Origin: Ditibartonella apis
GTDB taxonomy: Bacteria; Pseudomonadota; Alphaproteobacteria; Rhizobiales; Rhizobiaceae
Assembly: GCF_001952075.1 (NCBI RefSeq)
Contig: NZ_LXYU01000001.1
Location: 916,732 to 980,731, forward strand
Direction of reading: 5' to 3'
Length of the DNA: 64,000 bases
Shown: piece by piece, positions 1 to 64,000 of the stretch
How positions within the stretch are numbered: position 1 is the stretch's first letter
Layout of the letters: each line of letters begins with the position of its first letter
Position numbers and translations under genes: made by a program
Notes under the pieces: generated by a model
Database searches by the model: none
The model's input: only the letters and a program-made list of their open reading frames with translations
What the model was told of the DNA's origin: nothing

Positions 1-342
1 CAGGCCGACAAAGGTTGCTTCCAGGAAGAAAGCCATCAAAGCTTCGATAGCCAAAGGTGCGCCAAAAATATCGCCGACATAATGGCTATAATAGCTCCAG
101 TTCATGCCGAACTGGAATTCCATAACCACGCCGGTTGCCACACCTAACGCAAAATTTATACCAAATAGTAGTCCCCAGAACTTGGTCATGTCCCGCCAGA
201 TCGTTCGACCTGTCATGACATAAACGCTTTCCATAATGGCAAGCAGGATTGATAATCCTAGCGTTAATGGGACAAACAGAAAATGGTAAAGCGCTGTCGC
301 GGCGAATTGGAACCGTGATAGGCTGACAATGTCAATATCCAT
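1..342 (-). CDS. cydA: Cytochrome bd ubiquinol oxidase subunit I, N-terminal part (partial)
   Basis: The first 114 codons run off the window edge. They encode the haem-bearing subunit of the cytochrome bd quinol oxidase, an inner-membrane terminal oxidase used at low oxygen. The translation starts [20 protein letters not shown] and contains the family segments [12 protein letters not shown] and [21 protein letters not shown], where the N-terminal helices and the His ligand for high-spin haem lie. It begins 11 bases after the cydC stop in the same direction, so cydD-cydC-cydA (and presumably cydB outside the window) form one transcription unit. The family identity is clear; only the C-terminal truncation by the window limits the call. 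Confidence 0.95.
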
Positions 343-353
343 AATTCAAGTCC

Positions 354-2063
354 TTACATTGAGTGTTTGTCATAGTTGTCCTCGCGTAAACTTTCTAAAA
401 CGCGTTGATAGTTTTCGCTCGATCGCTCATAGTCGCCAGTGATGCGGGTGTGATCGAGTGTGATGATGCGGTCGCAACAGGTTGCTTCCCGTTTCAGGTG
501 GGTGACAAGGAGCCAGCTTTTTTCACGCCCGTAGTGCTTCATGCGCTCGAGAATATCGCGGGCCGTCCCGCCGTCTATATTCTCTGTCGGCTCATCAAGT
601 AGCCACAGGTCGCGTTTCTGCAGGAAAAGGCGTGCCAATGCAAAGCGTCGAGCCTGACCGGTAGAAAGCCCGGTCTGGTTTTCCCCAATGCTGCTGTAGA
701 GGCCGTCTTTGAGATTAACGAGATAGTCGTGTAGTCCCGCACGCTCCATGGCCTCGACCATGTCGTCGTTAGAGGCGGTCACATTGGCAAGTTTCAGGTT
801 CTCATGCAGAGTGTCATGAAATATATAGGTATTTTGTTCCAATAATGCTGCTTTTATTGCTGCAATTTTTCCCTCGACAATCATATCTTTTGTCATGAAA
901 AGCGAAATGAGCGAACTTTTGCCTGCTCCGTTGGGGCCGACAAAGGCTATCTTTTCTCCTGAGCTGACGGTGAAATGAATATCGTTCAAAACTGCCGGCA
1001 ATTGCGGCTCGTAGCTTGCCCGTTTGATGTCGGCTATCGCGACATAGCTACATGGTGGCAATTCTTCACGGGGTTTGGCTGAATTGGCACTTTCACCTTC
1101 GACAAATGGCGAAAGTCTGCGTAACGCCAATATATAGCGGCCAATCTCGCCGCAGCCCTGATAAAGCGGTTTGACAAGGTCATAAAGTGTCAATGCGGCC
1201 AATATAGAAAGTACAGCCAGTGGCAAACTGATCAATCCATATTGATAGAGTAGGATAGTTGAGAGAATAAGCCCGACAAAAATAAGCTTGTCGACAAAAC
1301 CGCTGATTGCTTCAATGGCGAGTTGCCGTTTTTTCAAGGAAACGTCGCTTGTGGCAAGGCTGTCTTCCGTGTTCATGACATGGCTGGTGAAAGATTGTTG
1401 GCAGCCATTCATAACAAGGTCGGTCTGGCCGGAAAGAAGTGCGATCACACGTGTGCGCAGGCTTTCGCGCCGGATTGCGAGAGAGGCTGAACGTTTTTCG
1501 TCAAGTTTTATCGAAAGGCAGGAAAAAACAATGACGGTTGCAAAAACAATCAGTCCAAAGCCGAGCCCCAAGCCCAAATGAACGGAAGAAAGCACGGCTA
1601 TAATTGTTAAAATTGCAACGAGTGCAACAATAGAAGGGACGATGAGTTTCAGATAGATGAGTTCGTAACTATCGATATCGCCGGTTAGACGATGCAACAG
1701 ACGTGCCGGACGCATGGCGAGATCACGCAAGGATTTTCTTTGTGCAATTGTCTTGAAGAGTTGTAGCCGCAAGCCTCTACTCTGCATGAATGTTGCGTCA
1801 TGATTGACGAGCCGCTCAGCGTAGCGCGCACCGGTTCTCAAAAGCGCAAAAAAACGTATGGCAGCCGAGGGCATAAAAACATCGAAGACGCGTGTTGCCG
1901 CAATCGTTAACCCCGCAATTCCGGTTGCCGTGATAAACCAGCCGGATAGGCAAAGAAGGCCGATTGTCGAAAGTGCTGTGAGAATGGCAAAGACAAGTCC
2001 CCAAAGCATTTTTTTGCGGATAATTCTGTCGCGCGGTGCAATGAGAGCAAAGATTTTTTTCAT
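354..2063 (-). CDS. cydC: Heterodimeric cysteine/glutathione exporter subunit CydC
   Basis: ABC exporter half-transporter (569 aa) that with CydD moves cysteine and glutathione to the periplasm and is needed for cytochrome bd assembly. An N-terminal six-helix membrane domain (roughly residues 10-310) is followed by an ATPase domain with Walker A GPNGAGKSS, a degenerate signature LSTGQARR and Walker B LWLLDEPTENID. I place the start at 2063: that ATG overlaps the cydD stop as ATGA and follows a purine-rich GGGAGAGCGAGAG. A start 18 bases further upstream is possible but lacks its own ribosome site. The signature Thr replacing Gly is typical of the asymmetric CydDC pair. Confidence 0.94.
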   Translation of the reverse strand: MKKIFALIAPRDRIIRKKMLWGLVFAILTALSTIGLLCLSGWFITATGIAGLTIAATRVFDVFMPSAAIRFFALLRTGARYAERLVNHDATFMQSRGLRLQLFKTIAQRKSLRDLAMRPARLLHRLTGDIDSYELIYLKLIVPSIVALVAILTIIAVLSSVHLGLGLGFGLIVFATVIVFSCLSIKLDEKRSASLAIRRESLRTRVIALLSGQTDLVMNGCQQSFTSHVMNTEDSLATSDVSLKKRQLAIEAISGFVDKLIFVGLILSTILLYQYGLISLPLAVLSILAALTLYDLVKPLYQGCGEIGRYILALRRLSPFVEGESANSAKPREELPPCSYVAIADIKRASYEPQLPAVLNDIHFTVSSGEKIAFVGPNGAGKSSLISLFMTKDMIVEGKIAAIKAALLEQNTYIFHDTLHENLKLANVTASNDDMVEAMERAGLHDYLVNLKDGLYSSIGENQTGLSTGQARRFALARLFLQKRDLWLLDEPTENIDGGTARDILERMKHYGREKSWLLVTHLKREATCCDRIITLDHTRITGDYERSSENYQRVLESLREDNYDKHSM

Positions 2064-3757
2064 CTCTCGCTCTCCCTGCAATTCACTTCCGGCGAAAGTT
2101 CGATCACTCTGTCCATGCGCTTGAAAAGTTCCGGATCATGAGTTGTAACAAGGAGGCTCTTTTCTCCGGAAATTTTTATGAGTGCATCTATAACAATCTT
2201 TGCACTTTCAGGATCGAGATGGGCGGTTGGCTCGTCAATGAGAAGGACATTGCGGTCTTTTTCCAGTGCCAGCCGCACCAAGGAAAGGCGAGCTGCTTCG
2301 CCACCGGAAACACCGCTTCCGCCTTCACCAAGGCGCTGGTATTTGCGCTCATTGGCAAAATCTTTCAAATTGGCAAGATCAAGATAATCGTCAATATGAT
2401 CGAATTTTCTGTTGAATGTTATATTGGAGAGGATTGACTGGTCGAACCAATAAGGCTTTGCACCCATCCAGCCGATTTTGGCTCGAATTTCATCTATATT
2501 GTTCCCGTCCACAGTCAAGCCGTTAACTTTGATTGAACCCTTGTCAGCCTGAATAAGACCGGCAATGAGTGAGAGCAGAACCGATTTTCCGGCGCCGCTT
2601 TTTCCAGTGAGCGCAACTTTTTCTTGCCTGCCGATTTTAAGCGAAAAGTTTTTGAAAACCGGTTTTTCGGGAATGAAGCCGAATGAGAGATTGTCAATTT
2701 CGATTGCAGTTCCATTCTGAGGCGAAGCTGTTTCTTCCGGCTTCGTATCATATGATTGTTGAACAATTGGCGATTGCGGAACATCAGAAGATTGATGAAC
2801 TATCGTCTCGCCTTTGCCAACGAGTTTTGTGAAATTTTCCATAGCAGCTTTACCTGCAACACGGTCGTGCCAAACGCTTGCAAGTTCGCGCAATGGTTCA
2901 AAAAAACTAGGCGCAAGCAAAAGAATGAAGAGCCCTTCTGCAAGGCTAAGCTTGTTTCCCCAAAAGCCGATGGTAATGACACCTAAAAGATGAAAACCGA
3001 TATAAACGGCCATCAAGGCGACACCGAGAGCCGAGAAAAGTTCCAGTACCGCTGACGACAAAAAAGCAATGCGTAATACTTTCATCGTGCGCGTAATGAG
3101 GTCGTCGGATTGGCGAGCAAGGCGTTTCGCACTCCAGAAGGTGGCGTCAAGAATGCGCAATGTCTTTATGCCGCGCAAACGATCCAGCAGATAGCCATTC
3201 ATCTCGCCCATTTCCTGCCATTGTTCTTTTGCTGCTTTTTGAGCTTTGGCGCCGATAATGGCCCAAAATAGCGGAATGATCGGTGCTGTTATAAAAAGCA
3301 GCAAACAGGCAAGCCATGAAAACGGTAATATAAGGCAAAGGATGACAACCGGAATAACGGCAGCGCGCAACATCAAAGGGCGGTAGTTCGCGTTCCAAGA
3401 AACGAGTGTCTCTCCCTGATCGACAAGGATATTGGCTGCCTCGCCGCTTGGCATACGTTTTTTACTTAAAGGAGAAAGAAAATTAAGGTGGGTTAGGCCA
3501 CGTTTGCGCCACTCATTCAAATTTTTACGGGAATTTTTGAAGAGGTCAAGTTGGCTATGATAATCAAGACAGGCTTTGATTGCAGCAAGGAAAACGATAG
3601 CAAGACATGCAATGATAATGGTCGACAACGCTTCACCCGCTTTTGCGACAATCAGGCTCAACAGTGCAGCTTCAGCTATCCAGAAGAGCGGCAAAAGACT
3701 GAATATGATTTGTGACAGGGTAAGTCTTGGCAGGAGACCGGCTCTTTCATGTTTCAT
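2060..3757 (-). CDS. cydD: Heterodimeric cysteine/glutathione exporter subunit CydD
   Basis: Partner of CydC (565 aa). The membrane domain occupies about the first 310 residues; the ATPase domain shows Walker A GKSGAGKS, signature VSGGEAAR and Walker B VLLIDEPTAHLD. An insert between membrane and ATPase domains (about residues 325-355) is rich in Gln, Ser and Pro and looks like a linker. The ATG at 3757 is chosen over an in-frame TTG at 3784. It is the first gene of the cyd operon and is transcribed away from a LysR-type regulator; the shared upstream region holds two inverted repeats. Exported thiol is consistent with the many sulfur genes in the window, but that link is inference. Confidence 0.92.
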   Translation of the reverse strand: MKHERAGLLPRLTLSQIIFSLLPLFWIAEAALLSLIVAKAGEALSTIIIACLAIVFLAAIKACLDYHSQLDLFKNSRKNLNEWRKRGLTHLNFLSPLSKKRMPSGEAANILVDQGETLVSWNANYRPLMLRAAVIPVVILCLILPFSWLACLLLFITAPIIPLFWAIIGAKAQKAAKEQWQEMGEMNGYLLDRLRGIKTLRILDATFWSAKRLARQSDDLITRTMKVLRIAFLSSAVLELFSALGVALMAVYIGFHLLGVITIGFWGNKLSLAEGLFILLLAPSFFEPLRELASVWHDRVAGKAAMENFTKLVGKGETIVHQSSDVPQSPIVQQSYDTKPEETASPQNGTAIEIDNLSFGFIPEKPVFKNFSLKIGRQEKVALTGKSGAGKSVLLSLIAGLIQADKGSIKVNGLTVDGNNIDEIRAKIGWMGAKPYWFDQSILSNITFNRKFDHIDDYLDLANLKDFANERKYQRLGEGGSGVSGGEAARLSLVRLALEKDRNVLLIDEPTAHLDPESAKIVIDALIKISGEKSLLVTTHDPELFKRMDRVIELSPEVNCRESER

Positions 3758-3799
3758 ATCAATTTGACCCGCTTTCACAGTCAAAACATATAAGATCGT

Positions 3800-3817
3800 T
3801 GCGGCAGTAATGCCGCA
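3800..3817. promoter_or_regulatory. Perfect inverted repeat in cydD leader
   Basis: TGCGGCA-gtaa-TGCCGCA, 7-bp arms with a 4-bp spacer, lies about 43 bp upstream of the chosen cydD ATG. It could be a small hairpin in the cyd leader or an operator half-site pair for the divergent LysR protein. No T-run follows on either strand, so it is not an obvious terminator. Confidence 0.4.
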
Positions 3818-3887
3818 AATACTTACGTCCTCACGTCTTTAAATTTCAGGATTAGGCGTTATCGTATAAACGATTATTATATAGGTA

Positions 3888-3914
3888 TGAGCTCATGAAC
3901 TTTTTATACATGAG
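3888..3914. promoter_or_regulatory. Palindrome cluster between cydD and LysR gene
   Basis: An 8-bp palindrome TGAGCTCA (3888-3895) overlaps an inverted repeat CTCATG ... CATGAG (3892-3897 and 3909-3914). It sits about 90 bp before the LysR start and 130 bp before cydD, where an autoregulatory site of a divergent LysR-type regulator would be expected. The role as operator is inference. Confidence 0.35.
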
Positions 3915-4003
3915 TGAAATCTGTTTTAAAAATTGTATTTGCAAATGTGATTTATTTCTTTAAGCTATAAATAATCAAAGGGAACACTTAAGGCGCATCA
4001 CTT

Positions 4004-4873
4004 ATGAACCTGGCACAATTGAACTATGTCCTGGCTGTTGCACAGACAGGCAGTTTTACTATAGCAGCAAAGAACTGCCATGTAACCCAGCCGACCTTGT
4101 CAAACAGCATCGCCCAGCTTGAAGACGAGTTTCAGGCGCGCATTTTCTCACGTACAACGCGGCGCGTTGGCCTTACGCCTTTCGGGCAGCACATTATGCC
4201 CTATATCGAGAAGCTGGTCGAGGCCAATTATGATCTCGTTGACGAAAGCAAAAAATTTAACAATCAGGAAACAAATGTTGTCAGGATCGGCAAATCGCCT
4301 TTGATGAGTTGCCAATATCTGGCAGCCGTCATGAATGATTTTCGCACGGAGAATCCGGACTCGGAAATTGTGTTATGCGAACGCAATAGCGGCGATCTTA
4401 TCGACTTGCTGGAACGAGGTGAAGTCGATTATGTCTTTGATGTTGCAGCAGAAAAAAAGCCTACAAGGGCAAGCGAATTTCTTTATGAAGAGCCGCTCTA
4501 TTTTATACCGAGCACGGCACAACCGATCAGAAACGTCAATGTGGTGCATTTTTCCGATATTTCCGACGAGGTTTTTGTCATGGTTGATGATGAATCCGGA
4601 TTGAACAAATTTATCAGGGAAATGTTCGGGCACCACAATCATGTTCTGAAAGAATATACCGGTAAAACTGTTTCTTTTCGTGAACTTGAAAACTGGGCGC
4701 ATTGCGGGCTCGGAGCGGCACTTTTGCCAAAATCGGCAATCACTGTGACATCAGGTCAGCGCTATATCTTGTGCGATCAGGACGAGCGCCCGATACAAAT
4801 CCGTTACGAAGCGACGTGGAAGAAAAATATTCCGGTTACAAGCGGAAAATTGAAAAATTTCCTAAAGCAGTAA
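4004..4873 (+). CDS. LysR-family transcriptional regulator
   Basis: DNA-binding regulator of 289 aa. The N-terminal helix-turn-helix is clear (AQTGSFTIAAKNCHVTQPTLSNSIAQLE, roughly residues 14-42, with the LysR-typical dimer helix after it), and residues 90-289 match a substrate-binding co-inducer domain. The ATG at 4004 follows AAGGCGC. It is transcribed divergently from cydDCA, so regulation of that operon or of itself is plausible; no effector can be deduced. The domain has a Cys at about residues 106, 125 and 237, but I cannot assign an OxyR-type redox pair. A hairpin at 4917-4940 follows the gene. Confidence 0.88.
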   Translation: MNLAQLNYVLAVAQTGSFTIAAKNCHVTQPTLSNSIAQLEDEFQARIFSRTTRRVGLTPFGQHIMPYIEKLVEANYDLVDESKKFNNQETNVVRIGKSPLMSCQYLAAVMNDFRTENPDSEIVLCERNSGDLIDLLERGEVDYVFDVAAEKKPTRASEFLYEEPLYFIPSTAQPIRNVNVVHFSDISDEVFVMVDDESGLNKFIREMFGHHNHVLKEYTGKTVSFRELENWAHCGLGAALLPKSAITVTSGQRYILCDQDERPIQIRYEATWKKNIPVTSGKLKNFLKQ

Positions 4874-4916
4874 TTAAAACGAGTATTTTGCACCAATAGC
4901 GAAACTTTTAGCTGTA

Positions 4917-4945
4917 TTTTGGAAGAATATTTTTCCAAAAAATTA
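4917..4945 (+). terminator. AT-rich stem-loop after LysR gene
   Basis: TTTTGGAA-gaatattt-TTCCAAAA, 8-bp arms, 44 bases beyond the LysR stop. The stem is AT-rich with only a short T-containing tail, so it is a weak terminator candidate. Confidence 0.35.
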
Positions 4946-6146
4946 TTTGGAAGTGAATCATATCCTTTTTTGCGGCTTTATAGAGAAATAATTATCCGGT
5001 TAAAGAATACAGCGGGAAGTGTGTTCAAGGCTGTCTATTTTTTAGAAAGGTCTGAAAGTACTGAAGTATTTTTGAAGTTGAAAAAATATCACGAATAGAC
5101 AAATTTATCGGCATGAATTTATCGGGTTGGAAATTCGGTGTGTCTGAAACATTGATCGGCTGAAACACTGGCGAGCAAAAATACCGGCTTGTTCAAACTC
5201 TCGCTAATCCAATTTTCCTGTGAGCCCGCAACGCGTGATGACCTTGAATTGCATTGATCTTGACAATTTTTGCTAAAGGGAAAAAGGGGGGTGACTTTCC
5301 GTGGAAGTGCAGGCCTGTGATTATCCAATTGATTGCGGATTTTAGAGGTTTTTTGCCCCTTTGAGGGGGAAATGGTATTAAAACGGGCGACTTTTCATAG
5401 CTATCACTTCCAAAATAGATGAGGAATTTAGGCAGTCAATTTTGAAGTTCAGGTTTCCGACATCTGAGCTTTCGGAAATACCAGCCATTTCTTTTGTAGG
5501 GAGAGGGAGTATTAGAGGAGGGTGCCAAATGCCCGACAAATGGATTTGCAAGGTACCTTGAAAGTTGGCGCAGTTTTGACGTCTAGAAAATTTTATTCAC
5601 CAGTATTGGTGTCGTCAAAGTTTCACACTCTTGTAACTTATTGGAAAATTTCCGAAACGAGAATTTTTATTAAAAAATCTGTTTAGTCGGCGGTCGTTTA
5701 TGACCGGACATAGCCAAGAGTTCTGAATTCCATTTAGCTAAATCAAACGATTGTTAAAATAAATGGTCGGGAAACTTCTGTTGCAAAAATATATCGTGGT
5801 GCCGAGATGTCGGCCTCGTGGGAGCTATGAAACTTTTACCGCTACAAAGTCTTAATCATTGAAGATCAGGAAAACAGTACGGACACCCACTTTATTAAAG
5901 TGTTCGTGCGTCTTGGGCTTTTGAACGTTCCGGATTCGCAAATGGCATAAATTGACGGATAGCCCGAATTTACAGATGGTGCGGATTTGTTGATAAGGCG
6001 GAATTTCTGGCTAGATTGAATTTCAGGTAAGAAGGGCTTTTGAGTGGGCTTGTCTTTTTTCCTCGCCTTATTACGATATTGCCTCGTTGCTTTCGCCTTG
6101 AGGCGCAGTTTCGGCGGTTACTGATAAATGTTAACGCTCTAAAAAG
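4946..6146. other. Gene-poor stretch between LysR regulator and MFS gene
   Basis: About 1.2 kb with no intact gene. Short open frames on the minus strand near 5119-5328 and 5970-6218 show no family features and are treated as chance. The only coding-like trace is a broken frame at 5831-6016 resembling a receiver domain, listed separately. The remainder shows no recognisable RNA gene or mobile element. Confidence 0.5.
5831..6016 (+). pseudogene. Possible remnant of a response-regulator receiver domain
   Basis: Reading the frame that starts at 5831 gives NFYRYKVLIIEDQE, followed by a segment ending FVRLGLLNVPDSQMA, then two stops within a few codons, then DGADLLIRRNFWLD before a further stop. 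KVLIIEDQE matches the first beta strand and acidic pocket of CheY-like receivers, and the later segment resembles helix alpha-2 to beta-3 with a terminal Asp. There is no usable start codon or ribosome site, and in-frame stops interrupt it, so it would be a decayed gene. The match rests on short motifs and may be chance. Confidence 0.25.
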
Positions 6147-6178
6147 GCGAAAAAGAGCGGGGACTTGTATGTCCCCGC
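6147..6178 (-). terminator. Rho-independent terminator of the MFS gene
   Basis: On the minus strand GCGGGGAC-atacaa-GTCCCCGC is followed by TCTTTTTCG, 12 bases beyond the MFS stop codon. GC-rich 8-bp stem plus T-run. Confidence 0.8.
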
Positions 6179-6189
6179 CAGGCAATGGT

Positions 6190-7383
6190 TTAGTTTGTAT
6201 TTGACGGGCAACATTCACCTAATTTCTGCTTTGCTTGATGTTTTGCAAAAAGGCTTGAGAGAAAAGCAAGGAAAAGTGCTGCAAAAGAAAGGCAAGCACC
6301 TGCCCAGTTCGGCGAGGCATAGCCGAAACCATAAGCGATCACCAGACCGCCGAGCCATGAACCCAGTGCGTTACCAAGATTGAAAAAGCCGATATTGACC
6401 GCCGAAGCAAGATTTGCACCGCCTGCGGCTTTTGCTCTATCCATAACAAGGCGCTGGATTGGCGAAACGCTGGCAAAACCGAAGGCAGCCATGAAAAATA
6501 TAGAAAATACATCGGCAATTTTGTTGCCAATTGTAAAGTAGAAAAACAGCATCACTACGGCTTGAGCGAAGAGCGTAATATAAAGAACCGGCATGAGTGC
6601 ACGGTCGGCAAATTTGCCACCCAAATAATTTCCGACAAACAATCCGGCGCCGAAAATGAACAGAAGAAATGTAACGCCCTGATCGGAAAAATGACCAAGC
6701 TCTTTGGCCATTGGCGCAATATAGGTAATCGAGGTGAAAAATGCTGCAGGGCCTAAAATAGTGATGCCCATGGCAAGAAGAACATGAATATCGCCAAAAA
6801 CAAAAAGTTCGTTTTTCAATGATTGTTCATGATGTTTCGGCTGTTTTGGAACCAATCTCGACGTTGCAACAAATGCAACCATACCGATAAGAGTTATGAG
6901 ATAAAAAGTGGTACGCCATGACGTTACATGGCTGAACCAGGTACCGGCAGGAACGCCGATGAAATTGGCTGCCGTCATACCGCTAAACATGAAGGCGATT
7001 GCGCTGGTTCGCTTATCTTGAGGGACGAGGTCTGCGGCAAGGACAGAAGCAATACCGATAAAAACCCCGTGACAAAGCGAATTGATAACCCGCCCGAAAA
7101 TGGCGGTGGTAAAATTGGGTGCAAGAGCGGTCAGAAAATTTCCGACGATGAAAAATGTCAATGCAAGAAGCAGCAACTTTTTCTTTTCAACATTGCTTCC
7201 CAATATGATGATAATCGGAGTTCCGAAAAATACACCCAATGCATAGGAGGTTGCCAAGAAACCGGCAGCCGAGACCGAAATGTGAAAATCTGCCTGAATG
7301 GCCGGCAAAAGGCCGGAAATAATGTATTCTGTTGTGCCGATACCAAAAGCGGCAATTGCAAAAGCCCATAAAGCAGCTGGCAT
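6190..7383 (-). CDS. MFS (DHA1-type) drug/sugar efflux permease
   Basis: Inner-membrane secondary transporter of 397 aa with about 12 predicted helices, resembling the AraJ/YdhP branch of drug:H+ antiporters. Visible features are the N-terminal FGIGTTEYIISGLLPAI, characteristic of this branch, and GRVINSLCHGVFIGIASVLAADLVP in helices 4-5. It is divergent from an HxlR regulator with a 104-bp shared promoter region, a common arrangement in which the regulator senses a reactive or toxic compound and controls the pump. The substrate cannot be deduced. A strong terminator follows directly. Confidence 0.88.
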   Translation of the reverse strand: MPAALWAFAIAAFGIGTTEYIISGLLPAIQADFHISVSAAGFLATSYALGVFFGTPIIIILGSNVEKKKLLLLALTFFIVGNFLTALAPNFTTAIFGRVINSLCHGVFIGIASVLAADLVPQDKRTSAIAFMFSGMTAANFIGVPAGTWFSHVTSWRTTFYLITLIGMVAFVATSRLVPKQPKHHEQSLKNELFVFGDIHVLLAMGITILGPAAFFTSITYIAPMAKELGHFSDQGVTFLLFIFGAGLFVGNYLGGKFADRALMPVLYITLFAQAVVMLFFYFTIGNKIADVFSIFFMAAFGFASVSPIQRLVMDRAKAAGGANLASAVNIGFFNLGNALGSWLGGLVIAYGFGYASPNWAGACLSFAALFLAFLSSLFAKHQAKQKLGECCPSNTN

Positions 7384-7425
7384 AATGATATTCCCTGATT
7401 TGTTAGATACAGAAAACAGCTAGGC

Positions 7426-7474
7426 TACTAGTAAAAAATATGCTAGAAGGTACTTAATAGGGACATAGATACTA
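7426..7474. promoter_or_regulatory. Candidate HxlR operator region
   Basis: The divergent promoter region holds a perfect palindrome TACTAGTA (7426-7433) and two further TACT-headed repeats at 7451 (TACTTAATAG) and 7470 (TACTAAAAAG). The spacing is 25 and 19 bases. Sites of this kind are expected for a dimeric HxlR protein acting on both genes; binding is inferred. Confidence 0.4.
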
Positions 7475-7487
7475 AAAAGTGACTATT

Positions 7488-7892
7488 ATGCCGAAAAACA
7501 CCAATGAAAACATTGTCTTTGTCGAAACCTGTCCGGCACGAAGAATTATGGAATTATTTTCGGTCAAATGGAAAAGTATGCTTTTGCACGCATTGTTTCA
7601 CTGGCCAAATGGCAAATGTCGCACTGGTGAATTGCAACGCGCTTTACCGGGAATTTCCAAAAAAATGATGATCCAGACATTGCGTGATCTTGAGGAAGGC
7701 GGGCTCGTTCACCGTCATGTCTATACCGTTGTTCCCCCAAAGGTTGAATATTCGCTCACCCCGCTCGGAAAAAGATTTTGCGAGCCGGTTGAAATGCTGT
7801 TTGATTGGGGAAAAAGCAACTGCGACGCATTGGAAAAATTTGAAAAAAATCAGCACAAGAACGCAAAACAGGATGAGAAACCCGCTCATTAA
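7488..7892 (+). CDS. HxlR-family winged-helix transcriptional regulator
   Basis: 134-aa regulator. The HxlR signature is evident: an N-terminal Cys in ETCPARRIMELFSVKWKSMLL, the winged-helix segment GELQRALPGISKKMMIQTLRDLEEGGLVHR and the wing VPPKVEYSLTPLGKRF. In several family members the conserved Cys senses quinones, aldehydes or disulfide stress. ATG 7488 is preferred over GTG 7479. It lies divergently to the MFS exporter and probably represses it. The C-terminal 25 residues are Lys/Asn-rich and extend beyond the domain. Confidence 0.9.
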   Translation: MPKNTNENIVFVETCPARRIMELFSVKWKSMLLHALFHWPNGKCRTGELQRALPGISKKMMIQTLRDLEEGGLVHRHVYTVVPPKVEYSLTPLGKRFCEPVEMLFDWGKSNCDALEKFEKNQHKNAKQDEKPAH

Positions 7893-8144
7893 CGAGTTGG
7901 TAAAATTATGGTAGAAGCCCCACGTAGCGTTAGTAGAACAAAGGACTATTTTTCCTTGTTTTTGTTAGCGGGGTACATCGGGGCGAGTAAGCGGAAAACT
8001 TGAAAAGTTAGACCATATGTTCTTGTCTTCCCCGCTCACCACATTCAGGATTTTCAAGGAACGTCGACTGCTAGCGATGCTTACGGTTAAAATCACTGCG
8101 GCTATTAATCCCACATCCGGTATGCCGGTTTTTTAATAACATTC
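7893..8144. other. Intergenic region between HxlR gene and ABC operon
   Basis: Converging genes; no open frame with family features seen. It contains a short CCGG-tatg-CCGG hairpin with T-run near 8117-8136, a weak terminator candidate for the HxlR gene. Confidence 0.4.
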
Positions 8145-8171
8145 AGATAAAGAAGGGGGACTTCCGCCCCC
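8145..8171 (-). terminator. Terminator of the sulfonate-type ABC operon
   Basis: Minus strand GGGGG-cggaagt-CCCCC followed by TTCTTTAT, about 54 bases after the permease stop. The stem is short but all GC; the T-run is imperfect. Confidence 0.55.
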
Positions 8172-8224
8172 ATCCTTTTAAAATCCGGTTTGCGTCATCT
8201 TCATCAACCAAGCCGTGGGTTAGA

Positions 8225-8971
8225 TCAGCCAAGGCGGCGGGCGGCCGCGCGAACTAAGCTATCAAGCAAATAGCCGATCAATCCGATAAGCAATATGGTT
8301 GACATCAGCTCAGGATAAGCAAGCCGGTCACGTGTATCAAGAATGAAATAGCCAAGGCCTGCCGAGACGCCCAACATTTCACAAGGGACAATGATAATCC
8401 ACGCAATGCCGATCGCAAGCCGGATTCCCGTCATCATATGGCTCAAAATTCCCGGAAAAACCACATAGAGCAATGTTTCACTTTGTGTTGCAGCAAGGCT
8501 TTTTGCAACCAGCAGAAAATGCCGATCAAGTTGTTTGACACCTGCTGCTGTGTTGAACATAATCGGCCAGACGGTTGCAAAGGTGAGAAGAAAGTAAATC
8601 GGCTTGTCGCCGATGCCGAAAACCATGACGGCAATCGGCATCCACGACAATGGCGAGATCATGCGCAGAAACTGGAATGCGGGGCCGGTCGCTCTTTCCA
8701 CCCACGGCTTGGCGCCGATTAAAAGCCCGACAGGCACACCGATGATGAGCGCAAAAAGCAAACCGACAACAATGCGTTTAAGGCTGATGAGAGCGTGAAG
8801 AGTCAAGTCGGAGCTGGTCAACAAGTGCCAGAAAGTCGGCAATGTTTCCTCAACCGAAAAGCGGCTTGCAAAGCTGTTCTTGTCACTCAAAACATCTGTT
8901 CCAAGCCACCAGAGGAAAAGAAGCACGACAAGTCCTGACAAACCGGACAAATGGCGAAGACAGCTTTTCAT
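8225..8971 (-). CDS. ABC transporter permease, SsuC/TauC/NrtB family
   Basis: Inner-membrane permease of 248 aa with about six helices. It carries the EAA-type cytoplasmic loop (HFLLVAKSLAATQSETLLYVVFPGILSHMMTGIRLAIG), typical of nitrate/sulfonate/taurine importers. The ATG at 8971 is preferred to an adjacent GTG because GGGGAGAAAG lies at the right distance. It is the last gene of a four-gene operon (flavoprotein, ATPase, binding protein, permease). The substrate class is inferred from family and from the oxidoreductase partner, most likely an organosulfur compound. Confidence 0.9.
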   Translation of the reverse strand: MKSCLRHLSGLSGLVVLLFLWWLGTDVLSDKNSFASRFSVEETLPTFWHLLTSSDLTLHALISLKRIVVGLLFALIIGVPVGLLIGAKPWVERATGPAFQFLRMISPLSWMPIAVMVFGIGDKPIYFLLTFATVWPIMFNTAAGVKQLDRHFLLVAKSLAATQSETLLYVVFPGILSHMMTGIRLAIGIAWIIIVPCEMLGVSAGLGYFILDTRDRLAYPELMSTILLIGLIGYLLDSLVRAAARRLG

Positions 8972-8986
8972 CACGCTTTCTCCCCG

Positions 8987-10174
8987 TTAAACTTCAATCT
9001 CTTCATTGCGCACGAAACTGTCTTTCATGCCGAAAGCGGGAAGTCCGCCAACTTCGCTTAAGGCGTGTTTGACAAATTGGTCATCGACAAGGTCTTTGGC
9101 CGCAAAAGCCGGATCAAGTGTTTGAAGAAACGCGTTATCACCTTCGATCAAAGTGTCTTTCAGCCGTCTTACCAGTTCTTCTGTGTAGCTCGGATAGGGA
9201 TAGGGTTGAAAATCTATGCGCTTCTCAAGCCAGTCCGGGTGGATGATTGCACCCGATTTTTCATAAAACCGGTTATCATCCTCGGTTGAAACAAGAACAC
9301 GTTTGAGAACATCGGAACCGAAAGGCATATATTTGTTCGGATTTTCTTTGGAAAGAAGAAGCGCTGTTTCTTCGCGGTTCGTTGCTGTCCACAATTGTGC
9401 TTTGACCATGGCCGAAACCACTTTTTGCGACCATTCTGGGCGCTCTTTCAGGTCTTTTTCCTGCATACAGACAAGACAGCAGGCATGGTCACGCCAGACA
9501 TCGGCCGTAAATCTTGCAAGCTTTGAAACTTTGGCAGCTTCACCTGCCGCATTGAAGGGTTCTGCAACGATAAAGCCCGAAACCTGACCATTAGCAACCG
9601 CCGGTATCATATCCGATGGGGCCATGATCACCATATTGACTTCATTTTTTTCAATTGTGCCGCTTTTTCTGGAAACGGGGGTCAAGCCGTTTTTGCGCAA
9701 GATCATTTGCAATACAACTGTGTGGATTGAATACCAGAATGGAATAGCAACGTTTTTGCCGCCAAGATCGGAAATGGAATTTATGTCATTGGCAACAGAA
9801 AAACCGGAGCCGCTCATATGGTTCCATGCAACGACTTTAAGCGGCGCCTTGCTTGAATAGCGTGCCCAGATAGCGATTGGCGAAAGAACATGCATCACAT
9901 TGATCTGGCCGGCAAAAAAAGCTTCTACAATTTGTGACCAGCTCCGGAAGAGAACCGGTTTTTCGGCTTTCAAACCTTCATTTTCAAAAAAACCTTTACC
10001 ATGAGCCACAAGCAAAGCTGTTGCGTCGGTGATAGGCAAATAGCCGACTTTTACCGGCTCATCCTTTTCCTGTGATTTCGCTCTTCCGATATTTAAAAAC
10101 GGCAAAGCGCCACTTGCCGTCAATAAAGCGGATAGCCGCAAAATGTCGCGGCGGGAAAAATACTCATCTTTCAT
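8987..10174 (-). CDS. ABC transporter substrate-binding protein (NrtA/SsuA-like), twin-arginine signal
   Basis: Periplasmic binding protein of 395 aa. The N-terminus has a twin-arginine motif SRRDILRLSA (residues 7-16), then a hydrophobic stretch ending near AKSQ, so Tat export in a folded state is likely. The body has the NMT1/SsuA fold marker YLPITDATALLVAHGKGFFE and the lobe-2 segment GFIVAEPFNAAGEA. It is longer than SsuA (about 320 aa) and closer in size to NrtA-like proteins, with an extra C-terminal region that starts near PDWLEKRIDFQPYPYPSYTEELV. The start overlaps the end of the ATPase gene by 11 bases, showing translational coupling. The ligand is unknown. Confidence 0.88.
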   Translation of the reverse strand: MKDEYFSRRDILRLSALLTASGALPFLNIGRAKSQEKDEPVKVGYLPITDATALLVAHGKGFFENEGLKAEKPVLFRSWSQIVEAFFAGQINVMHVLSPIAIWARYSSKAPLKVVAWNHMSGSGFSVANDINSISDLGGKNVAIPFWYSIHTVVLQMILRKNGLTPVSRKSGTIEKNEVNMVIMAPSDMIPAVANGQVSGFIVAEPFNAAGEAAKVSKLARFTADVWRDHACCLVCMQEKDLKERPEWSQKVVSAMVKAQLWTATNREETALLLSKENPNKYMPFGSDVLKRVLVSTEDDNRFYEKSGAIIHPDWLEKRIDFQPYPYPSYTEELVRRLKDTLIEGDNAFLQTLDPAFAAKDLVDDQFVKHALSEVGGLPAFGMKDSFVRNEEIEV

Positions 10175-10955
10175 ATTTCATCTCTTTTTTAAGTCCTGCA
10201 TCTCTCAAAGCTGCAAGTATTTCGATACGGATTTTGCCAAGTTCTTCGACAAAATTATTGCGTGGCTTGGGGAAATTGATTGTCCACGTGCCGATAATGT
10301 TTGCCGGTTTTCCGCCAAGCAGAATAATGCGTTCGCTAACAAGCAATGCCTCGTCAATATCGTGAGTGACAAGAAGTGTTGAAGCGGAGAACTCTTTAAC
10401 GAGTTTAATCAGCAGATTTTGCATATCCTGCCGCGTCAATTCATCAAGTGCGCCGAACGGTTCATCCAGAAAAAGCACTTCCGGATTTCTTGCAAAACAA
10501 CGCGCCAATCCTGCCCGCTGTGCCATCCCGCCGGAAAGCTCGGATGGTCTCAATTTACGTGCATAATCAAGCCCAACTTCATGGATCGCTTTATTCACCC
10601 GATTTTGCCGTTCGCGTTTTTCAAGCTTCTCGCGGTTTTTGAAATCAAGGCCAAAGGCCACATTTTTTTCCAATGTCAGCCACGGCAATAAACCCGGATT
10701 TTGAAAGGCCACAGCAATATTCGGGTCAACACGGGTAAGCTCTTTGCCGTGAACAAAAATATGTCCGCCATTCGGCTTTTGCAGGCCGGAAAGCACACGT
10801 AAAAGGCTTGATTTTCCAACACCACTGGGCCCCAGAATGGAAACAGTTTCATTCTTTCCGATTGCAAGGTTGAAATTCTCAAGAATAGCGGGTGCATCGT
10901 CGCGATATCGCAAAACGATGTTTTTTGCTTCAAGAAGGGGGGCTTTTTCTGTCAT
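10164..10955 (-). CDS. ABC transporter ATP-binding protein, SsuB/TauB/NrtD family
   Basis: Cytoplasmic ATPase of 263 aa with Walker A GPSGVGKSS, Q-loop AFQNPGLLPWLT, signature LSGGMAQRAGLARC, Walker B VLFLDEPFGALD and H-loop LVTHDIDEAL. The first-half layout and the DEPFGALDELTRQDMQ segment are typical of the nitrate/sulfonate/taurine group. The gene sits between the flavoprotein gene (25-bp gap) and the binding-protein gene (11-bp overlap). Confidence 0.93.
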   Translation of the reverse strand: MTEKAPLLEAKNIVLRYRDDAPAILENFNLAIGKNETVSILGPSGVGKSSLLRVLSGLQKPNGGHIFVHGKELTRVDPNIAVAFQNPGLLPWLTLEKNVAFGLDFKNREKLEKRERQNRVNKAIHEVGLDYARKLRPSELSGGMAQRAGLARCFARNPEVLFLDEPFGALDELTRQDMQNLLIKLVKEFSASTLLVTHDIDEALLVSERIILLGGKPANIIGTWTINFPKPRNNFVEELGKIRIEILAALRDAGLKKEMKYER

Positions 10956-10980
10956 GAATTTGAATGGATAAACGGGTTAA

Positions 10981-12039
10981 TCATGCCAAGGCTTTTTTAA
11001 GCTGCGTGACACTGGGGGTAATAATGGGAACAAAACTTGCCTCGCGCAAACGACGGGGAAAACCTTCGGCAGTCTCAATGAGATAGGCACCACCGCCACG
11101 GGTTTCCAATTCAAGCAGAACCGCTTTCCAGAGCCAGTCGGTCAAGCTGATACGTAGCCTGAATAGGTCTTCGGGAGCGTCGACAAAATGGTGATTGTTT
11201 ACGCCTTTGAAAAGTGCGTCGCGCAAGTTTGAAAGTTCTTTTTCTGTCTCGTCTATATCGCCTTTGAGCGACGCTCTTCGGGCATTGAAATGTTTTTTGG
11301 CTTCGTCAATAAAGCGCGCTGCCAATCCTGAAAATAGCCCGCATTGAAGTGCGATAAAAGCCGGACGCAATGTTTTCAGCCATTCGGCAATATTGTCATG
11401 CAAAATCCGGTCAGCCGTCAAAGCAACTTTATCCATGGTGATCGCTTTTGTACCGCTTGAGCGCAAAGCCAATAAATCGAGCGATTGGACCGTGACGCCT
11501 TTGTCGCTATTTTCGAGACTAAAAACTACGGCGCGTCCGTTATCAAGTTCCGCTGCACAGGCTGCAAAAAAGCCTTGGCAGTCGATATTGGTAATCCATG
11601 GCATTTTACCGGTAAGGTGATAAATGCCATTGTCAAGCGAGGCAAAATTTTCCATTTTTTCAAGGCCGCAAAGATGCTTCATCAAATTGGAAAGGCCGGC
11701 AGAACCGGCCATTTTCCCTGATGTCAGTAACGGCAATTGACGGCTTTTGAGCGTTTCATTCGGGCTTTGCAAAACGCATTCGATATAAGCGCGGTGCGCC
11801 CATAAGACGAAGGCAGCAGTGAACGAGGAATAGGCAATGTCGGAAATTGTCAAAATAGCATGGGCAATGGTTTTGCCATCGCCACCGAATTTTTCCGGCA
11901 CACCTACGCCGGTCAATTTTTCTTTTGCCAAGCGCTCCAATATAATTTTCGAGGATTGAAACGTGGTGTCCCATTCCTCTGCATGGGCTTCAGCCCATGG
12001 ATAGAGCTTATTGAAGCCCTTCAAACAAGGGGATAACAT
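10981..12039 (-). CDS. Acyl-CoA dehydrogenase-like flavoprotein (SfnB/DszC-type)
   Basis: 352-aa protein of the acyl-CoA dehydrogenase fold. Features include GVGVPEKFGGDGKTIAHAILTISDIAYSSFTAAFVLWAH in the N-terminal helical domain, and a beta domain containing FSLENSDKGVTVQSLDLLALRSSGT with the C-terminal helical domain after it. Members next to SsuABC-type importers (SfnB, DszC, sulfur-acquisition oxidoreductases) are FMN-dependent and act on sulfur compounds; that role is inferred from context. The start is uncertain. I choose ATG 12039, two bases after the stop of a small upstream ORF; a GTG at 12084 would add 15 residues. It is the first large gene of the operon. Confidence 0.75.
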   Translation of the reverse strand: MLSPCLKGFNKLYPWAEAHAEEWDTTFQSSKIILERLAKEKLTGVGVPEKFGGDGKTIAHAILTISDIAYSSFTAAFVLWAHRAYIECVLQSPNETLKSRQLPLLTSGKMAGSAGLSNLMKHLCGLEKMENFASLDNGIYHLTGKMPWITNIDCQGFFAACAAELDNGRAVVFSLENSDKGVTVQSLDLLALRSSGTKAITMDKVALTADRILHDNIAEWLKTLRPAFIALQCGLFSGLAARFIDEAKKHFNARRASLKGDIDETEKELSNLRDALFKGVNNHHFVDAPEDLFRLRISLTDWLWKAVLLELETRGGGAYLIETAEGFPRRLREASFVPIITPSVTQLKKALA

Positions 12040-12041
12040 TT

Positions 12042-12152
12042 TTAAAATTGCCTGTTGATGAGGGGTGAAGAAAAAGACAAGCACCGCTTTTTCTCGCCGC
12101 TCTTGAAGAAAGGCGCGATTGAAAAAACGTTGAATTGTAAAGGAAGAGACAT
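12042..12152 (-). CDS. Small ORF translationally coupled to the flavoprotein gene
   Basis: A 36-codon frame (begins MSLPLQFNVFSIAPFFKSGE, one Cys at residue 24) whose ATG follows GCGGGG. Its TAA ends two bases before the ATG of the flavoprotein gene. No family is recognised. The arrangement suits a leader peptide or coupling cistron that controls translation of the sulfur-type operon. It could also be fortuitous, because the flavoprotein frame stays open upstream across this stretch and might start earlier. Confidence 0.35.
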   Translation of the reverse strand: MSLPLQFNVFSIAPFFKSGEKKRCLSFSSPLINRQF

Positions 12153-12990
12153 TTTAATTCCCCGCAAACTTGCTATGGACAAACCTAATATTTCTTCTTT
12201 TCACGAATTGTTCAACCTTTTATTTTTTTATTTGCGAAAAATATTTTCTCCCTTTTAAAAAAATTTAAATAAATTTTTTAAAGAGTTTTTTGAGCAAAAT
12301 GTGAAAAATAACCCGTTTTCCCTCAGGAAAACGAGCTGATTTCCCCTGATTTTTGAAGGCAGAATTTTTCATTTGTTGAACAATTCTCGTTCAGTGACGT
12401 AAAAAATTTTAAAAAATAAATTTTTTAAAAAGTATTTGGATAAGGCATGAAATCCAAATTTTCATAATTTACCACGAGTAGCAAAAAGGCGATAGTGACA
12501 GGCAAGATCGCCAAGGACAAAGCTGAAAACGCTTTTTCAGTTTATCATTCAAACGGTGCAGGCAAATTGTGGTGAATAAATTGTGCAGGTCGAAGAGAGC
12601 GTCATAGTCGCTTGAATTTTGCCGTCTGCCATAATTTGAGGATAATGCTGCAAGGTTTAACATCCTCACCACTTGGAAGGTCGCGGAAGATAGGTGAAAA
12701 AGGTCACAAAGAGGTGCGATCGGGGGAGTGAGATCGGGAAGCAGGCGAAAAGAATAACCAGCCTTAAAAAAATAGGTATGACCAGCAGGGGTGGGGTTGG
12801 CATGGTGTGGGGGAGTTTCCGGACAACAGCCGGTAAGCGGTGTTATAAAGGGAATGAAGTTAAAAAATTTTTCAATTCATTTTCGCAGGTCATGATAGCA
12901 AACTAAAGGGCTGCAAGCATGATGTTGCCACACTCACAGTCCTTTTTATCAAAAGCATTTTTAAAACCCAAAAGAGAACAAGCCGCTTTG
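12153..12990. other. AT-rich intergenic region between sulfur-type operon and lldD
   Basis: About 840 bp, with long A/T runs near 12219-12300 and 12405-12440. It holds one clear hairpin, CGTTTTCC-ctca-GGAAAACG (12314-12333), upstream of the sulfur-type operon. A minus-strand frame at 12469-12672 has no family features. Nothing else is recognised. Confidence 0.45.
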
Positions 12991-13001
12991 TGCGGTTCAT
13001 G

Positions 13002-13041
13002 GAAAATCGACTTGTTTCATGCTTTTGCAATGTCGATTTTC
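13002..13041. repeat. Inverted repeat just downstream of lldD
   Basis: GAAAATCGAC (13002-13011) and GTCGATTTTC (13032-13041) are perfect 10-bp arms with a 20-base loop, starting 12 bases beyond the lldD stop. No long T-run follows on the minus strand, so it may be a 3-prime mRNA-stabilising structure or a weak terminator. Confidence 0.5.
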
Positions 13042-13052
13042 AAGGCTGTTTT

Positions 13053-14189
13053 TCAATCTTTTACAAGCATATCCGCATTGATATCGGCAATTTTTTTGGC
13101 GCCTGTCAATGTCATTGCAACACGCATCTCCTTGGCTATGAGATCAAGCATATTGGCAACGCCTTTTTCACCTTCGGTTGCCAATGCATAAGCAAATGCA
13201 CGGCCAAGCATAACTGTATCGGCTCCAAGTGCAATCATGCGCACAACATCAAGGCCTGAACGCACACCGCTATCAACAAGAACTTTGAGATCGGGTTTTA
13301 AGACTTCTGCAATTTTTGGTAATGCCCTGACAGTTGAAGGCACACCATCAAGCTGACGCCCGCCATGGTTGGAAACAATAACGCCATCAGCACCGAAACG
13401 CACAGCATCGCGGGCATCTTCGACGTCGAGAATGCCTTTGATAAGCATTGGACCCTTCCAGAATTCACGAATCCATTCAAGATCTTTCCAGCTTATCGAA
13501 GGGTCGAAATTGGCACCTAGCCAACCGATATAATCTTCCAGATTGGTCGGTTTTCCGCGATAGGTGGAAATATTGCCAAGGTCGTGGGGCCTTCCCATGA
13601 TGCCGACATCGTAAGCCCAAGCTGGGTGAAGAACGGCTTGTGTATATTGGCGCAATTTGGCAAACGGGCCTGACATACCGGAATGGCGGTCACGATAACG
13701 GGCCCCCGGAACCGGCATATCGACGGTGAAAACCAACGTTTTGATGCCTTGGGCGGCCGCCCGTTCAAGAACATTTTTCATGAAACCGCGGTCTTTAAGA
13801 ACATAAAGCTGGAACCAGATGGGGTTTGGAACTTGCGCCTGAACTTCTTCAATCGGGCAGACAGAAACAGTCGAGAGTGTAAAGGGGATACCGCGTGATT
13901 GGGCGGCTTTGGCTGCCTGAACTTCACCACGGCGCGCATACATGCCGGTAAGCCCCACTGGTGAAAGTGCCACCGGCATTTTCATTTTTTCGCCGAAAAG
14001 CTCGGTTTCAAGACTGAGCTCCGACATGTTTTTCAAAATGCGTTGGCGAAGCGCAATATCGGAAAGATCTGTTGTATTGCGTTGCAGGGTACGCTCTGCA
14101 TAAGCACCGCCATCAATATAATGAAAGAGAAATGGAGGGAGTTTGCGTCGCGCACCTTCGCGATAGTCTGAAATAGAAGATATAATCAT
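13053..14189 (-). CDS. lldD: FMN-dependent L-lactate dehydrogenase
   Basis: Membrane-associated flavoenzyme (378 aa) oxidising L-lactate to pyruvate with electrons passed to the quinone pool. The sequence follows E. coli LldD almost end to end: [20 protein letters not shown] at the start, PIEEV after FTLSTVSVC, the FMN/active-site block [19 protein letters not shown] with the catalytic His, and [20 protein letters not shown]. The ATG at 14189 matches the homologues' N-terminus; an upstream frame adds 11 unrelated residues. It lies 250 bases behind lldP, on the same strand. Together with cytochrome bd it gives lactate-driven respiration. Confidence 0.96.
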
Positions 14190-14314
14190 TTCTTTACCCG
14201 TCTTGTTAGTCGTGAGGATCAAAGTCCGTTACAAATCCGGCAAAGTGGTTGCCAAAAAAGTGCCTTATGAAAGAAATTATATTTCCAGTTAAATGCATTT
14301 CTGCGGAAGATCAG

Positions 14315-14395
14315 TCACATCTATTGTGATTGTTACTTCAGGAAATGCGAGTGAATATTCCACGGTGCCTGATCTATTGGTGTGGAATATTTCAC
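14315..14395. repeat. Inverted repeats in the lldP-lldD spacer
   Basis: A long imperfect inverted repeat, GTGAATATTCCAC (14351-14363) and GTGGAATATTTCAC (14382-14395, one extra T), encloses an 18-base loop. A smaller pair TCACA-tctat-TGTGA sits at 14315-14329. They lie between lldP and lldD and could form a hairpin that lets lldP and lldD be expressed at different levels, or an operator. The plus-strand side is followed by TCTTTTTATTT, but no plus-strand gene precedes it. Confidence 0.5.
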
Positions 14396-14440
14396 TCTTT
14401 TTATTTAAACAGGAAACATCCGGTAAAAGTAAAATCAATA

Positions 14441-16084
14441 TTACGGGATCATCCACGGAAGAACATATCCCTGAAGCGTTGTCATAATACCGGCAATGGC
14501 ACAAAGCCCCAGCGAATATTTGACAGTATAGCGGAAAAGGTCGGATTCTTTCCCGACAAGTCCGACAGCCGCACAGGCAATTGCAATCGACTGAGGCGAA
14601 ATCATCTTGCCGGTAACGCCGCCCGTACTGTTGACTGCAACAAGCAGAACATCCGAAACGCCGATCTGATGGGCTGTGGTTGCTTGCAAGGCACCGAACA
14701 GAGCATTGGAAGACGTATCCGAACCGGTAACAAAAACACCAAGCCAGCCGAGAAATGGCGAAAAGAATGTAAAACTTTTACCCGTCTGTGACAAAGCCAG
14801 TGCCAATGTGGAAGAAAGCCCCGAATAATTGGCAATAAAAGCAAAAGCAAGAACAATACCGATCGAATAAATCGGAAGGGCAAGTTCTTTCAGCGTCATG
14901 CCGAAAACGCCAATGGCGCGAGCGGGACGCATTTTTAAAACAAAAGTACTGACGACTGCTGCAAGGATAATTGCGGTTCCTGTTGCTGAAAACCAGTCGA
15001 ATTTATAAACGGCGCTGATTTTGGAATCTGTTGCAACAATAGGCGCGGTTTTGACAATAATATTATTGAGGAATGATACGTCGAAACTTAACACCCAGCT
15101 TTCCAATGCCCCGCCTTTGGCAAAAAGTTTTTTGAAAGGCGCGATGCTCCAAACCATAACAAAAATGGTCAATATGATAAAAGGCGACCATGCCTTGATA
15201 ATTTCTCCCGTTGAATAATGGGGAATTTCTTCTTTGGGGGCAGCTTCGCTTTCGTCAAAACGGAAAATGCGTTTTGGCTGCCAGAGGCGCAAGAAAAGCG
15301 GCAAAACAACGAGTGTTGCAATAGCGGCTGTAATATCAGGCAATTCGGGCCCGAAATAATTGGAAGTCAGGAATTGGACAATCGCAAATGTGCCGCCACC
15401 AACAAGCACAGCTGGCCATGTTTCGCGGACGCCGCGCCAACCATCCATGATAATCACAAGCATGAAGGGAACAAATACCGAAAGAAACGGCAATTGCCGT
15501 CCAGCCATCTGGCTTAATAAAAACGGGTCGAGATTTGAAACCTGTCCGGCAACAATAATCGGAATTCCCATAGCGCCGAAAGCAACCGGGGCAGTATTGG
15601 CAATAAGACAAAGGCCGGCCGCATAAAGCGGGCGAAAGCCTAACCCTGCAAGAAGGGCAGCAGTAATCGCAACCGGTGCACCGAAACCGGCAGCACCTTC
15701 AAGGAAAGCACCGAAAGCAAACCCCACCAGAATGAGCTGTAGGCGCTGGTCTTCGGTAATCCCCAAAATGGAATGTCGCACAATATTGAAGTCACCTGTG
15801 ACAACCGAGATTTTATAAAGAAACACCGCGCCAACGATAATCCACGCAATCGGCCACAAACCGTAGAAAAAACCATAAATGGCGGATGAAATTGCCGGTC
15901 CAATCGGCATGCCATAGACAAAAACGGCAATTAAAAATGACAGGATAACGGTAATTGTACCGGCGACATGTCCTTTCAAACGAAGAAGTGTCAAAGCCAG
16001 AAAGAAAAAGATTATCGGTATTGCGGCAATCAGTGCAGATAACCATAGATTGCCAACCGGAACATAATTCTGCATCCACGTCAT
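14441..16084 (-). CDS. lldP: L-lactate permease
   Basis: Inner-membrane lactate/H+ symporter of 547 aa in the LctP family with about 12-14 helices. Recognisable segments are [20 protein letters not shown] at the N-terminus, [21 protein letters not shown], and [17 protein letters not shown] near residue 450. The ATG is preceded by an excellent ribosome site (GGGAGGAG). It is followed by lldD on the same strand, giving an uptake plus oxidation module for L-lactate, an abundant product of lactic bacteria in gut settings (context inference). Confidence 0.95.
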
Positions 16085-16763
16085 TGTTTTCTCCTCCCAA
16101 TACGTGTGCGGTAAATGTTTGTTGGTAAATAATAAGGCTGAAGAAAACTAAAACGTCAATTTATTTTAGATTAAAATTTGCATATATGAACCAGAAATAG
16201 GCTTATATTTGAAAATATGTGAGTAATTATTATAAAAATTATAAAAATGAATATTTTTAAAAGCAAATCCGGTTTTAAGGCATTTTCCATAATGTTTTAT
16301 GATTTTTTGAGGCCGAAAGCCAAGCTTTCAAAACAGGTTAAAAAATATCTTTGTTCTGCATTTGGTTACGCAGACAGGCGCTCATCAACGCATAGCGCCA
16401 GTTTTTGAATAAAATGCCGATCTACTCAAGAAGGAGTCTGCTATCGAAGAAAAGTCGGCTCTTGAAAAGTGATAGAGGCCGGTTTTTACGAGTGTGATTT
16501 TTGGGGGCTGGGTATGAGAATAAAAAGGGGACAAGAAAAATCCAATTCCTTTCACTTCTTTGACAGCCGATAAAAGCAGGGCAATTTTTAAAAACAGTTT
16601 AATAACTCAGTTTTTCAAGCCGGCACCGGCGACATACCGGCTTTTTTAAACTTATATTTGTTACCGCTCACCTTTCAAACGTCGGGGATTTATTATCGGT
16701 CGCTCTTCAGCCGCCGGGGAAATCTCGTGACTATAGGTGTTCCAGTGTTAGTCTCGCCACCGA
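16085..16763. other. Intergenic region upstream of lldP
   Basis: About 680 bp with AT-rich sequence near lldP (16120-16270) that probably holds its promoter, then no recognisable gene. A stem AAGCCGG (16617-16623) with CCGGCTT (16637-16643) followed by TTTTT resembles a plus-strand terminator, but there is no plus-strand gene upstream. On the minus strand it lies 120 bases after the siderophore-interacting gene without a T-run. Confidence 0.45.
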
Positions 16764-17618
16764 TCAAGCCGGAATGTCGAATTCATCAAAATCTTTTTCG
16801 GTTTTTCCCTGTGCAATAAGCTCGTTATAATATTTGCCGCGAATTTTCTCTATTTCCGAGCTGGCAAGCCCGAGACGCCAATATCCGATGGCTTTGATAT
16901 TCTGCTTTTTCACATTGCAGTTCGCTATGAAATGTTTCCTGATTGCACGGGCTTCTTCCCGTTCGCAAGCAATCCAGATATGACAATTTTCGGCATCGGT
17001 GATCTTTGCAGACGAGTGAACAAGAAAACCGGTTTGCCCAGGATGTTCATCTTCCTTTCGCACATAGATATGTTTTTTGACTCCCTTTATATCGGGCAGT
17101 TCACCGGCTGCTTCTGCCGTTGCGGATTCGATATAGATTTCGGCTTCGGTATTTTCCGGCCAATGGGAAAGAATGGAAAAAATGGCCGGAATGGCGGTTT
17201 CATCGGCAAAGAGCTTCAGCTTTTTATTTTTATATTCTTCCGTTGAAAATTGTGGGCGCGGACCAATCAAATAAGCATGAGATGCGGCTTTCAAACTTTG
17301 AAGCCAGTTGATAGCGGGGCTTTCCCCTTCATGTTTGACAAAATCGACTTCGATTTCATGTGTCGCGGGATTAAAAGAACGGATTGTATAAATCCGGTAA
17401 ACCTTGCGGCCTTGTCCGGTTTCGCCGATCTCGAAACGCACGGCAACATTTGCCTGTTGCCATTCAATCGGGTTTGTCGGGTTGATTGTTCCGGTCAGGC
17501 GGACGAGGTGGGAAAAAGGTTCATAAATCCGGTTGACCGTTAGTTCAAGACGCTCCATCCCGTCCATGTGGTTTTCCGGCGTGAGTTCAGCCGTATTCCT
17601 GTTTTTTGTCTTTTCCAT
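16764..17618 (-). CDS. Siderophore-interacting protein (FAD-dependent ferric-siderophore reductase)
   Basis: Cytoplasmic flavoprotein of 284 aa, ViuB/SIP family, which reduces ferric chelates after import. The FAD-binding barrel shows RKVYRIYTIRSFNPATHEIEVDFV (the RxYTxR flavin motif near residues 71-95). The NAD(P)H-binding half shows YLIGPRPQF, ADETAIPAIFSIL and HIWIACEREEARAIRKHF, ending in the family's GYWRLG. The gene lies downstream of an ABC pair of the YbtPQ/IrtAB type; in mycobacterial IrtA the same SIP domain is fused to the transporter. This supports a joint role in metallophore use. Confidence 0.9.
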   Translation of the reverse strand: MEKTKNRNTAELTPENHMDGMERLELTVNRIYEPFSHLVRLTGTINPTNPIEWQQANVAVRFEIGETGQGRKVYRIYTIRSFNPATHEIEVDFVKHEGESPAINWLQSLKAASHAYLIGPRPQFSTEEYKNKKLKLFADETAIPAIFSILSHWPENTEAEIYIESATAEAAGELPDIKGVKKHIYVRKEDEHPGQTGFLVHSSAKITDAENCHIWIACEREEARAIRKHFIANCNVKKQNIKAIGYWRLGLASSEIEKIRGKYYNELIAQGKTEKDFDEFDIPA

Positions 17619-18065
17619 CTCTTAAGCTCCCGCACCGATTGTTTTTTTGGGTTTTAAAAGTATAGATGAATAATAATGAATATAATAGTCAAGTTTTTAG
17701 TAAACCGGTATTGAAGAAAATATCGCTGTCTGTCAATCAGGTTTTTACATCGTTTACCGGCCTGCCGGAAGTTTGCCAGAATGAACAGTGCTTATCCTTG
17801 GATGACCGGCCATTCCAGGAAATAGTGAGTTCCTTCAAATTGCGCCTGTTGGCGGACAAGGTGACGTGTAATTTTTCTATACAAAGCGTGCTCTCCAATT
17901 TTCACATAAAGGGCATACTACTGCATTCTTTCCCGCAAAGAGCGTGCCGTTGTATTTGACAATTCTCGGGGACGAAGCTTGAAGATCAGCTCTTCGAGCC
18001 CGGAAAAGCTTGTAATTTCGAGTGTGATTGGCGGCTGCTGGTTTCGCTTTTTGTTTGCCTTAGGA
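17619..18065. other. Spacer between ABC pair and SIP gene, with coding-like trace
   Basis: About 450 bp. A plus-strand frame at 17666-17959 lacks a ribosome site and family features. On the minus strand, directly behind the ABC gene, a frame from 18064 to 17792 is open for 90 codons apart from a single TAG; it is listed as a possible pseudogene. Confidence 0.4.
17792..18064 (-). pseudogene. Possible decayed ORF behind the ABC exporter/importer pair
   Basis: The minus-strand frame starting two bases after the ABC stop codon reads PKANKKRNQQPPITLEITSF and continues 48 codons to a TAG at 17918-17920. The same frame then continues for 41 codons, including GEHALYRKITRHLVRQQAQF, to a TAA. It has no ATG and no recognised family. 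Its amino-acid make-up looks protein-like. It may be a remnant of a gene that once followed the transporter. Confidence 0.25.
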
Positions 18066-19850
18066 TCAATTCAGAATGGCTGCGTTATGAGGCAACACTC
18101 CACGTGCTTTATTCTGGTTGTTCCATAATTTTTGATAGAGGCCATCGGCTTTTACCAACGTATCATGGGTTCCTTCTTCAACGATTTTCCCATTTTTCAG
18201 AACGATGATGTGGTCGGCCCGACGAATGCTGTTCAGCCGGTGGGCAATGACCACGACTGTGCGGGTTCTGGTCAATGCATTCATGGCGCGTTGGATCTCT
18301 GCTTCCGCCGACGGGTCAAGGCTTGCGGTTGCTTCATCAAGAAGCAATATCGGGGCGTTTTTCAAAAAAGCACGGGCAATGGATATGCGCTGCTGTTCGC
18401 CGCCTGAAAGCGAGCTTCCATGTTCATCAAGCACGGTGTCATAACCTTCCGGCAATGCCATGATGAATTGATGAGCTTCGGCCCGTTTTGCCGCTTCGAT
18501 GATTTCTTCACGGCTCGCATCTTCCTTGCCAATTTTGATATTGTCATAGACCGTTCCGGAAAAGAGAAGCACATCCTGAAACACCATGCCGATCAACCGA
18601 TGAAGATTTTCGGTCCCTATGTCTTTAAGGTCTATACCGCCGATCGTGATTTTACCTTCCGTTCTTTCCCAAAGACGCGCGATAAGGTGGACAAAACTTG
18701 TCTTTCCGGCACCGCTCGGCCCAACTATTGCCGTTAATTCCTGCGGCCTGATCGTGCATGAAATATCATCAAGGACTTTGTTATTCGTTTCTTTTGCGTT
18801 GCCCGCTTCTTTTTTATCATAGCTGAACCCCACATGGTCGAAACGGATTTCATAGTTTTCCGGCATTTTTGGATGTTGCGGCTCTGTTAGGGTCGGTTCA
18901 TGAAGTAGCGCTTCAATGCGCATGAGCGAACGGTTTGCCAGACGCAACATCAACATTGCCTGACCGACTTCATATAATTGGCGGTAGACGGGCAATGCAA
19001 TGATAAGGAAAATCAACAATTGAGAGACGGTGAGCTTGTCATTTGCCAACCAATAAATGCCGAAAATAACCAGACTGATATAGCTCATTTCCAGCACAAA
19101 ACCGAAGCATGACAGGAAAGGCGAGGTTCTAGTTTCGGCGTGGAACCATGCATTGCGCTGGTCGTCGAGAATTTTTACAAGTCTCTTCCAGCTATTGCCG
19201 AAACGTCCGAAGCTGCGAATAACAGTGATACTTTGCACATATTCAAGCAATGCCGATTGCACGGCACTATTGGCTTTTCCAAGTTTCACGCCTGCGCTTT
19301 TTCCCATAGCGAGCGTCCATAACAAGGCAAGCAAAGTCAAAGGAAAGCCGCAAAGCATGACAATTGCCAGACGAAAGTCGACAAAGAAAAGAAAAATAGT
19401 CAGAAAAACCGGCATTGAAAAACCGGCAACAAATGGCTGGATGAAATGCGACCACATATGTTCGACAAAAGTAATATCGGAAGTCAGTCTTCCTGCAAGG
19501 TCGCCGCTTCTTTGCTTGTTGAACCAACCCATGGGAAGTTTGCGCAAATGCTCTGCTACATTAAGGCGTGCCTCGCCCATCATTGTGAAAGCACCATTAT
19601 ATATTTTCGGCGCACCGATCGTACTTGCGCCGATGCGCAACAAAAAGCTCAAAACCATGCCGGCCCCGAAGAAAATAGCGGCTTTGAATGTCAGCTCTTT
19701 GGCAAAGGCCTGTGTCAACATCATAAAAAGGAAGACAAAGGGAAGAGCTGCAAAAAAACCTTCGACAATCGTCCATAAAATGCCGTGAACGAGTTGTTTG
19801 TCGCGCGTTTTCGACAGACGGAAACCGGACGTTAAAATATCAATTATCAT
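18066..19850 (-). CDS. ABC transporter half, YbtQ/IrtB-like (metallophore transport)
   Basis: Membrane-ATPase fusion of 594 aa. The six-helix membrane domain spans about residues 15-310; the ATPase domain has Walker A GPSGAGKTS, signature LSGGEQQR and Walker B ILLLDEATASLD. The architecture is exporter-type, yet the YbtP/YbtQ and IrtA/IrtB pairs of this family import ferric siderophores. Its ATG overlaps the partner gene stop (ATGA), indicating an obligate heterodimer. Neighbours are an SIP reductase downstream and a TonB-dependent receptor upstream, so import of a metal chelate is favoured over export. A drug or lipid exporter role remains possible. Confidence 0.82.
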   Translation of the reverse strand: MIIDILTSGFRLSKTRDKQLVHGILWTIVEGFFAALPFVFLFMMLTQAFAKELTFKAAIFFGAGMVLSFLLRIGASTIGAPKIYNGAFTMMGEARLNVAEHLRKLPMGWFNKQRSGDLAGRLTSDITFVEHMWSHFIQPFVAGFSMPVFLTIFLFFVDFRLAIVMLCGFPLTLLALLWTLAMGKSAGVKLGKANSAVQSALLEYVQSITVIRSFGRFGNSWKRLVKILDDQRNAWFHAETRTSPFLSCFGFVLEMSYISLVIFGIYWLANDKLTVSQLLIFLIIALPVYRQLYEVGQAMLMLRLANRSLMRIEALLHEPTLTEPQHPKMPENYEIRFDHVGFSYDKKEAGNAKETNNKVLDDISCTIRPQELTAIVGPSGAGKTSFVHLIARLWERTEGKITIGGIDLKDIGTENLHRLIGMVFQDVLLFSGTVYDNIKIGKEDASREEIIEAAKRAEAHQFIMALPEGYDTVLDEHGSSLSGGEQQRISIARAFLKNAPILLLDEATASLDPSAEAEIQRAMNALTRTRTVVVIAHRLNSIRRADHIIVLKNGKIVEEGTHDTLVKADGLYQKLWNNQNKARGVLPHNAAILN

Positions 19851-21721
19851 GACTGCCCGCCTTTTTCTGCCAAATTATCCTGTTTTTTTGAAAGGGTTTT
19901 ATTGTCTTGCCCGTTGGTGTCGGTTTTTTCTTCGGCTTCCCCCGCCTCTTCTCCGAGTGACCACGCGCCGGCCGAAAGCTGGTCTTGCCATAAAATCCGG
20001 TAGGTCGGGCAGTTTTTCAAAAGTTCTTCATGAAGGCCTTCGCCCGCTAGCCTGCCATGATCCATCACAATAATCTTGTCGGCAGAAACGAGATTTTGCA
20101 AATGATGGCCGACGATGACAACCGTACGATTTTTATAAAGTGTTTCAAGGGCTTCGTGGATGAGGTTTTCATTTTCCGGATCAAGACTTGAAGTCGGTTC
20201 ATCAAGAAGCAGAATTGGCGCATTTTTCAAAAAAGCGCGGGCAATCGAAAGCCTTTGGCGTTCGCCGCCGGAAAGTTGCGAGCCGCGTTCCTGAAGGAGC
20301 GTATCGTAACCTTGCGGCAGGGCTTCAATAAAACCGTCTGCTTTGGCAAGGCGGCAGGCTTCCTTAAGTTCTTCATTACTCGCATCGGGTTTGGCAATAC
20401 GCAAATTATCGGCAACAGTGCCATAAAGGAGTACTACATCCTGAAAAACAATGCTGGTTTTGTCGAGAAGGTCGTCAAGTCGCCAGTCGCGCACATCAAG
20501 ACCACCTATGGTTAAATGTCCATGATCGAATTCATAAAGTCGTGCAACAAGTTTCAGAAGTGTACTTTTGCCCGAGCCGCTTGGACCCACCAATGCCGTT
20601 ACTTTATCGGCTTTTGCGCTAAAACTGACATGGTCGATAGCGAGCCTTTTGCCGTAACTATAAGAGACATCGTCAAAAACAATTTCATAGGGGCCATCAG
20701 GCGTTTTGCTATCGTGATTTTCGATAAGCGGTTTTGCAGTTAAAACCTCATTGATATGATCCATCGCTTCGATATGGTTCATTTTCTCATGAAGTGCCCC
20801 TGAAAGGGTCAGAAGAGGTTCAAGAACCAGTGGCGAAAGAAGCAAAAATAACACAAAAGTAGCCGCGTCAAGGGAACCGTTCACATAGAATATGGCTCCG
20901 ATTGGCGCTACCAGAACAAGATTACCGCGCAGTAAAATAGCAAATGTCATAAAGGAGCGCGTCACTCTGGCAGCAAAACTATGCGCCCAGTCCACCGCAT
21001 TATGGATTGTCTTTGAAAGATTGCCGAAAGAACGCGTATCAAGACCAAAACTTTTGATAACGTGTACGCCACGGATAAATTCGCTGATCTCGCCTGAAAT
21101 TTTTTGCTGCAAACCGATCCATTCATGCATGTCATCGCCCATGCCGCGGGTCATCCACCATTGGGCAAAAAAGGCAATCGGCAAGGGGATCAAAACAATA
21201 ATGGCAAGCCGCCAATCGGCAAAAAACAACAGGATAAGAGCCGAGAGCGATACAATGGGAGCGGAACTCAGGCTTGGCAAAATATGGGCATAAAGGCTTT
21301 CAAGACTGTCAATATCATCGTAAAGTGTGCGCCTGAGTTTTCCTGAAGACTGGCTTGCAAAAAACGACAGTGGAACCTCGCCCAGTTTTTGCGCTGCTCT
21401 TTTTCTGAGTGTAAAGAGAATGGTGAAGGCCCCTTTATGGGCAAGCATGTCACTTAAAGATACGAATATCCATCTAAGCAGAACAAGGCCGGTTGCAACA
21501 CCTGCAAGATACCAGATTCTAGTCGTGTTCACCGTTGGTTTCAAAAGCTCGCCGGCAATAAGCGAAATTACATAGAAGGGCGCAATGCTCAAAGCAGCAG
21601 CGATAATGGCCGTGATGATGGCGGAGCCGGTAAAAAAACGCGAATAGCGTAAAAGCCTCAGAAAAGTTGCAGGCTTTTCACTGTCATAAACTGTCGGATT
21701 GATGGATGGTTGTTGGCTCAT
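19847..21721 (-). CDS. ABC transporter half, YbtP/IrtA-like (metallophore transport)
   Basis: First gene of the heterodimeric ABC pair, 624 aa. An extended N-terminus precedes six helices. The ATPase domain carries Walker [10 protein letters not shown], signature LSGGERQR and Walker B ILLLDEPTSSLD. After the ATPase domain comes a 40-residue acidic/Lys-rich tail (EEAGEAEEKTDTNGQDNK) without counterpart in the partner. It lacks the SIP domain present in mycobacterial IrtA; that activity is encoded separately 2.2 kb downstream in this window. Confidence 0.82.
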   Translation of the reverse strand: MSQQPSINPTVYDSEKPATFLRLLRYSRFFTGSAIITAIIAAALSIAPFYVISLIAGELLKPTVNTTRIWYLAGVATGLVLLRWIFVSLSDMLAHKGAFTILFTLRKRAAQKLGEVPLSFFASQSSGKLRRTLYDDIDSLESLYAHILPSLSSAPIVSLSALILLFFADWRLAIIVLIPLPIAFFAQWWMTRGMGDDMHEWIGLQQKISGEISEFIRGVHVIKSFGLDTRSFGNLSKTIHNAVDWAHSFAARVTRSFMTFAILLRGNLVLVAPIGAIFYVNGSLDAATFVLFLLLSPLVLEPLLTLSGALHEKMNHIEAMDHINEVLTAKPLIENHDSKTPDGPYEIVFDDVSYSYGKRLAIDHVSFSAKADKVTALVGPSGSGKSTLLKLVARLYEFDHGHLTIGGLDVRDWRLDDLLDKTSIVFQDVVLLYGTVADNLRIAKPDASNEELKEACRLAKADGFIEALPQGYDTLLQERGSQLSGGERQRLSIARAFLKNAPILLLDEPTSSLDPENENLIHEALETLYKNRTVVIVGHHLQNLVSADKIIVMDHGRLAGEGLHEELLKNCPTYRILWQDQLSAGAWSLGEEAGEAEEKTDTNGQDNKTLSKKQDNLAEKGGQS

Positions 21722-21902
21722 TACGGCTACCGCAAAAATTGTTAAAAATGGACTATGACTTATTTTTGATAATTTATGTATAGTTTTATTTGCTTTATCC
21801 TTGGAAAACTTTTCTTATCCGTTTTTATGGTCGTAAATTTCTCATGTATAAATTTCGGCGTTCTCAGCAGAAAACCGGTTTCCAAATAGGGTCATTCTCT
21901 TA

Positions 21903-21927
21903 AAAAATGCGCATAAATTTTATGCGC
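21903..21927 (-). terminator. Palindromic hairpin with T-run upstream of ABC pair
   Basis: GCGCATAAA-t-TTTATGCGC (21909-21927); on the minus strand it is followed by ATTTTTTAAG. It could stop read-through from the copper-receptor gene before the ABC pair, or act as a leader attenuator about 180 bases upstream of the ABC start. Confidence 0.6.
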
Positions 21928-22027
21928 TTTCCATCAGGCTTTTCAAACATGTATCACAATCAATCGCAAATATCGGACAAAAATTATTCTTTTCATCCAT
22001 GTTCTTGAGTTCAGAAAAATATTTTGC

Positions 22028-22126
22028 ATGAGAAAACTTCAAAGAATTGTCGGACAGGTGAAAGGCTATAAATCGGCGTTTTCAGCCATTAAAAAAGTTT
22101 TTGCTCAAGCCTGTAAAGTCGTTTGA
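22028..22126 (+). other. Micro-ORF with CsoR-like N-terminal motif
   Basis: A 32-codon frame reads MRKLQRIVGQVKGYKSAFSA and stops soon after. The RIxGQVxG segment resembles helix 1 of CsoR/FrmR metal- or aldehyde-sensing repressors. No Cys/His metal ligands and no ribosome site are present. It lies next to the copper-receptor gene. It is either a remnant or chance. Confidence 0.2.
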
Positions 22127-22162
22127 CCGTTTTGATGCCCCGTGGCTTCTAATTCCGTTGTT

Positions 22163-22200
22163 TTGTGAGGCATAATTTTTAAAAAATTTATGCCTCACAA
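22163..22200 (-). terminator. Long perfect stem-loop after the copper receptor
   Basis: TTGTGAGGCATAA (22163-22175) pairs perfectly with TTATGCCTCACAA (22188-22200), with an A/T-rich interior that can extend the helix. It lies about 60 bases beyond the receptor stop codon. There is no T-run after it on the minus strand, so it may act as a 3-prime end stabiliser with termination further on. Confidence 0.55.
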
Positions 22201-22261
22201 CATAAGCTCAAATATAATGGACAAAGTTTGATATTATTTGCCTTAACTTGACAAATGGATT

Positions 22262-24592
22262 TCAGAACTTGAAATCGGCTTTTGCCCAGAAGGTGCGCCC
22301 CGGTTCTCGCACTTGATAATGGGCGGGAAAACCAAAGCCGGCATCGCCATCGCGGTTCAGATGTTCGAAATAATCCTTGTTAAAGACGTTATCGACCCCG
22401 CCGGTCAAAGCCACATTTTTTGAAATCTTGTAGCTGCCATTCAAAGAAAAAACACCAAAGCCCGCGCTTTTATCAAAGTCTTTCCCCACAACATTGCCTT
22501 TGTTTTCGGCAATACGCGGTTGATTGGCAACAAGCCTCAAAAGGCCGCCAATGCTCCATTTTTCTTTTTGATAGGTGAGGCCGAGCCTTCCCTCCAAAGG
22601 TGGAATTTGCGGCAAAGCTTCATTGTCTGTGGTGTTTTTTCCCCACGAATAGGCAAGACTTGAATCAAACTTCCAGACATTGAAGAACATATGGGAAAGC
22701 CCCAACTCGCCCCCCATAATGGTGGCATCGACATTCGATGCTTTTGACTGCCCGCTTGAATAGTCGAAGAGAATATAATCATCAATCCGGCCGACATAAG
22801 CGGATGCCCAGATATTGCTGTTTTCCCCGCTATATTGCGCACCGAAATCAAGCTGGGTGGTTTTTTCGGGCTTTATGCCGTCAAATGCATTGAGTGAGTT
22901 AGCGTCGGATTGTTTGGGGGAAAACAGTTCCCAATAATCGGGGAAACGCTCGGCATGGCCAAGCCCGATATAGGTTGTAAGCGGTATTTGATCGAGGTCG
23001 CGCTCATAACGGAGAAAACCGCTTGGCAATGTTCTGTCGCGCTTGTCGCCATCTGTCGGACTTGTGTTTCGCTCATCCTTCGCAGAAGCCCAATCAAGTC
23101 TGCCGCCAAAAACAAGGCGTTGATTTTCGGCAAAGCTCCATGTGGCTTCACTGAACAGTCCGTAATTGAAAAATACCGCATCCTTATCCCAACCGTGAAT
23201 GCTCATCATATTGCGGCTTTTTCTTTTGCGGTGGGTGTTGGTTTGAATATCAACTCCGCTCACGAGTGATAAATCGCCTAAATCCCAATTGGTGGTAAAG
23301 TGGCCGCCCATGGTGCGCCGGTCAAGGCGCGATTCCATCGGCATGGACGACATATCCATTGCGCCCATACCTCCCATTCCACCCATGCCGCCTATGCCAT
23401 TCATGCCGCCCATTCCGGCCATCGGATTTCCGCTTCCCATCATATGGTTCATATCCATGGCCCCCATAGCGGACATATGCCCCATATGACCGGTGCCCGT
23501 TTTGCCTGTGCTGGTAATACCGATTGGCAGTGGGGATTTGATGGTCGCAAGGTGGCGCAAACGGAAATTATCCATAATGTGATCGGCATAATTATAGTAA
23601 AATTGCGCGTCGATCTTGGTAAGCTTGTCATTGATATTTTCTTTGATAAATTTGGCTCCAAGCGATTCCCGCTTGAATTGGCTGCCGTCCATGGCGCGGC
23701 CTGCATAGCGGGCTTCGCCATCACCGCCGCCGCCGGAAAGCTCGAACAATGTATTTTCGTCCGGAGTGAACCCCAAAAACATATCGCCATTCCATTTATC
23801 CCATTTTGAGGGAACACTATTGCCATCGCCATCATGGTAATCATGGGAAAGTGCTTTATTACCGATAATCCGGACATAGCCGGGGCGTGCCCCGACAGTG
23901 CCATCAAGGCGGGATTCAAAGCGGCTATTGGAACCGATGACAATGCTGGAATCGCCTTTAACAGTCGGTTTGTCAAAATGTTGCGGGTCGCGTTCAAACA
24001 AAATCGTTGCCGCCGAACCGGTGGGGCCATAGCGCACAGTTTCGGGCCCCTTCACTACCGTGAGCCGGTCATAGCTTTCAGGCGAGATATAGGATGTCGG
24101 ATTATCCATCCGCCCCGGGCAGGCGCCCATAATCGTGCTGCCGTCATTGACAATATTAAGACGCGAGCCGAATTGGCCTCTAAAAACGGGATCGCCATTG
24201 GTGCCGCCATTGCGGATGGTTGCAAAACCGGGAATGGTTTTAAGATAATCGGCGCCGTCCGAAGCGGGAATAGGTTGGCGTGGGTCTTTCGGATTTGTAA
24301 CAACAGTGACTGGTGAAGACATAGCAGCCGATGTAACGATCACGGGTTTTAGAACCATGTTTCCTTGGTTCTCGGCCTTTGCGGCCTCTTTTTGTTCGGG
24401 ACTTATTGGCGGGGTTTGAATCGGCGTTATCGTGCTCTTTTCGTTTTTTATAGCCGTTTCGGCTTTTGCACCCGTCGGCATTATCATGAGCAGGGTGGAA
24501 AGGGCAGCAATGGCACCAATTGCGGCAGACGATGATTTTAGTGCGTCCGAGTACGCACTAAACCGTCTGTCGGTATGAAAGAGAGAATCCAT
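22262..24592 (-). CDS. TonB-dependent copper receptor (OprC-like) with Met/Gly-rich insertion
   Basis: Outer-membrane receptor of 776 aa. An N-terminal hydrophobic signal ends near PTGAKA (about residue 45). A plug domain (about 80-215) contains VFRGQFGSRLNIVNDG, and the barrel ends in the terminal Phe (WAKADFKF). The plug has GACPGRM, giving Cys158-x3-Met162, and the barrel has DHIMDNF, giving His338-x-Met340. These correspond to the CxxxM/HxM copper ligands described for Pseudomonas OprC (C143, M147, H323, M325), each offset by 15. Residues about 368-420 hold an insertion rich in Met, Gly and His, probably a surface loop. A DUF2946-like gene lies upstream on the same strand. Copper uptake is well supported by motifs; regulation is unknown. 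Confidence 0.9.
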   Translation of the reverse strand: MDSLFHTDRRFSAYSDALKSSSAAIGAIAALSTLLMIMPTGAKAETAIKNEKSTITPIQTPPISPEQKEAAKAENQGNMVLKPVIVTSAAMSSPVTVVTNPKDPRQPIPASDGADYLKTIPGFATIRNGGTNGDPVFRGQFGSRLNIVNDGSTIMGACPGRMDNPTSYISPESYDRLTVVKGPETVRYGPTGSAATILFERDPQHFDKPTVKGDSSIVIGSNSRFESRLDGTVGARPGYVRIIGNKALSHDYHDGDGNSVPSKWDKWNGDMFLGFTPDENTLFELSGGGGDGEARYAGRAMDGSQFKRESLGAKFIKENINDKLTKIDAQFYYNYADHIMDNFRLRHLATIKSPLPIGITSTGKTGTGHMGHMSAMGAMDMNHMMGSGNPMAGMGGMNGIGGMGGMGGMGAMDMSSMPMESRLDRRTMGGHFTTNWDLGDLSLVSGVDIQTNTHRKRKSRNMMSIHGWDKDAVFFNYGLFSEATWSFAENQRLVFGGRLDWASAKDERNTSPTDGDKRDRTLPSGFLRYERDLDQIPLTTYIGLGHAERFPDYWELFSPKQSDANSLNAFDGIKPEKTTQLDFGAQYSGENSNIWASAYVGRIDDYILFDYSSGQSKASNVDATIMGGELGLSHMFFNVWKFDSSLAYSWGKNTTDNEALPQIPPLEGRLGLTYQKEKWSIGGLLRLVANQPRIAENKGNVVGKDFDKSAGFGVFSLNGSYKISKNVALTGGVDNVFNKDYFEHLNRDGDAGFGFPAHYQVREPGRTFWAKADFKF

Positions 24593-24853
24593 TTTATAAA
24601 AATCCGTGAAGAAAAGTGGATTGAAACTTTGTCAGGCATGGAAAACAAACGGGAATTGCCATGAAGGACATTCTCCGAGCCTCGTTTTTTGTAAGGCTTT
24701 AAACCATGCGTTTTGACGGTTAAAAAACAGGCTGACCAAGTTTTATAATCACAATTGAAAACTTAAAAAAAATAGCAGCAATGACTTGCGCCACGTTGTT
24801 AAAAAGACGCGGCCATTTTTTTAAAAATTCGATGTTCTGATATGTTGAACCTG

Positions 24854-25297
24854 TCAGCTTATGAATGAAAATGGAGGTGAGCGCGGCGAGGCGTTGGATT
24901 TTACAAAAAAGGTGCCGAAGGTTACCGTGTCATAGGGCAGTAAAATCTCGACGAGGAAGAGGCTATGCGCGCCGATTTCAACGCTATCGGGCGGAGTGAG
25001 CATTGATGCGCCGATGCGGCAGGCATGACACGCACCCAATTCATGACATGAATTGTCATTATGGTGTTTTTTGCTTAATTTTTGCGGTTTTGAAGATACG
25101 TTTTTCGAGCAAATGTCGCTATCGAAAACCATATGGGAATGGTTCTGCCGAACGCTTTCATGATGGTGAGAAGAGGCGCTTGCAAAACTGTTCGGTGCAA
25201 CCGGAAAATTTCGATTATGGGCAAAGGCGAGGTTGAGCAGTGCGAAAATGCACAACACCCTGATAACCACGGAAAATGGTTTGCTCGTCCCGATCAT
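24854..25297 (-). CDS. DUF2946-like His/Cys-rich protein
   Basis: 147-aa protein with an N-terminal hydrophobic segment (residues 10-26, VVIRVLCIFALLNLAFA) that may be a signal peptide or anchor. A His-rich region follows (SSHHHESVRQNHSHM), then the Cys/His cluster CHELGACHACRIGAS near residues 90-105. DUF2946 family members are small exported proteins with a similar CxxC-like core and commonly sit beside copper receptors; here it lies 260 bases before the OprC-like gene on the same strand. Copper binding is likely but inferred. ATG 25297 is chosen over a TTG two codons upstream. Confidence 0.7.
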   Translation of the reverse strand: MIGTSKPFSVVIRVLCIFALLNLAFAHNRNFPVAPNSFASASSHHHESVRQNHSHMVFDSDICSKNVSSKPQKLSKKHHNDNSCHELGACHACRIGASMLTPPDSVEIGAHSLFLVEILLPYDTVTFGTFFVKSNASPRSPPFSFIS

Positions 25298-25753
25298 TTC
25301 CAAAAAAAACTTTCCCTTTTAAGGAAACTATTCTCCAGTTCGGTTTTTTTTGCAAGATAGGCCAAAACAACCAACAGGATTTTTTAAAAAAATTAGTAGT
25401 AGGGGGCGGAGTTATAAATCATCAGGAAGGAGGCGTCAGAAGAAAAATGCAGGATGAATGGGAGGAGAAATTTAGGCCTTTAGAGGAAAGAGAGAGGCTT
25501 GTCCCACGGTTTTTAAGCTGATGCCGTACTTTTTCCCTATATCTCCGTTCGAGTGTTATTTTTTGCGAGCTTTTAAAAAAGAACGTGTTTCAAGAAAAAC
25601 TGCTTTTCCATTGATGAATTTTTCTAATAGGCCTTGTGAAAAAGAGGCCGGTTTATGAGCGGGCTTCAAGCGTTTATAGGTGAAGAAGACATTTCAAAGA
25701 GCCTTTGCTTATCTCGTTGCTCTTTCATGATTTTATTGTTCAAGGAGAAAATC
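25298..25753. other. Divergent spacer upstream of DUF2946-like and RibD-like genes
   Basis: About 455 bp holding the promoters of both neighbours. A plus-strand frame at 25276-25521 has no family features and no ribosome site. No clear palindromic metal-regulator site was found. Confidence 0.4.
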
Positions 25754-26512
25754 ATGCGCCCTTTTATAATTTGCCATATGATGACATCGATTGACGGAAA
25801 AATCGTGGAAGATCATTGGTCCGAGCCTTATGACGGGAGCAAAAATGATGAGACGACCATTTCCTATTATGACCTTAGCGACAGTTTCAAGTGCGACGCG
25901 GAAATGCTGGGGCGCGTTACAGTCCAAAGGCATTTTGCAAAGCAGGAATTCAATGCCCCTCATCCTGTAAGAGTGATTGACCCGCAACCTTTTATCGGTA
26001 AGCGCGAAACAAAACGGCTATGCATTGTTGTGGATCGCCATGGGCGCATCAAATATGAAGGCAACAAAATTTGCGGCGAAAACATTATCGTCATTTTGAG
26101 CCAAAAAATATCGCAAGCCTATTTGGAACATCTTCGTAGCTTGAAAATTTCCTATGTCTTCGCCGGTGATGACGGAAATGACCTTGTGGCAGCCATGGAA
26201 AGTCTCGGGCATTTTTTCAATATAAAACGAATTGTTTTGCAAGGTGGCGGCACGATTAACGGAGCATTTCTGGAAAACGGGCTTATAGATGAATTGAGTG
26301 TGATGATCTATCCCGGTATTGACGGGCGCAAAGCCGCACCTTCCTTATTTGATTGGTCACCTCGCACGGATAATAGTGCAACGGGAGAAAAGGTTTTGGT
26401 GAAAGCAAATCCGGCCGCCGGCCAGTCACTCGAATTGCTGGAGGCAAAAAACGCCGGTCAGGGTGTCATTGCACTACGCTATAAAATACACCACGAGAAA
26501 AATCGGGAATAA
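25754..26512 (+). CDS. RibD C-terminal/dihydrofolate-reductase-fold oxidoreductase
   Basis: 252-aa protein with the RibD_C fold: MRPFIICHMMTSIDGKIVED at the start, LRSLKISYVFAG, and VLQGGGTINGAFLENGLIDELSVMIYPGIDGR, the NADPH-binding GGG-x4-FL segment and the family's closing strands. Such stand-alone proteins are NADPH-dependent reductases of uncertain substrate. ATG 25754 follows AAGGAGAAA; an upstream frame of 33 codons is not supported. No operon partner. Confidence 0.85.
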   Translation: MRPFIICHMMTSIDGKIVEDHWSEPYDGSKNDETTISYYDLSDSFKCDAEMLGRVTVQRHFAKQEFNAPHPVRVIDPQPFIGKRETKRLCIVVDRHGRIKYEGNKICGENIIVILSQKISQAYLEHLRSLKISYVFAGDDGNDLVAAMESLGHFFNIKRIVLQGGGTINGAFLENGLIDELSVMIYPGIDGRKAAPSLFDWSPRTDNSATGEKVLVKANPAAGQSLELLEAKNAGQGVIALRYKIHHEKNRE

Positions 26513-26762
26513 TAAGCGTTAAAAGCAATGGATCGGGCTTTCGGCAACGTATTTAACAGTTGCCGATGAAAAAACGCAATCATTTAGCCGTTTGAGCATG
26601 AAGGAACAGAGCTGATAATTTTGTCGAACGCAATTGATCTTTTTGCTAAAAATGTTTCCCTTTGGCTGAAACGCATCTTCTGACTGAATCGGCAGTTCTT
26701 GATTTTCGATTTTGCCGGAGATTTACAAAAATTGCGATATAATCAGGAACGAGGGCATTTTA

Positions 26763-26817
26763 TTCAAACACCTGTTTTATTATTCAGACACTGATTTTTA
26801 TTGTCTTCAGACACCAA
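26763..26817. repeat. Three imperfect direct repeats
   Basis: TTCAAACACCTG (26763), TTCAGACACTGA (26783) and TTCAGACACCAA (26806) are spaced 20 and 23 bases apart and separated by T-rich stretches. They lie in the 330-bp spacer between the converging RibD-like and SDR genes, which otherwise shows nothing recognisable. Confidence 0.45.
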
Positions 26818-26842
26818 TTTCAAAAAGCGTTGTTTCATCCGC

Positions 26843-27673
26843 TTAAAAATCGGTTGAAGCGGCAAGTTGTTCTTGCCCTTTGAAGTCTTCAAGCCGCTTT
26901 TTTAAAACCTCGATGGTGGTTTTTAAAGCACCTGAACCGAGCACCATACGTAATGGTGCGGGCGTTCTATCAACACTTTCGATAATGCGGGCGGCCATGC
27001 GTTCGGGATCCCCCGCGGCCAAACCGTTTTTCCGATCAAGTATTTTCTGGAAAGCATGGGCGGGCGTGTTGTCATAAGCTTTTATAGGCTTTGCAATTTT
27101 TGCGCTTTTATAGCGGAATTCGGTTCTTGCCCCACCGGGTTCGACAATCGTCACGCCAATATTGAATGGCGCCATTTCTTGTGAAAGCGAGTCACAAAAT
27201 CCTTCTATGCCCCATTTTGTCGCGTGATAAAGCGAATTTCCGGCAAAAGCGACTTCACCTCCATAGGAGGAAATCTGGATGATACGCCCATGTTGCTTTT
27301 TCCTCATAATGGGCAAGAAGGCGCGAATGAAGTCGATCGAACCGGTGAGATTGGTTGCGATAATATCGTCAATTTCTTTATCCGACAATTCTTCGGCAGC
27401 TCCGAACAATCCATATCCGGCATTGCTGACAATCACATCGATTGTTGAAAACAATTCTTCGGCTTTTTGCCCAAGTTGTTTCACAGCTTTCCCGTCTCTC
27501 ATATCGACAATTGCGACATTAAAATTATCAGGATAGCGGACAATCAAGTCTTCAACAGGTTGAGTTTTGCGCACAGTTCCCAATACGTTATCGCCGCGGC
27601 TTAAAACCTGTTTGATCATTTCATAGCCGAAACCGCTTGAAACACCGGTTATCACCCAGTTGCGTTTGACCAT
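26843..27673 (-). CDS. Short-chain dehydrogenase/reductase (classical SDR)
   Basis: 276-aa NAD(P)-dependent oxidoreductase. The cofactor motif TGVSSGFG lies at about residues 8-15, followed by NAG in VIVSNAGYGLFG, the Ser of QISSYGGEVAF, and the catalytic YHATK (Tyr-x3-Lys) near residue 147. ATG 27673 is chosen because homologues start just before the nucleotide-binding strand; an upstream frame adds 11 residues. A LysR gene lies behind it on the same strand. The substrate is unknown. Confidence 0.88.
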   Translation of the reverse strand: MVKRNWVITGVSSGFGYEMIKQVLSRGDNVLGTVRKTQPVEDLIVRYPDNFNVAIVDMRDGKAVKQLGQKAEELFSTIDVIVSNAGYGLFGAAEELSDKEIDDIIATNLTGSIDFIRAFLPIMRKKQHGRIIQISSYGGEVAFAGNSLYHATKWGIEGFCDSLSQEMAPFNIGVTIVEPGGARTEFRYKSAKIAKPIKAYDNTPAHAFQKILDRKNGLAAGDPERMAARIIESVDRTPAPLRMVLGSGALKTTIEVLKKRLEDFKGQEQLAASTDF

Positions 27674-28084
27674 CTTTTGAAACCCTTTGACAAGATGCAT
27701 TTTCAAATGCGTACAGTCTTTTATCGACTATGCGCGGCTACTTATTATGAGCGAGATTAATCCGAAAAGCACTTTTTCCGAAAGCGGGCGCAAGAAACTA
27801 GACTTTATGCAAAATTTTCATAGAACAAGCTGATTTGCCAATTTTTGGCCCTCGAAGTTTACCGGTCAAAAAAATAGTTTAAGTCGTCAATATAAAAAAA
27901 GAATCTCAGGCGGAGGTGGTAGAAATATCAGGGAAACAGGAAAACAAATCTGCAACAATGCAACACTGGGAGGTTTAGCGGACAGGATGAAAAACGCGAT
28001 GGAAAAAACCGGAATCGCGCATGGAACGAACCTTTTTAGAGGCCTTCTCGGAAATTGAAATTCAAAATGTGTGGGCGCATAATC
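27674..28084. other. Spacer between LysR gene and SDR
   Basis: About 410 bp, presumably with the SDR promoter. No gene or clear repeat seen. Confidence 0.4.
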
Positions 28085-28981
28085 TTATAAAGCTTTATAG
28101 CGCAAACAATCGATAACCAGTTGAAAAGCAGCGGTGTGTTGGCGCCGTGTTGGATAATAGAGATAATATCCCGGAAAAGGTGGGCAATAATTTTCAAGAA
28201 TGCGTTTAAGCCGACCGCTTGCTACCCGTTCGACCACAGCGTCTTCGGTTGTATAGGCAATGCCGAAACCGGCTTCGGCAGCATCCAATGCCTGATCGAT
28301 TGTGTTGAAGCTCAATTGCCCTTCGACCCTTATTTTACATTCATGGCCATTTTCTTCAAATTCCCACACGTAAAAACCGCCGGATGTTGGCAATCGAAGA
28401 TTGATGCACTGATGTTCAAGAAGATCACGCGGCGTTTCGGGGACAGGATGTTTTTCAAGATATTGTGGTGAGGCGACAGCTGCCATGCGGAGATCCGGCC
28501 CGATTTTTAGCGCGATCATGTCCTTTTCGACCTGTTCACCAAGCCGCACACCGGCGTCGAAACGTTCGGCCACAATGTCGGTCAAGGCATAATCAATCGA
28601 AATTTCGAGATGAATATCGGGATATTTTGCAAGAAGCGGGTAAAGCTTGGGCCATAAAATGGCTTTTGCCGCATAATCGGGCGCGGTTATGCGGATTGTG
28701 CCGGATGGGTGGTCGACTGTCTCACAAAGGTTTTTAAGCTCGCTTTCCATCTCCACAAGATGGGGCGTGTAAAGTTCCAAAAGCCGTTCGCCGATATCGG
28801 TTGGAGCAACCGAACGTGTGGTGCGGCGCAACAATTGTAAATGGAGACGTTCTTCCAGATTTTTTATCGAATGGCTCAAAGCCGATTGGGATATGTTGAG
28901 CTTCCGGGCTGCCTTGGTAAAGCTTTTTTCTTCGGCAACAACCATAAAGGCCATAAGATCGGCGATATTTTCTCGAAGCAT
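28085..28981 (-). CDS. LysR-family regulator (CrgA/AaeR-like subgroup)
   Basis: 298-aa regulator. The helix-turn-helix is FMVVAEEKSFTKAARKLNISQSALSHSIKNLEERL (about residues 12-46); the effector domain contains GTIRITAPDYAAKAILWPKL and the typical FDAGVRLGEQVEKDMIALKIGPDLRMAAVASPQYL. ATG 28981 follows AAGGGCGCACCT. The neighbouring SDR on the same strand, 410 bases downstream, is a common target type for this subgroup, but control is inferred. Confidence 0.88.
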   Translation of the reverse strand: MLRENIADLMAFMVVAEEKSFTKAARKLNISQSALSHSIKNLEERLHLQLLRRTTRSVAPTDIGERLLELYTPHLVEMESELKNLCETVDHPSGTIRITAPDYAAKAILWPKLYPLLAKYPDIHLEISIDYALTDIVAERFDAGVRLGEQVEKDMIALKIGPDLRMAAVASPQYLEKHPVPETPRDLLEHQCINLRLPTSGGFYVWEFEENGHECKIRVEGQLSFNTIDQALDAAEAGFGIAYTTEDAVVERVASGRLKRILENYCPPFPGYYLYYPTRRQHTAAFQLVIDCLRYKAL

Positions 28982-29388
28982 AGGTGCGCCCTTTATTATC
29001 ATGATAAAACGGGTCTGGCATGATTAACACATTGAGCTACTCCGTTTCGACAAAAGCAACATCCATATTTGCCTTGAAGCCGTTCCGGAAGCAATGCTGA
29101 ACAGTTTGAATAAAACAGAATATATAAAGGACAAAGGCAAAATAGAAGTGAAAACCATTGTCACATTATCCTGCAATGAGAGGCGATATTCTATAAAGCA
29201 ATGTGACATTCAATTTTTCATGCCGCAAATAATACGCATAGAATAACGGGTTGCGAAAATAACCGGCACTTGCGCGCAAAAACACGGTGAAGAATGCCGG
29301 TGTGAGATACACGACTTGAAATCACGAGCTGACATACACGCAGCAAGAGATAAGCCAAAGATAACAACGGAACGGAGAGAAGAGGGAG
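28982..29388. other. Spacer between GntR gene and LysR gene
   Basis: About 400 bp with no open frame of note. It presumably holds the LysR promoter. The sequence near 29300-29345 repeats short ACACG units without clear order. Confidence 0.35.
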
Positions 29389-30045
29389 TTATTTTTGCAG
29401 TGCTCTATAGGCTCTGACAATCAACCTTTCGGATTGTTTGAGATAGGCCTTGAGAAGGCGTGCTGCTTTTTTCGGCTTTTCTTTTTTTAAGCTTTCGACG
29501 ATATCGCGGTTCATGGTGATAAAAGGCTGATGGAGCGATTGTAAATCGGTAACCAGACCGAAGATTAGCCGCAACTCGATTGTGATTTCGGAAAATAACC
29601 GGTCAAGCCGCGGACTGTTGCCAAGGCTTACCAGCAATTGGTGAAATTCCATATCGGCAGTGCCGACATCCTGCCATTTTTCTTCTTCACAAAGTTTTTC
29701 TGCTTTTTCAACCACCTTGTCCATCAAAACGACAGAGGGATGAGGAAAATTTATGTTGCGCACCGCGCCCACTTCGATAATGCGGCGCGCATTGTAAACA
29801 TCGATAATTGTATTGAAGTCGGGAACTGTTACAAAAACACCGCGATTGGCACGATATTCGACAAGTCCGTTTTTGGTGAGTATCCGGAATGCTTCCCGCA
29901 ATGTATTCCGTGAAACCGACAATTTTTTTGCAAGCATTGCTTCGCTTAAATGCTCGCCCGGATGATATTGGCCATTGATAATGCCTGTTTCAATCGCTTT
30001 GACTGTTTGGTCTGTAAGCGATATTTCGTCTTTGCCGGTTTTCAT
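29389..30045 (-). CDS. GntR-family regulator with FCD domain, probable pxp regulator
   Basis: 218-aa FadR-type regulator. The winged helix (residues about 5-70) includes LSVSRNTLREAFRILTKNGLVEYRANRGVFV; the C-terminal helical FCD domain contains the metal-ligand pattern DMEFHQLLVSLGNSPRLDRLF. ATG 30045 is chosen for its GGAAGGATT ribosome site rather than a GTG four codons upstream. It is divergent from pxpA, and the shared promoter contains nested palindromes ending in ATTGTT-c-AACAAT, which fits FadR-subgroup operators. Likely represses the 5-oxoproline operon; 5-oxoproline as effector is inference. Confidence 0.9.
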   Translation of the reverse strand: MKTGKDEISLTDQTVKAIETGIINGQYHPGEHLSEAMLAKKLSVSRNTLREAFRILTKNGLVEYRANRGVFVTVPDFNTIIDVYNARRIIEVGAVRNINFPHPSVVLMDKVVEKAEKLCEEEKWQDVGTADMEFHQLLVSLGNSPRLDRLFSEITIELRLIFGLVTDLQSLHQPFITMNRDIVESLKKEKPKKAARLLKAYLKQSERLIVRAYRALQK

Positions 30046-30202
30046 AATCCTTCCCACTCCTCAATTTTTAACCGAGCGCAAGCGCTCGCGCAAAGTCTTG
30101 AATTGAAATGCATAAAACCTGATAGCAAAATCGCAATCCTCCCGTTTAAATATCCTCCAAATATATTTACAAGTTTATTTGAGAAAGAACATGATTGCAA
30201 TG

Positions 30203-30233
30203 TCTAACAATCAAAGTTAGATTGTTCAACAAT
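30203..30233. promoter_or_regulatory. Nested palindromes, candidate GntR operator for pxp
   Basis: Three overlapping inverted repeats: TCTAAC/GTTAGA (30203-30221), AACAATC/GATTGTT (30206-30226) and the compact ATTGTT-c-AACAAT (30221-30233). They lie 44-74 bases upstream of the pxpA ATG in the divergent promoter shared with the GntR gene. The compact 13-bp palindrome matches the TTGT-n3-ACAA form common in FCD-type GntR sites. Confidence 0.55.
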
Positions 30234-30276
30234 ATAAAATAAACAAAAATCTATATTCTGCAAAAGGGAGGTTAGA

Positions 30277-31038
30277 ATGAAATCAATTGATTTGAACAGC
30301 GATCTTGGTGAAAGTTTTGGTCCCTGGAAAATGGGCGAAGATAGCGAAATGTTGTCTATTGTTACCAGTGCCAATGTCGCTTGTGGTTTTCATGCTGGCG
30401 ACCCTGCCGGAATGTTGCGCACACTCGAGGCAGCCAAGAAGAATAATGTGCGCGTTGGTGCCCATATCGGCTATCGTGACCTTGTGGGCTTCGGACGCCG
30501 CAATATGGACCCGACCGATAGTGAATTGACGGGCGACGCCATTTATCAGATCGGGGCGCTCATGGGGCTTGCCAAAGCGGCAGGAACCAAAGTTTCATAT
30601 GTAAAGCCGCATGGCGCGCTCTATAATACAATTGCCCATGATATGCGTCAGGCGAAAGCCGTTATCAATGCGATCAAAGCGGTTGAGCAGTCGCTGGTAT
30701 TGATGGCATTGGCGGGCTCGGACATTATTCCTTTTGCGCGTGAAGCCGGAGTTGTTGTGGTGGCAGAAGCTTTTGCCGACCGTGCCTATAAGAGTGATGG
30801 TACACTTTTATCCCGCCGCGAAAAAGGTGCTGTGCTGAGTGACCCCGCTAGCGTTGCCGAACGTATGGTGAAATTTGTCGAGACAGGAAAAATTACCGCG
30901 ATTGATGGCAAAGAGATTACCCTTGATGCACAGTCAATCTGCCTTCATGGCGACAGTCCGAGTGCCGTATTAATGGCCAAAGCTGTCAAAGCCGGTCTTG
31001 AAAAAGCCGGAGTTTCTTTAAAGCCATTTGTTGATTGA
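30277..31038 (+). CDS. pxpA: 5-oxoprolinase subunit PxpA (LamB/YcsF family)
   Basis: 253-aa subunit of the ATP-dependent 5-oxoprolinase PxpABC, which opens 5-oxoproline to glutamate. The family is unmistakable: [52 protein letters not shown] and [11 protein letters not shown]. The ATG follows AAGGGAGG. It is first in an operon with the PxpB-PxpC fusion (18-base gap) and a biotin carboxylase-BCCP protein. The homologue family hydrolyses activated cyclic amides. Confidence 0.95.
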
Positions 31039-31055
31039 GGGGGTGTCTTTGTTCC

Positions 31056-32840
31056 ATGCGCTTTCTCGGTGTCAATAATTCGGCCTTTCTGATCGAGCTT
31101 GCCGATCTTGAAGAAACATTGGCTTTGTTTGACCGTTTGCAGCAAGAAATTCGGCGCGGAGAGAAAGATCTGCAAGATCAAGAAAAACTTCGAGCTATTG
31201 TCGAAATTATTCCGGCAGCGCGGACCTTGCTTATCAGATTTGATCCCTTGCTTGCCGATGAAAACACATTGGAGACAAAAATTGCGGGATTGAAACTTGA
31301 AAAAGGGCAACAAAAAAGCGGTAAACTTGTCGAAATACCGGTTGTCTATGACGGGGAAGATCTTGACGATGTTGCCGCTCTTTTAAAAATTGACCGTGAA
31401 GATGTTATCCGTCGTCATACAGAAAGCCATTATCAGGTTGCTTTTTGTGGTTTTGCTCCCGGTTTTGCCTATTTGACCGGCGGCGATCCCGTTTTTAATG
31501 TTCCAAGACGCGCATCACCACGAAAATCTATTCCCGCCGGTTCTGTTGCACTTGCAGGGAAATTCGGCGGTGTCTATCCGCAACCGAGCCCCGGTGGCTG
31601 GCAATTGATCGGGCGGACAGACGTTAAAATGTTTGATCTCGATCGCGACCCGCCTTCACTTTTAAAACCTGGTGACAGAGTGCATTTTGTCGATGTGACG
31701 AAAGACTATTCTGCACATTCCAAAGGGACGACAAGCCTTTCTTTGTCACGAAATGACGAGGCCGGTTTAGCAAAAACGTGTGATAAAACCGAAGCAACAG
31801 AAATCGGGAAAGCAACGGGCATCGGGAAAACGGGCAGTCATGACAACGCCGGAATTTCTGTCCCCGAAACGAGCTTAACGCCTGAAGAAGATGCGGTTTT
31901 CAAATTGGTAACTACATTGATGCCGGTGACGTTTCAGGATCGCGGGCGCTTGTTCCAATCCTCGCAAGGGCTTTCTCCTTCAGGGGCGCTTGACCAGAAA
32001 GCAATGGCCAATGCCAACCGGCTTGTCGGCAATCCGCGTGAACAACCGGTGCTGGAATTCACCTATGGAAATGCGCGTATGAAAGCATTGCAACCATCGG
32101 TTATTGCTTTTACCGGTGCTAACCTGCCGATTACCGTCAAATCGGCTAAAAGCACGGTTTTTGTTTTTGAAAAAAACACGCCCCTTGCCATTGATGAAGG
32201 CGATGAAATCATTCTCGGACGACCATTCACAGGCTTTCGCAGTTATATGGCTTTGCGTGGCGGTTTTAAAGTTGAACCGGTTTTAAAAAGTGCGTCTTTT
32301 GACAGTCTTTCCAATTTGGGGCCGAAACCGCTCGTGGCAGGTGACAAGGTCTTTATAGCCAATGATAGCCCTTTGCAGCCGGTTTTATTGTCGCTTGATG
32401 ATCCTTATTCCTTGCCGGAAGCAGGCGATAAAGTGGTGCTTGATGTGGTTATGGGGCCGCGTACCGATTGGTTTACAGAGCAATCAATTGCAATGTTTCT
32501 TGAAAAACCGTGGCAAGTAACGGCAGCTTCCAACAGAATTGGCATAAGATTACAAAGTGACGCCCGTCTCGAGCGCTCGCGAAGCGATGAATTGCCAAGT
32601 GAAGGCACGGTGACTGGCGCAATAGAAGTTCCTGCAAATGGCGAGCCGGTTTTGTTTTTGCGTGATCGGCCTGTTACCGGCGGTTATCCGGTCATTGCCA
32701 ATCTTATTGAAGATCAGATCGACCTTGCAGCACAAATTCCGATAGGGGCTTTTATCTGCTTTCGCGCCGTCAAAAATTTTTATGATAGCGAGCAGAAAAG
32801 CTTGAAGAGCGGTGCCAATAAAACTTCAACAACATCATGA
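31056..32840 (+). CDS. Fused 5-oxoprolinase subunits PxpB-PxpC (KipI-KipA, AHS1-AHS2)
   Basis: 594-aa fusion. Residues about 1-225 are the KipI/PxpB (AHS1) domain with YQVAFCGFAPGFAYLTGG, RRASPRKSIPAGSVALAG and YPQPSPGGWQLIGRT. Then comes a 60-residue low-complexity Lys/Gly/Thr linker. Residues about 285-590 are the KipA/PxpC (AHS2) domain with PVTFQDRGRLFQSSQGLSPSGALD. These domains together equal the carboxyltransferase half of urea carboxylase. The ATG at 31056 follows GAGGGGGTG; a TTG overlapping the pxpA stop is less likely. With PxpA it should form 5-oxoprolinase; with the following BC-BCCP gene it could instead be a biotin-dependent carboxylase. The order B-C in one chain is known from other bacteria. 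Confidence 0.9.
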   Translation: MRFLGVNNSAFLIELADLEETLALFDRLQQEIRRGEKDLQDQEKLRAIVEIIPAARTLLIRFDPLLADENTLETKIAGLKLEKGQQKSGKLVEIPVVYDGEDLDDVAALLKIDREDVIRRHTESHYQVAFCGFAPGFAYLTGGDPVFNVPRRASPRKSIPAGSVALAGKFGGVYPQPSPGGWQLIGRTDVKMFDLDRDPPSLLKPGDRVHFVDVTKDYSAHSKGTTSLSLSRNDEAGLAKTCDKTEATEIGKATGIGKTGSHDNAGISVPETSLTPEEDAVFKLVTTLMPVTFQDRGRLFQSSQGLSPSGALDQKAMANANRLVGNPREQPVLEFTYGNARMKALQPSVIAFTGANLPITVKSAKSTVFVFEKNTPLAIDEGDEIILGRPFTGFRSYMALRGGFKVEPVLKSASFDSLSNLGPKPLVAGDKVFIANDSPLQPVLLSLDDPYSLPEAGDKVVLDVVMGPRTDWFTEQSIAMFLEKPWQVTAASNRIGIRLQSDARLERSRSDELPSEGTVTGAIEVPANGEPVLFLRDRPVTGGYPVIANLIEDQIDLAAQIPIGAFICFRAVKNFYDSEQKSLKSGANKTSTTS

Positions 32841-32954
32841 AATCCTATGGAAATAGCAAGAACCGGAAAACATAAAGGCGAAACACCGGCTTTGCGAAAA
32901 ACAAGAGACAGGCTCGGTCAGAAAAATTATAAATTTACAGTAATGGGGACGTCC

Positions 32955-34703
32955 ATGAAAAAAATATTGATTGCCAATCGTGGAGAAATTGCATTGCGCA
33001 TTGTTCGTGCGGCACGCGATTACGGTGTATCTTCGGTTGCAATTTATGCCGATATCGACAGTTCGGCACCTTTTGTCAAAGAAGCAGACGAGGCTTTTTG
33101 TCTTAAGAGTGACAGGCCGGAAGAAACCTATCTTGATGGTAACAAGATTACTGAAATTGCCAAACGTTCGGGGGCTGATGCCATTCATCCAGGCTATGGC
33201 TTTTTGTCGGAAAGTGCCGAATTTGCGAAAGCCGTGATTGATGCCGGTCTCATCTGGATTGGGCCTGATCCGGAGGTAATTGATCTTTTGGGCGACAAGC
33301 TCAAAGCCCGCGCAGTTGCAAAAGAGGTAGGCGCGCCGCTTGTTGCCGGTAGCAACGGTATGATTACAAGTGGCAAGGATGTTATCGCATTTGCCGAAAA
33401 ATATGGCTTTCCCGTTGCAATCAAGGCCGCGCATGGCGGCGGCGGGCGCGGCATGAAGGTCGTATGGAAACGGGAAGAGGCTGAAGAGCTTTTCCAGTCG
33501 GCTGTTCGTGAAGCGGTTCAGGCTTTTGGCCGTGGCGAATGTTATGTCGAACAATTTCTTGACCGTCCCCGCCATGTGGAAGCGCAGGTAATTGCCGACA
33601 AAATGGGACATGTTGTGGTGCTTGGCACGCGTGATTGCTCATTGCAAAGGCGCAACCAGAAACTTGTCGAGGAAGCGCCGGCACCGTTTATTTCAGAGGC
33701 AGTTGAAAAACGTTTGAAGGAAGCAGCTACGAATATTTGTCGCCACGTCAATTATAGCGGCGTCGGGACGGTCGAATTCCTGTTGGGGCGCAATGATGTT
33801 GTTTCGTTTCTCGAAGTCAATACGAGGTTGCAGGTCGAACATCCGGTGACAGAAGAAACAAGCGGGCTTGATGTGGTGGTTGAACAATTCCGTATTGCCG
33901 ACGGTTTGCCTTTGACAATTGATAAAACGCCGTCACCTATCGGCCATGCCATTGAATTTCGCATCAATGCCGAGGATGTCGGACGCGGATTTTTGCCGTG
34001 TCCGGGAAAAATTACAAAGTTTTCGCCTCCCTCAGGCCCGGGTGTGCGGCTTGATAGTGGCGTTCGAGAAGGCGATGTAGTAGCCCCGCAATTTGACTCG
34101 ATGATTGCAAAATTGATCATTACCGGAAGAACCCGCGAAGAAGCGTTAAAGCGTGCAGCACGGGCTTTGAAAGAATTTGAAATTGAAGGTGTTGCAACGG
34201 TTTTGCCGTTTGACCGGCTTGTTGTTCAACATCCTGATTTTATTGGAGAAAACGGCTTTAAAGTTTATACACGCTGGATCGAAAACGATTTTGCCGAAAA
34301 ATTGGCTATGGAAAGCAGAGCCGATAAAATTGAGCCGCAAATCGAGCGTTTCGATATTGAAATCGACGGAAAGCGGGTGGAACTCGGTTTGCCCTTCCGG
34401 TTTTTGAAATTGCTTGAAGGGGCAGGAAACGCAGCAAATAGTGCACAAAATCCGCATTCCGATGATGGGAAACAAGTGAAGGCCGATAAGGGCGCTGGTG
34501 ATATTGCTGCACCAATTCCCGGAACAATCAAGGCTTGGCTCAAAAAGCAAGGCGAAAAAATAGAAGAAGGCGCAACGGTTGCGGTGATGGAAGCCATGAA
34601 AATGGAGACTGAAATTAAAGCCGAAACAAGTGGAACACTGGAAATCGTGAAACCGGAAGGCAGTATCACCAATGTCGGGGAAGTGATTGCCCGTATCCGC
34701 TAG
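32955..34703 (+). CDS. Biotin carboxylase-BCCP fusion (carboxylase alpha subunit)
   Basis: 582-aa cytosolic protein. Residues 1-445 form a biotin carboxylase with KILIANRGEIALRI, the ATP-grasp Gly-loop KAAHGGGGRGMKVV, and EVNTRLQVEHPVTE. After a short Ala/Asn/Lys-rich linker, the last 70 residues form a biotinyl domain with VMEAMKMETEIKAE, whose central Lys is the biotin site. ATG 32955 is chosen because GGGGACG precedes it and homologues begin MKKILIANRG. A MGTSM start four codons upstream is possible. It lies 114 bases behind the PxpBC fusion and ends in a terminator, so it belongs to the pxp operon. No separate beta subunit is nearby, so the AHS1-AHS2 protein is the natural partner. Confidence 0.9.
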   Translation: MKKILIANRGEIALRIVRAARDYGVSSVAIYADIDSSAPFVKEADEAFCLKSDRPEETYLDGNKITEIAKRSGADAIHPGYGFLSESAEFAKAVIDAGLIWIGPDPEVIDLLGDKLKARAVAKEVGAPLVAGSNGMITSGKDVIAFAEKYGFPVAIKAAHGGGGRGMKVVWKREEAEELFQSAVREAVQAFGRGECYVEQFLDRPRHVEAQVIADKMGHVVVLGTRDCSLQRRNQKLVEEAPAPFISEAVEKRLKEAATNICRHVNYSGVGTVEFLLGRNDVVSFLEVNTRLQVEHPVTEETSGLDVVVEQFRIADGLPLTIDKTPSPIGHAIEFRINAEDVGRGFLPCPGKITKFSPPSGPGVRLDSGVREGDVVAPQFDSMIAKLIITGRTREEALKRAARALKEFEIEGVATVLPFDRLVVQHPDFIGENGFKVYTRWIENDFAEKLAMESRADKIEPQIERFDIEIDGKRVELGLPFRFLKLLEGAGNAANSAQNPHSDDGKQVKADKGAGDIAAPIPGTIKAWLKKQGEKIEEGATVAVMEAMKMETEIKAETSGTLEIVKPEGSITNVGEVIARIR

Positions 34704-34818
34704 GAATCGCAACCTTTAAAAAATCGGTACTCGGAATTTAAAACCGTTTTTAAAACGGAGAAGCCAAGAACGGGAAAACTGCCGGTTTGGTAGTTAGGAC
34801 AAGCGTGCCGAGAGAAAG

Positions 34819-34850
34819 ACCAGCCTATAGAAAAAGGCTGGTTTTCTTTA
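34819..34850 (+). terminator. Terminator of the pxp operon
   Basis: ACCAGCC-tatagaaaaa-GGCTGGT followed by TTTCTTT, 115 bases after the BC-BCCP stop. It closes the pxpA-pxpBC-BC/BCCP operon. Confidence 0.75.
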
Positions 34851-34969
34851 AGAATGATGATTGTTACAAAATCGAACAATGTTGCCGAAATTTCGGGTGT
34901 CCATCCACACCATGATGTGTTTCGTGAGCATTAGTTACAAGTGCGAACGAAGCCCGAATATCGGCCTGC

Positions 34970-35263
34970 TTGCGCTTGAATAAATCAAAATTTCATGCCC
35001 GTTTTGCAGTTTTAACCTTTGCTGTTGTCAGCAACAGTGCGGTTTCCGATTTTGACCTTTCGGCGACGGAAGTCGCCCGTGCAAAGACTGCTCATTCGAG
35101 AAAGTTAATCATTCTTGCCGATCATTCAAAATTTTCCAAGCCGGAGCCATCCGCGGTTGCACCTATGGAAGATATTGATTATCTCGTAACTGATAAAAAG
35201 CCCGATATGATGTCGGATGAAAATTATAACAGTTTGGCGGCAAAGTTCTTGTGCGGCTCTTGA
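34970..35263 (+). pseudogene. Remnant of a DeoR-family regulator (C-terminal sensor domain)
   Basis: About 97 codons of open frame lack an ATG start and a ribosome site. The stretch SDFDLSATEVARAKTAHSRK, then LIILADHSKFSKPEPSAVAPMEDIDYLVTD, matches the end of the DeoR-C sensor domain (the ADHSKFxR...D.LVTD block). The helix-turn-helix and most of the sugar-binding domain are missing. It lies between the pxp terminator and the P1 peptidase gene. The remnant points to a deletion or decay event here; a short functional protein is unlikely. Confidence 0.55.
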
Positions 35264-35365
35264 TCCTTGTTGCCAAAACCGAATTGTTGTTTTGGCGTTC
35301 TTCGGGAACATTGTCGTTTCCGAAACCTTCACCAACAATGCAGGAAAGAGTTGGAAAGGTTACCC

Positions 35366-36427
35366 GTGTCACCTAAAAATAATTGTTCTAACCCTTTGCC
35401 GGAACATTATGTGACCCGTTATTATAAAAGTGGTCCGCTCAATGCGCTCACAGATGTTGCCGGTGTCAAAGTAGGCCATGTGACGATCAAGGAGGGGGAC
35501 GCAATCCGCACCGGCGTCACAGCAATTGTGCCGCATTCCGACAATATTTTCCAAAACAAAATACCGGCGGGTTTTAGTGCATTTAACGGTTATGGAAAAT
35601 TTGCAGGCTCTGTTCAGGTGGAAGAACTTGGAGAGCTTGAAACACCGATATTGCTCACCAATACGCTTGCAACCGGTCGCGCGATTGAAGCACTGATCTA
35701 TTACACTTTGCATGAAAAGGGCAATGAATACGTAACATCCATCAATGCTGTTGTCGGTGAAACCAATGATTCACGGCTGAATAATATCCGTCTTTTGCGC
35801 CCGAGCTTTGATGAAATGCTCGAAGCTTTGAAAATTGCACGCCCCGGCCGGTTTGAAGAGGGGGCAGTGGGTGCTGGTACCGGCACAGTGGCCTTCGGTC
35901 TTAAAGGCGGTATCGGCACGGCCTCGCGCCTCGTAAAAATGGACGACAAAACCTATACAATCGGTATCCTTGTGCAGTCGAATTTTGGCGGGCATCTTGG
36001 AATTCTCGAAAAAAGCGACATAAATCACCCCGTACCGAGTGCGGATAAAGACGGGTCGATTATGATGATTGTTGCAACCGATGCGCCCCTTTGCCCAAGA
36101 CAATTGAAACGGCTTGCCAACCGGACATTCGGCGGGCTTGCCAAAAGTGGAGCAGCTTTGAGCAATGGCTCGGGCGATTTTGCACTTGCCTTTTCGACGG
36201 CAAAAGAACTTCGTCATAGGGAAGAAGAATCGCATTTGGTTGATGTTCCCCATATTGACGATCGCGCTCTTTCGCCCATGTTCGAGGCGGTCATAGAAGC
36301 AACCGAAGAAAGCATTTTACGGTCTTTATGGATGGCTGAAGATATGTCGGGCGTGAATGCCGCAACCATGAAACCTTCGCATTTTACCTCGCTTGCCACA
36401 CTTATCAACAGTGCCGCAACAGACTGA
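35366..36427 (+). CDS. P1-family (DmpA/DmpA-like) N-terminal aminopeptidase
   Basis: 353-aa member of the self-processing P1 peptidase family (DmpA, beta-peptidyl aminopeptidase BapA), Ntn-type hydrolases that remove N-terminal, sometimes D- or beta-, amino acids. Visible family blocks: LTDVAGVKVGHVTI near the start, TGVTAIVPH, NAVVGETNDSRLNN, GAVGAGTGTVAFGLKGGIGTASR, and GAALSNGSGDFALAFST, the segment holding the autocleavage/nucleophile Ser. The GTG at 35366 follows GGAAAGG; no good upstream start exists. It lies between the pxp and gsi operons on the same strand and probably supplies or degrades small peptides taken up by Gsi. Confidence 0.87.
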   Translation: MSPKNNCSNPLPEHYVTRYYKSGPLNALTDVAGVKVGHVTIKEGDAIRTGVTAIVPHSDNIFQNKIPAGFSAFNGYGKFAGSVQVEELGELETPILLTNTLATGRAIEALIYYTLHEKGNEYVTSINAVVGETNDSRLNNIRLLRPSFDEMLEALKIARPGRFEEGAVGAGTGTVAFGLKGGIGTASRLVKMDDKTYTIGILVQSNFGGHLGILEKSDINHPVPSADKDGSIMMIVATDAPLCPRQLKRLANRTFGGLAKSGAALSNGSGDFALAFSTAKELRHREEESHLVDVPHIDDRALSPMFEAVIEATEESILRSLWMAEDMSGVNAATMKPSHFTSLATLINSAATD

Positions 36428-36837
36428 TTTTTAAAGAAAAACAGCAAGCCCCCAAGCAATTTACATGCCAGTTTCAAAAGTTTTTAAAAAAAACACTTGA
36501 ACGACAAGTACGATTTAGGGAATAAAACCGGCTTTGACGGTTTTAAAAAAGGTAAAGCAGGAATGTGCCCGCAAAAGACATATTCGGCGGCATTTTTAAT
36601 CGTGAGCGATCTTTTCTTGTGTCCTAAGGGTCAAGACAGCGAGATTCTGGTGAGTGTGTCATAGCAAGACAGTTTAAAGGCGCTGTCGATGACAACGGGT
36701 TGCTCTGTCCATGGTTTTGCCTAAAACAACCATAGTGAGTGGAAAGAATTTGAGAAAAAACCTTTCGTTGAAATTTGAGTACGTTAAAAAAGCGGGTGGA
36801 GTCAGCTTTTTCAAACGCGTTCCGGAAAGCGGTTGAA
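36428..36837. other. Promoter region of the gsi operon
   Basis: About 410 bp. The start AAACACTTGAACGACAAG region near 36491 and TTGTGTCC near 36618 are unremarkable. A minus-strand frame at 36624-37151 mirrors gsiA and is not a gene. No clear operator found. Confidence 0.35.
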
Positions 36838-38739
36838 ATGTCGGAAGAAAAGAGGTTGGTCAATTTGGATGCGCCGCTATTAAACGTAAAAGGCCTTGAT
36901 GTCGATTTCAAAACCGAAGACGGTAATTTCCGTGCGGTGAAGTCGCTTGATTTTTCGGTCAATGCCGGTGAAACATTGGCAATAGTGGGCGAAAGCGGCT
37001 CCGGAAAATCGGTAACGTCGCTCTCTATTATGCGTCTTATCGAATTCGGCGGTGGTAAAATTTCTTCCGGTGAGGTGCTCTTCAACGACAAGAGTGCTGT
37101 GCGCGATCTTACAAAGCTTTCCCAATCGCAAATGAATAGCGTTCGCGGCAAAAATATTGCGATGATTTTTCAGGAACCTATGACATCGCTCAATCCTGTT
37201 TTCACTATAGGTGACCAGATTGGCGAGGCAATCCGTCTTCATCAGGGGGGTACACACAAGGAAGTGCGTCAGGAAGCGCTTGCCATGCTTGAAAAGGTGC
37301 GTATTCCCGATGCCAAGGGGCTCCTTGATCGCCACCCGCACCAGCTTTCCGGTGGTATGCGCCAAAGGGTGATGATTGCAATGGCACTTGCCTGTCGCCC
37401 GCAACTTCTTATTGCCGACGAACCGACAACCGCACTTGATGTGACAATTCAAGCGCAGATTTTGCGCCTTATCCGCATGTTACAGGACGAGCTTGGCATG
37501 GGCGTGGTCTTTATCACCCATGATATGGGCGTGGTTGCCGAGGTTGCCGACCGCGTGCTTGTGATGTGTCGTGGTGACAAGATCGAAGAAGGCACGTCGA
37601 ACGAAATTTTCAAGCATCCGAAACGGCCTTATACGCAAGCTCTGCTTGCCGCAGTTCCCCAACTTGGCGCACTCGCCAATGAAAAATTGCCACGTCCTTT
37701 CGATATACGCGAGCCTGGTAAAGATGCGGTTGAAGCACTGCCACAGGATACAGTGAAGCTTGATGATGTTGTGCTTGATGTCAAGAAACTCGTAACCCGT
37801 TACGATGTCAAAAAGAACTTTTTCGGCAAAGTGACAGGGCGGGTTCACGCCGCAGAGCAGGTGAGTTTTTCCATTAAAGCCGGTGAAACGCTGGCGCTTG
37901 TCGGAGAAAGCGGTTGCGGCAAATCCACAGTCGGGCGCACGATCATGCAATTGACCGAACCACGGAGCGGTGAAATCCTGCTTCACGGGCGCGACATTTT
38001 AAAAATGGATAATGCCGAGCGCCACAAGATACGCCAGAACATCCAATATGTGTTTCAGGATCCGTTTGCCTCACTTGATCCGCGCTTGACTGTCGGCTTT
38101 TCCATTGCCGAACCCTTGTTGACGCACAAACTCGTTCCCTCAAACAAGGTTGACGAGCGCGTGCAGGAATTGTTGCAGGCGGTTGGCCTGCCGCCACATG
38201 TGGCACGCCGTTACCCGCATGAATTTTCCGGTGGTCAGCGCCAACGCCTTTGTATTGCCCGCGCATTGGCTTGTGGGCCGGAACTCCTCATTGCCGACGA
38301 GGCAGTGGCCGCCCTTGATGTTTCCATTCAGGCGCAAATCGTCAATCTGCTGATGGACTTGCAAAGAAAATTGGGCCTATCCTATCTTTTTATCAGCCAT
38401 GATATGGCTGTGGTGGAGCGCATTAGTCACCGTGTGGCGGTGATGTATCTTGGCCAGATTGTCGAAATCGGTCCAAGGCAAGCAGTGTTCAATCATCCGC
38501 TTCACCCTTATACGCAGCGTCTGCTTGCCGCCGTACCGATAGCCGATCCGGCGCGCCGGTTTATCAAGCGGCCGCTCATTGAAGGGGAAGTTCCAAGTCC
38601 TGTACGGGTACCCGGTGATGAACCTTTGGTCGAGCCACTCGTTGAAGTAGAGCCGGAACATTTTGTTGCCTGTCATCCGGTGGGCATTTTTGAACGCGTT
38701 GAACAATCCGGTCTATTGTTTGAAGGAGAGGGAAAATGA
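36838..38739 (+). CDS. gsiA: Glutathione/peptide ABC importer ATPase, double cassette
   Basis: 633-aa protein with two ATPase cassettes in one chain, as in E. coli GsiA (623 aa). Cassette 1: [29 protein letters not shown]. Cassette 2: [35 protein letters not shown], and the oligopeptide-binding C-terminal motif after [12 protein letters not shown] 36838 is chosen; a TTG 63 bases upstream would add 21 residues without homology. It overlaps gsiB by ATGA. It energises import of glutathione or related peptides in E. coli; substrate here is inferred from the operon. Confidence 0.9.
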
Positions 38740-40268
38740 AGCTTGTTAAACGATATTTTGCAGCCGGACTGGTTTCGGTATTGGCAGCAATGCCGGTTTG
38801 GGCAGAAGCCAAACCGTTGGCTGTCGGTGTCGAATTCAACCTCACCAAACTTGACCCCACCAATATCAATGACACATTGACAATGACATCGCTGCGCACG
38901 GTCTATCAGGGGCTGTTGGGTTTCGACAAGGATTACAAGATTATTCCGCTTCTGGCCGAACGTTATGAAGCTTCCAGTGATGCCAAGGAATTCACCTTTT
39001 ATTTGCGTAAAGGCGTCAAGTTCCATGATGGCACGGATTTTAACGCCGAGGCAGTGAAATTCAATCTTGACCGTTTGGCCAATCCGGAAAACAAATTGTC
39101 GCGGCGGGTGCTGATCTCGATGCTCGACCATGTCGACATTGTCGATGATTATACAGTCAAAATTTATCTCAAAGAGCCTTATGGGGCGCTGCCATCTTCG
39201 CTTGCCCACCCCGGCACAATGATGATTTCTCCAGCTGCGATCAAAAAATATGGCAAGGATATTGACCGTCATCCTGTCGGAACCGGACCGTTCAAGTTCA
39301 AAAGCTGGAGCGGTGATATTTTCGAGGTGACAAAAAACGAGAATTATTGGGGTAAAGTTGCCGATGTCGATGGCGTTGTGATCCGCTCGGTTCCCGAAAG
39401 TGGCGCCCGTTTTGCCATGCTTCAGGCCGGTGAATTGCAATTTGTTCCCGATTTTCCTTCCGAACTTGTTGAAGTTGCCAAAAAGATACCGACACTTGAC
39501 GTAACAACAGCCCCGTCGATCTATGAATTCTATACGTCGATGAATGTCATGAAAAAACCTTTTGATGACATAAGGGTTCGCAAAGCCCTGAACTATGCCG
39601 TCAATAAGGAAGCTTTCTGCAAGGTTGTCCTGAACGGCTATTGTGAACCGGCAACATCGTCGATTCCGCCGCTATTACGCTTTTATACCAATGTCGGACG
39701 ATATGAATATAACCCTGAAAAAGCCAAACAATTGCTGGCCGAGGCAGGCTATGCAAACGGTTTTGAAACAGAGGTTTTTTCAAGAAACAGCACGGCCGTT
39801 ATTCGTGCCATGCAGTTTTTGCAACAGGAACTTGCCAAGGTCAATGTCAAGGTTACGGTAACGCCGCTTGAAGCCGGTGTTGAGGCTGACCGTGTCTGGG
39901 GTGCCGAGACACCTGAAAAATCCGACGTGCAATTGCTTTATAGCGGCTGGTCGGCTTCAACGGGTGATGCCGATTATGGCCTGCGTCCGCTTTTTGCCAG
40001 CGAAAGCTTTCCGCCCAATCTTTATAACACCTCCTATTATAAAAATGAAAAGGTCGATCAGGCTCTCGCCGAAGGCATAAAAACCGCTGATGATACAAAA
40101 CGGGCGGAAGCTTATAAAATTGTCCAGCAAACGGTGTTTGAAGATGCACCGTGGATTTTTATGGGTGAAAAGCAGAATATTTCTGTAAAAACCAAGAAAT
40201 TGTCAGGCGTTTACATGTTGCCGGATGGCGGTTTCTCGGTTGATGGCGCCAAATTTACCGGTGAATGA
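38736..40268 (+). CDS. gsiB: Glutathione/peptide-binding protein, copy 1
   Basis: Periplasmic solute-binding protein of 510 aa in family SBP_bac_5. A 23-residue signal peptide ends at PVWAEA. Hallmarks are TKLDPTNINDTLTMTSLRTVY, LAERYEASSDAKEFTFYLRKGVKFHDG and HPVGTGPFKFKSW. It overlaps gsiA by ATGA and is followed by a hairpin-terminator and a second, highly similar copy. It captures glutathione in E. coli; the duplicated copy suggests two peptides are recognised. Confidence 0.9.
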   Translation: MKLVKRYFAAGLVSVLAAMPVWAEAKPLAVGVEFNLTKLDPTNINDTLTMTSLRTVYQGLLGFDKDYKIIPLLAERYEASSDAKEFTFYLRKGVKFHDGTDFNAEAVKFNLDRLANPENKLSRRVLISMLDHVDIVDDYTVKIYLKEPYGALPSSLAHPGTMMISPAAIKKYGKDIDRHPVGTGPFKFKSWSGDIFEVTKNENYWGKVADVDGVVIRSVPESGARFAMLQAGELQFVPDFPSELVEVAKKIPTLDVTTAPSIYEFYTSMNVMKKPFDDIRVRKALNYAVNKEAFCKVVLNGYCEPATSSIPPLLRFYTNVGRYEYNPEKAKQLLAEAGYANGFETEVFSRNSTAVIRAMQFLQQELAKVNVKVTVTPLEAGVEADRVWGAETPEKSDVQLLYSGWSASTGDADYGLRPLFASESFPPNLYNTSYYKNEKVDQALAEGIKTADDTKRAEAYKIVQQTVFEDAPWIFMGEKQNISVKTKKLSGVYMLPDGGFSVDGAKFTGE

Positions 40269-40275
40269 CAATAAG

Positions 40276-40300
40276 AGTGGCAGCCTTGCTGCCACTTTTT
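40276..40300 (+). terminator. Internal hairpin with T-run after gsiB copy 1
   Basis: AGTGGCAGC-ctt-GCTGCCACT, a perfect 9-bp stem, followed by TTTT, seven bases beyond the stop codon. It lies inside the operon, so it probably terminates part of the transcripts and protects the 3-prime end of the binding-protein mRNA. Confidence 0.75.
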
Positions 40301-40356
40301 GAAAACTTTTATCAACAAACCGATAAATCTCGACAAACCAACGAAATGGATGATTG

Positions 40357-41886
40357 ATGTTGAATTTGAAACGATTGCTTGCTGCGGGGCTCGTCTGTAC
40401 CACCATGTTGATGCCGGCTCTGTCAGAAGCCAAAACGTTGACGGTTGCCGTTCCTGTCAATCTGACAAAGCTCGACCCGACCAATATCAATGATACATTG
40501 ACCATGACTTCGCTCAGGACGATTTATGAAGGCTTGTTGGGGTTTGACAAGGATTTGAAAATTGTACCGCTTCTGGCCGAACGTTATGAAGCTTCGGAAG
40601 ACGCCAAAGAATTTACCTTCTATTTGCGCAAAGGTGTGAAGTTTCATGACGGCGCAGACTTTAACGCAGAAGCAGTAAAAATCAATCTTGAACGTCTCGC
40701 AAATCCTGAAAACAAATTGTCGCGTCGCGTTCTTGTCTCCATGCTCGATCATGTTGAAGTCGTGGATGATTATACCGTCAAGGTTATCCTCAAAGAACCC
40801 TATGGTGCTTTTCCATCTTCCATGGCGCATACCGGCACCATGATGATTTCTCCGGCGGCTCTAGAAAAATATGGTCGCGATATTGATCGCCACCCCGTTG
40901 GCACCGGCCCGTTTATTTTCAAAAACCGTTCAAGCGACACGCTTGAAGTCATAAAAAACGACCATTACTGGAATGGCACTGTCGGCGTTGATGGCGTCAC
41001 TATCCGTTCGGTACCGGAAAATGGTGCGCGTTTTGCTATGTTGCAGGCACAAGAAGTGCAATTTGTTCCCGATTTTCCGCCGGAACTTTTTGCTGTTGCA
41101 CAAAAAATGCCCAATCTGGTTGTGACGAAAGATCCGTCTATTGCGGAATATTATGTGGCAATCAACACAATGAAAAAGCCGTTCGACGATGTGCGTGTGC
41201 GGCAGGCAATGAACTATGCGGTTGATAAAAATGCCTTCTGCAAAGTCGTGATGAACGGTTTTTGTGAACCGGCCACATCACCTATTCCGCCACTCCTGAA
41301 ATATTACACCAATGTCGGAGAGTATGAATATAATATAGAAAAAGCCAAACAGCTTTTGATAGAAGCCGGTTACCCGAATGGTTTCAATACCGAAATTTTT
41401 GGCAAAAACAGCACCATGGTCATTCGTGGTTTGCAGTTTTTGCAGCAGCAACTGGCGGCAGTGAATATCAAGGTGAATGTTACACCGCTTGAAGCCGGTG
41501 TCGAGGCTGACCGCGTCTGGGGGGCAAGAACACCCGAAGAATCGACAGTGCAAATGCAGTTTGGAGGCTGGTCGGCATCAACCGCCGATGCCGATTACGG
41601 AATGCGCCCGCTTTTTTCTAGCGAAAGCTTCCCGCCCAATCTCTTCAACGTTGCCTATTATAAAAATGCCGAGGTCGACAAAGATCTTTCAGATGCCGTC
41701 AAAACGGCAGATGACACAAAACGCGCCGAACTTTACGGCAAAGCGCAAAAGATCATCTTTCAGGATGCACCATGGATATTCCTTGGACAGAAAGACGTGC
41801 TTTCCGGCAAAACAAAAAACCTTGAAGGCGTTTACGCATTGCCGGATGGCGGTTTTCTTTTGAAAGATGCAAAGTTTACCGATTGA
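40357..41886 (+). CDS. Glutathione/peptide-binding protein, copy 2 (gsiB paralogue)
   Basis: 509-aa paralogue of the preceding gene with the same signal-peptide layout (cleavage near SEA-KT) and nearly co-linear sequence; most residues are shared in the regions read, for example TKLDPTNINDTLTMTSLRTI and LAERYEAS. Differences cluster in the N-terminal 20 residues, the hinge and around FVPDFPPELFAVAQKMPNL. The ATG at 40357 aligns with copy 1. Tandem duplication is the simplest origin. Flanking hairpins on both sides would set it apart from the permease genes in expression. Confidence 0.87.
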   Translation: MLNLKRLLAAGLVCTTMLMPALSEAKTLTVAVPVNLTKLDPTNINDTLTMTSLRTIYEGLLGFDKDLKIVPLLAERYEASEDAKEFTFYLRKGVKFHDGADFNAEAVKINLERLANPENKLSRRVLVSMLDHVEVVDDYTVKVILKEPYGAFPSSMAHTGTMMISPAALEKYGRDIDRHPVGTGPFIFKNRSSDTLEVIKNDHYWNGTVGVDGVTIRSVPENGARFAMLQAQEVQFVPDFPPELFAVAQKMPNLVVTKDPSIAEYYVAINTMKKPFDDVRVRQAMNYAVDKNAFCKVVMNGFCEPATSPIPPLLKYYTNVGEYEYNIEKAKQLLIEAGYPNGFNTEIFGKNSTMVIRGLQFLQQQLAAVNIKVNVTPLEAGVEADRVWGARTPEESTVQMQFGGWSASTADADYGMRPLFSSESFPPNLFNVAYYKNAEVDKDLSDAVKTADDTKRAELYGKAQKIIFQDAPWIFLGQKDVLSGKTKNLEGVYALPDGGFLLKDAKFTD

Positions 41887-41905
41887 GACGGAGTTTTTTG
41901 AATTG

Positions 41906-41938
41906 AACCCGTGGTTATCCATTGGAACACGGGTTTTT
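41906..41938 (+). terminator. Internal hairpin with T-run after gsiB copy 2
   Basis: AACCCGTG-gttatccattggaa-CACGGGTT then TTT, 20 bases after the stop. A second GC-rich hairpin, GGCGCG-tgtt-CGCGCC (41962-41977), follows before gsiC. The pair separates binding-protein and permease expression. Confidence 0.65.
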
Positions 41939-42003
41939 AAACTGGATAATAACGGAGAATAGGCGCGTGTTCGCGCCGTTCAGCCTAAATTTCGGGATTT
42001 TCG

Positions 42004-42924
42004 ATGTTTGCTTTTATTATCAAACGCCTGCTTTCCATCATACCGGTGATATTTGTTATATCACTCATCGTATTCGGTTTTGTCCGGCTTTTGCCGGGCG
42101 ATCCTGCCCGCCTTGCGGCCGGTGTTGATGCCGATGCGGAAACGGTGGAAGCTATGCGCTCGCAACTTGGTCTTGATCGGCCGGTATGGGCGCAATATGT
42201 GACCTTTGTGGAAAACGCTGTTCATGGTGATTTTGGCGAATCCTTGAAAACCCGCAAACCCGTTTCGACAGAAATCGGCGAACGTTTTATGCCAACTGTC
42301 TGGCTCACCGTCTTTTCGATGATCTGGTCAACCATATTGGGGCTACTCATCGGTGTTTTTTCGGCGGTCAAAAGAGGGCGTTGGCAGGATTATACCGGTA
42401 TGGTCGTGGCCGTTTCCGGCATTTCATTTCCGGTCTTCTGGCTTGGCCTTCTCTTGATTAATCTCTTTTCTGTGCGGCTTGGCCTTCTTCCAACCGGCGG
42501 TTATGGAACGGCACTTCATTTTATCATGCCGTCATTTACACTCGGCGTCGGGGTTGCCGCCGTGATGGCGCGCTTCTCGCGTTCGGCCTTTATCGAAATA
42601 TCACGTGAGGATTATATCCGCACAGCGCGCGCCAAGGGGGTTCCCGAACGTCTGGTGACATGGAAACACACATTGCGCAATGCGCTTATTCCGGTCATCA
42701 CCATGGTGGGCTTGCAATTCGGCTTTTTGCTTGGTGGCTCGATTGTTGTCGAAACAGTGTTTTCGTGGCCGGGGCTTGGAAGACTGTTGATCGATTCTGT
42801 GTCCTATCGCGACTATCCGGTTCTTCAGGCACTGATCTTGCTCTTTTCACTGGAGTTCATCCTTATCAATCTTCTGGTTGATGTTCTCTATGCTTTTGTT
42901 AATCCGGAGATCCGTTACTCATGA
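42004..42924 (+). CDS. gsiC: Glutathione/peptide ABC importer permease GsiC
   Basis: 306-aa inner-membrane permease (DppB-type). Blocks: [33 protein letters not shown], and the cytoplasmic EAA loop [31 protein letters not shown], ending in [20 protein letters not shown]. About six helices. It overlaps gsiD by ATGA, so both are coupled. E. coli GsiC has the same length. Confidence 0.93.
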
Positions 42925-43808
42925 GTGCGAACACTTCATCCGATACACTTGTTGCCGAGGCAACGCGCAAGCCCTTCGGCGAATTTTTGCGCCGTTTCGC
43001 GCGCCAGAAAGCGGCAATTGTGGCGCTTGTTTTTCTGCTTTTGTTGATCGGCTCGGCTATTTTCGCTCCCTTATTCATGACGCTTGATCCCAATAGTGCC
43101 GATTATAATGCCATTTTGCAGGGATCATCTGCTGCCCATTGGGCGGGAACCGATGAATATGGCCGCGATATATTTACCCGCATCATTTATGGCGGGCGTA
43201 TTTCTCTGGCAGTCGGTTTTCTGTCGGTTACGCTTGGCGGTCTTATCGGGGTGTTTCTGGGAATTCTTGCAGGCTTTTATGGCGGCTTTCTTGACTCGCT
43301 TATTATGCGCATTTCGGATGTGCTGTTTGCCTTCCCCGGCATTTTGCTTGCCATTGCCGTGATTGCCATTCTGGGACCGGGAATTGACAATGTGATTTAT
43401 GCAGTTGCAGTGTTTTCTGTACCGGTTTTTGCCCGCCTTTCGCGCGGAACGACACTTTCGATGAAAAAGGCTGTCTACATTGATGCGGCGCGTGCCATCG
43501 GTGTTTCCGATCATATGATTGTGCTGCGCCATTTGCTGCCCGGAACCTTGCCTAATGTGATTGTCTATTTTTCCATGCGTATCGGCACGTCTATTTTAAC
43601 CGCTGCAAGCCTTTCGTTCATCGGCCTCGGGGCACAACCACCAAGCTCGGAATGGGGAGCAATGCTTGCCGCAGGGCGCAGCTATATGGGCGTTGCCGAC
43701 CACCTCACCCTTTATCCGGGTATTGCAATTTTCGTCACGGTTTTGGCCTTCAATGTTTTTGGCGATGGCTTGCGTGACGCGCTAGATCCGAAAATCGACG
43801 TCAATTGA
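42921..43808 (+). CDS. gsiD: Glutathione/peptide ABC importer permease GsiD
   Basis: 295-aa inner-membrane permease (DppC-type) with an N-terminal OppC_N segment ([26 protein letters not shown]), then [25 protein letters not shown] and the EAA loop [23 protein letters not shown]. It ends with LDPKID, as is usual. Coupled to gsiC and followed after 61 bases by iaaA. A palindromic GCTATTTTT-t-AAAAATAGC (43822-43840) sits in between. Confidence 0.93.
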
Positions 43809-43869
43809 CCGGCGTCGAAACGCTATTTTTTAAAAATAGCCTGAAATGGTTTTTTGAAAGGACTTTAAA

Positions 43870-44799
43870 ATGTCGTCTCCTGTAAAACCGGTTATCGCCA
43901 TTCATGGTGGAGCCGGCACAATGCGCTCGAAAGATATGACGGAAGAAAAGGAAAGAGCCTATCGTCATGGATTGACATTGGCACTCGAGGCAGGGCGGGC
44001 AGTGCTAAAGGCAAATGGCTCGGCCGTTGATGCAGTCACCGCTTCCGTTATGGCACTGGAAGATGATCCGCTTTTTAATGCCGGTCGTGGTGCCGTTTAT
44101 ACCACCAAACGCACGCAGGAAATGGATGCCGCCATTATGGACGGGCGCGACAGGAATGCCGGTGCCGTTGCCGGAATTTTCGGGCCGCGTCATCCGGTTC
44201 TTGCAGCCCGCGCTGTTATGGAAAAAACCGAACATGTTTTCCTTGCCGGTGAAGGGGCCAACGAATTTTGCCGCGAGATCGGGCTTGAGATCAAACCGGC
44301 CGAATGGTTTTATACCGAACGGCGCATGAAAGCGCTTGAACAGGAAATGGAGCGACGCCGTAATGGTGGCGAAGAAAATGATCCTTCACGGCGCCACGGC
44401 ACAGTCGGCGCTGTTGCCTGTGACGTTTTCGGCCATGTGGCAGCAGCAACATCGACCGGCGGAATGACTGCCAAGTTCCCCGGTCGTGTCGGCGATAGTC
44501 CGGTTATCGGTGCCGGTACATGGGCAGATGACAAAACCTGTGCAGTTTCGGCAACCGGACATGGCGAATATTTCATCCGCTATGCCGCAGCGCACGAAAT
44601 CGACGCCCGTATCCGCTGGGGAAAAGAAACACTTGAAGAAGCCGCGCAATCGGTTGTCAAAGATCTCGCAAAAATTGGCGGCGAGGGCGGGCTTATTGCC
44701 GTCAATGCCAAGGGCGAAGTGTGCCTGCCTTTCAATAGCGAGGGAATGTATCGCGCATGGATGGGGCAGGACGGTGAAATCCATACCGGCATTTATTGA
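43870..44799 (+). CDS. iaaA: Isoaspartyl peptidase/L-asparaginase (Ntn hydrolase)
   Basis: 309-aa precursor of a self-cleaving Thr hydrolase that removes isoaspartyl residues from peptides and hydrolyses asparagine. Autocleavage occurs before Thr178 in RRHGTVGAVACD, matching Thr179 of E. coli IaaA. Other blocks: IAIHGGAGTM, FNAGRGAVYT, VGDSPVIGAGTWAD and ATGHGEYFIR. In E. coli the same gene opens the iaaA-gsiABCD operon; here it follows gsiD, which supports the Gsi assignment. The ATG follows GAAAGGAC. Confidence 0.94.
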   Translation: MSSPVKPVIAIHGGAGTMRSKDMTEEKERAYRHGLTLALEAGRAVLKANGSAVDAVTASVMALEDDPLFNAGRGAVYTTKRTQEMDAAIMDGRDRNAGAVAGIFGPRHPVLAARAVMEKTEHVFLAGEGANEFCREIGLEIKPAEWFYTERRMKALEQEMERRRNGGEENDPSRRHGTVGAVACDVFGHVAAATSTGGMTAKFPGRVGDSPVIGAGTWADDKTCAVSATGHGEYFIRYAAAHEIDARIRWGKETLEEAAQSVVKDLAKIGGEGGLIAVNAKGEVCLPFNSEGMYRAWMGQDGEIHTGIY

Positions 44800-45054
44800 T
44801 TTTCCGGCAATTGGTGATTGTTCGTTAAGTTTGTTAAGCGAAGGGCAAACTGTTTCCCTTTGCTTGGCATCTCTGCTTTGAAGTTGGTTTCAGAATTTCA
44901 TTTCAATATCGGTTTGTCAGCTTTCTTTTCCGGAACATTTCTAAGCCGGAAAAACTATAAGCCCGCTTTGATAAAGTGTGCCAAGATCAATGTCGAAATT
45001 TGAAGCTTCACAATCCAAAAGCCGGTCTTGTTTTACCATTGAAAGCCGGTTATC

Positions 45055-45086
45055 CCAAAAAGCAAAAGCGGGGGAAAGCCCGCTTT
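45055..45086 (-). terminator. Bidirectional-type hairpin terminating dppA
   Basis: AAAGCGGG-ggaaag-CCCGCTTT (45065-45086); on the minus strand it is followed by TGCTTTTTGG, 30 bases after the dppA stop. It may also end transcripts coming from iaaA in the opposite direction. The rest of the 44800-45115 spacer shows no gene. Confidence 0.75.
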
Positions 45087-45115
45087 CATAGTTCAAAAAA
45101 AGTTCAAGCTTTCTT

Positions 45116-45937
45116 TCACATGACCGAAGCGGCAAGTGCAGAAACAGCACTCATCCAGCCGATTGCATCACGAACCGAATTGCAGTCAAAGCCGATTGTT
45201 ACCGCATCAATACGCTTGGCAGGAGGCAGATGTGCGGCCTGATCGGCAAGGGCAGGCAAAAGAACCTCGAATTTCACCATAAAAGGTGGGCGTATAATGA
45301 AGGGTTTCATGTCATGTCTGTTTTTGACAGCTTCAAAGGCGGCCGCTTTTATTTTTTCGCACGATTTTGTGGGCGAGAGCGAACGCGCAGCACGATTGGT
45401 ATAAGCGTGTTTGACCGTTGCAAATCTCGCTTTGGGGAAGAATTCCCTGTTTTGTTCTTCAAGGCAATTGTCGCCGGTTAAAAGCCCGACAGGGATACCG
45501 AGTTCGCCCGCATAAGCGCCATAAATGCCGGGTTCTCCCAATCGTTTGTCACCAAGATAGACAGCACGGAAAGCGCGGCTGTTGGTGGTGTGGGCAAGCA
45601 CGCCTTCAAGACTTGCTCCGGCATGGTGGCCAACAAGAAAAACCATGTCGAAACCGCCATCGGCAAGCCCGCAAGCCATATTTTGCGGTTTCGGTTTTCC
45701 CTGAATAAGTTCCGCATCGGGATGGAGGAGTTCGGGAACAAGATTGACCATTGCACCATGGGAATCGTTCACAACAACTTCTTTTGCACCGGCTTCAAAT
45801 GCACCGGTAACAGCAGCATTGACTTCGTTGGTCATCAGGCGGCGCGCCCGTTCATATTCGGCATTGCCGGATGAACATTGCTGAGGGATAACCACACCGG
45901 CTACCCCCTCTATATCGGCTGAAATGTAAATTTTCAT
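45116..45937 (-). CDS. dppA: D-aminopeptidase, M55 family (DppA)
   Basis: 273-aa zinc aminopeptidase of the DppA family, which frees D-amino acids from peptides such as peptidoglycan-derived D-Ala-containing ones. Zinc-binding residues are in place: Asp8 and Glu10 in ISADIEG, His60 in NDSHG, His104 in GHHAG, and the GDNCLEEQ block near residue 170. ATG 45937 is chosen, as the motif starts at residue 1; a longer upstream frame lacks homology. Convergent with iaaA; completes the peptide-processing set of the island. Confidence 0.9.
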   Translation of the reverse strand: MKIYISADIEGVAGVVIPQQCSSGNAEYERARRLMTNEVNAAVTGAFEAGAKEVVVNDSHGAMVNLVPELLHPDAELIQGKPKPQNMACGLADGGFDMVFLVGHHAGASLEGVLAHTTNSRAFRAVYLGDKRLGEPGIYGAYAGELGIPVGLLTGDNCLEEQNREFFPKARFATVKHAYTNRAARSLSPTKSCEKIKAAAFEAVKNRHDMKPFIIRPPFMVKFEVLLPALADQAAHLPPAKRIDAVTIGFDCNSVRDAIGWMSAVSALAASVM

Positions 45938-46176
45938 AAAATTCTCATTGTCCTGTTTTTTTAAAAATCCGCGACCGGTCGAAAGCCGCGCCAAAACAAA
46001 CAAAAGGCTAAAACCTTCTGTTATAGAGACAAAGAGTATGACAGAAACTGAATTGGTGATGCAAGGAATAGAAGCGGAAAGTTGGATAAATTCGTTGTCG
46101 AAGACAGAAACTAACTTGTCAAAGACAAAAAGTTTTTCGTGAAATTTCCGCTTTAACTATTCCTTGCGATCCCCCG

Positions 46177-46902
46177 CTAAAGTTTTTTCATATGTCTTTC
46201 GGCAAGATAACCGAAACCGACACCGAGTATCAGCCACAATATGGCCTGAATACCGAAAGTCGCCATGCGGAAATGCCACAAGACATCAGCCGAAAAATCG
46301 GCCGGAACCTCGTTGACAACCGGCATAATGAAATAGACGATACCCATGAATACGGCATAGCCGATCATGGCAATAATCGCCGCATTAAGCCCGCCGAATT
46401 TCGCTTTAAGCCGGTTTGCCGCAATATAAACCAGAACCATGGCAAGAAGTGACACCAGAATAAGCGCAAAATAGTCTTCAGTACGCGAAACAATTGTTTC
46501 GGGTTGGCCGACCGCTGGCGGGTTGGATGGATATTTCAACTGCGGCACCAGTACCACCGAAATAAAGGCAGAAGCCGAAATCAGTAGACTTGTGGCCATG
46601 ATGTTCAATTTTCCTAAACGGCCAAAGGCATAGCTGCAAAAACAGGAAAAAAGCCCGCCTGCACCGGCACCAAAAACCACAAGTGCAGTTAGAAGGCCAA
46701 AACCGGCCTGTGTTTTTCTGCTGACAACTTCTTCTTCAGCTTCATGGGAATGGCCACTTTGTGCTTCCTCTGCCGCTTCATGGGATTCTTCAAAAGCAAT
46801 GGCACGATCAACATAAGGCTCGCCGTAAAGGCGGGCAAATCCGAACGCAATAAGACCGGCAACGAGGCCGACAAGCATGCCCCGATAAAGGAGTGAACCC
46901 AT
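46177..46902 (-). CDS. cbtA: Cobalt transporter subunit CbtA
   Basis: 241-aa inner-membrane protein with about six helices, a predicted cobalt importer. The N-terminus carries LLYRGMLVGLVAGLIAFGFARLYGEP, and a His/Glu-rich loop (EESHEAAEEAQSGHSHEAEE, about residues 37-56) follows the first helix and may gather metal. The gene lies 12 bases after cbtB and the pair is under a cobalamin riboswitch, the standard setting for this family. Confidence 0.92.
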   Translation of the reverse strand: MGSLLYRGMLVGLVAGLIAFGFARLYGEPYVDRAIAFEESHEAAEEAQSGHSHEAEEEVVSRKTQAGFGLLTALVVFGAGAGGLFSCFCSYAFGRLGKLNIMATSLLISASAFISVVLVPQLKYPSNPPAVGQPETIVSRTEDYFALILVSLLAMVLVYIAANRLKAKFGGLNAAIIAMIGYAVFMGIVYFIMPVVNEVPADFSADVLWHFRMATFGIQAILWLILGVGFGYLAERHMKKL

Positions 46903-46914
46903 TATTCTATCTCC

Positions 46915-47136
46915 TCAGTGACATGGAAAGCCGAGAAGATGGCGCCCATCATGAACGAATTCATGAATGGTGGTGCCGCTGAAAAGCGACAATGCACCTT
47001 GCTCTGTGGTGATGAAATAAAGTGCGATGAGGCAAATAAGACCGCCAAATATAGCCCATGGCAAAATGGCTTTGACCGGAATGGTTTTGGTCGGAACAAA
47101 TATGGTTTGCGGCGCATGCGCCGTTTTAATAGACAT
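46915..47136 (-). CDS. cbtB: Cobalt transporter subunit CbtB
   Basis: 73-aa single-helix protein. The helix is ILPWAIFGGLICLIALYFIT (about 24-43) and the C-terminus is the metal-binding HEFVHDGRHLLGFPCH, the family hallmark. The ATG is preceded by a near-perfect ribosome site GAAGGAGG. A longer in-frame stretch upstream overlaps the riboswitch and is not coding. With CbtA it replaces other cobalt importers for vitamin B12 synthesis. Confidence 0.93.
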   Translation of the reverse strand: MSIKTAHAPQTIFVPTKTIPVKAILPWAIFGGLICLIALYFITTEQGALSLFSGTTIHEFVHDGRHLLGFPCH

Positions 47137-47174
47137 GAAACCTCCTTCAGGATAACGCGTCCTTGAGTTTAAGG

Positions 47175-47305
47175 GAAAAGCATCCAAATCGAAGTTCTGG
47201 CTTCTGTCCCATGATTGGTAGACAGTCACAGTGGCGCGACCGCCCCGGATTGACACCGGGTTCCACGAAGTTGAATGTGAGGTTCACCATAGTCTCAAGC
47301 AAAAT
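47175..47305 (-). ncRNA. Cobalamin riboswitch upstream of cbtBA
   Basis: On the minus strand the conserved elements are in order: GGAACCCGGTG, then the GTCAATCCGGGG stem (47243-47260), CGCGCCACTGTGA (the GCCACTG box at 47229-47235) and the B12-box-like AGCCAGA at 47196-47202. This lies about 60 bases upstream of the cbtB ATG. It should lower cbtBA expression when cobalamin is plentiful. The exact ends are approximate. Confidence 0.85.
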
Positions 47306-47399
47306 CCCTGTCAAATTCTGTTTGAAACTACTAGATTACTGTCTGTGACAATATGAAAATTCATCATGTTTGAAAAAACAAAAAAGATCGGGAAGCGAA

Positions 47400-47954
47400 A
47401 TGGCGGAAATTATTATGATGACTCATGGTATGACACGCGCCGAACAGCGTGGCATTTTTCCCGGTAATGAAAGTCTTGATAGCGATGTTCTTTTGCCCGA
47501 AAAATTTTCGGTTCAAAAGGGCATGAATATTGTTTGCGCCAATCTTACCTCGTCTATTCGAACGGTCGAATTATTGGGGCTGGAATTCAAAATAGATTTT
47601 TCAATTCCTGTTATAGATTACGGGCATTGGCACGCGAAAGCTTTAAAAGAACTCGCAAATGAAGAGGAAGACGAGCTAGAGCAATGGTTGAGTGACCCTT
47701 ATTCAGCTCCGCATGGTGGAACCTCTTTCAAAACCCTTTATGACAAGACGGCAGACTGGCTTGAACACGTGAATTATGCCGAACCGACATTGATTGTCGC
47801 TGACGCCAATTTTTTGCGAATGGTTATGATTAACGTGTTGAAAGCACCACTTTCATCTTTGTTCAAAATTGATATTGCTCCGCTCACATCTATAAAATTT
47901 GTGAAACGTCACGATCATTCAAAAATTTCATTGTTCCCCTCGAATATGGAATGA
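47400..47954 (+). CDS. Degenerate histidine-phosphatase-family protein beside cbtBA
   Basis: 184-aa protein of the CobC/phosphoglycerate-mutase fold. The phosphate pocket motif RHG is replaced by THG (MMTHGMTRAEQRGIFPGNESLD), and the second catalytic His is absent (LIVADANFLRMV where family members usually carry a His). HGGTSF matches the middle motif. Close homologues are commonly found beside cbtAB in rhizobia, as here, divergent across the riboswitch. It may be an inactive or altered phosphatase in cobalt/B12 metabolism. ATG 47400 follows GGGAAGCGAA. Its function is unknown. Confidence 0.7.
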   Translation: MAEIIMMTHGMTRAEQRGIFPGNESLDSDVLLPEKFSVQKGMNIVCANLTSSIRTVELLGLEFKIDFSIPVIDYGHWHAKALKELANEEEDELEQWLSDPYSAPHGGTSFKTLYDKTADWLEHVNYAEPTLIVADANFLRMVMINVLKAPLSSLFKIDIAPLTSIKFVKRHDHSKISLFPSNME

Positions 47955-48058
47955 CTGACAGATCAATAAAACCGTGGCTTTAACCAGAACTCACGAGTTT
48001 CACCCCGCTTTTTTCACGACCGGGCAGGCGGCATTTTTACCGTCTTGAGTTATGAAGG

Positions 48059-48577
48059 CTAGCGGGCGTTCGAGATTTTGCTCTTTTCAAGTGTTACGGG
48101 AATAGTCTTCTGTTGGTCAAAATTTTCCATGCAACCGGAAAGTGTTCCCAAGTGAACGAGGTTTTCCGAAAAGCGGAAATCGCGCGTAAAAATGGCAAGA
48201 TTACCCCAAGGAATATAATAGGTAACGTCACCTTTTTGGGGATTAAATCCTTTAGGCTGTGTTTTGACATCAAGTTTTTTCGGCAAGGTGGCAATTTTTT
48301 CCGTTTTGTTAAAATCTTCAAGTGTGAGTTCGAGCGGCAACTTACTTATTAAAACACGCGCTTCATCACTGTCATCAAGCTTGATCGTGCAGGTTTTTCC
48401 GGTATCGTTAAAAACAATATCGATCTGGTTCATGGCATTTTCACCTTTTATTGTTTGGCTTTGCGCTTCTTCACTTGAAACAGCTAGAAATGCGAGGCTT
48501 GTAAGGAAAAGACCTGAAAATAAACCGAAGAAACCGGTGGCACGCTGCCTTACAAATTGTTTCTGAAAACCTGCCAT
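48059..48577 (-). CDS. Exported cyclophilin-like fold protein
   Basis: 172-aa protein. Residues 1-45 hold a hydrophobic signal (GFFGLFSGLFLTSLAFLAVS) ending before SQTIKGENA; the rest matches the small cyclophilin-like fold (Cyclophil_like2): IDIVFNDTGKTCTIKLDDSD, FNPQKGDVTYYIPWGNLAIF and VHLGTLSG. An internal ATG after the signal could start a cytosolic form. The gene directly abuts the upstream amidohydrolase gene (stop and start adjacent). Members often co-occur with aldo/keto reductases and flavodoxins, as here. No activity is known. Confidence 0.75.
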   Translation of the reverse strand: MAGFQKQFVRQRATGFFGLFSGLFLTSLAFLAVSSEEAQSQTIKGENAMNQIDIVFNDTGKTCTIKLDDSDEARVLISKLPLELTLEDFNKTEKIATLPKKLDVKTQPKGFNPQKGDVTYYIPWGNLAIFTRDFRFSENLVHLGTLSGCMENFDQQKTIPVTLEKSKISNAR

Positions 48578-49591
48578 TCAAACAAGCCCCTCGATGTTGA
48601 TGCGATAGGTTTTTGCTGCAACTTTATAAAACAGATTGTCTTTTTCTTCTTTTGATGCGCCCGAAACGCATAATTTCAACGCGTTCCATAGCGGCACATA
48701 TCCGCATGAACGCCCGTCCATCGGATAATCGCTTTCCACCATCGAGCGTTCAACGCCGAAAGCTTCTATCGCTGTGTCAATATAAGGCCGCCAGAGTGTG
48801 ACAAGCTCTTTACTGGTGACGACATCTTTACGTTCGTGCAAATTGAAACCGAAAAACGGCAGACCGAGCCCGCCAATTTTACAGACGACGTTTTGTCGTT
48901 TTGCAAGCTCTTGAAGATTGTTTCGCCATGTTTGAAGCGCTTCTTTCTTTTCTTTCTCGTCAAGCCCCAAAACCATAACGTGCCCCATATTGTTCAACAC
49001 AATAACAAGGTCGGGAAAAGCATCGGCAAGCTTTGCAATCTGTGGCAATTGGTGGTGAAAAGCGCCAATGTCGAATGTGAGATGGCGCTTTTCAACTTCG
49101 GCAAGACCTTTTGTAAAATCGGGGTGGTTTACAAGGTCATGCGGTGGCCTATTGGTTACAAATTTGAATGGCAACGGGCTTTTATCATCAATAATATTTT
49201 GTCTGACACCTTTAAAGCGAGTGCCTGCCCGTTCAAGACATGTATCAAGGAGCGGTGCGATTTTTTCGCCGAAACGCAAGTCGGCATATCCGACAATTCC
49301 ATCCGCTACTTTGATTTTGCCATAAACGCCGCTGTCGGACATTGCCGCTACACCATTCGCAAATTCCACTTCACCAACAGGGCGCATAACTTCCGGCCCT
49401 GAAGGAGATATGAAAGCCTGTGTTTCTACGTAAACCGAAGCGATAATATTATGACCGGAACGGGCATCTTCGAGATAGTTCTTCAAAAGATAGGTAAGCG
49501 GAGGACGGTCGAAAAGGTGATGATGGGCATCAATGATCGGCTGAAGCGGTTCGATAATAGTTTCATCCTTACCTTTGCCAATCTGGCTCAT
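48578..49591 (-). CDS. Metal-dependent amidohydrolase (Amidohydro_2, PDC-like)
   Basis: 337-aa TIM-barrel hydrolase. The metal-binding DAHHHLF is at the N-terminus, DIGAFHHQLPQI and NNMGHVMV (second metal His) lie in the middle, and ESDYPMDGRSCGYVPLW holds the catalytic Asp near residue 287. The family includes lactone hydrolases and decarboxylases; the substrate cannot be deduced. It sits between the aldo/keto reductase (26-base gap) and the cyclophilin-like gene. Confidence 0.85.
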   Translation of the reverse strand: MSQIGKGKDETIIEPLQPIIDAHHHLFDRPPLTYLLKNYLEDARSGHNIIASVYVETQAFISPSGPEVMRPVGEVEFANGVAAMSDSGVYGKIKVADGIVGYADLRFGEKIAPLLDTCLERAGTRFKGVRQNIIDDKSPLPFKFVTNRPPHDLVNHPDFTKGLAEVEKRHLTFDIGAFHHQLPQIAKLADAFPDLVIVLNNMGHVMVLGLDEKEKKEALQTWRNNLQELAKRQNVVCKIGGLGLPFFGFNLHERKDVVTSKELVTLWRPYIDTAIEAFGVERSMVESDYPMDGRSCGYVPLWNALKLCVSGASKEEKDNLFYKVAAKTYRINIEGLV

Positions 49592-49617
49592 GAGAGATCA
49601 CCTTTTCCTACCGTTAA

Positions 49618-51182
<1,565 letters not shown>

Positions 51183-51737
51183 ATGAAAATAGCAATTGTT
51201 TATCATAGTGGCTTCGGGCACACAGAAAAATTGGCGCACTATGTCGAAGAGGGAGCGAAAGAAGTACAAAATGCCGAAACGTTTTTGATCGGACTTGATG
51301 AAAAACCGGTCGATTGGAACCTGCTTGAAAAAGTCGATGCGATTATTTTCGGCTCGCCCACCTATAATGGAACGGTGAGTGCACGTTTCAAACAATTCAT
51401 GGAAGATTCAACCGGTCCGGCTTTTGTCAAACAGAAATGGCGCAACAAGATTGCGGCAGGTTTTACCAATTCGGGAGCTGAACATGGCGACAAGCTCAAC
51501 AGTTTGATGACAATGAGCCTTTTTGCCGCCCAACATGCGATGATATGGGTCAATCTCGGTCTGCTTTCCGGTAAAACACGCAATGATCTGAATGGTATCG
51601 GAAGCTGGCTCGGCGCTATGGCGCAGTCTGATAATGTGTCACCGGATGTCACGCCGAAAATAGAAGATCTGAACACAGCCAAATATCTCGGACATCATGT
51701 GGCGGAAATCACCAAACAATTTTGTAACGGCAAATAA
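51183..51737 (+). CDS. WrbA/flavodoxin-like NAD(P)H:quinone oxidoreductase
   Basis: 184-aa flavodoxin-fold protein. The FMN phosphate loop is IVYHSGFGHTEKLA (residues 4-17), GSPTYNGTVSARFKQFMEDS follows near residue 58, and the isoalloxazine-side loop is FTNSGAEHGDK. WrbA-like proteins reduce quinones by two electrons and guard against redox cycling; the activity here is inferred. The ATG at 51183 is chosen over an upstream TTG. Divergent from the AKR operon, convergent with cysK. Confidence 0.85.
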   Translation: MKIAIVYHSGFGHTEKLAHYVEEGAKEVQNAETFLIGLDEKPVDWNLLEKVDAIIFGSPTYNGTVSARFKQFMEDSTGPAFVKQKWRNKIAAGFTNSGAEHGDKLNSLMTMSLFAAQHAMIWVNLGLLSGKTRNDLNGIGSWLGAMAQSDNVSPDVTPKIEDLNTAKYLGHHVAEITKQFCNGK

Positions 51738-52161
51738 ACAGTCCATTGTATAGGCACGTTTGAACCACGCGAAAAGCTTGACGCTTTTTAAACCAGCTTA
51801 CTTGCGCATTCGTTTGGCATTTGTTTTTTCAAACTTGACGGGCAGAGGGGTCAGTTTAAAAAGCCAATGCGCGTGTTAGCTGTAAATATGCAGAGCAGGA
51901 AAATGCGCGGCTTTAAAATGCCGATTCATGTTTCAAGTCTTTTGCCGTTCGTTTGATCGTTCTTGTTTGCTGCCAGCGCGAGGCAGATTATAAAAATCCT
52001 GCTTCGGGTTGTATGGTCTGATTTTGTTTAACCGAATGACGTGGTTAAAATTGAAACTAAAAAGTTTTTGGTTTTCGGCGTTGACAGAAAAAACTTTCCG
52101 TTCGGTTTTGAGTTTTCGCAAAAAGTTATTACGGGAAATGCAAAATTTGAAACTGCAAATA
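51738..52161. other. Convergent spacer between flavodoxin and cysK
   Basis: About 424 bp. Frames on both strands overlap and show no family features. AT-rich near 52040-52160. Confidence 0.4.
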
Positions 52162-52199
52162 TTCTTAAAAAAATTGCAGGCAGAAGTTCATCTGCCCGC
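52162..52199 (-). terminator. Terminator of the cysK operon
   Basis: Minus strand GCGGGCAGA-tgaact-TCTGCCTGC (one G-U pair) followed by AATTTTTTTAAG, 16 bases after the cysK stop. Ends the eight-gene S-cysteine operon. Confidence 0.85.
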
Positions 52200-52214
52200 A
52201 AATATGCAATTAAC

Positions 52215-53165
52215 TTAGTTCTTTGTTGCAGCACTCAAATAACGTTCGCCACTATCAGGAAAAATTGCAATAATCATTTTGCCTTTATTTTCTTCCCGTT
52301 CGGCAAGGCGGGTTGCTGTCCATAAAATGGCAGCGGCTGAAACACCGGGGAATATTCCCTCTGTAGTTAAGAGATCACGTTGAACATTAAGAGCATCCGC
52401 AGTGTCGAGTGAAAAAATTTCATCAACCACTTCTGCCGCATAGTTCTTGGGCAGAGACTCTGGAGGCACTTCGCTTACCTTGTGCACGCCGTCAATTTCA
52501 TCGGGATATGGATTTTCTTCACTTGGAAGCGAGGTTTCTGCCGGTTCTGCAATAACGACTTTGATTTTCGGATTTTTCGATTTCAAATATTTTCCGGTTC
52601 CCGACACTGTTCCGCCTGTACCCATGGCACAGACCAGAATATCCACTTGGCCGTCTGTATCTTCCCAGATTTCAGGGCCGGTCGAGACAATATGAACCTT
52701 CGGATTATCGGGATTGGCCAATTGGTCGATAAAAAAGGCGTTCGGGTTTTCCGAAACGATGCGGGCAGAGATTTTTTCCAATGCTTCAGGATCCATAAAA
52801 AAAGCATTTTCAACCGCAATCACTTCTGCACCATAAAGCTTGAGAAGTTTTATTTTGTCGGCACTGATATTATCGCTTACATAGAATTTCGTTGCATAGC
52901 CTTTGGCTGCTGCCACAGCGGCAAGCGCAATGCCTGTATTGCCACTTGTAACGTCGACAATGGTATCGCCCTTTTTCAGCTTGCCGGATTTTTCCGCTTC
53001 ATTAATCATATTCAAAGCGGCCCGGTCTTTTATACTGCCTGCCGGATTGAGATATTCCAGTTTGGCAATAATACGCGATTTTAATTGATGTTTTTTGCCG
53101 TAATGATGAAGTTCGACAAGCGGGGTCTTGCCAATAAGATCGGTGATATTGTGATGGATTTTCAT
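52215..53165 (-). CDS. cysK: Cysteine synthase (O-acetylserine sulfhydrylase)
   Basis: 316-aa PLP enzyme making cysteine from O-acetylserine and sulfide. PLP-Lys46 lies in LNPAGSIKDRAA; the Asn loop is VTSGNTGIALAA, the phosphate-binding GTGGTVSGTGKYL follows, and GIFPGVSAAAILW closes. It is the last gene of the operon with flavin monooxygenases and a cystine-type importer. A final CysK would fix sulfide or thiol released from S-modified cysteines. The ribosome site is GGAGG. Confidence 0.93.
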   Translation of the reverse strand: MKIHHNITDLIGKTPLVELHHYGKKHQLKSRIIAKLEYLNPAGSIKDRAALNMINEAEKSGKLKKGDTIVDVTSGNTGIALAAVAAAKGYATKFYVSDNISADKIKLLKLYGAEVIAVENAFFMDPEALEKISARIVSENPNAFFIDQLANPDNPKVHIVSTGPEIWEDTDGQVDILVCAMGTGGTVSGTGKYLKSKNPKIKVVIAEPAETSLPSEENPYPDEIDGVHKVSEVPPESLPKNYAAEVVDEIFSLDTADALNVQRDLLTTEGIFPGVSAAAILWTATRLAEREENKGKMIIAIFPDSGERYLSAATKN

Positions 53166-53180
53166 GGGATAACGCCTCCA

Positions 53181-54122
53181 CTATTCGTCAGCCATGCCTT
53201 CGGGATTGGTTTTTGAAACGTCTAACGCTTCATCTTCAACATGCCATCTGGCGAGGATTTTTCCGTAAGCGCCCGACTTTATAAGTCCGTTGATGGCAAT
53301 AGTTACCGGTTCTGCAAGGCCACTTGATTTTCTGGTCACAACTGAAACATCCGACCGATTTGGCCAACCGGCAATAAGGGTTCCGGCTTTGCGCAAGTTA
53401 TTGTCACGCAATGCCATATAAACGAGTTGCGCATGCGGGCCCACAATCACATCTGCCCGCCCTGACTGGAGAGCAAGAAGTTTTGCTGCACTATCGTCAT
53501 AGTCCTGAAGCTCGATCGGTTTAAGTTTTTCACGGGTAACGATTTCATTCCAGCGCAACATAATACGTTCCTGATTGGTACCGCCACCGACGATAACCCG
53601 AAGTCCGGAAAGATCTTCAGGCTTTTCAATTTTTTTAATCGGGCTATCGCTTTTTACATAAAAACCGTGAATGCCTTGACGATAGGTCGAGAAATCGAAC
53701 TTTTTCTTGCGGGCTTCAGTGACACCGATATTGGCAATAACGGCGTCATATTTGCCCGATGACAGGCCAAGTGACCAGTCAATCCACGGGATAGGAACAA
53801 GCTCGAGCTGTTTTCCCAAACTTTCAGCTATAGCCGAGGCAACGTCCGCTTCCGAACCGATGGGCGTTTTTGCGTCACTTGCATAAAACGATAATGGTGG
53901 ATCACTCGGGGCAACAGCAATGGTCAGTTTGTCTTGATTGACGAAATGATAATCTTGCGGAATTGCTTTGATTGCATCGTCGTTTTTTTCGACGTGAATA
54001 CGCCCCTTCTGTTCGGCAGAAGTGTCAAAAAAAGGCTTCTGGTCAAGCGCTGAAGCGTTGAGCACCGTTTCGGCGAGGAAGACGATGAAAAATAACGGAA
54101 CGAAAATTTTGGTCTTCTTCAT
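53181..54122 (-). CDS. Amino-acid ABC binding protein B (TcyJ/TcyK-like)
   Basis: 313-aa periplasmic binding protein of family 3 (cystine/polar amino acids). A signal peptide (residues 5-24) precedes the ligand fold: DKLTIAVAPSDPPLSFYASD, GSEADVASAIAESLGKQLELVPIPW, DAVIANIGVTEARKKKFDFS, and GGGTNQERIML. ATG 54122 is preferred to an upstream start four codons earlier. It has a paralogue directly upstream; the two are clearly related but not near-identical. With two binding proteins the set resembles B. subtilis TcyJ and TcyK. Confidence 0.87.
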   Translation of the reverse strand: MKKTKIFVPLFFIVFLAETVLNASALDQKPFFDTSAEQKGRIHVEKNDDAIKAIPQDYHFVNQDKLTIAVAPSDPPLSFYASDAKTPIGSEADVASAIAESLGKQLELVPIPWIDWSLGLSSGKYDAVIANIGVTEARKKKFDFSTYRQGIHGFYVKSDSPIKKIEKPEDLSGLRVIVGGGTNQERIMLRWNEIVTREKLKPIELQDYDDSAAKLLALQSGRADVIVGPHAQLVYMALRDNNLRKAGTLIAGWPNRSDVSVVTRKSSGLAEPVTIAINGLIKSGAYGKILARWHVEDEALDVSKTNPEGMADE

Positions 54123-54166
54123 GGGAGGCCTCACGGTTAGGATGAAAACTTTATCTCTTTTGACCC

Positions 54167-54188
54167 GAGTTCGACTTGCGCCGAACTC
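54167..54188 (-). promoter_or_regulatory. Intra-operonic hairpin between the two binding-protein genes
   Basis: GAGTTCG (54167-54173) and CGAACTC (54182-54188) pair with an 8-base loop in the 97-base gap. No T-run. Probably an mRNA processing or stability element that adjusts binding-protein levels. Confidence 0.4.
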
Positions 54189-54219
54189 TCTTTGTCCGGA
54201 CTTTCATTTTGCCTAGCTT

Positions 54220-55170
54220 TTATTTGGCTTGCGGTTTCGGCAAACCGGGAGGATTGATTTGCGATTGCGAAATGCCTTCTTCCCAGAGGTTCCAACGTTT
54301 CAGGATTTTTTCATAGGTACCGTCGGCGATAAGGTCGTTGATGCAATCTGCAACCGGTTTGGTAAGCGCGCTGTTTTTAGGCAGACCGACGGCGATATCG
54401 GCGGTCAATGGCCAGCCACCATTGATAGTACCGACGAGCCTTGTTTTACCGGTTGTGGCCGCTACGAGTGATTGCATGGCGTTGACACTGAAAATGGCAT
54501 CGGCGCGGTTGCTGTCGAGAGCCAGTGTTTGTAGGGCACGGTCGTCATAATATTGTACTTCAACCGGTTTTAAGCCGGCTTTCACATTTTGATCGTTCCA
54601 TTGCAAAAGCAGTTTTTCCTGATTTGTACCGGCATCGGTAATTACGCGCAAACCGGCAATATCTTTTGCTTCTTTGATTTCTTTGATGGGGCTCGATTTC
54701 TTGACATAGATGCCGATGACGTCGTGGCGGTAGGTAGCGAAATCGAATTTTTCTTTGCGCTCTTCGGTCACTGTCAGATTGGCAATAACACCATCATATT
54801 TGCCGCTTGATAGACCCAAAGGCCAATCGGCCCAATTGATATTGATGATTTCGAGTTTTTTCCCCATACGTTCAGCGATGGCTGAAATAATATCGGCATC
54901 CGATCCTATCCATGTTTTTGCGTCGCTTGCATAGTCGTGCAAGGGAAGGCTGCTGTTTGTGCTGAATGCGATTGTCAATGTATCCTTTTTCACAAAAGGC
55001 ACATTGGCAACTTCATTGGCGCGTTCCTGACTAAAAGTCGTATGCGGGCGACCGGTCTGTTCCACGGATAGATCAAGTGGCACAGTTTCCGACCAAGAAG
55101 CTTGCGAAAATGTCAAACTGGCCGCAATAAGTATGGTTCTGACGCCGAAATTATTACCGAATAAACTCAT
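54220..55170 (-). CDS. Amino-acid ABC binding protein A (TcyJ/TcyK-like)
   Basis: 316-aa periplasmic binding protein, paralogue of the next gene. The signal peptide (VRTILIAASLTFSQASWS) is followed by KKDTLTIAFSTNSSLPLHDYASDAKTWIGSDADIISAIAERMG, and GKYDGVIANLTVTEERKEKFDFA lies near residue 130. The ATG at 55170 is chosen since GAGG lies seven bases ahead; two upstream starts lack ribosome sites. It follows the permease-ATPase fusion by 49 bases. Confidence 0.86.
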   Translation of the reverse strand: MSLFGNNFGVRTILIAASLTFSQASWSETVPLDLSVEQTGRPHTTFSQERANEVANVPFVKKDTLTIAFSTNSSLPLHDYASDAKTWIGSDADIISAIAERMGKKLEIININWADWPLGLSSGKYDGVIANLTVTEERKEKFDFATYRHDVIGIYVKKSSPIKEIKEAKDIAGLRVITDAGTNQEKLLLQWNDQNVKAGLKPVEVQYYDDRALQTLALDSNRADAIFSVNAMQSLVAATTGKTRLVGTINGGWPLTADIAVGLPKNSALTKPVADCINDLIADGTYEKILKRWNLWEEGISQSQINPPGLPKPQAK

Positions 55171-55219
55171 AAAAAACCTCATGATATTTGGCAAATTGCC
55201 GATTTTTCAAATTGTCGTA

Positions 55220-57073
55220 TTATTTCAAAACCTTGTTTAAAAAGGCTTTTGTTCTTGCCTGTTTTGTGTGGTTGAAGACCTCGTCGGGTGTTCCGATTTC
55301 GTTTATTTTTCCATGTTCCATGAAAACAATTGTATCTGCGACATCACGGGCAAAGCCAATTTCATGAGTGACAACAATGAGCGTCGAACCGGAGCGAGCC
55401 AATTCTTTGATAACATCGAGAACCTCTCCGACAAGCTCGGGATCAAGCGCAGATGTCGGTTCATCAAAAAGCAGAACTTTAGGGCGAAGCGCCAATGCAC
55501 GGGCAATGGCGACACGTTGCTGTTGCCCACCTGAAAGCTGCCGCGGATAGACACCGGCTTTGTCTTTCAAGCCTACCCGTTCCAGAAGATCGAGCGCTTC
55601 CTGAACAGCGATTTTATAGGGAGTGTGTTTGACTTGTGTCGGCGCCTCAATAATGTTTTCAAGAACAGTCAAATGCGGAAACAAATTGAAATTCTGGAAC
55701 ACCATGGCGATCTCTGCGCGCTGTTTCAGAATATCTTTTTCTTTCAGTTCATAAAGCGTATTTTGTTCTCTGCGATAGCCGATCAATTCGCCATCAACAT
55801 CGATAAAACCGCTATCAACACGTTCAAGGTGATTGATCGTTCTAAGGAGTGTGGATTTGCCCGAGCCTGAGGGCCCCAGAATAACAGTTACACTCCCTGC
55901 CGGCACGCTAAGACTGACATTGTCCAACACCTTGTTGGAGCCGAAATATTTCGACACATTGTGAACATTGACTTCTGCACCTTCACCCGAATAAAGATTG
56001 CCGAAAGCAGTATGCTGGCACTCGTCAAGCGAGGGAGCTTCGCCCTCTGCCAAGTCTTCAATTTGATCGCTTAACGTCAATTTGTCTTTCGCTGCCGACG
56101 GGGTTTTGAAAAACGGAAAATGACGGGCAAGGTTACCGAGACTACGTTCAATCCGTGAAAAAGCAAGTTCTGACGGATTGCGCACGGCACCTTTGGCGTA
56201 AATGCTTTCAATATAATATTGAACAATTGAAAGCACGGTCATAATGACAAGGTACCAGACGGTTGCAACCATCAAAAGCGGTATGACTTCGAGATTGCGC
56301 CGATAGATAACCTGAACAGTGTAAAACAATTCCGGCAAAGCCAAAACATAAACCATAGAGGTTCCTTTGGCCAAACCGATAATTTCGTTAAAGCCGGTCG
56401 GCAAAATCGTGCGCATGGCTTGCGGCAATACAATGCGCAAGACTTGGCGTTTTTTTGATAAGCCGAGGGAAGCGGCGGCTTCGTGCTGTCCGTTATCGAC
56501 CGACAAAATGCCGCCGCGAACGATTTCAGCAAAAAATGCCGACTGGTTAAGCGTCAATCCGATGAAAGCGGCAAGAAAAGGCGTCAATAGTGATACCATC
56601 GGGTAATTGACGAGTACTTCACCATTCAACGGATTGGTAAGGCGGACGCTTTCGTAAAGATAACCCAGATTGTTGAGAATAAGCAAAAGCACGATGAGCG
56701 GTATAGAACGCAACAACCAGATATAGCTCCATGATAGGCCGGAAAGCAGTGGCGATTTTGAAACACGTGCCAGTGCCAGACAGGTTCCGAGTATCGAGCC
56801 GGATATCGTCGCAAGAATGGTCAGCAAAATCGTCCGCCCGAGACCGGCAAGAACCGGTTCGGATAAAAACCATGTCGCGAAAACAGACCAGCCCCATTTT
56901 TCATTCGTGAAAACCGAATATAGAATGGCCCCGATAACGAGAACAGAAAACACCGTACCCAGCATTCGCAACGGATAACGTGCGGGAACAACCTTGCAAT
57001 CCGAATATTGCTTTTCTTCAAAGTTGAAATTGGCAGATAGATCGGGGGTGTGAATATCTGTTGTTGATGACAT
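55220..57073 (-). CDS. Fused amino-acid ABC permease-ATPase
   Basis: 617-aa protein that joins an inner-membrane permease and its ATPase in one chain. The permease (about 40-310) has the EAA loop [36 protein letters not shown]; after a 60-residue acidic linker, the ATPase (about 365-615) shows [35 protein letters not shown] and [14 protein letters not shown]. Such fusions occur in proteobacterial cystine/S-cysteine loci. With two binding proteins it forms a complete importer. Good ribosome site (AAAAGGAG). Confidence 0.9.
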
Positions 57074-57085
57074 GGTTACTCCTTT

Positions 57086-57658
57086 TCAAAGGCTTTTTGG
57101 CGACAATGCGCTTTGCGCTTTGACAGGCGAAAATGAACGAAGCCGGTTATCGCGTTCGTTGTTGTTTTCGGGGTGTTTATTGCTAATGTCTTTTTCAAAC
57201 GGCAAATGCCGGTAGGCTTCCCAATCGCCATTCAAATCGAACAGATTGGTATAGCCGTTTTTCAAATAGAGATTGACAGCTTCCGGCTGGCGGAAACCCG
57301 TGGTGAGATAAAGTCGGCGATAGCCTTGCCGGCGCGCTTGCAATTCAAGTTGTTCGAGAATAAGCGCGGCAAGCCCTTGGCGGCGATAACCGTTATCAAT
57401 CCAGATACGCTTGAGTTCGGCAGTCGTTTCATCGTAAAATTTGAAAGCACCGCCACCGATTGTCTCTTCTCCGTCAATCAAGAGAAGGAAATTTCCCCTT
57501 GGCGGAGCAAAATCTTCGGGCGGATAACGATCAAGCTCGGCTTTTGCACCTTCTTCATCATAAAAATTGCCGTAACGGCTGTCATATTCTTCTATCAGGG
57601 CGGCGCGCAGCCGCGCTGCTCGCGGATCCTTAAGGCTGGTAAAGATAAATTGTTTCAT
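57086..57658 (-). CDS. GNAT-family N-acetyltransferase
   Basis: 190-aa protein with an acetyl-CoA-binding GNAT fold: LKRIWIDNGYRRQGLAALILEQLE (motif A with RRQGLA), then YRRLYLTTGFRQPEAVNLYLKNGYTNLF. The last 30 residues are an Asn/Arg/Ser-rich tail outside the fold. In the B. subtilis ytmI and yxe loci, GNAT enzymes acetylate S-modified cysteines before monooxygenase attack; the same order of neighbours here supports that role. The substrate is inferred. Confidence 0.85.
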   Translation of the reverse strand: MKQFIFTSLKDPRAARLRAALIEEYDSRYGNFYDEEGAKAELDRYPPEDFAPPRGNFLLLIDGEETIGGGAFKFYDETTAELKRIWIDNGYRRQGLAALILEQLELQARRQGYRRLYLTTGFRQPEAVNLYLKNGYTNLFDLNGDWEAYRHLPFEKDISNKHPENNNERDNRLRSFSPVKAQSALSPKSL

Positions 57659-57672
57659 TTTCTTTTCCCCCC

Positions 57673-58287
57673 TCAGGAATTGGCCGCAAGGGGAAGAACA
57701 TCGTTATTTTCCCTTGCCAGTTGAATGGTTGTTTTTTGACTAGCACTATCGGCTGGTTGTTTTTTGATGAAGGGCGTGAATTGGTTGACGGCTTTTTCAA
57801 TACGGGCAATAAGATCCTGCGAGCGGATTTCATTATCCGGCCCGAAATCACGTGCTGAGGCATAAATTGCTGTCGGCAGACTATGAGCCATGAAGAAACC
57901 GAAAAGCGGACGCAATTGATGTTCAACCATCAACGCATGACGGTCGCCGCCACCGGTTGCAGAAAGCAGTACAGGTTTTCCATAAAGTCTTTCAGGCTCG
58001 ATAAGATCGATGAAATGTTTGAACAATCCCGGATAACTGCCTTTATAGACGGGACTGCCGATAACAAGTGCGTCTGCCAATGTCAGTTCTTCGATAATTT
58101 GCTGGCCTTTCGGCTCAAGCTTATCGGCGCGTTGGGCAAGACCGAGTGTGTTTCCGACATCAAGAAGGTCGTATGTTACAACCTCTGTGCCGAATTTTTT
58201 AGCAACTTCTTTGCCAATATAATTGACAAGAGCGGTGGTTTTTGATGGCCGGTTGAAACTGCCGGAAAAAACAATCACTTTACCCAT
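57673..58287 (-). CDS. NAD(P)H-dependent FMN reductase (SsuE/MsuE-like)
   Basis: 204-aa flavodoxin-fold reductase. It begins MGKVIVFSGSFNRPSKTTAL and has GSPVYKGSYPGLFKHFIDLIEP near residue 75 and LSATGGGDRHALMVEHQLRPLFGFF. SsuE-like proteins supply reduced FMN to two-component monooxygenases, and two such oxygenases lie directly upstream. A good ribosome site GGAAGGA precedes the ATG. Confidence 0.9.
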   Translation of the reverse strand: MGKVIVFSGSFNRPSKTTALVNYIGKEVAKKFGTEVVTYDLLDVGNTLGLAQRADKLEPKGQQIIEELTLADALVIGSPVYKGSYPGLFKHFIDLIEPERLYGKPVLLSATGGGDRHALMVEHQLRPLFGFFMAHSLPTAIYASARDFGPDNEIRSQDLIARIEKAVNQFTPFIKKQPADSASQKTTIQLARENNDVLPLAANS

Positions 58288-58305
58288 TTTCTTATCCTTC
58301 CGGCT

Positions 58306-59637
58306 TCAAGCCGCAACAATTTGCTGTTTTTCGGCATAACGGTTCGAGGGAATGGCAAGGCCGAGATTTTCACGCAATGTGTTGTGATGGAGCTTGCGAT
58401 CGAAATAGCCGCGTTCTTCAAGACGAGGCAGAATTTCGGTAGAAAAGTCATCAAAGCCTTGGCCGCTTACCTGCATGGTCAGAATGAAACCGTCGGCCGC
58501 GCCTTTATCGAACCATTCGATGATGCGGTTGGTGACCTCGTCATAACTACCGATAAAATCACCGTGCTGGGTGGTTTCATTAAGTGCCACTTCGCGTAAA
58601 GTCAGGCCTTTTTCTTTTGCCTCTTGCTTGATGCGATCGCTCGTTGAACGGAAGCTGTTTTTGCCTATGTCACCAAGTTCGGGGAAAGGTTTGTCAAGGT
58701 CATATTGGGCGAAATCATGATGGTCGAAATAACGGCCAAGATAGGCAAGCGCATCTTCAATGTTGACGAGATTGCGTATCGCACGGAACTTTTCTTCCGC
58801 TTCATCTTTGGTGCGCCCGACGATCGGGTTTATGCCGGGGAAAATTTTCACATCATTGAGTGAGCGGCCATGTGCAACCGCGCCATCTTTGACATGTTTG
58901 GCATAGTTTTTTGCCCCTTCAATATCTTGAATGTGGGTAAAGACTGCCTCGGCATATTTGGAGGCAAAATGGATGCCGGATTCGGAAGCACCCGCCTGGA
59001 AAATGACCGGTTCACCTTGTGGAGAACGCTGGATATTGAGCGGTCCTTCAACCGTGAAAAACTTGCCGTGGTGATTGACGCGGTGCATTTTTTTCGGGTC
59101 GAAAAACTGGCCGGTTTCACGGTTGCGAACAAACGCATCTTCTTCCCATGAAGACCATAACCCTTTGACAACATCAATATATTCACTGGCAATTTCATAA
59201 CGCAATGTATGATCGGGGTGAGGGCGGCCATAGTTTTTGGCTGTGCCTTCAAGCGGAGTTGTTACAATGTTCCATGCAGCCCGCCCGCCACTTAAAAGGT
59301 CGAGCGAAGCAAATTGGCGTGCTACTGTGAACGGGTCGCTGTAAGAGGTTGAAACAGTGCCCCCGAGACCGATTTTTGATGTATGAGCCGCAAGAAACGA
59401 CAGCAGAGTGAGAGGTTCGAAACGGTTTAAAAAATGCGGGATCGATTTTTCATTGATATAAAGCCCGTCAGCAACAAAAACGAAGGCTAGCCCTTCGGCT
59501 TCGGCGCGTTTTGCAAGATCGACATTGTAAGCAATATTGACACTTGCGTCTGCCGGAACAGAAGGATGGCGCCATGAATTCATATGGCCGCCTGCACCAT
59601 GAAGCATGATGCCGAAATTGATTTTATTATGCGTCAT
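58306..59637 (-). CDS. FMN-dependent monooxygenase, NtaA/SnaA/CmoJ family
   Basis: 443-aa luciferase-like monooxygenase. Family blocks: NFGIMLHGAGGHMNSWRHP, FVFVADGLY, GGTVSTSYSDPFTVARQFASLDLLSGGRAAWNIVTT, and GEPVIFQAGASESG. The NtaA/SnaA/DszA group attacks C-N or C-S bonds using FMNH2 from a partner reductase. Its B. subtilis relatives CmoJ and YxeK act on S-modified cysteines. Spacing of 18-21 bases on both sides supports an operon. Confidence 0.9.
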   Translation of the reverse strand: MTHNKINFGIMLHGAGGHMNSWRHPSVPADASVNIAYNVDLAKRAEAEGLAFVFVADGLYINEKSIPHFLNRFEPLTLLSFLAAHTSKIGLGGTVSTSYSDPFTVARQFASLDLLSGGRAAWNIVTTPLEGTAKNYGRPHPDHTLRYEIASEYIDVVKGLWSSWEEDAFVRNRETGQFFDPKKMHRVNHHGKFFTVEGPLNIQRSPQGEPVIFQAGASESGIHFASKYAEAVFTHIQDIEGAKNYAKHVKDGAVAHGRSLNDVKIFPGINPIVGRTKDEAEEKFRAIRNLVNIEDALAYLGRYFDHHDFAQYDLDKPFPELGDIGKNSFRSTSDRIKQEAKEKGLTLREVALNETTQHGDFIGSYDEVTNRIIEWFDKGAADGFILTMQVSGQGFDDFSTEILPRLEERGYFDRKLHHNTLRENLGLAIPSNRYAEKQQIVAA

Positions 59638-59658
59638 CTTACGTCTCCTCGATAGGGT

Positions 59659-60663
59659 TCAGGCAGCAATTTTTTCTTGCTCGAAAGCAAGTGCGCCTAT
59701 TGCATCAATTCGTTCTTCAACACTGCTTGCAGGCAACTCCAACATGAATTCTCCGATACCGAATTGATGATGAAGGGCTTGAAGCTCTTTGTTTACTGTG
59801 GCTGCTGTGCCAGCGATAATTTGTGTATGGTGTTCTTCGATCGTGTAATCGGAACGGCCGGACAAACGCCCGAAATCTTCTGCCGCTTCCAAAGTGGTGA
59901 GGGAGAACACTTTGCCATCGGAAAAATGGATTTTATAAATGGAAATGGCATTGGCACGTTCTTTCGCGCGCTTGTCGGACTGGTCGATAACGGCTGCAAG
60001 TGCCAATTGTGGCACGCCGCCCGACGTCGCACGACGAAAAGTGGAAACAGTATTTTTCAACTTTTCTTCGCTGCCGTTCAAATGTCCGGCATAGCTGAAC
60101 TGCCAGCCGAGACGTGCAGCCAATTTTGCACTTTCTGCACTTGCTCCAAGCAGAAATGTGCTTGCACGGACTTCAGGTTTGGGCGTTGCAGCCAACCCTT
60201 TGAAACGGCCTTCCTTTATTTCTTCCCCGCCAAGGAGTCTATCCAGAAGTTCCAACTTCTCTTCGAAACCGATACGTTTGTCATCGGAAAATTCGGCTTG
60301 CAAAGCTGCGGTTGTGTGTGGCAAGCCCCCCGGTGTTTTGCCGATGCCGATATCGACGCGCCCCGGTTCGATCGCTGAAAGCACATTGAAAACTTCCGCT
60401 ATTTTGTAGGGGCTATAATGCTGTAGCATGACGCCCCCCGAACCGATACGGATTTTCCGTGTCGCTGCCAAGAGATAGGCAACAAGTATTTCCGGTGCAC
60501 TTGACGCGAATTCTTTGGAATGATGATGTTCGGCAACCCAGAAGCGGCGAAAGCCTGCGGCTTCTGCAGCACGAGCTGTTTCAACAGCGTTTCTTAAGGC
60601 TTGACCGGCATTGCGGTTGACATCAAGCGGGCATTTATCCAAAAGGCTTAAATCATAGACCAT
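59659..60663 (-). CDS. Luciferase-like flavin monooxygenase (CmoO/MsnO8 type)
   Basis: 334-aa class LLM flavoprotein, first gene of the operon. Segments: LSLLDKCPLDVNRNAGQALR, AEAAGFRRFWVAEHHHSKEFASSAPEILVAYLLAATRKIRIGSGG, and GRVDIGIGKTPGG. CmoO (YtmO) of B. subtilis belongs to this group and sits in the same kind of locus. Its ATG follows GGCAGGAG. Divergent from a DUF3088 gene across 231 bases. Confidence 0.88.
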   Translation of the reverse strand: MVYDLSLLDKCPLDVNRNAGQALRNAVETARAAEAAGFRRFWVAEHHHSKEFASSAPEILVAYLLAATRKIRIGSGGVMLQHYSPYKIAEVFNVLSAIEPGRVDIGIGKTPGGLPHTTAALQAEFSDDKRIGFEEKLELLDRLLGGEEIKEGRFKGLAATPKPEVRASTFLLGASAESAKLAARLGWQFSYAGHLNGSEEKLKNTVSTFRRATSGGVPQLALAAVIDQSDKRAKERANAISIYKIHFSDGKVFSLTTLEAAEDFGRLSGRSDYTIEEHHTQIIAGTAATVNKELQALHHQFGIGEFMLELPASSVEERIDAIGALAFEQEKIAA

Positions 60664-60894
60664 TACATAATCTCCTGCCGGTTAAACTGTGTTCGAAGTC
60701 CTTTTTCTTCCGGACATCGTGTTGACATTTATAATCGGCGGAGATTTTTGATTTTGGTAGCCTAACTATTCTATAGATTCTGATAATGTTGAAAAACATT
60801 TCCCGCTTTTATTGATTATTTAAATTCCGATAATCATGAAGCGGTCAAACAAAGTCGTATAACTCTCTCACCCAAAATTTTATGTGAGGTCATC

Positions 60895-61239
60895 ATGTCA
60901 AAAGACATTCTTTTTCTATTGCCAAAAGCGTTCAAAGACGCAAAACAGCCCGACAAAATTTTTTATTGCCCGCATTGCCTGCCGATAGAAGGCGCGCTTT
61001 CCTCTTATAAAGATAAGCTTCGCGAGCTTGATGTGCGTTATGCAGATTTTCCGCGCCCGCGTGAAGAAGTTATTGCCATTGCCGGTGAAGATAACCAGTC
61101 CCTGCCACTTCTGGTTCTGGGAAAAGGTCGCACAACCAGCCATAAGACAGGTGAATATAACGGCCACCAGCTTGTTGCCGGATCTGCCCCGATATTGGCG
61201 GCTTTAGCGGAGCTTTACGGCATTCCGGTCAGCCATTGA
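60895..61239 (+). CDS. DUF3088 protein with CxxC motif (thioredoxin-like)
   Basis: 114-aa protein of the DUF3088 family: ILFLLPKAFKDAKQPDKIFYCPHC near the start, with CPHC as a possible thioredoxin-type redox motif, then DFPRPREEVIAIAGEDNQSLPLLVL. The family has no assigned function. It is divergent from the S-cysteine operon and may share its regulation. The ATG follows TGTGAGG. Confidence 0.85.
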   Translation: MSKDILFLLPKAFKDAKQPDKIFYCPHCLPIEGALSSYKDKLRELDVRYADFPRPREEVIAIAGEDNQSLPLLVLGKGRTTSHKTGEYNGHQLVAGSAPILAALAELYGIPVSH

Positions 61240-62320
61240 GGTTGGCTCGCCAAGATTTAATGGCAGAATGGCATGATGATCATGCTTCGGGATTGATATT
61301 CTGATAGCCATTAAAAATGACGGAACGGTAAAATCTGTCGAAGATCAAAAGATGGTGGCAACAGGAAGTTTTGAATTGCCACCATATTTCGTTAAAAAAT
61401 CGCGCAATCCGATTTTTATGGTATGTTATTCTAGCAGCATGTTTCTGCTCTTACGTGGTCGCCCCTTTTAATTTTTTCGCTGCGACTTTCTTATCGAAGA
61501 AGTGATGATGTTTGAACAACGGGCAGAGGAAGCGGGCAATATTTCATGCATCATTTACAAAACCCGAACGCTTTTCAGGATGATCGACTGGAAAATGACA
61601 AATGTGTTTTTCACGCTTTCTACCTCTTTATTTGAATAAATTTTTTGAAGCAGAGCGCCGGTTCATCATGATATAAGATGGTTTTCAAAATCACGCTCGT
61701 AAAAATATATCAAGTGGTTGGCCTTTTTTTAAGCTTTCAAAACAGAATAAATGCACTGTTGCTTTCCAAGGATTTATCAGCCATTTCGATAGAATAACAA
61801 CGATCATTATCGTTTCGGTTTTGCCATAACACATATGTTTTAACGGGTAGCGATAAAAGTTGAAATGCGACAATGAATGGTGAACAGGCATTTGCAAACT
61901 GTGAGTTGCAAACGGGACATTGGGCACGAGGATGGGGTTGCGATCACGAACGGGTGGCGGATAATCTATCATTCCCTTTGGGCTTGTGAAAATGATTAGC
62001 CTTTAGAACACAGATTTTGAAATATTCTATATTATTGCGGACAAGTTGAAAAATAAACGTTCGGAAAAATAAAACGCTTTTCTGCCAAGCTTTGGTCTGC
62101 TATTATGATAAACGATTTTCGTTTTCGTTGCAGCGGATAGATATTGAAATAATGTTTTGAATTTACAGAAGGTATTTCTTTTGTAAATAATGTAAAGTTG
62201 TTCTTATAATTTTTTTAAATAAAAATATACTATTTTTTTACTGCGTCATTTTTTCATCTTGTTTTGTTTCCTTCTAAACACTAACTGAAAAAGACATCTC
62301 GAATGAAAGGGAGAATTTTC
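61240..62320. other. Gene-poor stretch before butanediol-type SDR
   Basis: About 1.08 kb. A hairpin ATGGTGGCAA/TTGCCACCAT (61352-61385) lies about 115 bases after DUF3088. A 44-codon frame (61508-61639) and a minus-strand frame (61691-61972) show no family features. A palindrome AACGAT-catt-ATCGTT at 61799-61814 is listed among the findings. The SDR promoter lies in the AT-rich part near 62210. Confidence 0.45.
61352..61385 (+). terminator. Stem-loop downstream of DUF3088 gene
   Basis: ATGGTGGCAA-14 bases-TTGCCACCAT, perfect 10-bp stem, followed by ATTTCGTT. Candidate terminator; weak T-run. Confidence 0.45.
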
Positions 62321-63094
62321 ATGACGAATAAAGTAGCTGTAGTCACAGGTTCCGGACAGGGGATTGGTCGGGCAATTGCTTTGCATTTGGCAAAAGACGG
62401 CTTCAATATCGGCCTCGTTGATGTCAAGAAAGACAAGATTGCGGCTGTTAAAAAAGAAATCGAAGCTTTGGGGCAAAAGGCCACCACAATCATTGGCGAT
62501 ATTTCCGTGCGTGAAGAGGTTTATGGCGCGATCGAACAAGCTGAAAAAGACCTCGGCGGCTTCGATGTGATGGTTAACAATGCCGGTATTGCACAGGTCA
62601 ATGCTTTGGCCGATGTAACGCCTGAAGAAGTCGAGAAAATTTTCAAGATCAATGTTCAGGGAGCCCTGTGGGGCATTCAGGCGGCGGCCAAAAAATTCAT
62701 TGCGCGTAAACAAAAAGGCAAAATCATCAGTGCTTCTTCTATCGCCGGTCATGAAGGCTATGCAATGTTGGGCATCTATTCGGCAACGAAATTTGCTGTG
62801 CGTGCTTTGACGCAGGCGGCTGCTAAGGAATATGCTTCCCATGGCATCACAGTTAACGCTTATTGCCCGGGGGTTGTCGGCACAGATATGTGGGTTGAAA
62901 TTGACAAACGTTTCCATGAAACGACGGGTGCGCCGCTTGGAGAAACCTATAAGAAATTTGTTGGCGGTATTGCGCTTGGTCGCGCAGAAACACCGGACGA
63001 TGTGGCAAACCTCGTTTCATTCCTCGCAAGTCCTGCTTCCGACTATATTACAGGTCAGGCTATCTTGACCGATGGTGGTATGGTTTACCGCTAA
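62321..63094 (+). CDS. Acetoin/diacetyl reductase or 2,3-butanediol dehydrogenase (SDR)
   Basis: 257-aa classical SDR close to BudC. The cofactor motif is TGSGQGIG, followed by NNAGIAQ, the catalytic Ser in [10 protein letters not shown] and Tyr-x3-Lys in [39 protein letters not shown]. The closing block [23 protein letters not shown] is typical of meso-2,3-butanediol dehydrogenases. ATG 62321 is chosen, since AAGGGAGAA precedes it; an upstream ATG adds six residues. It could balance NADH in fermentation. A strong terminator follows. Confidence 0.87.
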
Positions 63095-63134
63095 GAAACT
63101 GAAACATGTGTGTTTTTGAATAATTTCTAATAGG

Positions 63135-63165
63135 GGCCGTGAATATTTCACGGCCTTTTCTTTTT
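63135..63165 (+). terminator. Rho-independent terminator of the butanediol-type SDR
   Basis: GGCCGTGAA-tat-TTCACGGCC, 9-bp GC-rich stem, followed by TTTTCTTTTT, 40 bases after the stop codon. Confidence 0.92.
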
Positions 63166-63762
63166 AAAAAAGATGTTTTTGAATATTTGGTGAATAAAAA
63201 TAACGAATTTTATTAGCAAACTAAGTAATTATTTTAAGTAAAATTTAAATTAAACATTATTTGTAATTCAAATAGATAATTTAATATTACTATATTTGAT
63301 ATGTTTATCAATGTGAATATATAAATAAAAAATAAATAATTAAATAATTGATACTTATATTTATTTTTAAAAAACTGAATCCAATTGATAAATGTCTAAT
63401 AAAGTATGGCAATAAGAAAATAAAACTAATAATAAGCAATATAAAAATTTATAGTAACGTAATTTTGTAATTTTTTATAAAAATTTTCTCTTATTTTTTT
63501 AAATATAGAAATTTGATTTCAGATCATAGATGATCAACCGATAATTGCAATCTTGAAAACACATTTAGAAGTTGTATATTATAAAATTCAACTGAAAGTA
63601 TAAAAGCCTATTGGAAACTTGGTAGGTGACAGACGGAATTTGTCTTTTCGGCGGCAGGTTCCTTAAAGTGTTTTCTGCGGGGGAAATCACAAAATATTGG
63701 GTGCTGAACGCGTGGCGCATCAATGCCACAGTATAGCAATTTAGTGATGTAGGAAACAGAAT
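63166..63762. other. Very AT-rich region upstream of a BapA-type adhesin
   Basis: About 600 bp whose first 400 bases are almost only A and T (for example 63241-63500), much lower in GC than the rest of the window. No gene seen; minus-strand frame 63565-63972 overlaps the adhesin start and has no family features. Such sequence often binds H-NS- or MucR-like silencers and suits a strongly regulated surface gene. Confidence 0.6.
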
Positions 63763-64000
63763 ATGACAAAGTCGGATATCATCAAGCAGCATCCAGTCGT
63801 CAAGTTGACCGAGGGAAGCGGGTCTGTTGATAGTGGTGGCAAGCCGCACAATTTTGTTCTTACAGCAGACAAGGAAAGCATCACCAATTATAGCCGTGCC
63901 GGTAATGATCTGGTTATTGATTTTGCAGACGGGAAGACTGTCCGCATCAACAACTTTTTCAGTGCGGGACATCCGATTTGCAATTTGATTTTCATTGATG
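63763..64000 (+). CDS. BapA prefix-domain protein, probable type I-secreted adhesin (partial)
   Basis: The first 79 codons run off the window. The translation has the BapA-type prefix layout: a Lys/Thr/Gly N-terminus, then KESITNYSRAGNDLVIDFADGKTVRINNFF, matching the conserved block (YxRxGxDLVLxxxDGxxVxIxxFF) at the start of large Ig-repeat adhesins secreted by type I systems. The ATG follows GTAGGAAACAG. The full size and C-terminal secretion signal lie outside. Confidence 0.75.
   Translation, partial: MTKSDIIKQHPVVKLTEGSGSVDSGGKPHNFVLTADKESITNYSRAGNDLVIDFADGKTVRINNFFSAGHPICNLIFID

Follow-up and report, generated by a model that had tools for sequence, protein, structure and literature searches.

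A putative biotin-dependent 5-oxoprolinase locus beside a Gsi-type peptide importer in Ditibartonella apis

The window analysed here, 64,000 nucleotides of contig NZ_LXYU01000001.1 from Ditibartonella apis, contains two modules, gntR/pxpA-pxpBC-BC/BCCP and P1 aminopeptidase-gsiABB′CD-iaaA with dppA opposite, in which gntR and dppA occupy the minus strand and all other named genes the plus strand. Pfam and NCBIfam scans confirmed the presence of every gene named in the initial annotation. The features are given below in window coordinates; likely true starts, which lie inside several of the ORFs, were picked by eye.

29389..30057, minus strand: GntR/FCD regulator of the PxpR type (Pfam GntR and FCD; likely start 30045)
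30219..30235, no strand: PxpR-type operator AGATTGTTCAACAATAT (match to the C. glutamicum PxpR operator)
30277..31038, plus strand: pxpA, LamB/YcsF lactamase subunit (Pfam PF03746, LamB_YcsF, 338 bits)
31035..32840, plus strand: pxpBC fusion, carboxyltransferase C/D then A/B (Pfam CT_C_D and CT_A_B; likely start 31056)
32847..34703, plus strand: BC-BCCP, biotin carboxylase and biotin carrier in one chain (likely start 32955)
34819..34850, plus strand: candidate intrinsic terminator 3′ of BC-BCCP (by eye)
35267..36427, plus strand: P1/S58 DmpA-type aminopeptidase (Pfam PF03576, Peptidase_S58, 350 bits; likely start GTG at 35366)
36775..38739, plus strand: gsiA, double ATPase (NCBIfam NF007613, 865 bits, below the cut-off of 1077)
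38736..40268, plus strand: gsiB1, binding protein (NF011942, 527 bits, below the cut-off of 594)
40354..41886, plus strand: gsiB2, binding protein (NF011942, 510 bits, below the cut-off of 594)
42004..42924, plus strand: gsiC, permease (NF011661, 476.1 bits, above the cut-off of 463)
42921..43808, plus strand: gsiD, permease (NF011662, 407 bits, below the cut-off of 484)
43870..44799, plus strand: iaaA, isoaspartyl peptidase/asparaginase 2 (Pfam PF01112, Asparaginase_2, 349 bits)
45116..46003, minus strand: dppA, M55 D-aminopeptidase (Pfam PF04951, Peptidase_M55, 309 bits; likely start 45937)

Peptidase_S58 equals MEROPS P1 and is the P1 aminopeptidase of the initial annotation. In the first module, the PxpA, PxpB and PxpC parts are all present and adjacent; PxpA scores above the cut-off of the NCBIfam PxpA subfamily NF003814 (373.5 vs. 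226), and the PxpC part falls under that of its NCBIfam equivalog (167.7 vs. 500). The AF2 model of PxpBC has a pLDDT of 86.4 and matches structures 3mml, 5dud, 5i8i and 9yx5, while BC-BCCP displays the Pfam domains Biotin_carb_N/C, CPSase_L_D2 and Biotin_lipoyl.

The operator at 30219-30235 agrees in 16 of 17 bases with the C. glutamicum PxpR operator that was mutated and tested, and no other site in the genome comes within one mismatch of it. Of the 63 gntR upstream stretches, 51 contain its core, TTGTNNNACAA, against a shuffled mean of 0.24, and the core lies between gntR and pxpA in all 10 other Bartonella loci; a gntR homologue is divergent from pxp in 62 of the 80 named loci. According to the available text on C. 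glutamicum, PxpR recognises 5-oxoproline as its ligand but does not bind Pro, Glu, Gln or Asp (PMC13274462), and a near-identical operator therefore supports 5-oxoproline as the pxp substrate, as proposed in the initial annotation; we consider this assignment highly probable. The C. glutamicum pxpR/pxpTABC system is further similar in its divergent GntR gene and, by name, in its PxpA/B/C families, but its PxpB and PxpC are separate, a PxpT permease is present, and a biotin subunit is not mentioned in the available text (PMC13274462). In the present locus, in contrast, PxpBC is fused, BC-BCCP comes after it, and no Nramp-type permease was found. The enzyme might also open another, 2-pyrrolidinone-like lactam, or 5-oxo-D-proline: fungal LamA/LamB act on a 2-pyrrolidinone-like lactam, the LamB family name derives from lactam use, and a D-glutamate cyclase family gene (PF07286) is present in 36 of the 80 fused loci. 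This is improbable, as the operator matches that of a sensor of 5-oxo-L-proline, the substrate-side residues are common to classic PxpBC, and neither the window nor the 13 Bartonella loci yielded a D-Glu cyclase match.

The most informative gene is BC-BCCP, which the initial annotation listed without drawing anything from it. It contains a BC domain and an EAMKME site, the biotin-attachment motif. BC-BCCP adjoins fused PxpBC in 76 of the 80 named loci, with the four exceptions all belonging to Actinomycetota, and in the phylum sample BC and BCCP are adjacent to four out of four fused PxpBC. The short BCCP query missed the carrier in one of six urea carboxylases and in two of 90 fused loci, so that separate BCCP genes may go undetected elsewhere. 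PDB entry 9yx5, moreover, describes a homologous M. smegmatis PxpB/PxpC-like pair that binds a biotin carboxylase complex. While the available literature holds no assignment of biotin to PxpABC and assumes phosphorylation, participation of the biotin subunit in 5-oxoproline opening appears likely, and we regard the pxp set as a putative biotin-dependent 5-oxoprolinase.

All 91 fused rows with BC have L425 and P546, as do six of six urea carboxylases. In the 42 unfused rows that lack BC, position 425 is R/K in 35 and position 546 is Q in 38; 11 unfused rows with BC nearby include four with a basic residue at 425 and nine without P546. Out of 35 usable loci in the phylum sample, five combine a non-basic residue at 425 with P546, and those five are the only ones in which BC and BCCP were both detected, although the Fisher value for non-basic 425 vs. 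BC (p = 1.3e-4) overstates independence because residue states follow clades. The PxpB-side columns do not discriminate, since B. subtilis KipI also has G187 and Q190, and no biotin gene is named in the available literature on its operon. Phosphorylation is the published view of PxpB/PxpC (PMC13274462), and under it PxpBC would act as in a classic ATP-phosphorylating 5-oxoprolinase, with BC-BCCP being a passenger or acting elsewhere. A dedicated BC is probably dispensable for the reaction, as no BC lies within about 5.5 kb of the 42 unfused rows, and R158, W189, S522, G536 and P552 of fused PxpBC are common to the classic PxpBC class. We nevertheless find this reading rather unlikely in view of the BC-BCCP adjacency, the 425/546 pattern and the 9yx5 complex, and also because BC-BCCP is one of four biotin carboxylase matches in the genome, so that it is not the sole supply.

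We favour, with moderate confidence, an arrangement of two neighbouring nitrogen-scavenging modules, the first of which is a 5-oxoproline-induced, biotin-dependent 5-oxoprolinase. The GntR protein would repress the pxp operon until bound by 5-oxoproline, with induction being presumed. The BC half of BC-BCCP would carboxylate the carrier domain's biotin at the expense of ATP and bicarbonate, and the fused PxpBC carboxyltransferase would pass the carboxyl group to 5-oxoproline, with the lactam nitrogen as the preferred acceptor, for which we see an even chance. PxpA would then hydrolyse the activated ring, and the resulting carbamate would lose CO2 to yield glutamate. The second module may take up small peptides, with glutathione or further isopeptides as possible cargo, and its peptidases would cleave D-, beta- and iso-linked bonds, while ChaC, making 5-oxoproline from glutathione, could link both modules. 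The Bartonella set probably turns dead-end pyroglutamate back into glutamate with the aid of biotin, beside a separate small-peptide importer, and its biotin part suggests a second, little-recognised bacterial way of opening the pyroglutamate ring.

Urea carboxylase/urea amidolyase (3va7, 5i8i) likewise comprises BC, BCCP and homologous carboxyltransferase domains (PMC5770610, available text), and has P546 in common with fused PxpBC as well as a hydrophobic residue at 425; its domains, however, reside in one chain and its partner is allophanate hydrolase, whereas here the partner is PxpA. A urea pathway was published for A. baumannii mumTLUHC, in which by gene order MumL corresponds to PxpA, MumH to PxpBC and MumC to BC-BCCP, and which differs in having a LysR regulator, an Nramp transporter and one more gene; the available text describes it as Mn import plus urea breakdown, with MumC carboxylating urea and MumH hydrolysing allophanate (PMC5050338). 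The T-L-U-H-C order fits Acinetobacter loci L110, L113 and L125 (Nramp, pxpA, D-Glu cyclase, pxpBC, BC-BCCP), a match by gene order and the published names for T, H and C, not by sequence. Deletion of mumC, of the biotin carboxylase family, is described as impairing the ability to use urea as the only N source, but deletion of mumH left urea use intact (PMC5050338), and “allophanate hydrolase” domains of the MumH kind are most likely carboxyltransferase parts (PMC3199775). Furthermore, the proposed general base of urea carboxylase, K1605 in KlUA (PMC5770610), is Lys in six of six urea carboxylases and Arg (R158) in 91/91 fused rows with BC, as also in classic PxpB, so that a simple transfer of the urea carboxylase chemistry is excluded; none of the same 91 rows has Y189, D522, L548 or V552, the residues of the urea side. 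PxpBC and BC-BCCP, each scanned alone, reach 125.5 and 495.8 bits with NCBIfam TIGR02712 (cut-off 1303.85), and the operator corresponds to the one used by a 5-oxoproline sensor, yet no PxpR-type operator is present in the Acinetobacter loci. A urea carboxylase pathway is, in our view, very improbable. The biotin-dependent 5-oxoprolinase reading, if true, would correct the “allophanate hydrolase/urea carboxylase” label on these genes, and would allow the Acinetobacter mum operon to be interpreted differently.

The M. smegmatis pair MSMEG_0435-0436 (9yx5), compared by entry title and sequences, is PxpB/PxpC-like and bound to the long chain acyl-CoA carboxylase complex; by eye it has P546 and Met at 425, but it consists of two chains, and its biotin subunit AccA3 is shared with acyl-CoA carboxylases. 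The available text on P. putida 5-oxoprolinase gives a component A of 64 + 51 kDa and a component B of 82 kDa, links no genes to them and does not mention biotin (PMC8453981); the sizes resemble those of Pseudomonas BC-BCCP (60.5-65.7 kDa) plus PxpBC (55.3-57.2 kDa), and of a PxpA trimer (about 81 kDa). The evidence leaves evenly balanced a broader proposal, in which PxpA, fused PxpBC and BC-BCCP would form a widespread second 5-oxoprolinase class in Pseudomonadota and Actinomycetota, opening the lactam after biotin-dependent carboxylation and including Acinetobacter mum and the 1980s P. putida enzyme; classic PxpBC would have descended from it, losing biotin and gaining a basic residue and Gln at the two carboxyltransferase positions, and those actinobacterial members that have no biotin subunit of their own would borrow a shared AccA3-type one. 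In the available literature, lactam activation by bacterial 5-oxoprolinase is assumed to be phosphorylation; if some of these enzymes form a class that carries a biotin carboxylase of its own, the mode of activation would become testable via avidin and bicarbonate.

In the second module, GsiB1 and GsiB2 are 73% identical, and identity to E. coli is 58% for GsiA, 44% for each GsiB, 63% for GsiC, 58% for GsiD and 50% for IaaA. Of the four kinds of Gsi subunit, GsiC alone passes its NCBIfam glutathione equivalog cut-off. The best solved relative of GsiB1 is 1uqw, E. coli YliB (448.6 bits vs. 280.2 for the next), which is GsiB (PMC6236770, available text). E. coli iaaA-gsiABCD also brings together glutathione importer genes and an isoaspartyl peptidase gene, but iaaA comes first, gsiB is single, the stretch has no P1 peptidase or dppA, and pxpBCA is elsewhere. 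Transport of glutathione or gamma-glutamyl peptides by Gsi could go either way. The gsi, P1, iaaA and dppA genes may instead serve D- or beta-linked peptides from cell wall or diet, unrelated to glutathione and only incidentally adjacent to pxp, which is compatible with a biotin-dependent 5-oxoprolinase and falls slightly short of an even chance. Such a role agrees with the three peptidases for unusual bonds within 11 kb, with the scores of GsiA, both GsiB and GsiD under the glutathione cut-offs, with gsi being a likely separate unit that has no operator in common with pxp, and with the S58-gsi set without pxp in relative G012; it is opposed by the E. coli GsiB relationship of GsiB1, by the pairing of iaaA with gsiABCD in E. 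coli as well, and by ChaC accompanying pxp in the genus sample.

The Gsi-type importer beside pxp, pointed out in the initial annotation, is borne out within this Bartonella group: S58-gsiABB′CD-iaaA directly follows pxp in seven of 10 other same-genus loci, and in the other three an insert of about 7 kb separates pxp from S58-gsiA-gsiB1, where the sequence examined ends. Recurrence of gene order and orientation in relatives therefore reflects more than chance. The view of pxp and gsi as one joint system was not supported. A candidate terminator (stem ACCAGCC/GGCTGGT, tail TTTTCTTT) separates the two modules in this genome; G021 retains it, G007 and G055 have lost part of it, and none was seen in G014, while the slice of G052 did not cover the place. 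No PxpR-type site with at most one mismatch is found upstream of S58 or gsi, and in G012 S58-gsiA-gsiB lies beside lysR without pxp. Outside Bartonella, tblastn with the window's proteins revealed a Gsi-like importer with both permeases beside pxp in one of 78 named loci, that of Rhizobium sp. Leaf306.

The initial annotation, having seen neither a gamma-glutamyltransferase (GGT) nor ChaC at the locus, placed the missing step elsewhere or with another enzyme, and a genome search yielded a ChaC match at G000:C6:553031-553531 (E = 7e-42), with no match to GGT or pyroglutamyl peptidase. Glutathione is a possible source of 5-oxoproline because ChaC is encoded elsewhere in the genome, making this route plausible. 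These data suggest that this Bartonella group has an internal route from glutathione via ChaC to glutamate. In a sample that omits four further pxp carriers, and in which pxp carriers may be one lineage, ChaC is present in all seven Bartonella genomes with pxp (this one and 6/6 others) vs. two of the 36 without pxp.

All of the genes named in the initial annotation were found where it had placed them, in a genome of 2.60 Mb (16 contigs), and the relatives of this kind of Bartonella are bee-gut dwellers. The part worth testing is the biotin-linked 5-oxoprolinase, a candidate enzyme composed of PxpA, a PxpB-PxpC fusion (PxpBC) and a fused biotin carboxylase/biotin carrier protein (BC-BCCP), with a divergent gntR. 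Around the best 80 of 570 relatives, the loci found with fused PxpBC, tblastn detected pxpA at 78 loci, BC-BCCP at 76, gntR at 62, an Nramp-type permease at 37 and a D-glutamate cyclase gene at 36; since only these 80 were kept, the counts describe the near end of the family. Within the family and order, biotin carboxylase (BC) lay near 5 of 20 pxp loci that were unfused or incomplete, taken from 23 matching genomes outside the genus after leaving out G073 (a urea carboxylase), G105 (fused, and taken separately) and G113 (a contig fragment).

The residue comparison used aligned carboxyltransferase sequences, with 4 of 156 loci dropped (3 for want of a carboxyltransferase A/B match, 1 because its PxpB was unusable). 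The best class separators were PxpC columns 425 and 546: Leu425 and Pro546 occur together in all 91 fused sequences with BC and in all 6 urea carboxylases, while the 42 unfused sequences without BC have Arg or Lys at 425 in 35 cases and Gln at 546 in 38, and E. coli has Lys and Gln. As judged by eye from HMMER alignments, Met425 and Pro546 are found in K. lactis urea carboxylase and in M. smegmatis 0435, the latter solved with the long chain acyl-CoA carboxylase complex. Four sequences keep Leu and Pro with no adjacent BC (L145, L148, L151 and L152), all of them from Actinomycetota. Among the 11 unfused sequences that do have BC, the residue at 425 is basic in 4 and Pro546 is missing from 9; the pattern is therefore no rule outside the fused class. 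Structure matches that the aligner did not list, such as 9yx5 chain V, were not taken as absence, and PxpB columns 175, 181, 187 and 190 were dropped as biotin markers after inspection of a wider sample and of B. subtilis KipI.

A second group of residues, Arg158, Trp189, Ser522, Gly536 and Pro552, is common to the fused sequences and classic PxpBC and is not shared with urea carboxylase. Arg158 aligns with Lys1605 of K. lactis urea amidolyase (counted along the chain), described in the accessible part of PMC5770610 as the likely general base, and is the strongest point against a copy of the urea carboxylase mechanism. Judging from these alignments, we read the fused class as 5-oxoprolinase-like on its substrate side and urea carboxylase-like on its carrier side. 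At loci L169-L172, L195 and L197, and also L163, the carboxyltransferase is unfused, the biotin carboxylase is separate, and the Lys, Tyr and Asp of the urea type are retained; this class may act on a substrate other than 5-oxoproline.

In a phylum-wide sample, the carboxyltransferase A/B family was present in 45 of 150 genomes, with 61 matches, 19 of which, judged by their open frames, were as long as a urea carboxylase. The other 42 were fetched apart from the window's own match, G105 and G106 (already in the set) and the G113 fragment, which left 38; 2 urea carboxylases were added, and 3 of the 38 loci were dropped. Five of the 35 usable non-urea loci combine a non-basic residue at 425 with Pro546, and all five have adjacent BC and BCCP (4 fused, 1 unfused). 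Among the remaining 30, BC was found in 5 and BCCP was detected in none, with a short BCCP query that missed some true carriers. In a quick tree with long branches, rooted on urea carboxylase, a single branch (SH-aLRT 100) unites the fused sequences with L203 and with four actinobacterial sequences that lack BC; association with BC has to change 6 times on this tree. The tree holds 86 of 153 sequences, namely 25 of the 91 fused sequences with BC, picked by hand to cover the range, and every other sequence but L131. The latter, grouped with urea carboxylases for its long open frame, gives separate matches for pxpA, PxpBC and BC-BCCP. No gene was found that joins PxpBC and BC-BCCP into one four-domain chain, which would have served as proof of contact; at 9 loci the two lie in one frame and are separated by 1 to 3 stop codons. 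Our literature searches of open-licence papers, in the text available, found none naming a biotin-dependent PxpABC.

The P. putida 5-oxoprolinase, reported to consist of component A, with 64- and 51-kDa chains, and an 82-kDa component B (PMC8453981, in the part available), resembles the pxp set in size, a likeness that is suggestive only; no compared locus is from P. putida. In 10 Pseudomonas loci PxpBC measures 55.3-57.2 kDa and PxpA 26.5-27.4 kDa, and BC-BCCP measures 60.5-65.7 kDa in 9 of the 10, with the exception of L119, where our script mis-cut the gene.

The order of the A. baumannii mumTLUHC operon fits that of loci L110, L113 and L125 (Nramp, pxpA, D-glutamate cyclase, pxpBC, BC-BCCP), the match being by gene order and not by sequence. 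In the available part of PMC5050338, MumC is read as a urea carboxylase and MumH as an allophanate hydrolase; urea use was impaired in the mumC deletion and not in the mumH deletion, and both deletions raised sensitivity to calprotectin. Homology makes MumH the carboxyltransferase; on that premise the mumH result fits poorly with urea carboxylation by MumC-MumH. We regard the urea carboxylase pathway as a very improbable account of the set and a biotin-dependent 5-oxoprolinase as the likeliest one. The Nramp protein has been credited with 5-oxoproline uptake (PMC13274462) and with Mn import (PMC10448178) in the portions of these papers available. The D-glutamate cyclase family gene (PF07286) seen near pxp at 36 of the 80 fused loci, as at L110:9153-9968, suggests a route from D-glutamate to 5-oxo-D-proline. 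Searches of the window and of 13 Bartonella loci gave no match for either Nramp or D-glutamate cyclase. Gilliamella is a bee-gut genus, and the Gilliamella sp. wkB178 locus (L079) carries a fused pxp set with an Nramp permease and has no gntR match.

The gap between gntR and pxpA contains a sequence resembling the operator of PxpR, the GntR-type 5-oxoproline sensor of C. glutamicum. The palindromes in the window are as follows:

30219-30235: PxpR-type operator in the gntR-pxpA gap, AGATTGTTCAACAATAT
2756: core palindrome inside an open reading frame
12373: core palindrome, exact 11-bp GntR-type, upstream of an NMT1-type ABC transporter operon

According to the part of PMC13274462 available, the C. 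glutamicum operator is agattgttcaacaatct, reporter output rose 6.5-fold when it was altered or deleted, and the KD of PxpR for 5-oxoproline is 726 nM. The core TTGTNNNACAA was present in 51 of 63 regions upstream of gntR, taken from the window (235 bases) and from those 62 of the 80 named loci where gntR is divergent (300 bases each), as against a mean of 0.24 and a maximum of 3 in 100 single-base shuffles; it also lies between gntR and pxpA in all 10 other Bartonella loci. Genome-wide, 30219-30235 is the only site with at most one mismatch to the 17-mer, and 25 others have three mismatches, versus 2 for a reversed control pattern. The two further exact core palindromes match the 17-mer poorly and were not counted as PxpR sites; the transporter operon (8225-12084) includes an acyl-CoA dehydrogenase-like gene. 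No PxpR-type site with at most one mismatch was found upstream of the aminopeptidase gene S58 or of gsi, and a joint pxp and gsi regulon was accordingly rejected.

The PxpBC query matched in 34 of 121 genomes searched, including the window's own and 10 others of the genus (G006, G007, G008, G014, G021, G041, G052, G055, G058 and G070). The joined arrangement, S58-gsiABB'CD-iaaA directly after pxp, recurs in 7 of these 10 loci and was not seen around S58 homologues representing 6 further genera in the same family and order, where no iaaA, PxpBC, GsiB, GsiC or GsiD match was found; weak ATPase matches (25-33%) were present in 3 and a biotin carboxylase in 1. In G006, G008 and G041 about 7 kb separates pxp from S58-gsi. 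This insert, annotated in G006 only (L041:5679-12344), is a glycerol-type cassette (DeoR regulator, FAD oxidoreductases, FGGY kinase) with an amino-acid permease, and was rejected as a member of the system. At 70% identity or more, S58 is matched in these 10 genomes as well as in two drafts that are 85-86% complete, G012 and G018; a single G012 contig reads gsiB-gsiA-S58, adjoining lysR and ribD, with no pxp between, which makes the two modules separable.

The initial annotation had joined pxp and gsi into one glutathione-scavenging system with a gamma-glutamyl-cleaving step expected elsewhere or from another enzyme. Its observation was confirmed and its interpretation partly supported. The joint system was not supported, the modules being separable and without a shared operator; the missing step has a candidate in ChaC, encoded elsewhere in the genome, where gshB is also present and neither gamma-glutamyltransferase nor pyroglutamyl peptidase gave a match. 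ChaC occurs in 8 of 42 other same-genus genomes, six of them pxp carriers (G006, G007, G008, G014, G021 and G041) along with G003 and G012, and in none of the remaining 34 (Fisher p 5e-6, common descent ignored); across the order it is common regardless of pxp (22 of 28 such genomes). The Gsi-type importer, which may carry glutathione, has two binding proteins, 73% identical; no glutathione-contact residues of GsiB were found in the available part of PMC6236770.

An independent pairing was observed in Rhizobium sp. Leaf306 (L102, 9194-18588), where a gsi-like ABC importer directly follows a fused pxp set (gsiA 62%, gsiB 29%, gsiC 44% and gsiD 46% identity). In the search alignments, pxpBC of G006 and G008 contains one TAA within the aligned stretch, and in G070 (L032) the BC-BCCP, gsiA and iaaA matches are each split in two. 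Genes for a CbtA and CbtB cobalt transporter (46177-47256) adjoin dppA in the window; among the 7 relatives for which the retrieved sequence extends that far, 6 have cbtA after dppA.
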